From: Enchytraeus crypticus
Taxonomy: Eukaryota; Annelida; Clitellata; Enchytraeida; Enchytraeidae
Length of the DNA: 64,000 nucleotides
Reading direction: 5' to 3'
NCBI GenBank assembly: GCA_905160935.1
Contig: CAJHZI010000271.1
Coordinates: 921,501 to 985,500, forward strand
The notes under the pieces were generated by a model. That model was given only the letters and a program-made list of their open reading frames with translations, was not told the origin of the DNA and did no database searches. Below, in pieces: positions 1 to 64,000 of the stretch (position 1 is the first letter of the stretch; the number at the start of each line of letters is the position of its first letter). Both the position numbers and the translations under genes were made by a program.

Positions 1-420
1 GATTTATATGATCTTAAGAAAGTCAATGAAAATGTTATATTATTTTTTGTAATATAATTTTTTAATTAATTTAAAAAACGTGTTAAAATTAGACAATAAC
101 ACGCGCCCAAGTTTTATATCAAACATCACGTGGTAACTATGACGTCAAATATAAACATAACCTGGAACCATAGATAAGAGATTCAAAAGTGGCGAAATGA
201 TCATCTAGGATGGAATCTAATACATTTAGTATCAAAGGTTTGAACACCATGCATATTTGTGTCTCGATCGTTGTAAATATTATTGTAATGAACACGCCCT
301 GTTCACAATTTATATATTAAGAAATCGATACAATAGATAGAAAGCAGATATTATATAGCAGTTATTTATAAATAATAGGTGACGCAGGGTTTTTCCAAAG
401 TGACGTCGCTGGCGCGTAAA
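1..420. other. AT-rich DNA, no gene seen
   Basis: No open frame with protein-like composition and no recognisable element was found here. The stretch is AT-rich with scattered homopolymer runs. Confidence 0.5.
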
Positions 421-762
421 TTAGCTAAGCGAAGATTGTGATTCGTTAGAAGCGTTTGACATCGATCGACAGCGATGTATATAAGGAGAAGCTAGATACA
501 GTAGAATCAAGTTGGTACCGGGGTTCCTACTTGGTTCGTCTAAGTAAGTTCCCAGGAGGGCAGCTCCGATGGGTCTATACGGTGTACAACGTGTAGTTCT
601 CATAAAGGATCGAGTCTCAATGATCCTTCCTCTTACTGACTCCCTACGGGATAGGTAAGGGGGCCCCTCAGGTTGGATAGTTTCCCAAGCCGCGAAGGCT
701 AATTGGAGTCGAGAGAATTCGGTGTCCCCTGGGTAGGCCCAGGTAAGAGGCTGGTAGTCCAC
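421..762 (-). other. 113-codon open frame of unknown origin
   Basis: A minus-strand frame of 113 codons lies in a locally GC-richer patch and ends in a stop at 421. Its composition is mixed rather than low complexity, but no domain or family was recognised. On its 3' side on the plus strand (about 750-870) a segment containing 'ggctggtagtccacggcatt' occurs twice, so the ORF may belong to an unidentified repeat. It could equally be a chance ORF or a broken retroelement piece. Confidence 0.2.
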
Positions 763-1079
763 GGCATTACCTGGGTCGAGTCCGTCTCTGCGGGTAATTG
801 CTAAGCGCCTGAGTCGAGTGTGTCTCTGCAGGCGGGAGGCTGGTAGTCCACGGCATTGCCCGGGTCGATGCAGGGCAGCTCCCGAGAGTCTACCAGTTTT
901 TACTCTCGCAACCCTGTTCGTTACAATTATTTAATCTTTGCATGCAACAAGGAAGTGAATTTTTAAACCATGAACCATATTAAAGCCTTTGAGCAGAGTG
1001 AGGTGTCCATAAACGGTGCGAGTTAGAATGCGGGAAGTAAGTCCAAGGAAGGGTACTAGCGAAATGAAGGTTCCGTGGC

Positions 1080-1345
1080 GGTTTCAATTCGTTGATATTT
1101 GATGGATAGGAAAAGTCAGAGAAAAGCTTTCCACCGCCTTTGAAACTTTCGTGAAGGAAAGGTTTAAGAGGAGTATAGATGATGGGGTGCGCAGAGTGGA
1201 AGGAAGAGAATTCCAGATCAGTAGGGTATCATGCTGGAAGGCTCATGAGCTAACAATTAACGGTGAACAAGAAGTCAAAGAGAAAAGCATTCCACCGCCT
1301 AGGAAACTTTTCGTGTAGGAATGGCTTATCAGGAGTATAGATGAG
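1080..1345. repeat. diverged direct repeat, unit about 175 bp
   Basis: Two copies of a segment containing 'ttccaccgcct', '(g)aaactttcgtg' and 'aggagtatagatga' occur at about 1104-1185 and 1275-1347. The separation suggests an old tandem duplication. No coding potential was seen. Confidence 0.5.
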
Positions 1346-1465
1346 CGGGCAAACGGAATCCCATATGAAATTTAAAATTTTTCATAGCGAAACATAGTAA
1401 TATCATTCATAATATGAATTATAACAATAACAACTATAATAATTCCATAATAAATATCTGCAAAG

Positions 1466-2236
1466 TACGGTGGCTCGCAACTGCCATAAATTTTTTTTTT
1501 TTTTGAAACAAAAAATCAAAAAAACAAAAAAACAAAAAAATCTTTGTTACTATAAATAGCCACTTTGTTACTATAAATAGCTCACTAGCAGTATCTATAT
1601 CATACATAGTCGATGACAACATCCAGCACTCGATCTTGAATCAAAGGCCAGTCTATGTGCAAAAAATAAAGTTGATTGTCAATGACAACATCGAGCACTC
1701 GATCTCGAGCCAAATCCAAACCGATGAGCACAAAATTAGGTTAAAAACGGTGCAAATCCAAAATTCAGGTAATTAGTCATGTTAAGTGAATTCGTCAATG
1801 ACAACATCGAGCACGCGATGTCAAACCAAAGCCAAACCGATGAGCACAAAATTAGGTCAAAAACGGTGCAAATTCCAAAATGCAGAAAAACCAGTTCAAA
1901 GACTTTCACCTTGTAATTATCACCGCTTTTGACCTAATTTTGTGCTCATCGGTTTGGCTTTGGCTCAAGATCGAGTGCTCGATGTTGTCATTGACAATAA
2001 ACTTTATTTTTTGCACATAGACTGGCCTTTGATTCAAGATCGAGTGCTGGATGTTGTCATCGACTATGTGTGATATAGATACTGCTAGTGTGCTATTTAT
2101 AGTAACAAAGTGGCTATTTATAGTAACAAAGATTTGTTTGTTTTTTTGTTTTTTTGTTTTTTTGTTTTTTTGTTCTTTTGTTTTTTTGATTTTTTGTTTC
2201 AAAAAAAAAAATTTATGGCAGTTGCGAGCCACCGTA
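1466..2236. mobile_element. fold-back element with long terminal inverted repeats
   Basis: The two ends are reverse complements: TACGGTGGCTCGCAACTGCC at the left and its complement ending at 2236. The arms of roughly 300 bp include a T-run, a (C)AAAAAA-type run and a copy of the motif 'caacatcgagcactcgatct'. A 6-bp direct repeat GCAAAG (1460-1465 and 2237-2242) flanks the element like a target duplication. No transposase frame is seen, so it would be non-autonomous. The inner part resembles the 3' tail of the L2/CR1-like LINE found elsewhere in this window (motifs 'caacatcgagca' and 'aaaaacggtgcaaat'). The right end lies about 210 bp upstream of the ATG of the next gene. Confidence 0.8.
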
Positions 2237-2448
2237 GCAAAGGTTTGTTTTAGCCATTTTTTGAGAAATCGAAGCAGCAAAAGTTTTGTTGTGGTCCGTT
2301 GTTGACATTGATCAGCTGTGACCCCTGTTTATCAGTTAGGAACTGCGTAGTAGGCGATCGGTAGGGAAATCTATCCGATAAAACAGTTATATTTCGTTTC
2401 TGGTTGCTCGACGTTTTCGTCCCCTACTGGGGACCTATTAATCGAGCC

Positions 2449-5400
2449 ATGTTGAAGACGAGCAGGGCGTACTTTTGCCAGACGGTGGCAGAAGGATCGC
2501 CACTGAGTCGAATCACTTCAAATCTCTTCAATCAGGCTCGCCAGTCCGTAGAGGCTCTCTTTCGGCGCCCAGGACCCGCTAATGAGATTCTGTCAAAGCA
2601 GCCTGGGCTGAAGCAGTTTGGTGGAAGAGTTTCTAATGGCGGAGTCGTTGCTCAGCTACATGCCAACAGTCGGGAGCTGCTGACGAAATTCGCTCAGAGG
2701 AATCAAACGAGTGAATTAGTTAATGCGATGAGGCAAAGATTCGGTTGGACTGGTGCATTTCGTAGCGGTATGTGGGGCCAGAAGTTCTCAACGTTTGCTT
2801 TTGTCGGCATTGGGGTGGCTGCAGGAGCGCAGTGGAATGTCTTTGATGAAAGAAATCTGCAGGATCCGTTTCCTGATATGATGGTATGCTTGTTGATTTA
2901 ATTTTATAAGTAATTTTTCGTAAAGAGCTCACTGGTATGCTAATAGGAATGGAGGAAGCAAGCACTAATTTAATCACTGAAAATCAATTATGGTGTTATG
3001 TGCGATTATGTTAGTATTGTGAAGTTGTAAAAAAGTGAAGAAGTAATTCTAATTATTAAATAATATTCCTTTAGACTCACAGAGACTTATGTAATTGAAA
3101 TTTTTATAATTTTGAACTACCATGTCTTAATCTTTTAGTGCTACAGTACTTGCATTTCAGAAAAATATAAGTTTGCACAGTTATTGAGTTTTTTAAAATA
3201 ATTTAATGTTTTAGTAATTTATGGTTTACAGGTTTGCCAAGAAGAAAAGAAACAGTTAATGTTAATGTTTGATGATCAATAATTTCAAAACTTGTGTAAT
3301 GTTAGCTTATAATTTATCTAATATTATGTTAATTTTTAAGCTAACAAGTAGTAGCAACCATTTCATGTTGTTAGGCACTATTTGGCAAGGGAATCAAACA
3401 CAGCACTAAGCAAAAAATTCATCTTGACGAGCCGAGACTTCAGAATCCCGAGCCATCTACACTTGCGGTTGACTTTGAATTAGACATGCCACTGAGACTG
3501 GATGAGGAAGAGAGTTTAGAGCAAAGTTACATTGTTCTCAGCAATCTGACTTTCGATGATGAGGGTATTTAATCTCTGCGAATGTTATTAAATTATGTCC
3601 TGAATTTACTTCTTTAGCATTTACTTCTATAGTATTTTATAATATATGGTACAAAATTGGAACAGGTAAGGAGTTTAAAATATTTAGGTCATACTATGAC
3701 AGATGATGGGAAATGTGAAACCGAAATATGTAGTAGGATTGCACTAGCAGAGGTCTTTGGTATTAGGAAAGAACTTTTAACATTTAAAGATCCACTCATA
3801 TGTAGACATGAAGAGGAAATGGGAAGACCGAGAAGAGTGGAGACATGATATACTTTGGACTTGCCAGTAGGCAGCACAGTATGAGAGAGTATTTTATCAA
3901 ATTTGAAAAGCAGCTTAGTTATCGGTGCATCAGTTGAACTTGGCCTATGTAATTAAGTCCAGTGAAGAAAGTAGTATTATGTCTGAGTCAGTTTTCTGTT
4001 ATCTTTGCATTCACCGAGCTCATCCTTTTTATATTAGATTGCGCTTCTTTTGAAAAAAAGTAGATCAGTTAATACCTCTTATGATTAAGTTAGTATATTT
4101 GTGTTTGATGATGTATACAATTTTTGCTTGAAGCTGTTGTAGACAACATTAGCATTCTTATCGTGTTGTTGTCGTTTACTCACTCATGAAATGTTATTTA
4201 CTCAGATGTTGTCATCCCTGATGATCAGAGCATTGCAGAAGTGAATCCTGAGATTTATCGCGATGCAGTTAACGACTACGTTATCCCACATCCGGAAACC
4301 TCCGTTGATCCTATTGATGACATAAGGAATGGTATGCTGGAGCATTCTTTTAACTTGAGTGATATTTACGCGTATGATTATAAATTAAAATTATGAATTA
4401 CATTGTTATTTTATTACTTCTGTAATCTATTATACTATTCTACGTACTAAAGGTATTGTCAATATAATTATAATTTGTGAATATTTGTCACGATACTAAT
4501 ATATCTCTATCTTATTTATTAATTATCCGGATGAATTTTCTTATATTCCAATTTATCATAACAATATTATTTACAGGCAATTCTGTGACACTTGGTAGCT
4601 TAATGCACTGTTATAACTTACAATGATATACTGTGTAAAATAATAATGATAACCTCCCACAATTTCTATAGCGGTGTCATGGCCGGATCCGGTCGTCAAG
4701 ACCACTTTACAGGTTCCTGGCTGGTTGTTATTAATTCTTTCCATGGTTAATCATACCTTTGCTATTTCAGCAAGCTCCGATACAAAGTTAACCGTCCATG
4801 GGCCCAAGGGAATAACCATCATTATTGACCAACCGGGGCTTTGAATCCAGGCCACTTGTATCTGAGGCGAATACTCTAACCGTTATGCCATATTCCCTCC
4901 CCTCTGCTGTTCGGAATGAATATTCTTAGTTTTACTATAATGACGCAGAGCAAGAAGAGCAGTATTTGCTGGAGCGTCTGAAGACGAGCCTGCAGAGAGT
5001 AGAGACTCAGAGAGCACAGCTCTTCTCTCTGAGCACGTCAGTCAGTCAGCTCAGTGAACTGCTGCACGACCTGACTGGAACATCGACTGCTGAGGAGAGA
5101 GTCATCTTTGAGGAGACTGAGTCAGTGCTGCTGGGTGAGTGAAAAACCAAAGAGTTTTGCATCAGTTTATTCGAGTATTATTGTCTTAATATGATGTCAG
5201 TCGTTTAGTGAGCACACGATTTAAACCCTGCACCTACTGTTCCTCAGTCAGCCACCTATTTGATCAGGCACCTATATGATGACACTGACTCAGTGAGATA
5301 TCAGCGCCTTAGTGAGCAAAGATTTAAACCCTGCACCTACTGTTCCTCAGTCAGATAGCTATTTGATCATGCCACTGACTCAGTGTGATATCAGTGGCTT

Positions 5401-6658
5401 AGTGAGTGTTAGATTTAAACCCTGGTCCTATTGTCTGTCAGTAATCTAACTGATCCAGCTATAATCTCAGTATTGAAAAATAACACTTCATTTATGTATG
5501 TTGTTATTGTATTTTAGATATGTTTGAATTGGTATGATTGACTTGAATTGTATGAATTTGTAACATTTTCTAATCTGATGACATTATTCATAAACCTATC
5601 AACTTGTAGACTACCTTAATTTAGATGTATTAATGTACCAAAACCTCTATATTTTAAAATACATTTAAAGGGAAGGTTTAACTGTGTATTATTGCTAAAT
5701 TTAGGTTCATATTTAACGATACTCTTTTGCTAATATATAAATAAGCATATAACCGATAAATTTACCCTTTTCTGATTTGAATTGGAGGAGTAACCAATAA
5801 CGTTGCTGATTGATATTTATTTGTATATAGAAATAGAGCCACTGCTGGAGACTGAAGGATTTGAACTGAGAGACAGTTTAATTATAGTGCTTTCTGTAGC
5901 TGGATCACAGCAGCTACAGCTGAATGGTCTCAAGCAGCAGCTGTTGCTGCTGAACCAGCAGCTGCATGACATTACTGCTGCCGCATCAAGACCTGTTGTG
6001 GTTCGCAGTTCTTTCTCTAAGAGAGGTATATACTTCCCTTACTGTTTCAGTGCAATGGCTTAATACCTCGGTATTGTACTATGTATATCATTGTGCCATG
6101 CTACTGTACTGCATTATATTATTGTACTGTGGTAATTTAAAATAATATATAGAATTATAGTGTTATACTTTACATTAGTAAGAATACTACTATAATACAA
6201 TACTGTACAATGGTATGATATTATGATATAATACCATAGTTTGGTTCAGTATAATACAATGCAATAACTTGGTATAATGATATAATACAGATAGAATAAT
6301 ACATGATTATAAGCACCCATATCAGACACCCCTGACATGATTATAAGCACCCATATCAGACACCCTTGACATGATTGTATGCACCCATATCAGACACCCC
6401 GACATGATTGTACGCACCCATATCATATACCCCTGACATAATTATAAGCACCCATATCAGACACCCTGACATGATTGTAAGCACCCATATCAGACACCCT
6501 GACATGATTGTAAGCACCCATATCAGACACTAAAGGCGTGATTGTAAACTATTTGACCAGTGTTTTAACTGCCCTGGTATTGATAAACGATATTATTCTA
6601 GTATCATCATGATTATGTTTCAGATGCCTGTTGTGGACCAGGCGTGATTGAAATGTAA
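2449..6658 (+). CDS. uncharacterised protein, possible mitochondrial coiled-coil protein (6 exons)
   Basis: Exons were deduced at 2449-2883, 3375-3564, 4206-4331, 4949-5134, 5831-6025 and 6624-6658. All introns are GT-AG, phases match at every join, and the spliced frame is 389 codons including the TAA. The N-terminus (MLKTSRAYFCQ...) is basic, hydroxylated and poor in acidic residues, like a mitochondrial presequence. A short hydrophobic stretch (STFAFVGIGVAAGA) lies near residues 117-130. An acidic middle follows (exons 2-3). Exons 4 and 5 are Leu/Gln/Glu-rich and look like two related amphipathic helices, each ending in an LHD(L/I)T motif. The last exon adds a short Cys-containing tail. 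An AATAAA at 6712-6717 may be the polyadenylation signal. The family was not recognised; mitochondrial location and coiled coil are inferences. Confidence 0.75.
3657..3900 (+). mobile_element. LINE reverse-transcriptase C-terminal fragment
   Basis: The plus-strand frame reads VRSLKYLGHTMTDDGKCETE followed by I-xx-RIALAE. This is the typical post-polymerase 'KYLG..i..DG....EI..RI' block of RTE-type and related non-LTR reverse transcriptases. After a deletion it continues with the GRPRRVE C-terminal motif and then stops. It is a dead insertion in intron 2 of the surrounding gene, in the same orientation. Confidence 0.75.
4680..4905 (-). mobile_element. tRNA-derived SINE
   Basis: On the minus strand a tRNA-like head reads GGCATAACGGTTAGAGTAT (box A-like) and, about 35 bases later, GGATTCAAAGCCC (box B-like). 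A tRNA-unrelated body follows. This is the layout of a pol III SINE. It lies in intron 3 of the gene at 2449-6658. Only this copy was noticed in the window. Confidence 0.65.
5195..5445. repeat. minisatellite, unit about 105 bp, 2-3 copies
   Basis: Imperfect tandem copies share 'gatttaaaccctg', 'ctactgttcctcagtcag' and 'actgactcagtg'. The array starts about 60 bases after the exon 4 donor (5134/5135). Part of the unit resembles the exon 4 end ('gactgagtcagtg'), but too weakly to call it a junction copy. Confidence 0.7.
6302..6535. repeat. minisatellite, unit about 36 bp, about 6 copies
   Basis: The unit contains 'catgattgtaagcaccc' then 'atatcagacaccc'. It lies in the last intron of the gene at 2449-6658, about 90 bases before the final exon. 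Confidence 0.9.
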
Positions 6659-7914
6659 GAGATCAGCTGTGTGTTGTTCTTCCTATCGACTACGCTGACT
6701 GCTCTATTTATAATAAATTCAAAGTTTCAAACTTAGTAGAGTAATTCTGCTGTTTTGAAATAGCCCAATATCAATTCGAAATTTTCTTTTGTATTTTCAA
6801 ATTTAACCTTAAATTGAAGGACATATGATTAAAACGTTTAACATTGGCGTCAGACAAAACATGTTGTATTAAAGACTAATTGAGTTGCAATATTTATCTA
6901 AAAATGTAATTAATTAATACTTATGCAACTTGTTTTTTTGTGTTGTATTTACGATTTCTATGGCAACTATCACTGAATATAAAGACAAGAATGACCAGCT
7001 GATCTTTTAAAGAAAATAATGCATCTCTAGTAGCTTAGCTGGTACTATAGAGAATACAGTTCTAAGTAAATTTGTGCCGATAGGGGTTCATATAGCATTG
7101 TATTTGCAGGCAATTAAATCATAATTGTCACTTATCTATGACTAATTACAGTTACGTACAAATTCTTTAAAGGGGGAGTTATGATAGAGCCACCGTCACA
7201 TTAATGAGTGCGTTTGTGATTAATCGGCATGGAATTAAGGAATGTGAACCATGTTTTGTTTAATTCAATTTTAGCCCAAGTCAAACACATGACTTTGATT
7301 AACATCATTTATTTCATTGCTCATAATCATTGAATCATTCAATGGCATCAGTGTACTACTAATTGTCACACACTCGTTATGTAGCCACGGTATTCACTTA
7401 TTGTAATTAATTATAATTAGCAATTCTCCCCTCTCTAGCAACCTAAACCAACACACAAATAAATGGCTGAATCATAAAGAGTACAATTTAGTTAAATCAA
7501 ATACAATCTAAATTCTTCAAAAAAATTTCACTAATTATTTTTCTTAAGAAAACTTAAGCTTAACATTAGCTTTAAGTTGTTTAGCTTTTAGTTAAATTTT
7601 CAACTAAGAAAAGCCACATATGGTACATTCGATGTCACTATGTTTTATGTCTTCATAAATGTCATCACAGTGAATCTACACATGAGTAGATCAACTACTG
7701 TTCCCTAGTTGCTTTATGACGTCCCAGATAACTAGCTATCTTTCGATGATGAAACGGGTACTTTGGAAATACGACAACTGAACTATATCCATATACTGTC
7801 ATTAGATGACGCCAAGGTCGCGAGATTTCCTATACCATGATAAGGGTCTTTACATTAAGATACTGTCTCTCGATTCCAGTTCATATACAGCCTACGTGAA
7901 TAGTGAAGAGTATA

Positions 7915-10900
7915 TTAAACGAGTAGAACAGCGTTGATGCAGCCATCGTTCTCTGGATTGTTTGTAACCTGAGCGTATTTACCTAAAACAATAACAGTAC
8001 AGTTAACAAATATTTACATATAATAATTACAAATTAAATTTTATCTAGAGCAACTGTTAAAGTGAAGTGAATGAACATACTGATTGCTTTAACTATGCTT
8101 ATTAAAAAAGTTACATTGTTCAATATATACATTTCTTAAATTGTTATGTCCAGCGATCTTAAAGCAGCGAAGTGTAATATCCCAGTGCCAGACATAATTG
8201 TTCACAGAGCTCATGATTTATAATTACCATACTATATTACGTTATAAATTTTGCAGATCCTACGACAAAGTTAACTGTGTATAAAATTCTAAGAAGTAAA
8301 CATTAAAAATTCTCTAGCATTTTACTGCACAGTACAAAATATAACAAATATTTACCAGAATATACCAGAACTGCTACCATCTTTCGTTATTCAATCCTTA
8401 GTCAAACTTAGGTAACAGGAACAAGGGAAGAAAGCCAAGGGCTTATTGCAATCCCCAATCATACATGATTACAACATCCAGCTTGTTTTTAAAACTATTC
8501 ACCGACACCATATTCACAGCCTCCTCACTCAAAAGAGTTTCACCTATCAATCACCCTTTGAGAAAAAGAAAACTTCCCTAAGTCTCTCCTTACACTAGGC
8601 TTATTCTGAAACAGTACCTCTTTCTACTGGCTACAAATAACAGAATTTTATCATTCTAGCCAAAATGTACTTACCCCAGACAATTTTTCCTCCTTGTGTG
8701 ACGAGACCCAGTTCACTGACGTTAACCTGTACAACAACAACAACAAAACATTCGTTCAGAAGCAGACAGAGGTTGTCTAGCAGAGAAACAAATAACAAGA
8801 ATACCTAATTGTTATGGCTGATATATTAAGACAATACATTAACAAAGCTAAGCTTAAGGTCTGTATTCATGTCAAAGCATACCGGCCGAAATGATCTGGC
8901 TCTAGTAAGTTTTATAACTTGTCATGGTTTGCTAATTATCAGGCACAAACATTAATAAATATCCATCCTTATAGTTATGAACTGGTACAATAGAAACACC
9001 CATGTACAGTATCAATTCTTCCATTCATTTTACAAATAAACAGATCATCATGACATTTACAAACCCTTTTCAACAGTTTCTCCTCTCCCAATTAATATCA
9101 AGAGAATAAATTAAGAGCGCACCACCTAGAGAGACACTGGAGTGACTGGACAGCGAGCAAATAGTCATACCTCGATGACGGTTCCCTTCGTCATGACACC
9201 CAGTGAAGTGAAGAGAGGGGAGGTGGGATTCTTCTTGACGCCGATGATTGGAAGCTGAAACGTCGCTTTAAGATCCGGATGAGTCACGTGAGCCTTGTTA
9301 AATCTCAGTCCCTGTAGCAGAGTATCAATCAATCATCAGTACGAGTGTTTGTTACTGTTCTAGGTGGTGGCTCGAGCCAGTGGCGATGGCGGTAAGATAC
9401 TCGACCGCGGATCAGTATGTGCGGTGTTCAAATCGTGAGCTCGCCTGTTACTGACATTGCTTTCGAGTTTGGAAACAGGTGTTAACCTTAGTTTTACCAG
9501 CTTTTACTACTGGACTTAAATACCAGCAGAGTATCAATCAATCATCAGCGCGAGTGTTTAAATCCAGTAGTGACTAAAGTAGCAGTAGCTAAAGCTAGGT
9601 TTAGTATCTGACCTGTATCGCTATTGTACTGACAGCAAAAGTCTCAGAGAGGTTTAGAACTCATGGCCTCTTACTTAGCAGGAAAGCATACAATCGCCAG
9701 CTCGACCATCATTCGATAAAGAGAGTGGTTGCAGGTATATGTTCACAATTGCAGAGAAGAAGAAAAGCACAGAAAAAACAAGGCACTGAAGAGGTCGTAG
9801 AGCCCAACAGTAGGCCCTATACTTTAAACAAATGCAAAGACACAAATTGCACCTGCATTTAAAGTTTAAACTGCAATACTGTATGCTCCATTTTGATGCA
9901 AATCCTCATCCTCTTCCCTTGAGTTACAGCTCAATAAGGATCGTGATTTCCATTTTTTTACAAATAAAAATATCAACAGATGCAAACTTGAGGTCTACTC
10001 ATGTATAAGGATTCAAAGTGAGAAATCTGTTAAGCTCTAAAACAGCCTGATACCTAAAGGTGAGCCAAGTAGTCAACAGTTTTGCAAATAATAACGTATC
10101 ATGCAATGTGTATTCATTTTTGAAGTAAAATAATTGCCTTTATTCATTATTATCTAAAGAAAAATTAAAATTAAAGTGAATAGTGGAAAGTCTTTCAAAA
10201 TTTATGTAAAAAGTAAAAAATATATATATTATAAAAATATATATATGTTATCATTTAACGACAATAAATAAATGAATAGTGAAATGAATGAAAGTCATAT
10301 TATTTATAATATCGTTCATGAATAATGAAAGAGCAATATATCTATCATCCACGAAAAATGAAAGATGAAGATAAATGTAAATCCATCAACGTTTAATGCA
10401 AAATGAATGACGAATAAGGCAATATTAGATCAACAAATATAATCATCCAAGACAAGGAAGATAAACAATAAAATTGAATAAATTCACTGCAAGCTAATGA
10501 CAAAACTCATTTTCTAAAATATTAGCTTTTAAATATCAACCCGACATACTTCTACGGCACCAGACCACAAGATATTTAATTGACGTTAATCTTAACGTTA
10601 GCTTTAACACAAAGTTTTAAAATTCATACCATAGGTCGTATAAATCTTTCATATTTCGGAGGTTTTCTCGTGAAACCCTCTCCAACATAGCATGCCTTTG
10701 TCACCATTCTCTTCCACGCCTTCCCTGAAATTATTACACATTTTTACTACATCGAAATAACAATAACAATAATCATCAAAATTGTTTTTCATTACAACCA
10801 ATTGGCAGTCTATTTGACACAGCTTGAATGAGATGAGCTTCCTAATACGTTAGAGCAAGAATTATAATTTCTATTAGCATTTCTCCAACCACAGCAAAAA

Positions 10901-13900
10901 GAAGAGCCAACAACCAAATTTTACAAGACTAACAAAAGTAGGATCCCCATACTAAAACGATGGGTTAAGTAGTGTATATCTAGAAGCAGGCTCAGGAACT
11001 ACAGTGCTTTGAAATATCAATTGACACCAAAATATAGTTCAGATGAAAATTAATTAAACTCTCTAAGACTTTGAAAAAGACAAAACTGCTGCACTCATTT
11101 CAACTTTAAACTTCTCTAACTTTCCAGGTCTTTCCATCCTATAAAGACTCTGTACACACCCCATCATTTTGACATCCACACTTGTATCTCGCTAAGCACA
11201 CACTAACCGACAAGTGCAATTAATGATTGACGGGTTAAAGAATCAAATTAAACATACCTATGGTATGTTTAAAGCGGTCCTTGCAAATACTCCGTGGTGA
11301 GTAGTTAAAAAGAACCGCTTTTTACAGTACAATGAAACATCAACATTCAACTCACTGTAAACAGTGAAGAAGCAATAACGCGTAAGTCACTTCCAGGCTT
11401 TAAACAGTTAAAGAACAATAACAGTAGCAATGCAAAGCTCACTTCTAGACTTAAAAAAGTTAAGGAACAACAACAACAACGATCAACTCACTTCTAACCT
11501 TTAAAAAGTTAAGAAACAAGAACAACAATGCTAGACTCACTTTTAGACTTTAAAAGTTAAGAAACAACACCGACACGCAACTCACTTCTAGACTTAAAAA
11601 AGCTAAGAAACAACAACGCGCAACTCACTTCTTGCCTTTAAAAAGTTAAGAAACAACAACAACAACAACTCACTTCTAGACTTTGAAAGTTAACAAACAA
11701 CAACAACAACTCACTTCTAGAAGTTAAGAAACAATAACAACAACTCGTAACTCACTTCTAGACTTGCCAGTCCTGACGACCTTCAGAGCCTCCGCTTCAC
11801 TCACTGCTCTCACCTTCGGCAGCGGAACGTCCCACTTGCCGGCCTTCTCCTTGCGCTTCTGCTTGATGGTGTTGGACAGGACCTTGGCGCGATTCTGCTC
11901 CTCTCTGTCCAGCATGTACTTGGGCAGCGGTCCCTCCGGTCCTCCATCAACCTTCTGCTTCGTCTTCCTCTCCTCGTGCATCTTGATTCTAGAAACCAAC
12001 AGACAATCAAATCAGTTAGTCTTTCTATTCATGAATATGACTTGAGTTTCTTCAAAAAGTAAAAATATTAAAAGCTGGTAAAGCTAAGGTTAACGTCAGT
12101 TTCCTCACTCGAAAGCGATGTCAGTGACGGGCAAGCCCAGGATTTGAACCTCGCATCTACTGATCCGCGGTCGAGTATCTTACCGACTTCGCCACTGGCT
12201 CCAGCCAAAGAAGGTGATGAAGAAGAGGGCATCAAGAATGCGACCTAATATTCAATTATTAGCTAATAAGCATAGTATTAACTATGTTTAGCTAATAAGC
12301 ATAGTATTAACTATGTTTATTAGCTATGTTTATTAGTAGATAACATGTCCAACAACATATCATAAGCTGCAAAGCTGTAAAGCTGATGTTAGCGTCAGTT
12401 TCATCTCTCGAAAGCGCTACCAGCGACGGTTGAGTCCAGGATTTGATCCCACACACACTGATCCACGGTTGGATATCTTATTGATATCGCCATTGGCTCC
12501 AGCCAGTGCATAAGGTTCAGGGTAGGTAGATACAAAAGATGAGTCAAAGTAATGCTAAATATTCGTTCAATATTGCAATCAAAACAAGAGATGTTAAAGT
12601 TACAAAGTAGCATATTAATTTTTAAATTTACAGTAGCATACGTCATTCACAATGAGGTATATAATCATTGATCACTATATTTATCTTGGAATGAAGTTTC
12701 TGCTTAATTAATATCAGACTTGTCGATACTTAGTCTACCAGACTGGATTACCAATTGTAAGTATCTACACTAGATATAGAAGATAATAAATCCATGTATG
12801 TAACAGCTATTTCATCAAGCTACGTAGTAGTTTAATATTAAAATATTACATAAATGTACATTTTATTGCATGCATTTAGCAGAAATAATATCTAACATTA
12901 ATAATGTTTATTATAGTAATAGAAGATTATATAGTATAGTTCATACTTCAGCCGACATTTGCTGGCTACATGTATGGTATTGCTGCACAGAGCTCATGCT
13001 GTTTTGTTTACTGTAGCCACTTTCATATTGGTGTTTATCTAATTACAGATATTCATGTATGCTTCTGTGACTGTAAAATTTATGCCGAGAGATACACAAA
13101 TGAACCTTGTGTGTGCTTGACAGAAGTGTTATACACTTTATTTTACTAAATAATTGTGAATGAAGAAAAATTTCAAAAACTTACGTCTTTTTCATCTGAA
13201 TCTTTTCATTGTGACGCTTCTTGTTCTCAATCTTGGCCCTACAAGAACATTAATGTAATAAAAAATCCCAATAGCTGAATTTAATCTCTATTATCGTATA
13301 AATTATTCATAATGATATTTGAAAGATTTGCCTTCTGCATAGCTTAGGTACATCACAGCTTTCTACCACACAATTATAGACAAATTATAATTTTTAATTT
13401 TAAGTGCAGAAACAATCAGACACACAGAATCACAACTTTGGCACTCTTTATATTGCAATAAACATTTGCGACTGAGAAGAGAACAAGAATAGATCGAAGT
13501 TAATTTATGTCATAATAGAAAAATATATAAAACAATAATAATATATAATACAATAACTCATAATTTTCTGTTAATAAATCATTAACAGAAATAAACAGAA
13601 ACTATAACATACTACACTGTGTGTTTTTATAACTGATATCCCAAATTGTTTTAACAATAAAGTCGTAAGAAGTTGACCGATGTTCTTGAAATTCACAGTA
13701 CTTGACCAGCAGCCAATTCTACCAAACATGCAGAAATTTCGTTTGAATATCTTTATTAACGTGAAAGTTATAGTTTTGTGAATAGGAGTGGGGTCAGATA
13801 AGAAATTTCCAGTACAGAATTACGGGCATGTTACATGCAGCGTAAAATTATCTCTATAAAAATAATAGCGAACACGTCACAAAATTTCAGCTAATGCTAT

Positions 13901-16212
13901 TTTGAAGAGCAATCACTTCTTTGCAAAGTGACGTAAAATACGTGCTGATATGTTCTTAATTGACAAAGTTATTGAACTTTTAATGTATGTATTGCACGAC
14001 TGGCTATATCAGCTATCACCTGCCGCGGCATCCTCTAGCACCACAGATAAAATGATTTCGTGTTTATTCTCTTCATGCAATGCATGCATAAAAAGTTCAA
14101 TAACTTTGTCAATTAAAAACATATCAGCACGTCTTTTACGTCATTTTGCAAAGAAATGATTGCTCTTCAAAATAACATTAGCAGAAATTTTATATTGCGT
14201 GTTAGCTGGTATTTTTATAGAGATAATCTATGCTAAATGTAACACTCCCGTAATCCTGTATTGGAAATTTCTTATCTGACCCCACTCCTATTCGCGAAAC
14301 TATGTTTCACGTTTTTAAAGATATTCAAACGAAATTTCTCTACCTTTTGTAGAATTGGCTGTTGGTCATGTGCTGTAAATTTCAAGAACAACGGTCAACT
14401 TCTTACGACTTTATTGTTAAAACAATTTGGGGTATCAGTTACAAAAAACACAGTGTACATTGGTGTAAATATAATAAATAAATGCCTCTAAAATTAAATA
14501 CATTCAATAAAATCTTATTTACTTTCATTTACTGTCTCTAAATGGACATATAAAACTTTCACTAGATATAAATTTGTGAAATCACGTCAGTTTTGATAAC
14601 TTACGTGCTTCTTACTAGAACTATCAGTTTAAAGCCACCACACAACATCTACACAATAGTCACAGATACATACTTGAGTCCTCGCAGTTTCTTTGCTTTT
14701 CTGGATGATTCGTGAGCCATACGACTTTCCTTCTTGCGCCTAAAATTATAAGTTATCACAATAAATTCAAGAATCAAAGACAAATAAATGCCAATTGTAT
14801 ACAAAATATATGCTCCCAGCTTCAGGAATGACTAGGGTATGAAACATGATCTCCTGCTTAAGAGTCAACACTTTTTCATCTCATGCTTTCTCAAATCCTG
14901 CATAATTCCTTTTGGTGTATCGGATTGTAGTAATGTATAAACGTTTCAAAGTTAAAAAGAAGAAACAGGCGTTAAACCTTTATTATTAACGAGATCGTCA
15001 TTGAATGACGAAATAGACACTAAACTTTCGCTATTGTTGTTATTAGAAAAACTAAAGTATACTGTGACTCAGATCATCCAACTGGAAACAAATGATGTAA
15101 AAAGCATTTTATTTTGAGTGCCTAACTATCTACTATAGCTTACTAACTTACTAAACCTCATTGAGATTTATTTAGAGCATTACACAAATCAATGAAATTA
15201 CAATAATTAAATTCTAATTATTATTATTTATATTATTATTTATTAATAATAATTAAACTTCGTTATAATAAATTATATTATAATAAAATGATAGTAGCAT
15301 ACTTTTTTTCTTCATAATCGAAGCGTCTTCCATAACGCTTCTTGTGAAGTTCCATATGCTCATTCTGCGGCTAAAAACAGCAAACATATATACCACATTA
15401 CTATATATCACAATTATAATTATCATCCGAATATCCTTATGTCTGTAAATTTTTCAGAAGCCCGTCTTAGAACTATTTCTAGAACCACATACTCTTACAA
15501 GGAATGTTACATGAACATGTACAAGTATTGGTATAACGTATTAAATATGTAAACGCATTCATGTAATATAAATTCTGTATTCCTACATAATAATATATTC
15601 AGAACAAGGGAAGCTACTTCCAGAGCCATATATTTTCCTCGCTAAAGGCTAAAACTAAAAGTTTAACCTTTTGTGAAGGGATTAACTTATTGATATATGG
15701 AGTGTTCTTGACAGAACTTGAAAACAGGCTATAAGAACATGTAGCAGGGAGTTACACTAATCAAGTTTAGAATAGAGATGGGAATCGAACCGAACTTTCA
15801 TTTTCAACGAACCGAACCAAACTCTCAAATTGTCAACTGCTGACCGAACCCGAACCGAACTTTCATTTTCAACGAACCGAACCGAACTCAGGAAATTCAT
15901 AAAATTCCCATCTCTAGTTTAGAATGGACAAGCGCATTAGCTATTACGGTGGCAGAATTGATATCAAGAGACTTACGACTTTGACGTAATTGACGGATAT
16001 GGAAAAAATAACGACAGACTGCTGCAGTATGTGTTTTAAAGTTTAGATTCTTAAGATAAACACGGATGCTAAAATTTCATTTTATATTATATTTTTTAGA
16101 TTAACATAAAAATCTTTCGAAATTTACGAAAGGTCCATATTATTTCCATTACATCAAAATGACAATGAAATACGGAAGATAAAATCACCCGTCACTTCTA
16201 TACACATACCAT
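7915..16212 (-). CDS. NSA2: NSA2, 60S ribosome biogenesis factor (9 exons, complete)
   Basis: NSA2 (TINP1) binds pre-60S particles in the nucleolus and is needed for 27S pre-rRNA processing. Exons on the minus strand are 16212-16210 (ATG only), 15370-15303, 14739-14674, 13238-13185, 11988-11756, 10724-10630, 9311-9171, 8726-8675 and 7982-7915. The joins are in phase and give 259 codons plus TAA; human NSA2 has 260 residues. Diagnostic blocks, in order, are [94 protein letters not shown] and the C-terminus [22 protein letters not shown]. The first half is a basic helical region and the second half is the S8e-like beta domain. The ATG is split off by an intron directly after the start codon (ATG|GTATGT). 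The gene is convergent with the gene at 2449-6658. Confidence 0.97.
8395..8645 (-). mobile_element. LINE ORF2 C-terminal fragment (CR1/L2-like)
   Basis: Minus-strand translation, with stops, gives [17 protein letters not shown] then NS(L/F)E and, a little later, F-KQA. This is the usual C-terminal 'R....FSFR..R.WN.LP..VV.A.S...FK..LD' block of CR1/L2-type ORF2 proteins. The copy is degenerate and lies in NSA2 intron 8 (between exons 8 and 9). Confidence 0.6.
9315..9560 (+). mobile_element. SINE family A copy flanked by a ~36-bp direct repeat
   Basis: The tRNA-like head 'gagccagtggcgatggcggt' and the box B-like 'gtgttcaaatcgtg' mark the SINE at about 9367-9520. 'agcagagtatcaatcaatca' and about 15 following bases occur on both sides, at about 9315-9352 and 9523-9560. 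This looks like a long target-site duplication. The insertion lies in NSA2 intron 6, just upstream (in transcript sense) of the exon 7 acceptor. Confidence 0.75.
11340..11765. repeat. junction-derived minisatellite at the NSA2 exon 5 donor
   Basis: About eight diverged units of roughly 45-60 bp each carry 'ctcacttctagactt' followed by an A-rich part and (CAA)n. In the sense of NSA2 this is AAGTCTAGAA|GTGAG, the last bases of exon 5 plus its donor. The authentic donor at 11756/11755 is the first unit in transcript order; the others lie downstream in intron 5. Reading through the true donor meets an in-frame TAA after about 12 codons. Confidence 0.85.
12071..12204 (-). mobile_element. SINE family A copy
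   Basis: The minus strand reads 'tggagccagtggcgaagtcg' at the 5' end, then 'ctcgaccgcggatcagtaga', then a box B-like 'ggttcaaatcctggg', and ends in 'aaagctggta'-type sequence. It is the tRNA-related family with at least eight other copies in this window. It lies in NSA2 intron 4, close to exon 5. Confidence 0.8.
12255..12330. repeat. short tandem duplication
   Basis: 'gctaataagcatagtattaa' plus 'ctatgttta' occurs twice in a row, followed by a partial third copy. Confidence 0.85.
12370..12505 (-). mobile_element. SINE family A copy
   Basis: A diverged second copy 165 bp from the previous one, in the same orientation. It ends in 'ggctccagcca' on the plus strand and keeps the 'ggatttgatcccac' box B region. 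Confidence 0.75.
13615..14455. mobile_element. 841-bp near-palindromic transposon flanked by TA (mariner/Tc1-like MITE)
   Basis: The ends are CACTGTGTGTTTTTATAACT and the complement of a near copy (CACTGTGTTTTTTGTAACTG). Both are flanked by TA (13613-13614 and 14456-14457). The inverted arms are about 370-390 bp each and a centre of roughly 90 bp separates them. No transposase is encoded. TA target and CAC...GTG ends suit the Tc1/mariner superfamily, but family assignment is inferred from the ends only. It lies in NSA2 intron 3 and would fold into a very long hairpin in the pre-mRNA. Confidence 0.88.
15773..15916. mobile_element. 144-bp hAT MITE with perfect ends
   Basis: A perfect 13-bp terminal inverted repeat TAGAGATGGGAAT / ATTCCCATCTCTA is flanked by a perfect 8-bp duplication GTTTAGAA (15765-15772 and 15917-15924). 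Inside, a subterminal block 'cgaactttcattttcaacga' is repeated. End sequence and 8-bp duplication are those of hAT elements. The identical duplications suggest a fairly recent insertion, in NSA2 intron 1. Confidence 0.95.
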
Positions 16213-17082
16213 GTTTGTGTGTTGTATTCGATGAGACGAGACAAGAGTTTAACAAATTTGTTTTCTGTAGAATTCAACGTAAGACTAAAAGCACATTTAA
16301 TGCTTTTGTTTACGTTGTGAAAAGACCGGAAACACTAAAACCGTTACCAACTACAACTAATTTGGACAATCTAACCCAACAACAACAGTAAAATCAGATT
16401 TGCTGTAGTTATGCACATGAACATGTAAACTATTTGTAGCGAAATTGGACTTTCGCTTTGATATGCCTGTTGTATTAAGCTCGAACCAGTATAAATTAGT
16501 GCGCTTCCGTAAACACTAATATTAAACGTAGCACCAGTCAAGGATTTTTCCAAAGTATAAAAATAGACATAAATATCAATATTAGAGATATAGTTGAGCT
16601 AGGGATCAAAGGAAAACTCTAATTCGTTAGCGGTTCTTGTAAAATTAGATAATTGGTTGGAAATACTATAATATACGTAGTTGGCCTATATTAAAGTAGA
16701 AAGACAATAGGCGGGTTTTGGTCCCGATATTGGATGACCAAGGATTCCAAGAGTTGCAGGAGAGTTTTGTCTTGCTATTGTTGAATTATGACTTCAAGAG
16801 TTGCAGGCGGGTTTTGACTCGCTATTAAGGTGAACAGAAACACATTAAATACAAAATAGGTTTAGATAGGAAACAAATAGGGAAGACTACTATCACTTAC
16901 TTATTTTTAGCTTTTACAAGTCTGGTCTCAGACCACGCTCCACACTCATTAACAATAGGGTTAGGTTAGACTTGTATTATTTGTTTGACAAATTCCAATC
17001 ACCATATTCAATTTCCAATTATTACTAATCAACTAATCAAATAAATTCTACGCCTTTAAACTTTACAACAAACTAAGGGGAG
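16213..17082. other. spacer between divergent transcription units
   Basis: This stretch separates the NSA2 start codon (minus strand) from the ORF at 17083 (plus strand). It should include the NSA2 promoter and 5' UTR. No TATA box or CpG cluster stands out. A short direct repeat around 16700-16830 ('agagttgcagg' and 'gggttttg') is present. Confidence 0.4.
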
Positions 17083-17589
17083 ATGGCCGACCAAAAAACT
17101 GATAGTAGGCCAGTGTCCCAAGCCTCCTCGACGTCGAACGCGGGACTTATCCCCGATTCGGGCCGTGACGACCTGGCACAAGACCTGAATTCCCACGAAC
17201 TCACCAATAGGGCAGAGGCCATAGACCTAGCACAGGCGGGAGACAAAAACATTCCCACCTTTAGTCGTGACGATCCCGGCGCAGTAGTAGAAAGCGGACA
17301 TTCACAATTGGCCAAGTTTCTAGGCCTTTCAATAACCAGGAACACACAAGTCACTGACCTAAATATCCAAAGGCCATACTACCACAACAGCGCGCCGGAG
17401 GTCCCCATTAGCTCAGTGGGTGGATGGGGAGGCCCTAACCAACAAAAACATTTAATGTTGGAGGGAGCTGAGCAATACCGGCGTCCAAGACCAAGCTATG
17501 ACCCCAAAGATATGGGAAGTGGGCACGTACAAGCCGAGCGTTTCGCGACACTATTCGATGTTCGATTTTCATTTCTACTCCGTTGCTAA
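17083..17589 (+). CDS. unidentified 168-codon ORF
   Basis: The ATG at 17083 has a favourable context (ggggagATGG) and the frame is open to a stop at 17589. Base composition is distinctly richer in G+C than the flanks. The product is hydrophilic, rich in Ser, Asp, Gln and Pro, with no signal peptide or membrane segment. A Gly/Trp motif (VGGWGG) near residue 112 and a basic RRPRP stretch near 130 are visible. No family was recognised. It could be a single-exon gene, a first exon, or the gag-like part of an eroded retroelement or virus-derived insertion. Composition and length argue against a chance frame. Confidence 0.5.
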   Translation: MADQKTDSRPVSQASSTSNAGLIPDSGRDDLAQDLNSHELTNRAEAIDLAQAGDKNIPTFSRDDPGAVVESGHSQLAKFLGLSITRNTQVTDLNIQRPYYHNSAPEVPISSVGGWGGPNQQKHLMLEGAEQYRRPRPSYDPKDMGSGHVQAERFATLFDVRFSFLLRC

Positions 17590-17796
17590 CTTGCTATTAC
17601 ATTATTAAATGCTAATCCCTCAGCCATCTTCTTTGTTTAAGTTGACGATCGCCAAAAAATTTAGACCTTCAATGAAGGTTGAGGAATATCCTTCTGGAAT
17701 GAATATGCAAATACATATAGCTATCGAAGGCTATGATAGTAGATGCATAGAGCAGACTATATATCAAGCAAATTTATTCGACTGACTGACATTGAG

Positions 17797-17940
17797 ATCA
17801 AGACATCTTCTTCTTACCTTTAATCTCAGATTAACTAGGCTCGGGTTACGAATAGACTTTCTCCATTCCTCGCTGTCCCATACCATATCATCAGTCAATC
17901 TCATGTAATCTCCTCCATTCTTTATGGAAGACTTTGCAGC
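17797..17940 (-). mobile_element. RTE-type LINE 3' end (reverse-transcriptase C-terminus)
   Basis: The minus strand reads LTDDMVWDSEEWRKSIRNPS then LVNLRLK, a C-terminal block shared with the copies at 20228 and 52605. It ends in an AAGAAG/ATG-type tail. It is 5' truncated. Confidence 0.75.
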
Positions 17941-17964
17941 AATTTCTGGAGCATAGGTGCTCAT

Positions 17965-19305
17965 TAGAGACCTGCGCGGGGTTGAAATTTTAACCCAACC
18001 CCGCCCCGCGGGGTGAGGCATGATTCCAACCCCACCCCATCCAGAAAAAATTGTTTCCGTCCCCACCCCGCCCCTCAAGCATTGATTCCAACCTCGCCCC
18101 GCACCCGTGAAACTTATTCCTGACCCCGCTCCACCCCGCAATGAAAAATGTTAGCATGTACATGTATTTCAATATATTACACTTTATTACTATACGTGTA
18201 AACACATATAGTAAATATATATATTTATTATAAATGCAAGCCTCCATCTCGGATAGATATAGTCCCTACAATACATGAATATATAATGTATACATTTATT
18301 CCGCTATGGGTCTTTATCGTCGCAATGTAAAGTAAGCGGGCTTACTTTCAGACAAATAACGCCTAACCTCTTTCCGAACTAATGACTTATATCTTCAATA
18401 ATAAGGTATAAATTTACATTAGGCCCTATTCTATGCTTACATTGTACATCAATTGCTATTCTGATTGCTTGAACTACTTGCGCGCACTAATTATAGCCCT
18501 AACGATTTAAGCGTTAGGGCCTATTAGCTAAACAACAAATAATATGCTAATGTTCTTTTAATATAAGAGAGTGCATATTTTTGACCGACATAACTGTTTA
18601 AATTAACTGCAAAGTCAGACTGAATGCAGATTGACGCGGAAACGCATACAACTACATGTACATCCCTGGCCTCTTTGTCTTGTACCTCGCTACAGTCCGT
18701 TGAACAGAGGCTGAATCCAGACTAATTACACAACGTTAAGATAAGAGATTCAACTAAATGACAGGATTGACGGTTAGGGTAGGGATTAACTGACATCAGA
18801 TTGCATTGACATCTGTTTTTATTTAAATACTTGTTGGACATTTGACCGGATTATTTACACTGTATTATTTTTCTTACATCTTTCATCATGAAGTAGTGTT
18901 AGCATGTTTCCTTATCAGGACACAATCTGCTGTCTCTGACTAAGTGCTGCTGTGTCGTTGATCTGCGAACTCACCGATTTTCTTCGGTATTTCTTCTTTA
19001 ACGCACTTATCTTCTCTAATCTCATTAGTTATCTTTGCTCGCTGACGCTCATTTCTCATTAGAACAATGTATATGCCACACAGCCATTTTGTGTAGTTGT
19101 TAGTGCCAGCGAAGGGTGAATGAGAGGAGGAGCGGAGAGGAAGGGAGGTTGAAAGTATGTCAATTTACAGTATTGAAGTAAAAAAATAAATTATTGCTTC
19201 ACAAATTAACCCCGCGGGGCCCCGCAAAACCAGCCCCCTACCCCGCGGGGCCCCCGCTCGAATTCTTTCCAATCCCCGCGGGTGGGGGCCCCGTACTGTT
19301 CTCTA
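17965..19305. mobile_element. 1.34-kb hAT-like element with GC-rich ends
   Basis: Both ends begin TAGAGA (left TAGAGACC, right TAGAGAAC in complement). They are flanked by a perfect 8-bp duplication GTGCTCAT (17957-17964 and 19306-19313). Subterminal regions (17975-18140 and 19205-19295) are packed with CCCCGC/GCGGGG motifs in an otherwise AT-rich element, a feature of some hAT families where such motifs bind transposase. No transposase frame was seen, so it is non-autonomous. The ORFs within the GC-rich ends are low-complexity by-products. Confidence 0.88.
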
Positions 19306-19313
19306 GTGCTCAT

Positions 19314-20227
19314 CAAACGAATGCCCTTTCTAACATTGGTTTGGAATTTAGTGCTTTGTCACCTTTTACGACATGTGCACTTTAGTAACTCGGATAAAAC
19401 ACGGCGGTACACAACAGATCAGATATTTTACATACACTCTTTATTCTAGGCTTTTTTGCCTAATCTCGTATATACTGTACTAGCCAGAAAATACAAGAAT
19501 TCGATATATGAATATCGGTTAAATATCGATATACTATAGATTGTATCGTTATATGAATATCGGTTATACAAACAGATATACTATAGATTGAATCGCTTCT
19601 GCCGGTTCTTCTTACGTCTCAGCGTCTGATAGTATTTCAAATATTCCATGCGTGTATTATATGTAACTATAAGTAGTTAACGACGAGTAACCACAAAAAA
19701 GTCTGCACTGTAGATAAGAATGAAATTAAGTTGACTATTGCCAATTAATATAAGCATGTAAAAATTTTACTATCTGGTATTGATAATCTGAGATTACAAT
19801 TTCACCGATTACAAGTTTACTGCACTTAAATGTCACAATGGCTATGTCCCCAGTGTCCGTCATTAAAAATTTCATTAAGTTTCCCAACACACTAAAATAT
19901 TTAGCTAAATATAGAAGAATACATCAGGGAAAATACGGCTTTTAATTCACTAAAAATTCTGCTGTGAAACTAACAAAACTGCTTTACTGATGGAAACTTT
20001 AAATGGAATACAATAAAAATAGGAGTCTGAGGCAGTTAGACGGCAGAATAAGTTTTGGTAATGACTGGTAATTTAAAATGAATAAACAAAATCTCAGATA
20101 CAGGAGTTGCATGATGAACCCTCTAGACGTGGTGTACTGCAAATAATATTTAATAATTGAAAAGAAATTTAGATTGGAACATTAAACACTAAATATTTAG
20201 CGCTTCACGAGGTTAAGCCACCTGCGA
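19314..20227. other. AT-rich DNA with no gene seen
   Basis: No coding frame was recognised. The motif 'gaatatcggttaaat' or 'gaatatcggttatac' with 'atatactatagattg' occurs twice near 19505-19590, a short tandem duplication. Confidence 0.4.
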
Positions 20228-20545
20228 GGGTTAGAAATTCATCATCATCATCATCATCATCATCAATATTACCTTAAATCCCAGTTTAACTTGGGTCGGG
20301 ACACGAACAGACATTTCCCAATCCTCTCTATCCCACACCATATCATCCGTCAATCCTCTATTTTTCATGTCCTTCTTAATCACCGCATCCTACGTCAATT
20401 GTGGTCTACCTCTATCAAGCTTAACATCCAGCTCTTCCCTCCAAACTCTCTTTACCACATTCTCATCTGCCTTGCTCATAATATGCCCATACCATCTCAA
20501 TCCCGACTGAGCCATGAGGACCCAGAAAGTCAAAATCCATATGAA
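20228..20545 (-). mobile_element. RTE-type LINE 3' end with (ATG)n tail
   Basis: The minus strand encodes LRWYGHIMSKADENVVKRVW then REELDVKLDRGRPQLT, and after a stop DMKNRGLTDDMVWDRED. This is the C-terminal part of an RTE-like reverse transcriptase. The 3' end is a run of GAT/ATG repeats (plus strand (CAT)n at 20238-20263), so the poly(A) is replaced by a simple repeat. It is 5' truncated. Confidence 0.85.
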
Positions 20546-21023
20546 TTTTAAATAGGACCATATAGCTTTTGTAACCTCAATTCTTACGAAAATAGAAACC
20601 ATAGAGAACAAAGAAAGTTAAATCAAAACAAAACACATTAAGAAAATTTCGAATCGAATAACAAATCCTTGCAAACAAAACATGTAACTCTAATGGGTTT
20701 GCACTCAGCAGCATAGGCAGGACGTGGGCTTTCAAAATTTTGGTGTACAACGATGTAAATAGGAGAGGATAGGGTGCAGGGGTTAGAATCTCCGCCTCAG
20801 AATTAATTAATTAAGTGGACTGTGAGCAAATTTCAGGTCAGTCAGCAACTAATGGATAACACCTAGGGCCCCTGAGTGGATTATCATGAATCCGAGCTAG
20901 CCGCTAGGTGGCGCTATAAACATCAGAGATGTGACTAATTATAGAAATGAAGAAACGAAGCAGCTTCAAGGACCAGTCATCCGCCATGACACAGCTGCTG
21001 TAATGGTATATTTGTGAAAATTC

Positions 21024-21080
21024 AAATCATCATCATCATCATCATCCTCCCTTGAATCCCAGTTAAACCAGTGTAGGGAT
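21024..21080 (-). mobile_element. RTE LINE tail, very short copy
   Basis: (CAT)n followed by 'cctcccttgaatcccagtta' is the complement of the common 3' tail 'actgggattcaagggaggat' seen in the LINE and tail-sharing copies of this window. Confidence 0.65.
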
Positions 21081-22066
21081 ACAAAATTTAAAAAAAGAAA
21101 AAAATTATTTTTAGGAAAAGTCAAATACGAAAGCAAAATTTTATGTTAATACTATATAAGCTTTCAAAGACCACGATAAAATAGCCCACCCATTAACACG
21201 ACAAGGTAAAATAGCCCACCCCTGCCTATGACAAGATAAAATTGCCCATCACTGTCTATGCCACAGCACACACATTTTCGTCATAATAATACAAATCACA
21301 CGATGCACACCAGAGGGCATCGATGAAATGCTACAGTCTACATCAATAGATAAGTCCTAATAAATATCACAATGAGGCGACTGAAACGCATACAAATCAT
21401 CCTCGAAATTGTTCCAGATTTATAACACAACACAATATGTACGAAAGATTAGTTGGATGAGTCATCGATTGGATACAATACACCATCAAAATTTTCATCT
21501 TACAGATTAAACAAAATTTAAATAGCAAATAATCTATAAGAAGTATCATAGAATTTAATATTTTAGAATTTCTGCAATAGTAATTAGGATTTAGAACCTA
21601 CTCCGGCCACTAATAAAATAATAGAATGGAAAATTTTATAAGCTAATTATGTTTTTAAAATATTTAATATTTTTGGCCATTGAAAACCTTAATTTTTCAA
21701 ACTCTAAACTGACATTAAGTTTTCAAATAGATCGTACCAAATAATCCTATGCAATTTTATTTATGCTCCTGTTTCCATCAGCTACCCAATCGATGACAAT
21801 TCACCCATCTGACACATTGAATACGAAACGACATCTATGCCTAATACAAATCATAAGACTCTGTATAAAAATTGAGATTTATCAACTGTTTGTAACAAGG
21901 CACTAGTGCTCAAATTACACGGAGGTGCCAGAGATTGTGACCTTATAAAGCCAGCCCTCTTAAAAAGTTTAGCCCTGCAGGCATCCAAAACCACAGTGGG
22001 CCTAATGTCATTGTTCTGGCCTCGTCCACAATGTCCCTGGCTCCATTTCACTATGATGTACCGACA

Positions 22067-24656
22067 TCAGACATCGCCGTGCCCAGAGTCACCTCCATCA
22101 TTATCATCCTCCTCATCATCATCTGATACATCGTAGTCGTCATCATCGTCATCATCATCATTCAGATAATCATCGTCGTCGTCAAAGAAGTCTATGTCAC
22201 CGACACTGTGGGCTTGTTTTGGAGGCTTACTGACGCCGCAGTATTCGCTGAGAGTAGTGGGAACGATCACACCGTCCTTATCTGCTTCCTCCTTCGTCAG
22301 AGCAACCTGCTTTCTACACATGTAATCAATCAGTTAATGAGTCACTAGCATTTCACTCAATTAAACAATCATTATTCAATCAATCAGTCAATTTGTCACA
22401 GTATTTTACTCAAACAATTACTTGACAGTCTTTACTAATGCAGTCAATCAATCAGTATTCTCTGATTACAGTATCTGAAAGAGTGAGATCGTTATTTCCA
22501 AATATGTAAAATGTAAAATAATATGATAAATAAATGAGATAATATATTATCTCATTTATTTATATATTATTTAATTATTTTTATATATAAAATTTACATA
22601 TTATCTCAACAATTGTCTTATTGCAACATGGTATCAAATTTAGTGCAAAATAATTGTAACGACTAGTCCACATATACACTTCTAGGCTATATCTCTTGGC
22701 AATAGCATACGCTGATCATGCTGTAAAAGTAAAACGACAATATGCAATTAATGTAATCATCATAACTTAACTTAATAAATTAATGGACAAATATTTACAT
22801 TAGTTCAGAGATATTATATTGCATTTTTTTATTAAATCAATCAATGGTGATCATGTGGAAGCAACAATAGCACTATTAGAATTAAACTGTTGTCCACGAC
22901 AACACAGTACATAAACGACGAGTAATCATTACCGGACGATATTTTCATACTCCCGGTTGACACCTTTGGATTCCTTCCACCTTCGGTACATGACAGAAGC
23001 ATCAACATTGGCAGGAGATGAAGTGTTTGGCTCGTTCAGCAAGGAAATAATGCTCAACAGAATTGTTCTATAAGAAATAAATCAACATATATATATTTTC
23101 GCTAGTATTTATCATCAGCTTGGTGCAAGACTGTTGTATCTTGATCTTTTTGGCCATAATGACATTTTTACACCGTTAGAAGGGTATTTTGTATTTCGCA
23201 TCAAAATACAGTACTCTCGTATTCGGCTAGCCATCCATTTTTGTATAGGAGTTTAAAAAACCCCCCAAAATTATTTATAAATAGGATATTAATTATAAAT
23301 AAAGGAGTTCATTGTCCTTGCTACATTCCAAGTTTACATAAAAGTTGATGGAAAATCTATCAATGCTAATTTATATATATTTCATTTAATTAATTTATGC
23401 ATAACAACAAGTTAAATATATCAATACAGAGAAATTCCTATTTCTTGCAGTAGCTGATATCATTAACAGTTTTTAAAAACTGATTATTTGCTTACATGAT
23501 GAAGTAATCACAAAAAAGACTTGCAAAGAAGTTTGTTCATCCAGATAAGAAAGTCTTTCACCAAGCAGTTATGTCTTCATAATCATATAACTTATGAATT
23601 AATTCATTAATCTATGAAGTGCTCTTTATGTAAGCAGCATGTGAGTAGGAATATGCACCTTGGGTATGAAACTACGCAGAGAGATTTAATCAAATATCAT
23701 CTCATAACAAATTATGTATGTCACTATATAATATATTCAACGAAAACTACCATGGTAACCACTGATTGAGTGAAAGCAAGCTAAGATACTTAATTAAAAA
23801 TAAATGTATACAATATACCTAATGCTGTTTAGTAAATATATCATAGCTCACTCACAGCTTACTGTACACATCACAAGTATAGTTCTGCTGCTGCCACTGA
23901 CTATCAGGCTTAGAACTCAAATCCAACCACATCAGTCCAACCACAATGACTACCTTAAAAAGACTTGAAGGCTGCTGGAATTAGCATTTTTGGGAAAACA
24001 GAAAGAAGAAAAATAATCCTCCTTAAAAACTTTTACTATAATCTCCAGTGCCATAATTAAGTGATAAATAAATATTCCTGCAATCTGCAATCATGGTCAG
24101 AAAGAAGAATTTTACTGAATTAAAAATTACATTACTTTTTCTGATTACCTTTTGCCCATTACCAACATAGCCTACGTAATTCTTCAGTGTACATCTTAAA
24201 GTCTCTTTTGAATTAATTTTATACTGAAAAAGTCAAATATATCTAAAATCCGCTTTCACTGACTTGACAATTTCCCTGACTTTTACATGACCACTTTCAA
24301 ATTCCCTGACAGTTCCAGGTTTTCCAGAAGAGTGGTCGCCCAGAACTAAGAATTCACAACTCCTATGTGATACCGGAACTAATCTACGAGAGTGAATAGT
24401 GGGACCTAAAGTGCAGTAGGAAGACCTAAAGAAGATGGAAAGATGCCATGGAGGAAGACTTGAAGGCTGATGGAATTAGCATTTATGGGAAATCAGAACG
24501 AAGAAAATGAATGAAAGTAGAGGAAATGACAAGGAATAGAGTTTTGGGGAGGAACATCAGAGAGAAATCTATGGCTGGAGTCAGCCATAGGATGATCACA
24601 TGTCTTGTGTAAATACCTAATGTTCCAGTCTGGGCTTTCATACAGTAGAATATCCA

Positions 24657-24689
<33 letters not shown>

Positions 24690-26244
24690 AAGAGAGAGAG
24701 AATGATTTTGTAGTGGTTTTTACAGGCTAGTATGTTTGCCTCATACCTAACATTCTGAGTGGGGTTCCACCGCTCTGAAGGGAGTTCTCCACTCTGTGGA
24801 TCATCTATGGGTGGGTGAAGTATAGATATACACACGTGACCACTCTGTCCAACAGCAACAACAACAGATCATGACAACATAGAGAACTCTGTGGATCATC
24901 TATGGGTGGGTGAAGTATAGATATACACGCGTGATCACTCTGTCAAACTACAACAACAACAGATCATGACAACATAGAGCACTCTGTGGATCATCTATGG
25001 GTGGGTGAAGTATAGATATACACACGTGACCACTCTGTCAACAACAACAGCAACAACAGATCATGACAACATAGAGAACTCTGTGGATCATCTATGGGTG
25101 GGTGAAGTATAGATATACACACGTGACCACTCTGTACAACAACAACAACAGTTCATGACAACATAGAGCACTATGTGGATCATCTATGGATGGATGAAGT
25201 ATAGATATACAAACATGACCACTCTGTCCAACAACAACAACAATAGTTTATGACAACATACAGCACTCTGTGGATCAAGTACAAGATCATCTTCTAGTTT
25301 ATCATCAGCACACTGTTGATCATCAGCACACTGTTGATCATCAACACCCTGTTGATCATCAGCACACTCTTGATTATCAGCACACTGTTGATCAACAACA
25401 CACTGTTGATCAACAGTACATTGTTGAGCATCACCACACTGTTGATCATCAGCACACTCTTGATCATCAGCACACTGTTGATCATCAACACACTGTTGAT
25501 CATCAACACACTGTTGATCATCAACACACTCTTGATCATCAGCACACTGCTGATCATCAACACACTGTTGATCATCAGCACACTCTTGATTATCAGCACA
25601 CTGTTGATCATCAACACACTCTTGATCATCAACACACTCTTGATCATCAGCACACTCTTGATGATCAGATCTTAATCAACAGATAAAAATGGCAATAGAA
25701 ATTTTATATGAAATTAGAACAGATAAAACAAAACAACTATAATTTCATGTACAGTAATATATTTGCCAGCTTGATAAGGGCTTTATCAGTGCATTAATTT
25801 ATGTCTAATGATTTACTAATTAACTAATAAAAATAGTATTTGCAACAAATTGATTAATGCAGAAATAGTGATTTAGGTCTAGATAGATAACGATTTGCTA
25901 ATTAATTACAAAAAGTAGTATTTGCTAGAAACTATTCAAACCTCATATAAATTTGAATGCCACATTTTAGTAATAATCATTTAATAAATTAGAAATATTT
26001 AAATCATATGAATAAACATATACAATATTCAAACCTCATATACATTGGGATGCCACATTTTTGTGAGGAATCTAACAGATGGAGGAGCATATGGATAGTC
26101 CTTTGGAAATTTCATTTGAGCCTGGAATAAAAATATAAATAATTATACAATATTTGAAAAAGACACAAATTGCATAGTAGAAAAGGATCCCATACACTTT
26201 GCCTCTGAGGTTTAAAAGAAAGGAAGCTAGTAAATAGTTAATAA

Positions 26245-26304
<60 letters not shown>

Positions 26305-27347
26305 TAAAAATTGATGCAATTAAGCACCAATTCATTGGTTAAGTGATAGAACGTCAGTAAGCTGTCTGACTGGTAGATGCAGTGTTCAAATCCAATTCTC
26401 CCTCTGTTACTAACATTCGCTCGCTGTTATATTGCTGTGAGCTTTAGAGTTTAGATTGATTACAAATAAACATATTCTCAAATTCTCTTTGATGACTTCT
26501 ACAATGAAATTAATTTAAAAATCTGCACATCAAACCATAGTTCAAATTCCACTAAAGTTTCTAAAAAATCATTAAACCATATTATTGTTAATATTTTTAA
26601 AATAAGAGCAAGCTTTCTTTTATTACTAGGATTGCCAGTTATGAAATCTCTGTAATTGTTAAATGAACTTTAAATCTTTGAATCCTAAGACAACTTAATG
26701 TCCAGTCTTCAGCTGGCCAACATTTCCGTAGACTCAGATCTAAGAGACAAAATTAAGATGAGTTAAATTCCTGGTGTAAATATTTAGATAGCGATATAAA
26801 CGGCTGAAATAATCAAAACGACAAAGTGATAGATGAATTCATCTGCAATCACTTTATCGCATCATAGGATCATATGTTAAACGTAAGTTAAACATAGGAC
26901 ATGATAAAATGATTGTCAATGAGTATGTCTACTGAAGGTGAAGTTTTGTTTAGGGAAGGTTATGTGAAGTTTTACAAATCTATTTATTTCATTAATACAA
27001 AAATTTGAAGTGAAATTCCCAATTTAGGGCCTTTTGTATAGTTTCTGATCCTCTCTGGTATTTAAAATTGTATATATAAGGTTAAGAAGATAATTTAATG
27101 ATAATTTATGCCAGTTATAGCAAAATAACCTCCCACAAAGAACAAAAGCACTGAATAACTATCACAAACAAACCTTAAAATATCCCCCAGAGTACAACGT
27201 GTCCGGAGGTCCGAATATAGCTACGTCCCATAGGAACATATCTTCATCATCGGAGAGGCTGACCCTGAATCCTTCCACGGGCTCTTCGTGAAGGCTCTTT
27301 AATTCCATCTGTAGTGAGCGCAATGCACTCGTCATGGTTTTCGCCAT
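22067..27347 (-). CDS. UBE2R: UBE2R/CDC34-type ubiquitin-conjugating enzyme E2 (5 exons, complete)
   Basis: CDC34-type E2s pass ubiquitin from E1 to substrates held by SCF cullin-RING ligases and build K48 chains. Minus-strand exons are 27347-27174, 26121-26035, 24844-24747, 23067-22933 and 22313-22067, giving 246 residues. Blocks in order are [58 protein letters not shown], then the active-site Cys at about residue 92 in [12 protein letters not shown], and the CDC34-specific acidic loop [35 protein letters not shown] and SEYCGV follow. The C-terminus is a long Asp/Glu tail, as in CDC34, where it contacts the cullin basic canyon. The start was set at 27347 (MAKTMTS), with an ACAATGG context. 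Before the Cys the usual NGDV reads SGHV. A polyadenylation AATAAA may lie at 21762-21757. Confidence 0.97.
23945..24010 (+). mobile_element. short LINE C-terminal scrap
   Basis: 'gacttgaaggctgctggaat' followed by 'tagcattttt' matches part of the larger fragment at 24380-24600, so it is a second trace of the same LINE family in UBE2R intron 3 (between exons 3 and 4). Confidence 0.5.
24380..24600 (+). mobile_element. LINE C-terminal fragment
   Basis: The plus strand reads [20 protein letters not shown] then [11 protein letters not shown] and a stop. The GRP-x-x-x-W-x-D...DL pattern is the C-terminal 'GRP' block of non-LTR reverse transcriptases. It lies antisense in UBE2R intron 3. Confidence 0.65.
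24659..24702. repeat. (GA)n microsatellite
   Basis: An almost pure AG repeat 44 bases after splice exon 3 of UBE2R in transcript sense. Confidence 0.95.
24793..25276. repeat. junction-derived minisatellite at the UBE2R exon 3 acceptor
   Basis: About 5.3 copies of a 92-98-bp unit. In transcript sense each carries a (GTT)n pyrimidine-like tract, CAG|AGTGGTCACGTGTGTATA and then TCTATACTTCACCCACCCAT, which is the 3' end of intron 2 plus the first half of exon 3. The copy nearest 24793-24848 is part of the real exon; the rest lie upstream in intron 2. The distal copies vary at a few bases (for example S-D-H instead of S-G-H in copy 2). Confidence 0.92.
25283..25680. repeat. 18-bp palindrome-bearing minisatellite, about 21 copies
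   Basis: The unit is GTTGATCATCAACACACT with variants. Its core TGTTGATCATCAACA is self-complementary. Open frames on both strands (HQHTVD repeats and others) are by-products of the 18-bp period and have no independent support. The array abuts the junction-derived array in UBE2R intron 2. Confidence 0.95.
26252..26301. repeat. (AT)n microsatellite
   Basis: Pure TA repeat of about 25 units in UBE2R intron 1. Confidence 0.98.
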
Positions 27348-27964
27348 TGTTACTTCAGTCTTACACAACTTTAAACACGATTAAAAAGGATTTCTTTTAC
27401 AAAACGCGGCTGGCTATTATTATTGAAATTAATAGATTTTACTAAATAGATTTATAAACTTTTAAATAGATGTATATAATTTAATTTTAATTAAAAGTAA
27501 TTCTCTATTTCTTCCGCTCTTTGTCACAAAATGCGCAGAACTGATTACATCACAGCTGATTCTTTGTGATTTCACTGACAAAAACAACCATTTTTACCGA
27601 TCCCTCCAGATTTACCAGTATTGTTATACATAGTCTTAAATCTCTTTGATTCCAATACACCGGAAAGTGTTAGGATTTGTTCAACTGCAAGGAACTTGTT
27701 TAGGCCTATTCAGTGATTAGTAAGGCGTGTTATCTCCGCCTTCCTCTGTCTCAATGTCTGTCTTGGTATTGGTAGATGTCTCTTTGAGTATTTCTACCTG
27801 TATGTGTTTGCGGTGAAGTGGAAAGGTGATTGCATTATATGTGTGCCTGCATGTGAGAGATACATTCATCAGTTGTGTTTATCTTTCATTCTAGGAGATA
27901 CTGAATGCTTCCAGAAATCCTTAGCTACTGCGTCTTAACATAATATGATGCAACACGTACCATG

Positions 27965-28110
27965 CAGTGATGGGCAAATATTCTCTTAACTAAAAAAATT
28001 GTTAAACGAAACCATATTTTTAACTAAACTATTTAAAATGAGCTATTTCTAACTAACAACAATAGTTAAACTAAACTATTTTTAACCTCCCGTATCTATT
28101 CAACACTAAA
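27965..28110. mobile_element. possible hAT terminal fragment
   Basis: 'cagtgatgggcaaatattct' is a typical hAT 5' end, followed by repeated AACTAAACTATTT motifs. No matching right end or 8-bp duplication was found, because the SINE at 28111 follows directly. Confidence 0.35.
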
Positions 28111-28345
28111 AAAGTAAACACGCCTTATAGTGAAATGATCAACTACGTTGATATCTATCACTTTTTAATACCACATGTTTAAACCGTTAGGCAATTTATT
28201 CCATTTTCCGTGTAACCAGTCCACTGAATGTCCGAGATTTTACTCTCAGATCAGCGCGGCTGGGATTCAAACCCACGGGGGCTCAATTCACTTCAGGATC
28301 CGTCATTTAAAAGTTCATGACGTTACCCCTACGCTTAGACATTCT
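28111..28345 (-). mobile_element. SINE family B copy
   Basis: Complement of the family seen at 31715 and 40083. It includes the box B-like 'gggtttgaatcccagccgcg', then 'ctgatctgagagtaaaatct', then 'cctaacggtttaaacatgtg', and ends in 'gtgtttacttttttag'-type sequence. Confidence 0.8.
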
Positions 28346-28480
28346 TTATATTATAGCATACCATTACCCTACATAATATGCTATACTAGAACATGCAATT
28401 CCGCTGCGTACTATATTATTCTATTTTATACCATTCGGCAGTATACTATAGTATAACATAAATACTGTAGCAAAGCATAT
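28345..28480. repeat. left part of a degenerate ~30-bp minisatellite
   Basis: Degenerate copies of 'actatagcataccattccgc'. The same array resumes at 29815 after an inserted element. Confidence 0.6.
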
Positions 28481-28532
28481 GCCATTCCTATATTTACAAA
28501 GAAAATTTAATAGCGGAATGATAAGCTATATT

Positions 28533-29807
28533 CAGTGAAGTGAAGTAACAAAATAAAAATACTTCGTTACAAGTAAAAAGTACTCAAGCCATACCTTTAC
28601 TTGTAACGAAGTACCATATTTGCCCGAGTACTGTTTACTTGTTACGAAGCAATTTAAAGTGAAAAAGTCGCGTTACTTAATATTTGAAAACTGCATGAAT
28701 ATCTATGGCAAAATTTTGTACAAATTAATCAAATTTGTAATACAAAGAGAATAAGAAAGTAATACAGATTCATCTATGTCATATCTGTAGGCCTACACTA
28801 GCTGGCGCCAGTAACACCCCTAAATCAGATGTGTGACGTAAATCAAAGCCTATGATCTACAGTGTACGTGGATTGACTGATTTGACTCTAATTTTACAAT
28901 CTTCTGTAGAGAACTGTAGGTTTGATAGTGAAAGTGTTGGAAAATAATTATCACAAATACAGAAATATACTTTGTTCATAATATAATTTTTTTCGCTCTA
29001 TTTAACAATGATTAGATAAATATAAAAACATAAATCATGAACCTACAGCAATATTTCGTAGACCCTGCCAATATGTCAATGATTATTTTTCTGGTAACGA
29101 GTCCGAGTTATGTTGTGTTCGGGACACAGAAGAATAAACCGTTCATAAACTGCATTTATCTTAAGAGGCGACCGAGTTAGATCTGAGAACGACAACGGAA
29201 AACCATATCAGAAGCCATATTATTCCTATTTAAGTTGTCGGAAAAATTAAGGTGTAATTCATAGAAATTTGAGTAGGGATTATCTCGTTAGCCAGTGGAG
29301 TGCTCTTTAAGGAGCAAGAAGGCAGTCAAGGCAGCATGTGAGTAGGAATATGAACACTTTGGACCTGTTTCTTACTTAATATGACACTGTAGAAGAGTCT
29401 GAGTTGACCATATTAATTTAACTTGTTGTGAAATCAAAATTTAATCTAATGTAAAAATTTAAAATCTAATATAGACCTAAACCTGTGCATGTGGGACGAA
29501 TATTCTTTTAGTTCAGAAACTTCAGACACTGAATTGAATTTAAAGTTTGTGTTCGTAATATGAATTAAATTGAGTAACTAACTAAACCAATTTAAGAACG
29601 TGTCAAACTTTTCTACCAATGTATAATTTGTTTTCTTAAAAAATTCAGAGTACTTTAAATTTACTTTTTACTTGAAAGTACTACTTTTTTGTCAAGTACT
29701 TTTACTTTTTACTTAAGTAAAATTCTGGTACAGTACTTTTTGCTTTTACTTTTATCAACCATTTACTTTTATTTAAAGTATTTTGCCTAGTACTTTGTAC
29801 AACACTG
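28533..29807. mobile_element. candidate hAT-like insertion
   Basis: Left end CAGTGAAGTGAAGTAAC and right end (complement) CAGTGTTGTACAAAGTAC share CAGTG. Subterminal regions are full of TACTTTTTACTT/AAGTAAAAAGTA motifs, a well-known hAT pattern. It splits a minisatellite that resumes on the other side. The flanking 8-mers (agctatat and agcctata) match only imperfectly, so the exact ends are uncertain. A diverged family D copy lies inside at about 29110-29235. Confidence 0.45.
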
Positions 29808-29814
29808 AGCCTAT

Positions 29815-30505
29815 ACATAATATACTATACTATTGCATACCATTCCGCATCATACTATGCAATACTATGGCATTTCGTACTGCTGTATATTATGCTATGA
29901 TATTTTAAACCATTCTGTTGTATACTGTGCTATACTCTGGCTTACCAATCTGCTGCATACGGTGCTATAATAGAGCATATCATTCCGTAATATAATACGC
30001 TATACTATGGCATACCATTCCGCATCTTACTATACGTTCTATGCTATGGAATACCTTTTCGGAGCATAAGATGCTATACTATGGCATATGGCCTACCATT
30101 AAGCTGCTTACTACATGTATGCTATATTATGGCACACCATGACGTTGCATACTATGCTATACCATGGCATATCATTCCGCTGCATACTGAACCACGATGT
30201 GGCTTACCATTTTGCTGCCAACTATGCTATGAGATAGCAAACCATTCCGCTGTATTCTATACTATAGGCCTGCTATGTCATACCATTCCGCTGCATACTA
30301 TTAATATTACGGTATGCCAATACCATAATAATAACACTTCTCAGCATACTATGCTATACTATAGCATACCATTCCGCATCATGCAATGCTATTCCATAGC
30401 TTCCGTACTGCTGCATATTATGCTATGCTATTTTATACCATACCGCTGTAGATTTTGCTATACTATACCATACCATTTCGCTGCAAACTATGTTATACTA
30501 TAATA
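29815..30505. repeat. degenerate minisatellite, unit about 30 bp
   Basis: Many diverged copies of 'catactatgctatactatgg' followed by 'cataccattccgctg'. The 140-codon frame across it is a by-product of the repeat. Confidence 0.85.
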
Positions 30506-31052
30506 TATCACGCGGCTCTTTCTGATAAACTTCGATGCGAGATGGATCATAAAACACCAGGTAACTATAGATTGTAAGTGCTAAGACAACGATCATATTT
30601 ATCTTATGAAAGCAACATCACGTTTAACGTTAGTTTCCTGTTTTATAAGCAGATCAGTGATTAGAAGAGCACAGAATTTGAAATCTGCTCCTACTGAACC
30701 ATAGTCTGACAATGGTTGAACATGCTAGTGGTTTAGTCCATTATACTGCAGCAGAATGTTTTAATAGTGCCATTATGAAACTATGCAACGAAAAATTTCC
30801 ACATTCATAGGGAAAACTAATATCTTTATATTGCAGCAACAGATAAAATACAATTGAATTAAATTATATTTAAACTGAAATTTAAAAAGCCCTACCTTTT
30901 TCAAACCTCAGTAAAACACTATAGCTTAATATAAATACCTTCTAAGGTGATTTTCCTTATGTTTAGTCGCCTCTTGCAACACGTTTAGTTTATGGATGAT
31001 CTGTTCTTTAGAAGACAGGATGCAACACGGGGGGGGGGTATTTAGAAGTTTA

Positions 31053-31420
31053 ATTGTTTATGATTCTTAGCTAGTCTTAAAATAATGTAATGCAATATTG
31101 AAAATTAATTAATTTAATAATAGAATTTGGTGCAAATTCCAAAATCCAGATAATCAGTCCCTGTACTTTGGACTGATTATCTGGATTTCGGAATATGCAC
31201 CGTTTGGACCATCTATTTACTCGCCGGTTTGATTTTGTCTCAATAGTGCTCGATGTTGTCAATGATGACAGTAGCATTCTAATTGTTGTTATTATTGTTG
31301 TTATTATTATTATTTACAAAATCCGAAAGTTTACAAATCCAGAAAAATTCTATTATTAAATTAATTACTTTTCAATATTGTATTACATTATCTTAAGACT
31401 AGCTAAGAATCATAAACAAT
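31053..31420. repeat. nested inverted repeat (fold-back) holding a LINE tail
   Basis: Outer arms 31053-31127 and 31347-31420 are inverted copies (for example 'attcttagctagtcttaa' against its complement). Inside, a second hairpin 31129-31160 / 31170-31201 has 32-bp arms with two mismatches and a 9-base loop. The segment 31170-31315 is the 3' tail of the L2/CR1-like LINE, ending in (GTT/ATT)n. Confidence 0.85.
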
Positions 31421-31481
31421 AGTCACAGCGTACTGCACCCAGTGAATGTAATAACTGAAGTTGTTTTGTTCGTCACCGCAG

Positions 31482-31604
31482 AAGATTCTATCTCACCCAG
31501 ACGAGTGACTTTCAACATTCCACTTCGTAAAGTACCACAGAGATACCACGACTGTTTCAACCGCACAGGTCCTTCCACCTCTAACTACACCACCTCTCTG
31601 ACAA
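31482..31604 (+). CDS. possible exon of an unidentified gene
   Basis: An acceptor-like CACCGCAG precedes a frame encoding DSISPRRVTFNIPLRKVPQR then YHDCFNRTG..., with a GT at 31605. Composition is protein-like but no family was recognised. Its phase does not fit a direct join to the frame at 31947, so the two may be unrelated or an exon may be missing. Confidence 0.25.
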
Positions 31605-31714
31605 GTACCGGCAGCTTATCGTAGTCCAGCCAAACCTACTCGTATCGTTCCATCCCTTGCTTCTGAGCTTGGATTGCGTCTGGCTCTAGGTTCGCTGAGA
31701 TATCATAATATTTA

Positions 31715-31940
31715 TTAGCGTAGGGGTAACGTCATGAAGTTTTAGATGACAAATCCTGAGGTGAATTGAACCCTCGTGGGTTCGAATCCCAGCCGCGCTG
31801 ATCTGAGAGTAAAATCTCGGAAGTTCACTGGACTGGTTATACAGAAAATGGACTAAATTACCTAACGGTTTAAACATGTGGTATTAAAAAGTGATGGATA
31901 TCAACATAGTTGATCATTTCACTATAATGCGTGTTTACTT
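31715..31940 (+). mobile_element. SINE family B copy
   Basis: The box A-like 'tagcgtaggggtaacgtc' is followed about 50 bases later by box B 'gggttcgaatcccagccgcg', then the family body and the terminal 'gcgtgtttacttttttag'. A pol III tRNA-derived SINE of about 230 bp. The copies at 28111 (minus) and 40083 (plus) are the same family. Confidence 0.85.
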
Positions 31941-31946
31941 TTTTAG

Positions 31947-32179
31947 ATCTTTCAAAGAGATTGACTATTCTGGTTGGAAAGTTGGAGCTTCAGGAAGAAA
32001 TATTTCAGGCTGGAGAAATGTCGAGCAGTCTCGCCCAGTGTCCTGGGGAGAGTCCTACCTTTCAAATGATCGTTGTGGCTCAGCCACGTTTGAGCTGAAT
32101 AAATTTTATGATGACCTCGAGGACGCTTTGTATTTGGATACTCCAAGAAAAGAGATGTCGTACAGACTTGGGGAATATG
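31947..32179 (+). CDS. possible exon, acceptor supplied by a SINE end
   Basis: The sequence after TTTACTTTTTTAG is open for 78 codons. It encodes SFKEIDYSGWKVGASGRNIS followed by GWRNVEQSRPVSWGESYLSN, with a donor-like ATG|GTAGGC at 32179/32180. The composition (several Trp, balanced charge) is protein-like. No family was recognised. The acceptor-like tract is the 3' end of the upstream SINE. It could be the remains of a gene. Confidence 0.3.
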
Positions 32180-32571
32180 GTAGGCCTACATAACTGAGAT
32201 ATTTTTAGCCGTAGTGAATTGAAATGAAAGAAAACAGTTGAAAGGGCCTATTCTACTATTCAGAGGAACGAGGATAAGGAAAGATAAAATAATTTTACTT
32301 CGCATATGTACCCTATTTTTCTAAAAAAACTCCAGTAGCTACTTTAAATTCTGTGATTATTTGGACTCAAAATATAAAAACTTTAACACTTTAAGAAAGA
32401 AATATTTAAGAATTTTTATACTTATTTTATATATCATCGTTTTTAAATTATTATATGACCAAAAATAAAAAATTATATAAATTAAGAAGTACTAGTTTAA
32501 ATAGTATAGTTTAATGCCCGATATTAATTTAAATATCATTACGCTAATTTGGCAATTCCCGAATTTCAAAA

Positions 32572-32805
32572 TCCCCGTGGTGTGTCTGTGTTACTTGGAG
32601 AATGGACCAACCGTGTAAATATGCACGTGTCGTAGAAAGCGACATAAAAATAAAATCCAATCCAACGGCAGAAAGTGCATTCGGTTGGTGATCGCCTAGG
32701 CTCAATAAATGGCTATAAAATTTAAACGAATGGAAAAACTTCAAAAGAAGGTCTATTCGTATCCCGACCCTAGGTCAACTGGGATGTAAGGGAACATGAT
32801 GATGA
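32572..32805 (+). mobile_element. RTE tail-sharing non-autonomous element (family E)
   Basis: Starts near 'gtgtgtctgtgttacttgg' and contains 'tgcacgtgtcgtagaaagcg', 'gcattcggttggtgatcgcc' and 'atttaaacgaatggaaaa'. It ends in 'cgtatcccgaccctagg' plus a GATGAT run, the 3' tail of the RTE-like LINE. Related copies lie at 50450, 55378 and 59878. Confidence 0.75.
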
Positions 32806-33370
32806 TAACTGTAATTAGGCAATAATCCGTGTTAGCAGCGCTGTGAATTCCGAGACTTTACTCTCATATCAGCGCTACGAGGAATTGATACCAGGACCTC
32901 TGGAACAGATATTTAAAATTACGTTACATTACATAACACACTTACGCACTGATTTCAAAGGAACTTGGTGTTGATCTCTATTTCGTACCTCATTACCTAT
33001 TAAGTGGAGAAGAGAGATACTCTGGTTCTGCCATTTGAAGTACAACGTGAAAGTGGAATGAACATTTGAGATTAATTCATTTAGACAATTTATTAATTGT
33101 AACTCTAATTTACAATAATCTGTTTTTATTACTCTTGTCATCCCATGACTTATTACTAATGAATATTGTATTATATTGTGATCGCACTTCTAATTAATGA
33201 AAGTCTTTTGTTGAAACTTAGAAGGTTAATTGATTGTCTGATTGATTGATATTTTGATTTATGGACTGATTAAATGATTAATTACTAGTGTTTATAGTAA
33301 TTACTAATGTTATCGCCTCTGGCGATGTCATTTAGATTAATAATAGATTAATTACTAATGACATTGCGAA

Positions 33371-33498
33371 TGGCTGGAGCCAGTGGTAATGTCGGTAAGT
33401 TATTCGATCGCGGATCAGCATGTGCGGGGTTCAAATCCTGGGTTCCCCCATTACTGACATCGCTTTCTAATGGGAAAACAGACGTTAACAATAGATTT
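33371..33498 (+). mobile_element. SINE family A copy
   Basis: 'tggctggagccagtggtaat' then 'cgatcgcggatcagcatgtg' then box B 'gggttcaaatcctgggtt'. Ends near 'gacgttaaca'. Confidence 0.8.
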
Positions 33499-33599
33499 TT
33501 TGTTTATTTTGAATTGGCAAGTTTTATTTTATTGAAATGTGTTGCGAAATTCCAGTCGAAACTATCAAATTTGATTCATCAATTTATTTTATTTTAGCG

Positions 33600-34706
33600 A
33601 AATTCGACAATAGGCTGACATGAAAGCAACTTTCTTACTTTATTTTATATGAATTTTATAGTATCACACAAATACAAACGAAGTACCAAATTTTATACGA
33701 GATCATATATATGCACCATACAATAGGCGTTTTGCACAAGTAATTTATTAAACAAGTAAAATATAGAAAATACAGTTAATATACAATGTAGAACACGCAT
33801 AAGGTCATTGCATTATAACAAGTTCATAATCACATGAAGTAACATATTGACGAATTTATCGCAGTGTTAGCATAAAACGAAGTAGGCCTATTTAACATAA
33901 AAATTACATAGGCCTACAATCATTATTAACGTATATTTCATTTTAAAATTATTTACAATCAATATAAAAAGTTTAAAATTATATACAATTAACATAAACG
34001 TTTATTACGGAATGAATAATGGTATTTACTACTTAAATTCAAATTATCAACACTGCCTTAATAGCACAAAATCAAACGAGCAAGATTCACTTCAAAATGA
34101 ACTAGTCAATGCCCTAATTATACAATTTTAATTTGCTGACCTAATAAGCTGATTGTTTGACTGCTAGATTCATAAGATGATGGATTGATTAATTAGCTAT
34201 TTGATTATTGATTGATTATCTTATTTATTTACTTATATATTCATTAGAACGTATTCTTTGAAAAAATTGTGTCACTTAGTTACTGTCAAAACTCTTAATT
34301 TTTGTTCAGTAAAGTTACATTAGCGAAATTTAATTCAATGTCTTGCGAAAGGGAGTCTATATATATATTTAATTTGTTACAAAGTAACAAATTTGTTAAT
34401 GTCATTAATATGACAAAATTGACATTTTAATATAAATATTTACACAAAAATTTATTTCAAAATCCCAAAATGCAAGCTGATCAAGTTACTGCAGCAATCG
34501 CATAAACTTAATATAGCAAGCTAAAATAACAAGAACTAACATATTGACAAATAACAAGAACTATTTTATTAATACTCTGCGCAATTTACATATAATCAAA
34601 CAAACAATAAGTAAACAAGGTTAAAATCGAAACACACTAAATAAAATCTTAATTCTACCGTTCTAATATTGCTGGACCTTATATAGCAATACTTGTTTTC
34701 TAGCTA
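33600..34706. other. AT-rich flank, probably 3' UTR and spacer of the zinc-finger gene
   Basis: No coding frame was recognised. The part next to 34707 should be the 3' UTR of the minus-strand zinc-finger gene; a minus-strand AATAAA occurs near 34565-34570. Confidence 0.4.
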
Positions 34707-35717
34707 TTAGATATAATCAGAAACTTTACAGCTTGCTGAGCTGCCATTATTTGTTGTGGCATTCTTCAATGTTCCAGCGTGAACCCGTCGCTCGTGGCGA
34801 TACTTGTTACTCAGTTGGCTGAATGCGAGGCCACACTGACTGCATTTGAATGGCCGCTCTCCTGTATGGGTCCTGGTGTGTTTGATGAGAGACGGTTTAT
34901 CTTCGAAATTCTTTCCACATACCGTGCAAGATTTTCTGACAACGACGTGTAGTTTCTTCCTATGTACCACCAGTTCTGGCTTACTCGTGAATTGAGCACC
35001 GCAGTCCTTACAGGAGTACGTCGATTGTGTTCCGTTTGGCTTGGTACGTGGCAGATACGGGTGACTGTCGGGTCTATTTCTTTTAGTGCTCATTTTGAGA
35101 CTGGAACGCTGTACCTGCGGATCGATGTTTTGGGTGTTGGAGTCGAATGAGTGGTTTGTCGACATGTTTGTGTTTACACTCACACCTGCGGTCAATGGAT
35201 GAGAATTAGCGTTGCTGTAGTAGCCCAATTGCTGACTCTGCATGTTACCATTTAGCATCGTGGGTGGGAGTGTTGTATGGGATGCACGGAAGTCCGGAAT
35301 GTTGCTTTCTAGAAAGGTCGGAGTGTATCTGAAGACTGGATTGACCGTAGGGTATCCATACCCGTAGTTGGGGTGAGCTGCAGAGTTGGGAGAAGTCGAA
35401 CCACTCTGGTACATGCATGTTCCTCTGCTCTGCGGTCTGTATTGAGGTTGATTGATCAGACTAGTGTTGTAGGCAGTTGAACCAAGCGAATCAACGTTTT
35501 GCATGGACGAGACGAAGGAAGAATCGTTCGGGGTGTTAATAGCATATAGCAAATGCGAGTAGGTTGGCTGACCGGTAGAGATGTGATAGTTCGACTGAAC
35601 TGAACCGAGACCTCTGGATGCATCATTATGATGTGGATTCATTCCTTGATTTGTGGTGATAGGATGACTTGGATATCTGGCAGTAGAGCCAGTGTTGTTG
35701 TACATGTGGTTATTCAT
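34707..35717 (-). CDS. C2H2 zinc-finger protein, three fingers (336 aa)
   Basis: A probable DNA-binding transcription factor. Residues 1-230 are a low-complexity Asn/Ser/Tyr/Pro/Gln-rich region without charge clusters. A basic stretch (KMSTKRNRP) precedes three C-terminal C2H2 fingers at about residues 236-257 (CKDCG...HRKKLH), 264-284 (CTVCGKNF...HTRTH) and 292-313 (CSQCGLAF...HERRVH). A TGERPF linker joins fingers 2 and 3. The C-terminus ends soon after. The CDS is a single exon; a 5' UTR intron is inferred from a donor at 37593/37592 (CATAG|GTAAGC) and pyrimidine-AG acceptors just upstream of 35717. Orthology was not recognised. An alternative is an internal start, but the ATG at 35717 gives the longest frame. 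Confidence 0.85.
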   Translation of the reverse strand: MNNHMYNNTGSTARYPSHPITTNQGMNPHHNDASRGLGSVQSNYHISTGQPTYSHLLYAINTPNDSSFVSSMQNVDSLGSTAYNTSLINQPQYRPQSRGTCMYQSGSTSPNSAAHPNYGYGYPTVNPVFRYTPTFLESNIPDFRASHTTLPPTMLNGNMQSQQLGYYSNANSHPLTAGVSVNTNMSTNHSFDSNTQNIDPQVQRSSLKMSTKRNRPDSHPYLPRTKPNGTQSTYSCKDCGAQFTSKPELVVHRKKLHVVVRKSCTVCGKNFEDKPSLIKHTRTHTGERPFKCSQCGLAFSQLSNKYRHERRVHAGTLKNATTNNGSSASCKVSDYI

Positions 35718-36378
35718 TAGTTTATTGTTGTATAGTCTGTTTTAAGACCTGGAACCTAGTGTTGCTTTACTGTAGAACTACCTTTGGTTGATTTTGATTG
35801 ATACAAATCTGTAGAATTAAACAAATACAATATTAAAAACGTGCATCATTAGACATATAGAAACGTTATATAAAGCTTCTTTTAATGGCCGCATAGTAGA
35901 ACTAAGGATAACTTGAGTGAAAGACCCGGCTGGAATTTGAATCGACGATCATCTGCTTTTTAGTCGAACTTTCTATACAGGCAATAATAAAGGTTTAATT
36001 GGATTTATTTTTCGCATATATTTTAACAATTTATGAATATTGTGTAAATGGCTGAGTAGATAGAATGTCGGTTAGAAATGCGACTACCGTTCACAAGGTG
36101 CAGGCTTCATATCCAGTGATGGTCCTGCCACTCAAATGCTCTCACAACAGCAAACTGACGTTAAACTAGGCTCTACCCCTTACGGCATTTAACCTTCGTA
36201 TCAAAATTACTTATAGAACTAGCGGCTAATGCCAATATATCAGCGATATCGGAATTCCTTATTTAGGGCTTTGGTTTTTATGGAAATATAATATAAAATA
36301 TTTCCAGTGGGCTCGGAAAACGCAATGGATTTCACTAATTTTAATCGTTAACTGCACGCATTGTAAGAAGCGACTAAA

Positions 36379-36469
36379 AAATATTTGAGGAAGGCACCGA
36401 AAAACCACCCTAAAAGTCATATTTTCCATGACTTTTAGGGTGGTTTTTCGTTGCCTTCCTCAAATATTT
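36379..36469. repeat. 42-bp-arm hairpin
   Basis: Left arm 36379-36420 and right arm 36428-36469 are inverted copies with one mismatch; the loop is 7 bases (ATTTTCC). The arm contains 'gaggaaggca' of dispersed family D. It lies in the inferred 5' UTR intron of the zinc-finger gene. Confidence 0.92.
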
Positions 36470-36899
36470 ATAACGACTTAACTGCTATTGTCGCATAAAG
36501 CGGATAAGCAATAACTAAGGAAAGCAACTGAAATCCACCTAATATTTTCAAGCTATAAGCTACAGATATAGCGTAAAGAGCATTGCCATTCGAAACGGCA
36601 TCATCTGATATAATTTGAGAGAGAGTGTATGTGTGTACTATGCATTGCGTATGAGGAGTCTATAAGTATATATGATGCATTTTCTGCTTAAGACACTAGA
36701 AAACTACCTCAGAGCTCTCTAATCATTGGACGCTCTTAAATGAGCTAGAAAAAGGCAGCAAATAGGAATATAAAACCTCTTTGACCGTTCAAAAATATAG
36801 AACAAAAGAGGAATCGAGTGAGAGTCAAACAGAAATAAGCAGTAGGCCTACCGTATTAAGATAGTCAAACATAGTTTCGAAGTGAAGAATATAGCTTTG

Positions 36900-37015
36900 T
36901 GCTGAAGCCATTACAAAATTAACCTAGTGTAAACTGCACGTGTCGTAAGAAGCATTAAACCGTACCTGAGGAAGGCAATTGGAAGCATCCCAGAAGCCAT
37001 ATTTTCTAAGCTTAA
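36900..37015 (+). repeat. dispersed repeat family D copy
   Basis: Contains 'tgcacgtgtcgtaagaagc' then 'gaggaaggcaattggaagca' then 'agaagccatattttc'. Related copies lie at 29110-29235, 36350-36475 (hairpin), 38668-38805 and 49160-49255. Confidence 0.6.
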
Positions 37016-37592
37016 GATTAAGTTAAAATTGGATATTGGCTTAGCTTAGTAGGGCCATTTTGTTGGCTAATGGTAATAGAGTACGCTTACTTAGCATGGA
37101 TACAGTCTCTTTGTAGGGGATTTGTGCCTTGGTCTTGCAAATTTAGAATACCAGTGAGAGAGCGAGAGAGTAAGAATGATAGGGTGAGTATGGCAACATT
37201 CATTGAGGAAGCGTAGGCCTATATTATTGAAACTGCATAAAACCTTATTAGTTGTTTCTATGCTACTAAATAATGCATAAGCCTTAAACAAAAAGGATTC
37301 TAGGAGGCTACTAAACAGGAATTGAAGAAGGCAATTGGAAACTACCTGAGATTTACTGGTTCCCAATCTAAAGCTACGTTAACTACTAGCAAATGCTCAA
37401 CGTCGTAAATCAATCCTCGAGTTAATCAGTGTAGTGCTCCTACTGAGCGAGATTCTAGACTGTAAAAACGGTAGAGTGTTTGTAGGAATTAATATGAGCC
37501 ATAGACTACTGGACTGAACACTAGAGAAAGAGCGAGTTAGAGATCGATGGATAAAGTGATAAAAAATAGAATATTATTAAAATAATGCTTAC

Positions 37593-37700
37593 CTATGGTA
37601 TAGCTCTGAGTTTCTTCCTCTTCGATCGTAACTTCTAAATCTGATTTTGAATATGAACTTCTGAACGTCTGATATTAAACTCGTCAAGTACTGCAATGAA
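37593..37700 (-). other. probable 5' UTR exon of the zinc-finger gene
   Basis: The segment begins about 30 bases downstream of a TATA box and ends in a strong donor (CATAG|GTAAGC) at 37593/37592. The exact start is inferred from TATA spacing. It would be spliced to the coding exon near 35750. Confidence 0.55.
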
Positions 37701-37722
37701 GCTTCCATCATCCGAGCAGAGC

Positions 37723-37748
37723 CTTTTATAGTCTGTTTAGATGACGTC
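37723..37748 (-). promoter_or_regulatory. TATA box with adjacent CRE-like site
   Basis: The minus strand carries TATAAAAG at 37730-37723 and, immediately upstream, a CRE/ATF-like GACGTCAT at 37748-37741. The pair lies about 130-150 bases upstream of the inferred donor. The combination suggests a regulated, possibly stimulus-inducible, promoter. Confidence 0.65.
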
Positions 37749-38667
37749 CTGCATTCCCACATCCCGTTAATAACCGTGCATATGTCACCATAACTTGTAG
37801 CGCTACTAGGTTACAGAGCAGGCAGGTAAGCCATTACCCATCGATAATTACTCTCAATTGATCTCTACTCTTTAATTGATCCCTACTCTAGAGCTACTTG
37901 CGTCTACTCCCCCACTCTCTTCCATATAACTAAGCCAAATTACGCCACTACAGTCAATATTAAACAATGGCTTGAGAAGGGGGAGGTGCGTTAATAAGAA
38001 GGTCTCAAACGCACCCCAGTACAGCAGTTACAATTATGACACTTGGTTTAAGCCGGAATCCCACTTTGCTGCTTTCGGAATCCCAAAAGCAGCTTTTGCT
38101 GCTTTTTCTTGAATTCCGCTTGTTAGGAGGGGGTGACACGTGAAAGTGTGATGGAGGGGGGGGGGGCTATATGTATTTTTATGTACATATATTAAATTAC
38201 AAAATATTTAAACTATTATTATTATAAATTTATTATTTACATATAAATTATTGTAACTAAATAATAATAATATAATATTAAAAAATTAATTTTTGTCATT
38301 TCTTATTGCATTTTGTGTAACTTAGTTAAACTTTTGAGATAACTTTTAGTTACTGCAGCTGAACCTTTAGTTATGTGCTAAAAAGTTAGCGAAATTACAA
38401 TTAATCGTAGGGCCTATGGTTTGTTTTATAGAGAATAGTGTGATGGAGGGATGGAGGGGGGGCTATATGTATGCTTTACGCACTTGATTAAATTATTTTA
38501 ATACTATTATTTCTTAATTATTTAGTTCTCTATAAACGTTTTGCTATGACTTATAAAGAGTTAACTTTGATCATAGTGGCCTTTGGTAGTCAACTAGGTA
38601 GGCCTATTAAACTTAATCGCAATCTTTAAGTCAATTGTGATCAGGATACGTTTCAATTCGTTATGCA

Positions 38668-38805
38668 ATTCCGTGTTGTGTCCGGGACGCTGAAGATTGG
38701 ACCAGCCGTAAATTGCACATGTCATAAGAGGAGACTGAGCAAGAACTGAGAAAGGAAATGGAAACCACCACAGAAACCATATTATTCCCAAGCTTATGGG
38801 CCACA
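38668..38805 (+). repeat. dispersed repeat family D copy
   Basis: Reads 'gtgttgtgtccgggacgctg' ... 'ggaccagccgtaaattgcac' ... 'gaaaccatattattcccaag'. It is the clearest copy of the family. Confidence 0.65.
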
Positions 38806-38837
38806 TTAAGGTGTGGATAAGACATAGCGTTGTATTA

Positions 38838-39490
38838 ATAAGTCTGTGATAGATTTATAATTTTATAATTTTCTCGCTTTAGATTTTCTCGCTTTAGATT
38901 TTCTCGCTCATTACGGAGCAAGAAAATGATTATGTATAAATCATTTTTACATCTGCAACGTTCATTTTCTACTAGAGAACTAACTTTCAAAAATTAAAAT
39001 TTAACTGCGGGGACATACATGTACTGAACATGCGTGTGGCATATAATATATAAATTGTACGAATGGAATAAGTCTGTGATATATAATATATTGTATGAAT
39101 GGAATAAGTCTGTGATATATAATATATTGTATGAATGGAATAAGTCTGTGATAGATAATAAATTGTATGAATGGAATAAGTCTGTGATAGATAATAAATT
39201 GTATGAATGGAATAAGTCTGTGATATATAATATACTGTATGAATGGAATAAGTCTGTGATATATAATATATTGTATGAATGGAATAAGTCTGTGATAGAT
39301 AATATATTGTATGAATGGAATAAGTCTGTGATATATAATATATTGTATGAATGGAATAAGTCTGTGATATATAATATATTGTATGAATGGAATAAGTCTG
39401 TGATATATAATATATTGTATGAATGGAATAAGTCTGTGATAGATGGTAATTTTCTCGCTTTAGATTTTCTCGCTCATTACGGAGCAAGAA
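38838..39490. repeat. 36-bp minisatellite, about 11 units, with repeated flanks
   Basis: The unit contains 'ttgtatgaatggaataagtc' followed by 'tgtgatatataatata'. The module 'ttttctcgctttagatttt' plus 'ctcgctcattacggagcaag' flanks the array on both sides (38871-38926 and 39450-39490). Because 36 is a multiple of 3 the array keeps open frames on both strands (LYEWNKSVIYNI repeats); there is no evidence that they are coding. Confidence 0.95.
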
Positions 39491-40082
39491 ATTAGAACGT
39501 TAAATATACATATGCTATTTGTTTCAAATAATTTTTCAAAGCTACATTAAATTGTAGGCCATCTACATAAATTTTATTTATATTTTTGTGAAATAAAAGA
39601 AACATTAAACGAGACAAACAATTCGATCAGTTCACACATTTTAGTGAAAAAATTTAAATATGGTAAATTTTCAGATTATTTCCCCTTAAATTCTCAGTCT
39701 TCTTCCCCTCCCCTCCCCATTCCCACCTCCCTTTCTCACCTTCCCCTCTCCCCTACCCATTCACTCGTTACAGTAAATTAATGGACAATTGAAATTTAAC
39801 CTTCATTTTAACTTTAACCTGTGAATTTTATTGAATTTCCTATCGATTTTGATATTTTAGTATCATAGAAGTGTCATTAGACTTTTATAAAGTGTCATTA
39901 GCTTCCTAAGAAGTATTATTAACCTCCTCCCTTTAATTATTATTAATTATAATTAATTATTCCATTCTTCCTAAATTATCAGCTAATCAATTAAACATAC
40001 TTTAAACCTTTCATTTATTTATATTTCCTCAACGATAGTAAATACAAATACATTTAACTAGCAAAAATATAGAATGTCTAAA

Positions 40083-40330
40083 TAGCGTAGTGTTTAGAGA
40101 CGTCCGGTAATGTCATGAAGTTTTAAATTACAGATCCTGAGGCGAATTAAACACCCGTGGTTTCGAATCCAAGCCGCGCTGATTTGAGAGTATAATCTTG
40201 GACATTCACTGGACTTGTTTTTCGTAAAATGGATTAAATTGCCTAACGGCTTAAACATGTGGCATTAAAAGTGATAGATATCAACGTAATTAATCATTTC
40301 ACTGTTATAATTATGCGAGTTTATTTTTGA
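40083..40330 (+). mobile_element. SINE family B copy
   Basis: Contains 'aatagcgtagtgtttagaga', then 'ggtttcgaatccaagccgcg', then 'gcctaacggcttaaacatgt'. A diverged copy of the element at 31715. Confidence 0.75.
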
Positions 40331-40844
40331 TTTTAGGCCTAAATATAAATAGTATTGAAACTCTTGCAATTTTTGCCGGATGAATTAGCATGTCCTCTTT
40401 CACGTTTACGGAATTTTAGATGCGCACCGTTTAAGCATCTTTAAGTTTTACTCACCAACTATACGGTGGTTCAATGCTCAATAAATTAGAACAAATATTG
40501 TCATGGATGATCTTTGCTCAATTTAGAGTTGTTGTTGTGTACGGTTTACGCACGGTGTGCAAAGTTTACGCACGGTTTGGGGCACCTGCGGTTGCTATAG
40601 CAACAAATTGCTAAATTATGTCAACAACATTAATTTGAGATTTAATAACTTACATAAAATATTTACTGAATATGTATTTTTATTTACAATGCATAGAGAA
40701 AGCAAATTATTATGTATATACCTATTGCGGTACAGACTATCTTAATGTTCAATATTGCAATTTGGTTAGAATTTTTCGGAAAATTATTTAAGGTTGCTTA
40801 TTCTATTTTTTAAATTTCCAGATTTACTGAGCTTTTAGCGAACT

Positions 40845-41112
40845 CTCTCTTATTGCACTGCCTACTGGCAGGTCCATGGTACATAACGCTTCCACTCTTC
40901 TCTGTCTTCCGCCTTCCTCTTCATTTCCACATATGAGTGGGTCTTTAAATCATCTAACATGCCTAATCTTGGCCTGCCCCTGCCTCTCTTTCCTACTTCT
41001 TCATATTTCTTAATACATTTATCAACTGTCTATCTGTGCCAACTCTCTCCAGGACTTCCTTCATATATGGCCACAATAGTTCTTTAGCGAACTATTGTGG
41101 CCATATATGAAG
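40845..41112 (-). mobile_element. LINE C-terminal fragment ending in a perfect fold-back
   Basis: The minus strand carries GRGRPRLGMLDDLKTH-like sequence and KRKAEDREEW-type motifs, with stops. The same block occurs at 50150-50370. At the inner end, 41059-41082 and 41089-41112 are perfect 24-bp inverted copies with a 6-base loop (tttagc). Confidence 0.75.
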
Positions 41113-41411
41113 TAAAATTATGCATGACACTTAATGGTCATTCAGTAATCACATCAATGAAAATCAATAAGCAAATCAATGAAAAGACATCTGTGCAATT
41201 TAACTAACAAGAAATATGTTACAAATGTAACATAACAGTACTGGATCAAAAAGCATCAAACGCTGGTTTAAGAAAAACTATATACGCAATAAGTAAACTT
41301 TAATAAATTTACTTTATATGTTACTAAAAGTATTCAATTTCTTCCTTAATAATATATTTGTCCAATATTTCATTTCAGTTGTTTTGAAGAACTTATATAG
41401 AGCTAGTGCTA

Positions 41412-44400
41412 ATGGCATCTGGTCTACCTGTTGATCCTAAATCGAATCCGAAAGGGGTAAAGAAATTGTGTGAATTATGTCAGAAGCCAGCCTTCATACA
41501 ATGTGCCCACTGTCGTGTTACATACTATTGGTGAGTCAATGCTCTAGCTGTTTCTGCTTGTTGTAGAGAAGATAAAGTTTTGAAACCTGATGTCGAAAGT
41601 ATTCTACATTTATAGACTCAGTGATGTTATAGAAACATGTTGCATCAGAATATAAAATTAGATTTTTTACAAATTAATTGTAACTTATATGCATGTATTT
41701 GTAATTGTTTATTTATTGATTTAGTAAACCATGGAAGGGTCTTGCCACTTCGTACAGTTTACATCCATGAAAACAAAAATACAAACATTTACAACCAGTA
41801 ATCATAAGTGCACTATGATCAAATTAGAGTACGAATAAGAAAGATCTAAAGCAATCTTTAAAAGTTTCTTAAGAGTCTTTGTAGCATAATGATTCTTGTC
41901 TTACTGAAATTTGCACGGCAGACTTCACTACATATCATTTTGTAAATCAGCCATTGCATATGGCTGATATTTCCTTAGGACAGAATAGCAACACTTGCTT
42001 GAAAATTGGCTGAGCTTGCAGCAGTTATTAAAATAATTTAGTATAATTGTTAAGGGTGGTTATTATAGCACATCATATTGGAGTATTGATTGAACTTTAA
42101 CTTTCAGCCGCTATTTTTTATCTCGTAGTGACGTATCACATCAGAATGTTGACTGGGTTGGTATCCATGAGAAGATTTGTCAGCTTCTTATTCCTCTGAG
42201 GACTCCAATGCCATTCTTTCACTCAGAGTCTGAACGAATACATCGCAAACAACAACAGCTCATGAGGCAGGTTGTAGTGTGTTGTTTTAAAGTCAGTAGC
42301 TTGTTGGCAAGGTGTCTGACTGCAGATCAGTAGGTTTAGGGTTCAATGCCAGTAAATCCAATGCACTGAACTCAAATCCTCGTTACGGACATGCACTCAA
42401 GACACAGAATAGATGTTATACTTGGCTTTAGCCATCAGCTCTTCATTCTTGAGTACTCTCATTTCAGTATGCTGTTGGTGTTGTAATATCAAGAGTAGGT
42501 CTGCATTTCTATAACCACCGGTGCTAGTATGTAATGAATACCAGCAGATGGGTTGATATTGTTGCTGTGCAATCTGTCAAGATAAAATATCTTCCTAATG
42601 AAAGATGCACTGCAACAAATGTTTAACTTAAGCAATAAACTATTAGTAAAAAAACCAAACATATTTACTGGAGCGTGATACACATTATATGTCCTCTCAG
42701 TCTTAACAAGCTGGTAAAGCTAAGGTTAATGTCAGTTTCCTCACTAGAGAGGGATGTCAGTGATGGGCAAGCCCAGGATTTGAACCCCGCACCTACTGAT
42801 GTGCGATCGAGTATCTTACTGGAGCCAGTGGAAAAGCAAACATCTTTGGTAGTTTGGTTATGCAGTAGTTCGTTCTGAGTATCTGCTTTTGTCTTGATAT
42901 TTACCCATCAAAGTGCTTTCAAAGCGATAAAGTGGTTCTGACTATTTAATGATCAATTTTTGATTTGATGGATAAGTTATATCTCGCCGAATTAAAAATT
43001 AGAAGGACTGATTTACTAGTGGCTCTTATACCTATTATATATTTACGAACAGCTCTCCTATCTATGATAGATTTGTTAATAGCTTTCGTGCCTTTAACTA
43101 ATTCCCATATAGTCTTTGTATGCATAGATTTGAAAATTTATTAGCTCATTGATTCAGTTATTGATTAAAATTTATTTACTGATTGATTTAAGTTATTGAT
43201 TAAAATTTATTTACTGATTGATTTAAGTTATTGATTAAAATTTATTTACTCATTGATTTAAGTTATTGATTAAAATTTACATGCTCATTGATTTAAGTTA
43301 TTGATTAGTTTCACATTATTGATTGACTTTGTAATGCAGAAGCACATAATAGAACTGACAAGTAGAACGAGTCAGAGACTGTTGTATGAGGGTTTGTATG
43401 AAGAAGCGATACCTGCCGCAATGCAGTACCTACGCTTCACTGCTGACCTGCACGGCTTGTCCAGCATAGAACTGGTGAATTCTTATCTCATGATGGCTGA
43501 AGCCAGCATTGGTACGATTCACAATCTCTCTCTCATACATCATCATCATCCTCTCCTGAATCCCAGTTTAACCAGGGTCAGGATACGAATCTCTCTATCA
43601 TACATTATCTTTAAAAAGAGGAGCATATGAAGTGTGAAGTCACATAGCTTAGGCTCTGTGACCTCACATAGCTTAGGCTTTGTGACCTCACATAGCTTAG
43701 GCTTTGTGACCTCACATAGCTTAGGCTGTATGACTTAACATGCTTCGACTCTAGGCCTAGTGACCTCACATAGCTTAGGCTGTGAGGTCACTTTTGTGGT
43801 GTGATGTAAGCTACAAAACAATAATGATTGAGTGTGTTATTTAGTGAAAGTTATGATCATTAATTGTTTAATTCATTAGGATAGCATGGTGATGCATCAC
43901 TATTTTGCGAAGATTTAAAAGTTCTAATACATTTTCAGTAATATGTACAGGTAGATTAACGGTAGTTCTCTATTCTAACTGTGGGCCTATTTATCTTCCA
44001 TCTTTGTCTTTATAATGTCAGAAAATAATGTCTCTATAACCATTGATTGTCTCTGTTTTAATGTCTCAGTTTTCCTTTTTTCAACTTTTTGTATATTTAT
44101 AATAATTTTTGGTTTTCTCTTTTGATGTCTTGACTTTTTTCTACTTTTTACCCAATATTTATTGTAATAGACGGTCCCCATTTTACATGTCATATCCATA
44201 TCGTATGAGTAGAACTACGATCATTATTAACATCGTATCATGAATGGAAACTATTGATGTTTCTTTTTGGTTTTAATTAGGTCTTAAAAAGTTGAAACAG
44301 GCTGAAGAATACATTGCTCAGGCGGAATGGACAATTATGCAGACACCGGATTGTCCTAACTCTATTAGACACAAGCTGAGTCGTAAAGCCGGACTACTTT

Positions 44401-47400
44401 ATACAGCTAAAGGAGAATTCGATTCTGCTCTCTTTGAGTTAGCCAATGATGTAAGTGTAACTGTTTGAGTTAGCCAATGATGTAAGTGTAACCGTTTGAA
44501 TTAGCCAATATTGTAAGTATAGCTGTTTGATTTAACCAATGATGTAAGTGTAACTGTTTGAGTTAGCCAATGATGTAAGACTTACATTTTTGGTTAACCC
44601 AAACAGTTACACTTACCTTGTATGTATAACTGTTTGAGTTAACCAATGATGTAAGTGTAACTATTTTAGGTAACCTATGATGTTATCTAATGGCTAGCAT
44701 ATGGTTAAATCGTATGTGTAGTTTGATATTATAATGCTGTACAGATTTACGCTGCATCAGAAGAGTACGGGCCCTACGCTGTGGAGACCTCAGGAGGCTA
44801 CTTCCTAATGGCTAATGTATTTCATCGACAAGGACAACACGCTACAGCTCTCTCACTTTATGATCAGGTAATAACTTTTATCTGATAACATTTACGTCTG
44901 AACCCGAAAGTTACCAAGAAGGAAACTTAAAGAATTCATCATCATCATCTGTTTCTTGTGTTCTGAAAAGAACATAGGGCGAAAACATTCCTCCATTCTT
45001 TTCTGTCTTTTGCAACTCTCACAGCATCTTCCCATGAAATGTTCAAAGTTTTCAAATCTTTGTTGATTGTGTTGAACCAAGTACTTCTAGGTCTTCCTCT
45101 TTTCCTTTTTCCTTTTTACTTAAAGAATTAGACTTAAACAACTCTAAGAACTACAAAATGGATTATATCTTGTGCGGAGAGGGAATCAAAGTAGAATCAA
45201 AAAGAATGTGAAGATGTGGGAACAATTTGTCAGAAGCTGCCAGATTCAGGAGTTTCTGGTTTCTATGAATTACAAAAATCAGAGACACGGATGCTTTTAT
45301 CAGAGGGCTGGACTTTGTCTAATTTGTATGTAGTAGCAATTCAATATGATTGATTATAATTATTAGTCACTCCTTCAACAAACAGTATAATATTATATTA
45401 ATATGTAATATTAGTAAATTGTTATTATAATAATTGTAAAGATTTAACGGCCGTTTCCTCATACAAGACGTTATTGTATTGTAGTATATTATTTTTTAAT
45501 TTTAGTTAATTTTGCATTTGATTCTTAACTAAGATATAAATTAAGTTTAAATACCGATAGCATTCCTGCACGAAGAAATATTTTACATTTCATTCTTAAG
45601 AGCTAGACCAGATAGACTGCTTACAACCTTACGAGTAATATGTTACAATCTTTGAATTCAATGCATGCCAAATCATACACATAGACACAATTATGATAAA
45701 GAAGTAAGTAACAAAAGAAGCTTTTTCATTATTTTTAATTATTATCAGAGCAAATCAAAGGAATATAATGGAATTATTTCAGGTGGTGGATATTTGGCGG
45801 AGCTATCTCTCAGTGTTTGTTCAATGGAAGCTGGAAAGTCCCAAGGTCGTATCTATATTAGAGGACATGTCGGCGGATTCGAGGGGAATCATGAAAAATG
45901 AATTGGGTATAATTTCGTTTTCTCTTTACGGTTGAATACTTGTGCACAATTTAATTTATTTTAACGTCATAAGACTCAGCAACTACCAGTTAGTGGAGTT
46001 AACTAAAATTCTAAAGATAATTCTACTATTTCAGATAGCACTTGAGACTATTATTGGCTAAATCTGCTTGTCTCATCTGTACAATGATCTATTTAATAAA
46101 CATCAAGCTGCTTACACTAAGCATCGTTCAACTGAAATGGTGCTTCTATCTGTGTGCATTTCTATTGTTAATGCCATGTGCACGCAACGCTTAACTGGAT
46201 TATGTATGCTTGATCTTTCGGCCGCTTTTGATACCATTGATCACAATATTCTTCTGGAACGTCTTTCTTCATGGTTTGATGTTCGTGGAATTGTTCTTGA
46301 TTGATTTTCCTCGGATCTGACGGATCGTTCTTTTAGTGTGAAAGTGATGGAGTACATCTCTTCACCTTCTCACTTAAAGTATGGTGTGCCTCAAGGCTCC
46401 GTTCTTGGTCCTATCCTCTTTAATCTCTATACAACACCCTTAAGCACTCTAATCTCTTCTCATTCTCTTGATCATGAACTATATGCTGATGACACTCAAA
46501 TGTACACTTGTTTCACCCCTAACTCCTCTTCTACTGCTGAAACCCTCCTGCAACAAAGTTTTCAGTCTATATCCTCTTGGATGTCTGCTAATTTCTTGGC
46601 ACTTAATCCATCTAAGACTGAATTCTTGTTGGTCAGGACACCTCAACAGCTTCTGAAGCTGAATGGGAAAACTCTTTCGTTATCTTCGGGTATTAAAATA
46701 TTACCTGTTTCTTCTGTGAGAAATTTCGGTGTTATCCTTGATAAACACCTAACCTTCCACAAACATATAACTAAAACTTCACAAGCATGTTTCTTCCATA
46801 TCCGTGATCTTCGTCGAATACGTTCATATTTGTCACGTGAGACAGCTGCTACAATTGGTGCTGCTCTTGTGCAATCGAAGTTGGACTACTGCAATTCCCT
46901 GTTTTTAAATCTCCCTGGCTGTGAGATTAATCGGTTGCAGTTTGTTCAGAATTCTCTTGCGCAAGCAATTTTTTGTAGTTTGTAGTTTCACATGTTACAC
47001 ATGTTACGCCTATTTTGAAGTCTTTGCATTGGCTAAAGATTAAAGAGCGTATCATTTACAAAACAGCTTCGTTAACCTATAAGTCCATCACCATCCCTGG
47101 ACAAACTTGTATGTCTCACTTGATTAAAGTGATGCAGCCTGCTGTTACTCGGTTTTCTAATTTAATTACTATTGTGAGACTTAGCTTACCTTCATGCTCT
47201 AAGCTATCTAATCGTTCTTTCCAGCATGCTGCACCTCAGATCTGGAATTCTCTTCCATCCAATCTTCGGAAATCTTCATTTGAATCACATCAGCCTTTGC
47301 TTTCCTATGAGCATTTCCATAAGCAGTTGAAGACCTATCTTTTCCATCTCTCTTTTCCATCCAGTGTCCATGAGCAGCTACCTGCGCCTAAACCACCTTT

Positions 47401-49884
47401 TCTTTAACTCCCTTTACTTTGGACTGAATTTCTGGATTTTGGAATTTGCACCGTTTTTGGACCTTCTTTTTTGCTCGCAGGCTCGATTTTGTCTCAATAG
47501 TGCTCGATGTTGTCATTGATGACTGTAGCACTCTAATTGTTGTTATTGTTATTATTACGGGATAAATACTGTATACAATACATGTATGACTCAGTTGTTT
47601 CTGCATTTTAGAACAATTTCATATTTCAGACTTGCAGACGTTCCACTGCTACGCATTGTAGACTTTTGTCTATTATTATGACTTTTGTCATTTTAGACTT
47701 TTGTCAATTATTAAGACTCTTGTGATTGTAGACTTGTGTCTATTATTATGACTTTTGTGATTGTAGACTTTTGTCTATTGTTATGACTTTTGTGATTGTA
47801 GACTTTTGTCTATTATTATAACTTTTGTCATTGTAGACCTTTTTAACTTAGCCAATTGAGTCTTCATATGTCTACCTGGGCAACTGTGGCCCCTTTCATA
47901 GAGAGGCGTTTTATAAATACACCAGTAATTGATTGATCAATTGATTGATTTTTCGATTGGTTGATTGGTTGATTGATTGATGGCTGGATTTTTTGATTCA
48001 TTGACTGCCTGATTGATTTATCAATCGGATAGTTTTCGGTCCACTCACTCAGAACTATCGCGATTATCACCAACGGCTATTATCACGGTTGTTATCACGG
48101 TTGTTATCACGGTTATAATCACGGTTGTTATCAAGGTTGTTATCAAGGTTGTTATCATGGTTGTTATCAAGGTTGTTATCATGGTTGTTATCAAGGTTGT
48201 TATCACGGTTATAATCACGGTAGTTATCGTGGTTGTTATCAAGGTTGTTATCATGGTTGTTATCAAGGTTGTTATCACGGTTGTTATCACGGTTGTTATC
48301 ACGGTTGTTATCACGGTTATAATCACGGTTGTTATTATGGTTGTTATCAAGGTTGTTATCACGGTTGTTATCATGGTTGTTTTCAAGGTTGTTATCATGG
48401 TTGTTATCAAGGTTGTTATCAAGGTTGTTATCATGGTTGTTATCATGGTTGTTATCAAGGTTGTTATCATGGTTATAATCACGGTTGTTATCATGGTTGT
48501 TATCAAGGTTGTTATCACGGTTGTTATCATGGTTGTTGTCACAGTTGTACTGCACTTTGATCTGCTATGCAGACGAGACGCTGCAGGCTGAGGCTGCGGT
48601 GGTGCTGAACGCTGTCTACGCTGTTAAAGAGAAGGGCCAGACAGCTGCGGGGGTGGCTAAGGTTGCCTATACACTGGCGATGCTCTATTATCTGCTGGAC
48701 AACACTGATAAGGTTTGTAGAAGTGATAACCCGAGATTTGAGATGGGTTCTGCATTTTAGACTAATATGAAAAGTGTGTTCTGTGGTAGTGTAATCAACC
48801 TTTGAATAGATCTACCAAGAACTGAACGTGTTGCAAGAGTTTACTAATGAAGATACTGACGAAGACAACTGAAAACGATGTAGAAAATATTACTCTTCTA
48901 CTAAAGGCTGCAGAAGTGTGGTTTATGGCTTTATGTGTAACCTGTGGCAAGTTATTTTGTCTTATGCGACTAAGAACCTTTCATAGAGCAAATGATGAGA
49001 GATTAACATGGATGAGAGATAGAGCTACTACCAGAAAGTATTTATTGCTAAGTACTATTGTGAACATTAAATTTAGTAAAATAAATGGAATTGAATCATG
49101 TTGGACTTCATATTTTCAACACATGCTTTTGTCTTTGCCCTTATTGCTTCCAGACCACACTAGAATAAACCAACTGTAAACTGCACGTGTCGTATGAGGC
49201 ACCTAAAGAGAACTGAAGACAGGAGGGCATAGGCTAAACATCTCAGAAACCTAAGACTTCTGTGCTAAAAGCTGTGATATGGTTAAATCATAGAATTATT
49301 GATGGTATCATCTTGTTGGTCCACAGAGTTCTCGTATTTAGCGTGAGAGCAGACTCGATTAGAAATGTGTGTCATGGATTTTGCAATTTTGTAGAAGACT
49401 AGAGAGATCATAATCTTTAACTTGGCCCAAAATAGTATGACTTCGATATGGTTTCCGAGAGGTTCTTATACTATTCAGTGAGCTTATTACACACGTATTA
49501 TTTAAATTACTATATGTGTATTTTCTGCAGCAAGATGTGCAATAATGTTTTTATTTTCATGTCTAATTACAGTCTAAAGAGATGGGATAAGATGTGTTAT
49601 AATGTTTTATTTGTATGTCTAACAGGCGAAAGAGATGGAACAAGATGTGTTATAATGTTTTATTTGTATGTCTAACATGCTAAATTGATGGGACAAGATG
49701 TGTTATAATGTTTTATTTGTATGTCTAAAGAGTTGGAACAAGATGTGTTATAATGCTTTATTTGTGTGTCTAACAGGCTAAAGAGATGGGACGAAGAGCT
49801 GTTGGTGCAAGTGAAGAACTGCACGACGAGCAATTCTCACGTTCCGTTCTACATCTGCTTAAAATCTGCGAAAATGTAGCCTAG
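41412..49884 (+). CDS. ZMYND12: ZMYND12, MYND zinc-finger ciliary protein (8 exons, complete)
   Basis: ZMYND12 is a MYND-finger, TPR-like axonemal protein needed for sperm flagella. Exons are 41412-41530, 42129-42270, 43340-43511, 44281-44450, 44745-44867, 45783-45906, 48573-48712 and 49777-49884. All joins are in phase and encode 365 residues, the same length as the human protein. The MYND finger occupies about residues 20-57: CELC...CAHCRVTYYCDVSH then DWVGIHEKIC. QLLIPLRTPMPF, then EAIPAAMQYLRF..LHGLSS, YLMMAEAS, AEEYIAQAEWT, AGLLYTAKGEF, LANDIYAAS, ETSGGYFLMANVF and VVDIWRSYL all match family blocks. The MYND Cys is split by intron 1 (TG|T). Exon 6 is read in the frame VVDIWRSYL; another open frame overlaps it but does not join. 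Intron 6 is about 2.7 kb and holds a LINE. Confidence 0.96.
42706..42826 (-). mobile_element. SINE family A copy
   Basis: The plus strand reads 'agctggtaaagctaaggtta' ... 'gcccaggatttgaaccccgc' ... 'cgatcgagtatcttac', complement of family A. It lies in ZMYND12 intron 2. Confidence 0.8.
43140..43315. repeat. 37-bp minisatellite, about 5 copies
   Basis: Unit 'ttattgattaaaatttattt' plus 'actgattgatttaag'. It ends about 25 bases before ZMYND12 exon 3. Confidence 0.92.
43536..43595 (-). mobile_element. RTE-type LINE tail fragment
   Basis: Complement of 'cgtatcctgaccctggtta' + 'aactgggattcaggagagg' + GATGATG, the common RTE 3' tail. It starts 25 bases after ZMYND12 exon 3. Confidence 0.65.
43630..43795. 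repeat. 26-bp minisatellite, about 6 copies
   Basis: Unit 'gtgacctcacatagcttagg' + 'ctttgt' in ZMYND12 intron 3. Confidence 0.93.
44430..44668. repeat. junction-derived minisatellite at the ZMYND12 exon 4 donor
   Basis: The unit of about 30-31 bp is GAGTTAGCCAATGAT|GTAAGTG plus 'taactgttt': the last five codons of exon 4 (ELAND) and its donor. The first unit is the real junction (44450/44451). Four or five further copies follow in intron 4, then an inverted piece (about 44579-44622) and another direct copy. Reading past the true donor gives VSVTV then a stop. Confidence 0.93.
44925..45120 (-). mobile_element. LINE C-terminal fragment
   Basis: The minus strand reads KRKRGRPRSTWFNTINKDLK then TLNISWEDAVRVAKDRKEWR and NVFALC. 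This is the 'GRP...W...DL.......A..A.DR..WR' C-terminus of an RTE/CR1-type LINE. It lies in ZMYND12 intron 5, antisense. Confidence 0.8.
46060..47550 (+). mobile_element. L2/CR1-like LINE, 5' truncated, with reverse-transcriptase
   Basis: The RT frame begins HQAAYTKHRSTE and continues LCMLDLSAAFDTIDHNILLE; the palm continues with YGVPQGSVLGPILFNLYTTP and the catalytic HELYADDTQMY (YADD at 46482-46493). KTEFLLV and FGVILDKHLTFHKHI follow. An in-frame stop at 46302-46304 breaks it, replacing the usual Trp after LLD-like sequence, and a frameshift follows 46985. The C-terminal ORF resumes at 47015 and ends in HEQLPAPKPPFL. The 3' tail contains 'ggaatttgcaccgttttt' and 'gtgctcgatgttgtcattga' and ends in (GTT/ATT)n. 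It is dead and sits in sense orientation in ZMYND12 intron 6. Confidence 0.93.
47640..47845. repeat. minisatellite, unit about 36 bp
   Basis: Repeats of 'gtagacttttgtctattatt' + 'atgacttttgt(g/c)att' in ZMYND12 intron 6. Confidence 0.88.
48077..48545. repeat. 12-bp minisatellite, about 39 units
   Basis: Unit GGTTGTTATCA(A/C/T) repeated with few deviations. It keeps long open frames on both strands (VVI, DNN, TTM repeats), all by-products of the period. It ends 27 bases before the acceptor of ZMYND12 exon 7. Confidence 0.96.
49555..49800. repeat. junction-derived minisatellite at the ZMYND12 exon 8 acceptor
   Basis: A unit of about 45-55 bp combines the end of intron 7 ('tttatttgtatgtctaacag') with the start of exon 8 ('gctaaagagatgggac'), then 'aagatgtgttataatg'. 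Copies with acceptor AG lie at 49572 (exon-like start 49573), 49625 (49626) and the real site 49776 (49777); two other copies have lost the AG. Use of the copy at 49626 would read AKEMEQDVL and stop, and that at 49573 SKEMG and stop. Confidence 0.92.
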
Positions 49885-50115
49885 CATGTAGCTAATATGT
49901 CGTAGCTAATATATAGCCTGACATTTAGCCTAGCTTGTAGCCAATATGTCGTAGCCGGACACGTGGCTAATATATAGCCTGACAAATTAAACCTAGGGCG
50001 TAGCTAATATGTAGTAGGTTAGTAGCCCGACATGTAGCTAATATATGGCATGACATTTAGCCTAGCGCGTAGCTAATATGTAGCCTAACGTGATCCAGAC
50101 AAGTAGCCTGACATA
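49864..50115. repeat. degenerate tandem repeats around the ZMYND12 stop codon
   Basis: Copies of 'gtagcctagcatgtagctaa' and 'tatgtcgtagctaatatata' run from the end of exon 8 into the 3' UTR. The first copy includes the last codons and the TAG stop. Confidence 0.8.
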
Positions 50116-50147
50116 TAACTTAACTCTCTCTCTCTCGCTCTTTCTCT

Positions 50148-50372
50148 TAGTGCACAGCCTACCGGCATGTCCATGGTATGTAACGCCTCCACTCTTCTCT
50201 GTCTTTCGCTTTCCTCTTCATGTCCACAAATGAGTGGGTCTTTAAATGATCTAGCATACCTAATCTCGGCCTGCCCCTGCCTCTTCTTAATTCTATTTTA
50301 CCTTCTAAGACCTCTTTTAATAGACCTTCCCCCCATAGAATGTGCCCTATCCAACTCTTTTCCTACATCTTA
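50148..50372 (-). mobile_element. LINE C-terminal fragment
   Basis: Complement of 'ccaactcttttccta' ... 'gaatgtgccctatccaac' gives RIGHILWGEGLLKEVLEGKI-like sequence, then RRGRGRPRLGMLDHLKTHLW. Same family as 40845-41090. Confidence 0.75.
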
Positions 50373-50449
50373 ATACATTTACAATTTAACAATCATGGAA
50401 GCCTAATCGGTAGATTTAACAGAAATTGTAAATAAATAAAAAATTGGAA

Positions 50450-50610
50450 GCTTAATGGTCATTGAGCGCCTAGGCTCCAGAAATTGTCTAGGCTCTAGAA
50501 ATTACTACATTTTCTAAAACGAATGGAAAAAAGGAGTTGTTAAGGACTATTCGTATCCCGACCCTAGTTAAACTAGGATTGATGGAACGATGATAATGAT
50601 GAAGCTTAAA
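50450..50610 (+). mobile_element. RTE tail-sharing element (family E), truncated
   Basis: Contains 'cattgagcgcctaggctcca', 'acgaatggaaaaaaggag' and 'ctattcgtatcccgacccta' followed by 'gatgataatgatga'. Confidence 0.7.
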
Positions 50611-50619
50611 TTATTAGTC

Positions 50620-52590
50620 ATTGATCTTAAATAATTATGGATATCTACTTTTATTCTTGCATGTTGGACTTCTACGCTTGATTGCACTATATTACATGTA
50701 CAATATTTTAAAAAATACATGTATATTTTATAAAGTTATGCAAATTATATTATAGAAATGATAATGTTACGGCATGTTGAGTTTTAAATTAATTATATCG
50801 TTTATTTCTATGGACATGCTCTACAATTGTATATGTAATTTGATACACACAGTATTTGACAATGAATTATACTGTAGGCTAATGTCGTGATCCTCTGGGT
50901 AGGCGCTAAATTTACGACCAATATTGTGAATCATAAGTTGCACAATATTTAGACATGACAACTTCAATTATATGTACTCAACACCATGGCCGTTTTATTA
51001 AATTTTTCAAGGGGCCCGTTAGGTGGTCGAAGGCTTGACAGGGGGTTCATCCTGACTTTGTCTGGGGGGTTAAAACTGGGGGGTTATAAGATTTCAGTCA
51101 GGAGGGTCACACATCTGCCAAGGGGGGAAACTCCCCCTAACCTCCAGGAAATAGAAACATGCTCAATAAAGGAATTATTTAATCAATCAATCAATCAATA
51201 AGAATTTAACGTCCGGTTCCTTGCCATACGGCAATGTCAGGGACGTTAAACCAACGAAACCACCTCTTAACCCACGCACACACCTATTTACAAACAGAAT
51301 AACAGTTGCATTGGTCAAAATAGGTAAATTTTAGCATTAATGCATTTACCACATACAATACTAGCACCCTTATTACAATATTAACACAAGCACCCTTAAT
51401 ACAATATTAATACAAGCACCCTTATGACCCCACGAAGCATAGCAGTATGCACTTCTATTGCAAATAAAAAGAAAGTTTAATATAATTAACGCCTTTCGAT
51501 TTCAGTTTCACAGCAACTTTAAAGTATAAGCTTTATTTTTAGCTAATTGCAGACATTTATTCAAGCTATTTACAGCATCGGTGCAGTTTCTTTAATTCTA
51601 ACAGTAGGATACAAATTATTGGTGTAGGCCTATTGTTGATTCAAAACAATACAGTTCACAGTTATGACAAAAGAAGTTAAGTTAAAACGCCGTTACAATA
51701 TTTGCCAAAGAAAACTGATCGTATCTAGTAAACATTTAAATTAAACGATATATACGTAATTCTAAAAGTACGATTAATCAAGAAGACACTCGATTACACA
51801 ATTTACGCACACAAGTTAACTCACTTGGTTCTGTAACTCTTACAAGATAAGTTTGGCCGGCGCCCACTACACATAAGGTCGCCAGTAGCAGCTAATTTAG
51901 ACATGATAAGGGAACTACAACGCGTAGATGACAAGATTATAGTATCTATGTATCAACGTGTGATACGATTAAGCTAGGTAAGTCATAGAGGAATCGTGTC
52001 CGTAAGCTAAGAGATATACAAATCAACCAATTGACAGGCAAATTATTTAAGAATTACATTAATAAAAAGCGTTTGAAACACACAAGAAGCAGTCTGAAGC
52101 ACCCAAGAGCGATCGAAGAGAACGAGTTAATTCAACAGCCAGCCTAGGCACTTGATTAGTGCGACTGGAGATAATAATAATAATAATAAAGGTTTAACGT
52201 CCGTTTCCTCATACAAGGATGATGTCAGGGACGTCCCATCACATGTCACCTCAAATCGATTTACCTCAAACGATTGAAAACTTATTATTAGATTGTCTCC
52301 ACGCTGACGTTCAGATTTTAAAGAGAGAAATAAATGAATTGGATATTGTAAATCCACTTCTGTCATCAACAATTTGTGAGTTAATATCTCAGAAAATATC
52401 TCGCTGCTCTTTGATAATCTTTATTTGATCTTTGACGCGTTGAAGGTAGGTATCATCAGGGTAGCCATCTCTACATAGAAAATCAATAACGATATGAATA
52501 TAGCTTTAAAGAATAGTACAATATCAGATATGTTATTTACCTTTAATTCAATTAATAGAATGACATATTCACAGAGCTAATAGACTACTA
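50620..52590. other. repeat-rich spacer, no gene seen
   Basis: No protein-like exon was recognised. A G-rich patch lies at about 51010-51140. A dispersed unit with 'tttaacgtccgtttcctca' + 'tacaaggatgatgtcaggga' occurs at 52190-52230 and, diverged, at 51208-51250 and 45448-45470. Simple repeats (AATC)n at 51182-51200 and (AAT)n at 52172-52190 precede two of these. Confidence 0.45.
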
Positions 52591-52604
52591 ACAATAGTAA
52601 TAAT

Positions 52605-53130
52605 CATCATCTCCTCTTAATCCCTGATTAACTAGGGTCGGGATACGAATAGACCTTTTCCATTCCTCTCTGTCTCTCGCCATATCAGCAGTCAATCTCC
52701 TATTTTCATATCACCGCATCCCACGTCAGTTGTGGTCAAACTTAACTTGCAGCGCACTCCTCCAAACTCTCTTTACCACATCCTCATCTGCCTTTCTCAC
52801 TATATAACCATTCCATCATCTTTATCTCGATAAAGCCAACCAAACCCTAATTCCCTCAATTCATTCTCACATTCATTTTCAATTCTATCCTTCCTAGTTT
52901 TATACAAATTAGAAGCAACATTCTCATCTCAGCCACATGCAATCTCTGCTCATGCTCTTGTTTTAGTGCCCAGCACTCTGCACCATACATCACTACTGCC
53001 CTAACCACCGAACTATTGAATTTTCCTTTCAGTCAAAGCGTTATTTTCCTATCAAAATGAACTCCACTAGCTGCCCTTCACTTAGCCCACCCAGCCTGGA
53101 TCCTACTAGTAACCTGCTTTTCCAGCTAAT
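52605..53130 (-). mobile_element. RTE-type LINE 3' part (reverse-transcriptase C-terminus)
   Basis: The minus strand contains QAGWAK...EFILIGK, then MYGAECWALKQEHEQRLHVA then EMRMLLICIKLGRI, and later WLYSEKG...ADEDVVKRVWR-like and QLTWDAVI blocks, with many stops. The 3' end carries the common tail. It is a dead 5' truncated copy. Confidence 0.85.
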
Positions 53131-53285
53131 TATAATAAAAACAATATAGTAAAATGGGGAAGATAAAGACCGGATGCTATATAATTTGTTATTTGTATGT
53201 TGTTATGAAGAGAAAAGCAGAGGATAGCAATAGGAGGAGAAGTTAGGCCTATATGCCATAGATCCGCCATAGATCTGTCATAAAT

Positions 53286-53420
53286 CTCGCTGGAGTCAGT
53301 GGTGAGGTCGGTAGGGTATTCGACCGCGGATCAGTACGTGTGGCGTTCCAATCCTGGGTTCGCTCCTCACTGATATCGTTTTTCGAAAGATGAAACTGAC
53401 GTTACAATTGACGTTAACTG
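53286..53420 (+). mobile_element. SINE family A copy
   Basis: 'gctggagtcagtggtgaggt' then 'attcgaccgcggatcagtac' then 'ttccaatcctgggttcgctc'. It lies beyond the 3' end of the minus-strand gene. Confidence 0.8.
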
Positions 53421-53560
53421 CATAGGCCAGCATGAAAAATAAGTAACAAAGCACAAAAACCAATTGCAACAAACCATATAGTATTTATATTTCGTGCTGT
53501 AAACAAGTATTTCTTATTTTGCGAGATTCAATTCTATATAATTATCATTGATACAATGAA

Positions 53561-56500
53561 TTAAAGATGACTAAAGAATACTAACACTCCAGATAGACTT
53601 GTTTTCAGTTCAATTCTTGCAGTGCAGTTACTTTTACCACCGTGAGCTCTGTTGAGCAGTCTTCTTCTCAAGAAGAGATCTTGTATTCTTTCTGTAACGT
53701 ATCTTCCCTCATCGGAGGCAGGAACGTAAGCCTCAAATATAGTCATATCTGTATCATCATCATCTTCCTCCTCATCCAGCAACGAAGCATCCTATAAGAG
53801 TAATAAATACTTGTTATTATCAATCAATACACACTTAAAATTCATTTAGCCATATATTTATGCCATTGGGGACGTCCTCCACAAATTTCAATGACTAAAT
53901 TGCTCTTCTTAAATAATTCGAAAACGTTGCTAGAAAAGTACGACATAGGAGGTTACGGCAGGCCTAACGTTCTTCCATCCAGGAAATTTAAATTATGTAA
54001 TTTAAGGAGCGAGGATGTTTAATCAGTTAAGAAATGCCAATTAGATTGAGATTTATACCGATTTTTAAGAGAAATTTAAAAGATACAGAATAAAGAAAAT
54101 CAATATAAAAGAATTCCGGTAGAACCTATCAGAAATAAATTGTCAGGCATATTCCTGATCACTAAAAGAATAATGGTTTCATTACACTGCTTAGTGATTT
54201 TAAACTGATACGTAAAAAGTTTTAGATTCGGCATGAATCAGTACATAAATGTGCGAATAGGATTCAATTAGTAAATCACAAAGTTCACTTACAGATACAG
54301 CAACCCTTTAGAATTAGCCTAATTACCTATATCAACTACGAAATAGAACACTATCTCTCATGACTTAAAACCAGTAAACCCAACATTGCTACAGTACAAA
54401 ACTTTGTAAGAATATTAATGAAATATGTTATATAAGTAAATGTAGTTATTACTAATTGTCAAATTAATACTATTTATTATCACTAATTCTAATCCCTATC
54501 ATAGCTAAACCGGGACTCAAGGAAAGATGATGCCGCTGATGTTGTCACTAATTGAATTATTCAAAAGAAGATCTAGTGAGCATTTTACGCCAAGAGAATC
54601 AAGAAACCAAAGCAAGTTTAGAGCCAAGTTTAAAGAACCAAGATTAGGAACTGATCAAACTAATGATTTAGAGTTAACGTACGGGATAGTCAGGAACGTA
54701 GACCACCCTGATAACGATGGTTCCAACGCCCTCGTATCCAGCCAAGTGTAGATCAGCCATCTTAGCAGCGAAAATATTGTACCTATCTCCGTCGATTTTT
54801 ACTGTTAGATTCTCCATTAGCTCCGCATACGTAGGTTTCTGAAAAACACGAAAAACAAGTATGAAATGCTATATAAAACTCAACAGAAGTTCGAACTAGA
54901 GGAACAAATAGTATTCTGAACAAAGAATTAATTTTACATCCGTCAACATATTAATTTCCTTAGCCTCAAAAACTATATTTTTTATCCCAGCATTCATGTA
55001 CGATGCATTAAACAGAAGGATGCTAAAGCTGCAGCATTTTCAGGTTGAGTATAATACATAAAATCATTCCTATTCTCATCCACTGTCATTAATCTCAATA
55101 CTTTATTTGATACTTTCTTACTTCAAATTTCCTTTAAGACAGAATTTCTTTTTAAATTATTTTGATTGGAAAAAAATGAACACTACCAGCAATCAGGACA
55201 TAAGCGAAACCAAATACCAGTGTAACAGAACACAGCACAATGCACACATAGTCATGACAATGTCAGCTGACAAGCAGGTAATCAGAATAATTAAAACTAA
55301 TTATCAAAATTTGTAAATAAGCTACAAATGGAATATAAAAATGCCAAACCATTTTGGCCTATTAAGATATCTCATTTACATCCGATATCACCCCGTGTTG
55401 TATCCGGGTTGTTTGAATAATTGATCAACCGGTGACTGCACGTGTCGTAGAAGGCGACTAAAGCACTAAGATCCATACCAACGTCAGAAAGGGCATTTGG
55501 TTGGTGACCGCCTAGGCTCCAGAAATTGCTACAAAAATTTAAACGAATGGAAGTTTCAAATAGGGGATTGGCTGGTGGTGTGGTGTAGGACAGAGAGGAT
55601 TTGAGACAGTCTTTTTGTATCCCAACCCTGGTTAAACTGGGATTCAAGGGAGGATGATGATGATGATTTGCATCCTATATGAAGGTACGATCAACGAACA
55701 CAAAACTTTAAAAACTAATAGGCTTAGATGGAGTGGTTTTCAAATCTTTGAATTAGTATGGTTTTATGATCATTTTAATCTCTTCTCATCGGCCATTTCC
55801 GGCTTTAAAGAGCTCGATGTTTTAGCAGATAAGTAGTACTCGGATTATGTGTAATTGTTGCTGCTCTTACTGTTACTGAACAGCAACTATACAGATAGAC
55901 ATGGTTACAGAGTTAGAGTCTACTTTGCAGAAGAATCACTAGTACAAACCTCTGCAATCCTTGGTTCAGCCGATATAGCCGAAACATCCTCGTCAGAAAA
56001 ATTTGTGTCAGGAATTTTCACGCCAGACAAATCCTTGTCAGGAACATCTCTTTCAGGAATGCTGTTATCCACTACAGGTGCCTCATCAAGATCACCCTTT
56101 TTATGGATACTATTTTTGGAAACACTGTTGCCAAAATTGAATTTATGAGAAATTTCTTCTTCTGAACCTTTTTGATCAAAACTTCCTTCAGCGTCAGGAA
56201 GCTTTTCATCATCGGATAAGCTTCTCTTTACTATCAGAACATTTTCACTTTCGTTATCATGACTGCCACTTCTGCTTTCAAGGATATTTTCGCAGTTTTC
56301 CAATACCCTGCCCGGCAATATTTCTCTGTCTGTTTCATATTCAGCAATATTGCTTATCTTAACATCAGCGTCAGCTGTGGGTGCAGAAAATGTTTTACTT
56401 TTGTCAACTAAAACTCTTACGTGACTATTAGTGCCCTCAGTGTTTTCAACACTAGCGGCAGAAATTTCATCTTCAAGTCCTTCATGATCTTTCATTTCTG

Positions 56501-59500
56501 ATTTGGCAGCCAACTCTCTTTCATTATGATTTTCATCTACATCACTGTCATCAAATTCAGCAAAAGGATCGTAATCTTCAGCTTCCTTTGTCGTACAAGC
56601 TCTATCTTGATTTACAGCATCATCATTTGGTGATACAGGTTCTACTTTCTTGTCATAAGCAGTAATTTTATCACCTTCATCACTAGAGACTTTGTCTTGA
56701 TCTTTCTGAAGTACCCCAGCTCCTAACAATTCTTCGTCATACTGACAATGGTATTCGAAGCTATCAGTGTCACGTGATTCAACTGTATCAGCCTTCTTTT
56801 TAGTAGAATGTTTTTCTGCATGGTCTTTCATTGTTTGTTTTCCTTTAACTGATTCATCTAGTGTTTCACGATTTAGTAAATACTTTTCGCTTACATCTTC
56901 TGATAAGTAAAGTTGCTTCTGTGCAGATTTATTTTCAGATTTTATATAATCCTCATTAGCAACATTTAACCGCGACTTTTGATTGGCATCACTACTCAAT
57001 GCAGCACTACCATTAGCAGTGGGGAATACCATAGGAGCATCTGCAGTGGGGATTACCATAGGAGCATCAGCAGTCCCCATGGGGATTGCCCTAGGATCAT
57101 CAGCAGTGGGGATTACCCTAGGATCATCAGCAGTGGGGATTACCCTAGGAGCATCAACAGTGGGGATTACCCTAGGAGCATCAACAGTGGGGCTTACCCT
57201 ATGAGCAGCATCAACAGTGGGTATTACCCTATGAGCAGCATTCTCTTCAAACTTACCATATTCATCTGACAAGTTCTCATCTTCTAGCGTTTCTGACATT
57301 TTGAAAGCTTTACTATGCCTTGGTCTATCAAATTCACTTACTAATCCCCCTCTGGCAAATCTTTCCAAATCACGTTTTTGTTGAGCTTTAGTACGAAGTC
57401 CCGTCGAAACTCCTCGTCTAAATTCTCTTAAGGCATATGCCACATCAGCACCGGGGCCAATGAAACTGTACCAGTTTTGATTCTGCTTCTGCTCAAACTT
57501 CACACATACGGTGGGCATCTGTTCATCCACATACTTGTGCATGACGTTGGTTACATCGATGGACTCGATATCATAATTTGTTCTCTCAACAACAATTCTG
57601 CTAATGACATCTGCCGACAGTTGAACAAGCGAATCATAAACCAAATTAACGACATCACAGTCGTCTACAGCCTCAGGTGACGAAACAACAACACGTACCG
57701 TTCCTGCATCCGACTTCTTCACTAGTAATTTAGCGCCAAAACTTTTAACTTCTTCCAGTTGAGTTTTCAATTTTGTAGAAATATAAAGCCAAATATCTCG
57801 GTCGAGTATTAAATCTTTAGCATTAAATAGCTCTTGTTCATCCAATGCAGCAGAAGCCTCGGCTGCAGATGCTTTCTTCGTCATTTCAGAATTTTTCTTC
57901 TCTTGTGAGTTGATTTGCTCAGAATTATATCCACTTCTGAAATCTCCAATATCATCATCCTTTTCATTGGCAACATGAGGTTTAACCGCACCTTTAAATT
58001 TTCTTTCTTTTTCACTCTCGACATCTGACTGTCTTCCAGAATTTCTAGTTTGGCCCTCAAAATACAATTTCCTGCCTTTTTCTTTAATATACTTTTCTAT
58101 GCCGTCATCACTGAAAACCTTTTTAGCTTTATTTGATGACCCTCCAGCTCCTAAAGGAGGTTGTTGGTGTTTAATATCTTCGGCACGATCTGTTTTTACA
58201 GCCTCAAATGATTTAGCTGCATTTTTTTGTGCCCTGAGACAATGCTCCTTCTCGGTTGAATATCCCTCAAACTTCTCTGCTTTCATATTTCTGCCTTCCA
58301 ACTTAAATTTATCACAAGGCTTAGATATTCCAATCTGAGCATACTTCTTGCTCAAAAACTCATTAATACCTAACATAGCCGACCATCGTCCTCTTAGAAT
58401 GTATCTTCCATTACAGATACTTATGTCAACTTCAAACTGTTCAATGTCCTTCAGGAGAGCACTGAATGTTGACACGTTCATGTTCTGAAAGATCTCACCG
58501 AGTGTAGTCTCCACTTGTTCAAACACCTGTAAAACAGACACATTTTAATTCATGAGAATAGTAAAACTATAACTGAGTGTTTAGTGTTTGTCAGAGAAGC
58601 CTTATAATGGCACCATGTATCAAGCTTCTATATTTCCTACGACCATGACTGGTGTCAATACTTTTCCATTTCCTCCTTTCATCCATTTTGTCTAACATCT
58701 CGCTTGTGATCCGAGGTTTTTTAGCTGTATTTGCTTTACGAAAGCCACAAACTTCTTTTGCACCTATATTAATAGCCTCTTTTAGCTAACACCATCTTTC
58801 ATTTACCCCTGTTCTTTCGTAGTCCTTCATTTTCTTAACTTCTCTTTCAACTACTTCCTGAAACTGACTTCCTTTCTCGTTCAATCCCTTCAAATTCCAT
58901 CTCTTACTGCTTTTCTTCTTAAGTATTTTCTTCAGCTGAAGCCCTATGTGTGCCATTACTAGATTGTGGTCTGAATTAACATCGGCTCCTGGATAAGCCC
59001 TTGAATTCTTCACACTATTCCTGTACCGTTGCTTTATCAGAATGTAGTCTATCTGATATCTTCCCTCGTTCCGGTGCTTCCTGGTTTCTTCCACGTGTAA
59101 CGCCTTCTCTTCTCATGTTCGAACCAAGTGATGGACACCACTAATCGCATTCTATTGCAAAAGTCAACCAATTTCTGTCCTCTCTGATTTCTTTTTCCTA
59201 GACCATATACCCCAACTTCATTTCCATCTCTCCCTTCACCCACCACCGCGTTCCAATCCCCTATAACTATCACTTGATCTGTGGCCTTTTCTCCTTTAAT
59301 CAGTCCTTCTATTTTTCGTACATCGCTTCAATTTCCTCATCCTCTGAGACTGATGTAGGCATGTAGATTTGGATAAATACCAAATCTACTGGATCTGCTT
59401 TGATCTGCACTAACATCAGTCTGTCACTGCACTGGAGAACCTTTGTTACGCGTTCACTTAAATTTCTATCCAATATCATAGCCACACCCTTCTCCCTTTT

Positions 59501-60567
59501 ATCTCCTCCGGAGTATATAACCCTGTACCCATCACTTAAAAAATCTCCAGTTCCCCACCACCTCACTTCACTCATCCCTAGGACATTTATTTTCCTCTTA
59601 TTCATTTCCCTCTTCACATTTACTAACTTTCCCCTTTCACCCATAGTTCTCACATTCCATGTGCCTACACTTATCCTTTTGGGGTGCATAGAATGTCCTC
59701 TTGGTATATCTGTGGGGCACCCAAGGTGCAGACTGGCCGTGGGATTCTTACCACACCCTCCCCATTTAAGGGGTGCACGGGACTGGGGGCGTTCATTTTT
59801 GTCGTGATATATCATTCTCTGAGAAAACAATCCTGTTTACCCGTACTATCCTGTTTACCGGCAGATATAAATTTAAATTCCATGTGTTGTGTCTGAGTTG
59901 TTTGAAGAATTGACCAACTGGTGAATGCACGTGTCGTAGAAGGCGACTAAAGCACTAAGATCCATAATAACGTCAGAAAGGGCATTCGGTTGTTGAGCTA
60001 CTAGGCTCCAGAAATTGCCAAAAGATTTAAACGAACGGAAAAGTCTCAAATGGGGAACTGACTGATGATATTATGTAGGACAAAGAGAATTTGAGACAGT
60101 CTATTTGAATTCCGACCCTAGTTAAACTGGGATTCAAGGGAAAATGATGAAGATGAAATTTAAATTTAAATGTAATTTTTGTTTAGCTTATTATTATTGA
60201 ACTCTCTCTCGGTAAATTAGACTCAAAGACCGAATTTGGCTATGACACTGCTATAGAAATTTTCGTTATTAATAATAATAATAATAATAATAATTTCTAT
60301 CGCTATGCATCTAACATTTTTTGTTAGAAAATTAGTTACAGGACGAGTTCATAGCGTATTTGCCTGAAAAGCAAGAAGTCACCGGATTATGATTAATATT
60401 TATATAAATAATTGTAATTAAACAAGATTATAGATGGCAAGCCATCAAAGCAAAATTAAATATAATAAGTATTGTGATATTAAATTTCCAATTATAATCT
60501 AAGCTAATACAAATTAATATAATCGTTGAAAGCTTACCAAATCATTGATTTCTTCGCGGTTCTCCAT
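53561..60567 (-). CDS. large acidic protein, weakly RBM43-like (4 exons, ~997 aa)
   Basis: Exons are 60567-60538 (MENREEINDL), 58526-55950 (859 codons), 54838-54683 and 53791-53561. All joins are phase 0 with GT-AG borders (GAG|GTTTGT is the weakest). If that donor is skipped the big exon would run to a stop at 55920. Two conserved-looking regions stand out. Residues about 20-75 hold FQNMNVSTFSALLKDIEQF and ISICNGRYILRGRW; residues about 248-330 hold LILDRDIWLYISTKLKTQLE and LVYDSLVQLSADVISRIVVE. Their order and pattern (an 'LDTDVFLYL...'-type strand, then a helix) recall RBM43, but the N-terminal RRM of RBM43 is absent. The rest is acidic, Lys/Glu/Asp/Ser-rich and probably disordered, with a 9-residue repeat at about 439-518. 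The protein is otherwise unrecognised. Confidence 0.8.
55378..55672 (+). mobile_element. RTE tail-sharing non-autonomous element (family E), best copy
   Basis: Begins near 'tgttgtatccgggttgtttg' and contains 'gcacgtgtcgtagaaggcga', 'aacgtcagaaagggcatttg' and 'gtaggacagagaggatttga'. It ends 'tatcccaaccctggttaaac' + 'tgggattcaagggaggatga' + (TGA)n, which is the 3' tail of the RTE LINE. About 290 bp, antisense in an intron of the minus-strand gene. Confidence 0.85.
56990..57245 (-). repeat. coding 27-bp minisatellite (9-residue repeats)
   Basis: On the plus strand the unit is 'ggagcatcagcagtggggat' + 'taccctа'-like, on the minus strand it encodes RVIPTVDAP / RVIPTADDP, about nine units. It lies inside the large exon and is in frame, so repeat number can change without breaking the protein. 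Confidence 0.92.
58600..59860 (-). mobile_element. RTE-type LINE endonuclease fragment without reverse transcriptase
   Basis: Minus-strand frames encode an apurinic-like endonuclease: ISVGTWNVRTMGERGKLVNV, GMSEVRWWGTGDF, YSGGDKREKGVAMILDRNLS, then GDWNAVVGEG, IDYILI and SDHNLVMAHI. These carry the Asn, Glu, Asp/Asn and Ser-Asp-His catalytic motifs of the EEP fold. Frameshifts separate the frames at about 59290 and 59070. Sequence continues to about 58620 (KPRITSEMLDKMDERRKW) and stops before any reverse-transcriptase motif. It is nested, in sense orientation, in intron 1 of the acidic-protein gene. Confidence 0.9.
59878..60155 (+). mobile_element. RTE tail-sharing non-autonomous element (family E)
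   Basis: 'tccatgtgttgtgtctgagt' ... 'gcacgtgtcgtagaaggcga' ... 'ccgaccctagttaaactggg' + 'attcaagggaaaatgatgaa'. Close relative of the copy at 55378, placed next to the 5' end of the RTE fragment in the opposite orientation. Confidence 0.85.
60271..60293. repeat. (AAT)n microsatellite
   Basis: About eight AAT units in intron 1 of the acidic-protein gene. Confidence 0.95.
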
Positions 60568-61130
60568 GATTTTCTTTGCAAGAAGATGGCGACTTGGAAA
60601 GGGAAACTAATAAACTTTCTATTTAAGACTAGTGAAATCGATAACAAATTTAAAACTTATTACCGCACAAATGTCACAGTTTTAGTTTTTGCAGTATCAC
60701 ATTTAACAATAAATATTTATAGCATCAAAATGACATCATATTTAACTTGCCAAAAGTAATAGTATAATTCTACATCAGTCAGGCATAGGCCTATAACGCA
60801 ACTTCAAGAGCAAATAAACAAAATCAATGTAACTATAGACGCATTTATGAAATTTTAGTTTCGATTTAGAATTTCGAAACGGAACCTCTTTTGAATATTT
60901 ATTAGTCTTTATAACTTTCTAAGCGTTATTTTGATAGCTAATGTTACTATATGTGCCCAAAAATTGAACAATTAGCATTGATTTCTACGCTTTAAGCAAA
61001 TTTAATAAAAAGATGAATGAAATTCGAAATTAGATGCTATTTAAAGATAGTCTGGAATTGAGAAACCGAAACCGATATTTTCGCTGTAAGTGTTACCTGC
61101 TACATATAATTCAAAACCAGAAAGTAAGGG
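60568..61130. other. upstream flank of the acidic-protein gene
   Basis: The sequence is AT-rich, with no recognisable exon. It should hold the promoter of the minus-strand gene, but no clear TATA box or initiator was identified. Confidence 0.35.
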
Positions 61131-61139
61131 ATAGGCAAC

Positions 61140-61500
61140 AACAATAAAAAATAACAACAATAATGACAACATCGAGCACTATTGAGATAAAATCAAGCTG
61201 GCGAGCAAAAGGAAGGTCCAAAAACGGTGCAAATTCCAAAATCCAGTAAATCAGTCCAAAGTATAGAATTAAAGAAAAGGTGGTTTAGGCGCAGGTCGCT
61301 GCTCATGGACACTGAATGGAAAAGAGAGATGGAAAAGATAGGTCTTCAACTGCCTATGGAACTGCTCATAGGAAAGCAAAGACCGACGTGATTGAAATGA
61401 AGATTTCCGAAGATTGGATGGAAGAATTGTAGAAACAACAACAGAACGGAATGCTTGCGTAGTACGATGGTACACTGACTGTAAGTCGCGAAATATCAAT
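61140..61500 (-). mobile_element. L2/CR1-like LINE 3' end, 5' truncated
   Basis: The minus strand reads LPSNLRKSSFQSRRSLLSYE then QFHRQLKTYLFHLSF and ends HEQRPAPKPPFL, nearly the same C-terminus as the copy at 46060-47550. It is followed by the same tail ('aaaaacggtgcaaattcc' on the plus strand) and an ATT/GTT repeat. Confidence 0.92.
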
Positions 61501-62047
61501 CGCTATGAAAGTCAACGAGGAGTTAAAAAGGTCCGTAAGTTTGAATTAATTAATCACCATGAATGATTGGAAAATATTACCACCAGTAGGCCTATCTTGC
61601 CAACTTTAGACGTATTTAGAAAGCTTTCTGGATTTGTTTGGATTTCTGGATAATCAGCGAAGACTATCATGTAATTGTGTAATTTTATTAATCAAATGAT
61701 TTGTATGGCTTGATTCGTCGCTGTCTATAAATAGTCGCATATATTACATACACAATAAAATCTCATTTCTTTACTTTAGTGGGTCAAAACTCAAAATCAA
61801 GGTGAAAAGCCCGAAGGGCTTCTCTATAGGCGTAATCACGGGGGGCAATAAAATCTGGGGGGCAATCATTGGCGTATCCATGGTGGGGGGGCCTGCCCCC
61901 CTTAGGCCCGCCGACAACAAAAAATTAAACTACATGTATATTTTCTTTGCTTTTATGGCAATTTCTATGTGTAAATATGTATGTAAGAGCAATGATTAAG
62001 GGGGGGGGAGAGAACTTAGTTTCCCTAGCCTACACAGTGCAACTACT

Positions 62048-62187
62048 GGCTGGAGCCAGTGGCGATGTCGGTAAGGTACTCGACCGCGGATCAGTATGTG
62101 ACGGGTTCAAATCCTGGGCTATCCCGTCACTGACATCGCTTTAGAGTGAGGTAACTGACGTTAACATTAGCTGTACCAGCTTTTACC
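62048..62187 (+). mobile_element. SINE family A, best copy
   Basis: 'tggctggagccagtggcgat' 'gtcggtaaggtactcgaccg' 'cggatcagtatgtgacgggt' then box B 'gggttcaaatcctgggc', body 'actgacatcgctttagag' and end 'agctgtaccagcttttacc'. tRNA-like head and short body, about 140 bp. Confidence 0.88.
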
Positions 62188-62439
62188 TTTCAAAAATCGA
62201 TTCACTGGCAGAATTCCTCGAGATTTTCTATCAAAACTCTGAATGATGCTATGAAATTGCATTTACAACCATTTACAGTCGCTCAGCCCTATAGTCTCCT
62301 ATATTCTACGAAGTATGTGACAGAATATAGGAGTCTATGGCCGAGCATACACTGTACATCTACAGCTATGTCAATAATTAATATTATGGAAGCGTATCAG
62401 TTTACCATTCGATCTACAACACGGCTGTATAATCATAAT

Positions 62440-62512
62440 AACAACTGTCATCGATGACAACATCGAGCACTATTGAGACAAAATCAAGCCGGCGAGCAAA
62501 AAGGTCATAAAT
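62440..62512 (-). mobile_element. L2/CR1-like LINE tail fragment
   Basis: 'gatgacaacatcgagcacta' + 'ttgagacaaaatcaagccgg' + 'cgagcaaaaagg' is the complement of the LINE 3' tail, with no ORF part. Confidence 0.8.
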
Positions 62513-62952
62513 ATAAATATAAATATATACATGTAAATGCTAGTAAAACTCACACATGCAGTTATTGAGCGACATTTAAAATACGCAAAATTTCTTTCAT
62601 AAAGTATATATATTGGAGACTAAATTCTGGGGGGGGGGACATTTGCATGCATGTCCCCCCAGCCTTAATTCTAGGGGGACGTGTCCCCCTGTCCCCTCTC
62701 CCGGTGGTTACGCCAATGGGCTTCTCTACCAGACTTCGAACCCGACCATCAACGTGTTTGACAAGTAGACCGACCAACCAAACCAGCAGTCAGACTAGAC
62801 TAGGCGATGATCCAGTTTTCAATGATATACTTCTCAATGAGATATAGGCCTACATACCAAACATTTTCAAATATCCAAGGTGCAGTGTATATACATGTAG
62901 AATCAGATATACATCTTACATTTCTTGTTGTTATAGCATATTTATACCACTG

Positions 62953-63092
62953 GTTAAAGCTATAAAGCAGATGTTAGCGTCAGTTTCATCTCTGGAAAGC
63001 GATATCAGTGATGGGTGAGCCCTGGATCTAAACCCGCATACACTGATCCGCGATCGGATATCTTACCGGCAGGATGACGATGTCGGTACGAT
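62953..63092 (-). mobile_element. SINE family A copy
   Basis: 'aaagctataaagcagatgtt' ... 'gagccctggatctaaacccg' ... 'tccgcgatcggatatcttac' is the complement of family A, diverged. Confidence 0.75.
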
Positions 63093-63109
63093 ATCAAGTA
63101 TAATACAGA

Positions 63110-63390
63110 GAAGAATTGCAAGTATAATAACACTTTCGTCGCACATAGCAGCTCAGCGAGTAACAAAGGACTAAAGCAAACGTTAAACTCAGTGTACGGT
63201 GAGTGAATGGAAGATCGGCGATGTTTGTGTTAAGACCGGAAGCGCGTGCGTATACTGCATAATGCGCAGAGACCGTACAAGCGCTAGCATCGCTCTGCCT
63301 CGCAGTCACTGGCCTGCACGGCACGGCGCTTGTATTGAATGCGTTCTACTGTCTAGCGTGCCGGCTGGTCTGCTTACTGGTTAATTAGAC
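63110..63390. other. locally GC/CpG-richer patch
   Basis: This stretch has many CpGs (for example 'gcgcgtgcgtatactgc', 'cacggcacggcgcttg') in an otherwise CpG-poor AT-rich region. It could be a promoter or first exon of a gene outside the window, but no convincing frame or splice site was identified. Confidence 0.3.
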
Positions 63391-63796
63391 GAGCTAAGAC
63401 ACTTTGAGGTTATAATTACTTATAGCCATTGCATACAATTACGGAATTATGTGAGTAATTTAGATGTAAATTCCTGACGTTTATGATATTTTCAGAGCAT
63501 TTTGCTGAAGAATTGGCTTTCATACTACGATTCTTTAGGTAACAGTGTAGAATTAAATGCTTGCTTTAATTAGTCAATTTGAATTATATCGGTAGATTTT
63601 AACTACAATTAAGCTTACAGTATGTCAAGAGATCGAAAGTTACTGACTATAGTTTAGAGGCAGTTTCTATTCAATCTGGTAACAATATGGACTGATCAAG
63701 ATCAATATATTTATTGCGCTATTCGCATCATATGGACTGATAAGAACTGATCAAGGTCAATATTTACATTTATGGACTAATGCGAAGTGAATGTCA

Positions 63797-63896
63797 GGAT
63801 GTCAGTGATGGGTGAGCCCAGGATTTGAACCCCACACATACTGATCCAGTGTTCCGCGGTAGAATATCTTACCGGCATCGTCACTGTCTCCAGCCA
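63797..63896 (-). mobile_element. SINE family A copy, truncated
   Basis: 'gtcagtgatgggtgagccca' 'ggatttgaaccccacacata' ... 'gtctccagcca', complement of family A. Confidence 0.78.
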
Positions 63897-64000
63897 TTTA
63901 ATATTGATGATAAAAATAATATTGAGGCGATCGTAGGACAGATTAACGATGGAGAGTTAGGTTTTAAGTGTATCGTCAGCTTCGACTCAGAAGGTATCGC

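Follow-up and report, generated by a model that had tools for sequence, protein, structure and literature searches.

Minisatellites that contain splice junctions in Enchytraeus crypticus, and a possible hotspot of tandem duplication at exon edges

Are splice junctions captured by minisatellites by chance, or is the DNA at a junction itself a preferred source of tandem repeats? The question is raised by a stretch of 64,000 nucleotides from the annelid Enchytraeus crypticus (the window; G000:C189:921501-985500, source assembly of 524 Mb in 802 contigs). The first-pass annotation of this window had claimed that four arrays in three genes have as repeat unit the edge of an exon together with the adjoining edge of the intron. 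Two causes had been offered, local tandem duplication that targets exon edges, and selection that removes arrays growing into exons.

Junction-spanning arrays in the window

Gene models with GT/AG introns and open frames were built from the sequence for NSA2 and UBE2R on the minus strand and for ZMYND12 and a fourth gene on the plus strand; for a further minus-strand gene most of the model was built. The first exon of NSA2 was not found when the gene was modelled from the window sequence, and the stop codon of UBE2R lies 2 nt past the end of the model, with no junction affected. Pfam matches are Ribosomal_S8e for NSA2, UQ_con for UBE2R and TPR for ZMYND12. The zf-MYND match of ZMYND12 has a score of 19.4 bits, below the Pfam cut-off of 22.7 bits, and the fourth gene has no Pfam match. 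The arrays and the exons that they touch are the following.

11387-11762, minus strand: minisatellite at the NSA2 exon 5 donor, unit of about 49 bp (TRF, gene model, sequence display)
11756-11988, minus strand: NSA2 exon 5, authentic donor at the low-coordinate edge (spliced translation, Pfam Ribosomal_S8e)
24747-24844, minus strand: UBE2R exon 3 (gene model, UQ_con)
24790-25277, minus strand: minisatellite at the UBE2R exon 3 acceptor, 95-bp unit, 5.1 copies (TRF, sequence display)
43133-43307, plus strand: 35-bp array that ends 32 nt short of the ZMYND12 exon 3 acceptor and only abuts it (TRF)
44281-44450, plus strand: ZMYND12 exon 4 (gene model)
44433-44683, plus strand: minisatellite at the ZMYND12 exon 4 donor, 31-bp unit (TRF rows 44433-44579 and 44619-44683)
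48080-48548, plus strand: 12-bp array that ends 24 nt short of the ZMYND12 exon 7 acceptor and only abuts it (TRF)
49531-49797, plus strand: minisatellite at the ZMYND12 exon 8 acceptor, 53-bp unit (TRF, sequence display)
49777-49884, plus strand: coding part of ZMYND12 exon 8, stop codon TAG at 49882-49884 (gene model)
49877-50107, plus strand: array over the ZMYND12 stop codon and 3'UTR, beginning 5 nt before the stop (TRF)

TRF confirms the places of the four arrays, and the junction lies inside the unit in all of them, as had been claimed. The units of 31, 49, 53 and 95 bp are arranged head to tail and belong to the minisatellite class (range about 10-100 bp). The NSA2 unit consists of the exon end, the donor (at 11756) and (TTG)n; the array reaches 5-7 nt into the exon according to TRF, while about 10 nt of exon appear repeated by eye. 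The UBE2R unit combines 55 nt of exon sequence with 40 nt from the end of the intron, and its acceptor is at 24844. The array at ZMYND12 exon 4 has its main part at 44433-44579 and poorer copies to 44683, includes 18 nt of exon in the unit (donor at 44450) and holds one inverted copy near 44544-44616. In the array at exon 8 the unit includes 21 nt of exon, the acceptor is at 49777, and the AG has been lost in two of the four decoys. A fifth array, over the ZMYND12 stop codon, had been thought possibly similar; it spans no splice junction and is not a case.

Among the best candidates listed, no second copy of ZMYND12 exons 4-5 was found beyond the inverted copy within the array itself, and the only second copy of UBE2R exon 3 was a diverged paralogue. 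Inverted copies do not form a general signature, as they occur in only 5 of 116 arrays of period 25-150 and in 1 of the 30 junction-spanning arrays described below.

Other repeats are also present in the window. An 18-bp array of 20.7 copies (25297-25668, TRF) adjoins the UBE2R acceptor array in the same intron. A 27-bp minisatellite of about 8 copies (57011-57237) lies in frame within a large coding exon of a minus-strand gene and encodes a repeat of about nine residues. Intron 6 of ZMYND12 contains, at about 46040-47430, what was judged by eye to be a reverse-transcriptase-like LINE fragment. The segments 1462-2240 and 13641-14440 have ends that look mutually inverted by eye and are perhaps MITE-like DNA transposons.

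Frequency of spanning arrays and the choice of null

The comparison was extended to other genes of the same genome. The test loci were the best exon matches of TCP-1, proteasome and kinesin proteins, chosen by protein family and blind to repeats. Each of the 87 loci comprised the match and 1.5 kb on either side. Five intronless or retrocopy-like loci (L001, L019, L020, L058 and L059) were left out and 82 kept, and three exon-rich gene stretches (L088-L090) were added. With the window, the full set comprises 55 segments, 286,248 bases and 257 predicted junctions, 53 of them in the window. It thus represents three protein families and one window, and any genome-wide scale is extrapolated from these 257 junctions.

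Junctions were predicted from the DNA sequence, near the ends of protein matches, by a splice-site matrix derived from the 26 donors and 27 acceptors of the window; predicted sites scoring less than 1 were not taken. Arrays were counted at a period of at least 12 and a score of at least 90, and were considered spanning when they covered at least 5 nt on each side of a junction. Hand re-annotation of the junctions of L018, L064 (acceptor) and L069 changes the number of spanning arrays from 30 to 29.

The excess of arrays at junctions depends on the choice of null. In the seed null, for which we argue here, each array is collapsed to one unit and the units are placed at random, never wholly inside exons, in 1000 runs. 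We consider this null the right one because an array grows by copies laid down beside the junction; the junction pre-dates the array and can lie inside it only if the seed covered it. Under the seed null, 30 of the 144 arrays span a junction against 7.17 expected (maximum 18 in 1000 runs). For the window alone the count is 4/21 against 0.69, and 4 is the largest value, reached in one of 1000 simulations; at 10 nt or more per side it is 3/21 against 0.49, reached in 15 of 1000. The loci outside the window give 26/123 against 6.48 (maximum 15 in 1000 simulations), and a smaller first locus set had given 16/108 against 4.14. The segments with L088-L090 taken alone show no significant excess (3/18 against 1.58).

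After re-annotation the fold climbs with the number of nucleotides required per side, from 4.0 (5 nt) through 4.7 (8), 4.9 (10) and 5.5 (15) to 6.0 (20). Changing the score cut-off (60-200) or the period cut-off (20-30) leaves the fold at 3.9-4.6. About 12% of the sampled junctions (30/257, roughly one in nine) carry a spanning array, with 18 of 132 acceptors and 12 of 125 donors affected. The TCP-1 donors are low in this respect, with 1 of 39 spanned, which counts against a hotspot.

The first-pass annotation had proposed a comparison with shuffled positions, in which a lack of excess would refute the claim. The crudest shuffle gives this refuting outcome. When whole arrays are shuffled without restriction, so that they may swallow exons, the mean of 26.8 against 30 observed shows no excess, and 30 is reached in 137 of 500 runs. 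When the shuffled arrays are limited to one exon edge, entering by up to 90 nt, the mean drops to 14.4 and 30 is never reached in 500 runs; the seed null, as given above, has the lowest expectation. Recurrence within the intron is about equally frequent for 14-mers that cross a junction and for uncollapsed intronic 14-mers (donors 11/125 against 74/732, acceptors 25/132 against 109/780). This is expected because interior points are counted once per copy.

The unrestricted shuffle supports the view that there is no hotspot, duplications being uniform and junctions being captured in a minisatellite-rich genome by chance or through longer survival of arrays near exons. This is quite improbable. 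The shuffle in question lets arrays swallow exons, and both the shuffle limited to one exon edge and the seed null have lower means. In addition, under a survival bias the young arrays should show the weaker excess, and the opposite is observed: the fold is 6.3 for arrays of at least 95% identity (8/26 spanning against 1.26 expected), 4.5 at 85-94% and 3.7 at lower identity.

Composition, selection and the origin of the excess

The position of the excess was followed by the coverage of seed units. In the first locus set this coverage is 9.2% over the last 20 nt of the exon, 12.45% over intron positions 0-20 nt and 10.7% at 20-40 nt, and then 1.3-1.4% at 100-400 nt and no more than 3.8% out to 900 nt. 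The excess therefore peaks within about 40 nt of the junction, and it is present at donors and acceptors and in arrays both below and above 2.6 copies. In the full set, seed units cover 10.5% of the bases no more than 30 nt from a junction and 2.0% of those in the intron interior (at least 150 nt away), a ratio of 5.3 (segment bootstrap 3.5-7.7). A preference for exon GC content can be rejected as the cause because the peak lies on the intron side.

A second possibility is that T/G-rich, microsatellite-rich intron ends start minisatellites wherever such sequence is located. Microsatellite bases are indeed about twice as dense near junctions (4.0%) as far from them (2.1%); (TTG)n occurs in the NSA2 and UBE2R units and (GATT)n in some acceptor units. 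However, the near/interior ratio remains 5.2 after GC matching, and dinucleotide models leave ratios of 4.2 (logistic) and 4.1 (boosted), which rules out base composition alone. When units bearing microsatellite runs are removed, coverage is still 6.7-7.7% at intron positions 0-30 nt against 0.8-1.8% at 100-900 nt, and donors are enriched too. An origin in composition is thus unlikely.

The edges of SINE copies were used as a control for sharp sequence edges in general. None of 56 such edges is spanned, against 30 of the 257 junctions (Fisher P 0.004). The control element, assigned to its class by eye, has tRNA-like motifs and is found at 62045-62190, with 44 other matches in the window and the loci.

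The seed excess is thus centred on junctions under the seed null and recurs in other genes, which agrees with the earlier proposal that tandem duplication acts locally on exon edges. The other proposed cause, selection removing arrays that grow into exons, cannot by itself give the excess, because the comparison is made with the intron interior. A different form of selection has to be considered, in which tandem copies of a splice site are kept as helpful, for example as spare sites or as decoy-triggered switches of transcript decay. The structure of the units and of the decoys bears on this.

It had also been noted that the authentic junction is always the terminal unit and that the copies extend only into non-coding sequence. 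The pattern holds, but it is a geometric necessity, since a copy must be contiguous with the remainder of the exon to be read as that exon, and it gives no evidence on cause. The unit statistics are based on 27 of the 30 spanning arrays; three with a negative intron part were excluded, and the unit length was set by hand for NSA2 (49) and the C597 donor (39). The units of 16 acceptor arrays include 15-53 nt of intron (SD 8.7), a spread tighter than random placement (P 0.0006 against uniform, in a post hoc test). Fifteen of these units have 22-53 nt of intron, and one has less than 20 nt where 5.3 would be expected. No comparable limit is seen in the 11 donor arrays, where the smallest intron part is 13 nt. 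The simplest reading is presumably a splicing filter, as splicing would shift to the upstream AG if an acceptor copy lacked a branch point of its own.

The GT or AG is retained in 122 of 130 decoy copies, so that the decoys are potential splice sites; a purging of decoys is ruled out by the same count. In the 15 arrays with at least three decoys (113 decoys), the GT/AG bases are off consensus in 8 of 226 cases, compared with 389 of 4943 for the other bases (P 0.043 when counted by copy and 0.069 by site). A decoy-only consensus was used here, as a comparison with the authentic copy overstates the conservation of GT/AG. Judged from these sequences, the decoys may be slightly conserved. Ten uses of decoys were modelled for the four arrays of the window (two donor read-throughs and eight acceptors at whole unit multiples), and every one meets an early in-frame stop. 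We infer from this modelling that the exon-proximal copy must normally be used in splicing.

The retention of GT or AG in most decoys, the lower deviation of GT/AG than of other decoy bases and the early stops would all agree with helpful copies maintained by selection. Against this, the excess is already found in two-copy arrays (below 2.6 copies, 8/35 spanning against 2.24 expected) and is strongest in near-identical ones. Junctions that bear arrays are not weaker sites than others; among the loci only, their mean scores are 6.56 (n=10) against 5.53 for donors and 6.17 (n=16) against 5.93 for acceptors. It is also important to note that about 12% of junctions is much for an adaptive trait. 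Selection of this kind is therefore an unlikely source of the excess. The enrichment of young and two-copy arrays, together with sites that are not weaker, favours a duplication hotspot over selection, and the excess may thus arise at mutation.

These observations allow us to propose, with a probability of roughly one half (0.52), that splice junctions are a hotspot of tandem duplication whose products are filtered by splicing. Around donors and acceptors alike, sequence up to about 40 nt into the exon or the intron would be several times likelier to seed a duplication than the intron interior, and the seed would then be multiplied by ordinary minisatellite expansion. A junction-spanning duplication would be tolerated, as the copy contiguous with the remaining exon could stay in use for splicing, while the other copies would turn into intron and stand as decoy splice sites. 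The survivors would be filtered by splicing, with acceptor units needing a branch point, a tract and an AG, and donor units as little as 13 nt of intron. Nascent RNA, the edge of a nucleosome and the T/G-rich intron ends are candidate sources of fragility at the junction.

Paralogous genes give some view of array turnover. Among the best candidates listed, the UBE2R paralogue on contig C181 has one exon match and no array match. Two kinesin paralogues (C405:2586351-2586505 and C617:2797605-2798369) have related 41-bp units at the same acceptor, in 3.8 and 18.7 copies, respectively. The arrays seem to come, grow and shrink, because the C181 paralogue appears without the array and the copy numbers of the kinesin pair differ. 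Two other stretches of this pair align at about 80% identity and the best alignment across the arrays reaches about 90%, a hint that conversion, or else a partial duplication at a later time, has taken place.

A more general statement can be made only tentatively. Junctions may be DNA-level duplication hotspots in this lineage, where a trigger linked to splicing or to the exon edge (nascent RNA, a stalled polymerase or a nucleosome border) would copy exon edges genome-wide; intron ends would copy themselves and build tens of thousands of decoys, on which alternative splicing and changes of exons could draw. If the excess is genome-wide, minisatellite birth is focused where splicing happens and is not random along genes, and the link of splicing or exon chromatin to DNA duplication becomes directly testable. 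There would also be thousands of natural experiments in which the spliceosome has to select one copy out of several that are nearly identical. A practical warning for annotation is that programs for gene finding and read alignment will encounter series of almost perfect false splice sites.

Known systems and a whole-genome motif check

Single cases of a related kind are known. A minisatellite of the human interferon-induced gene 6-16, which we take to be IFI6/G1P3, is said to have been described by Turri, Cuin and Porter in 1995 as containing several splice donors. The trait shared with the present arrays is a repeat unit that contains the authentic splice site. However, that case concerns donors of one human gene, while here many unrelated genes and also acceptors are involved, and the decoys are candidate sites only. 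De Grassi and Ciccarelli are reportedly the authors, in 2009, of a study of repeats at human exon-intron boundaries. According to passages of the article, internal tandem repeats at exon-intron boundaries change splicing in human genes located in segmental duplications (PMC2812944). These passages describe a similar minisatellite expansion, of about 30 bp x 4, at the boundaries; unlike here, they deal with recent paralogues in which novel introns were formed, and an excess at junctions is not tested in them. Direct repeats near intron splice sites exceed chance according to Rogers and Bendich 2025 (PMC11782384), where they measure 4-30 bp and are read as insertion marks, whereas the repeats described here are tandem arrays. 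Among the papers listed, the literature search found no account of a genome-wide class or of a genome-wide excess of junction-spanning minisatellites.

The multiplication of splice motifs is also a feature of intron gain by tandem duplication. Such intron gain is said to have been put forward by Rogers in 1989, and Zhuo et al. reportedly described human introns from tandem arrays. Passages of Lehmann et al. 2010 treat intron gain by the tandem duplication of proto-splice sites (PMC2891723). Intron gain of this type creates an intron from a duplication within an exon, and the two ends of the intron match; here the junction was present before it was copied, and the ends differ. The arrays could in principle lie in introns that arose when AG|GT exon segments were duplicated in tandem, or in copies of a mobile element that makes introns. 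Passages of two articles describe tandem duplication as a way in which introns are gained (PMC2891723; PMC2812944). However, in the four window introns the sequence around the donor does not resemble that around the acceptor, with scores of 8-12 that lie within the range of 200 shuffles each, so that the matching ends of such introns are absent. An introner-like element would leave related sequence in many introns; of 27 units compared across loci, all are unrelated save one pair from paralogous genes. Both forms of intron birth are very improbable here.

The duplication hotspot proposed above can be compared with simple motif counts over the whole genome. For the donor string CAGGTAAGT, 2678 sites give 111 pairs spaced by 16-46 nt, against 59 pairs among 3687 sites for the reversed string (ratio 2.6). 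The corresponding numbers for CAGGTATGT are 185 pairs among 3438 sites against 84 among 2662 (ratio 1.7). The motif pairs cluster in arrays (35 distinct by hand count among the rows listed), so that the P values are too small, and the reversed motif is a single control. The check is support, not proof.

The same whole-genome counts contain a separate observation. The textbook donor CAGGTAAGT is rarer than its own reverse (2678 against 3687), while CAGGTATGT outnumbers its reversed string (3438 against 2662). The donor consensus may be unusual, or strong decoys may be avoided.
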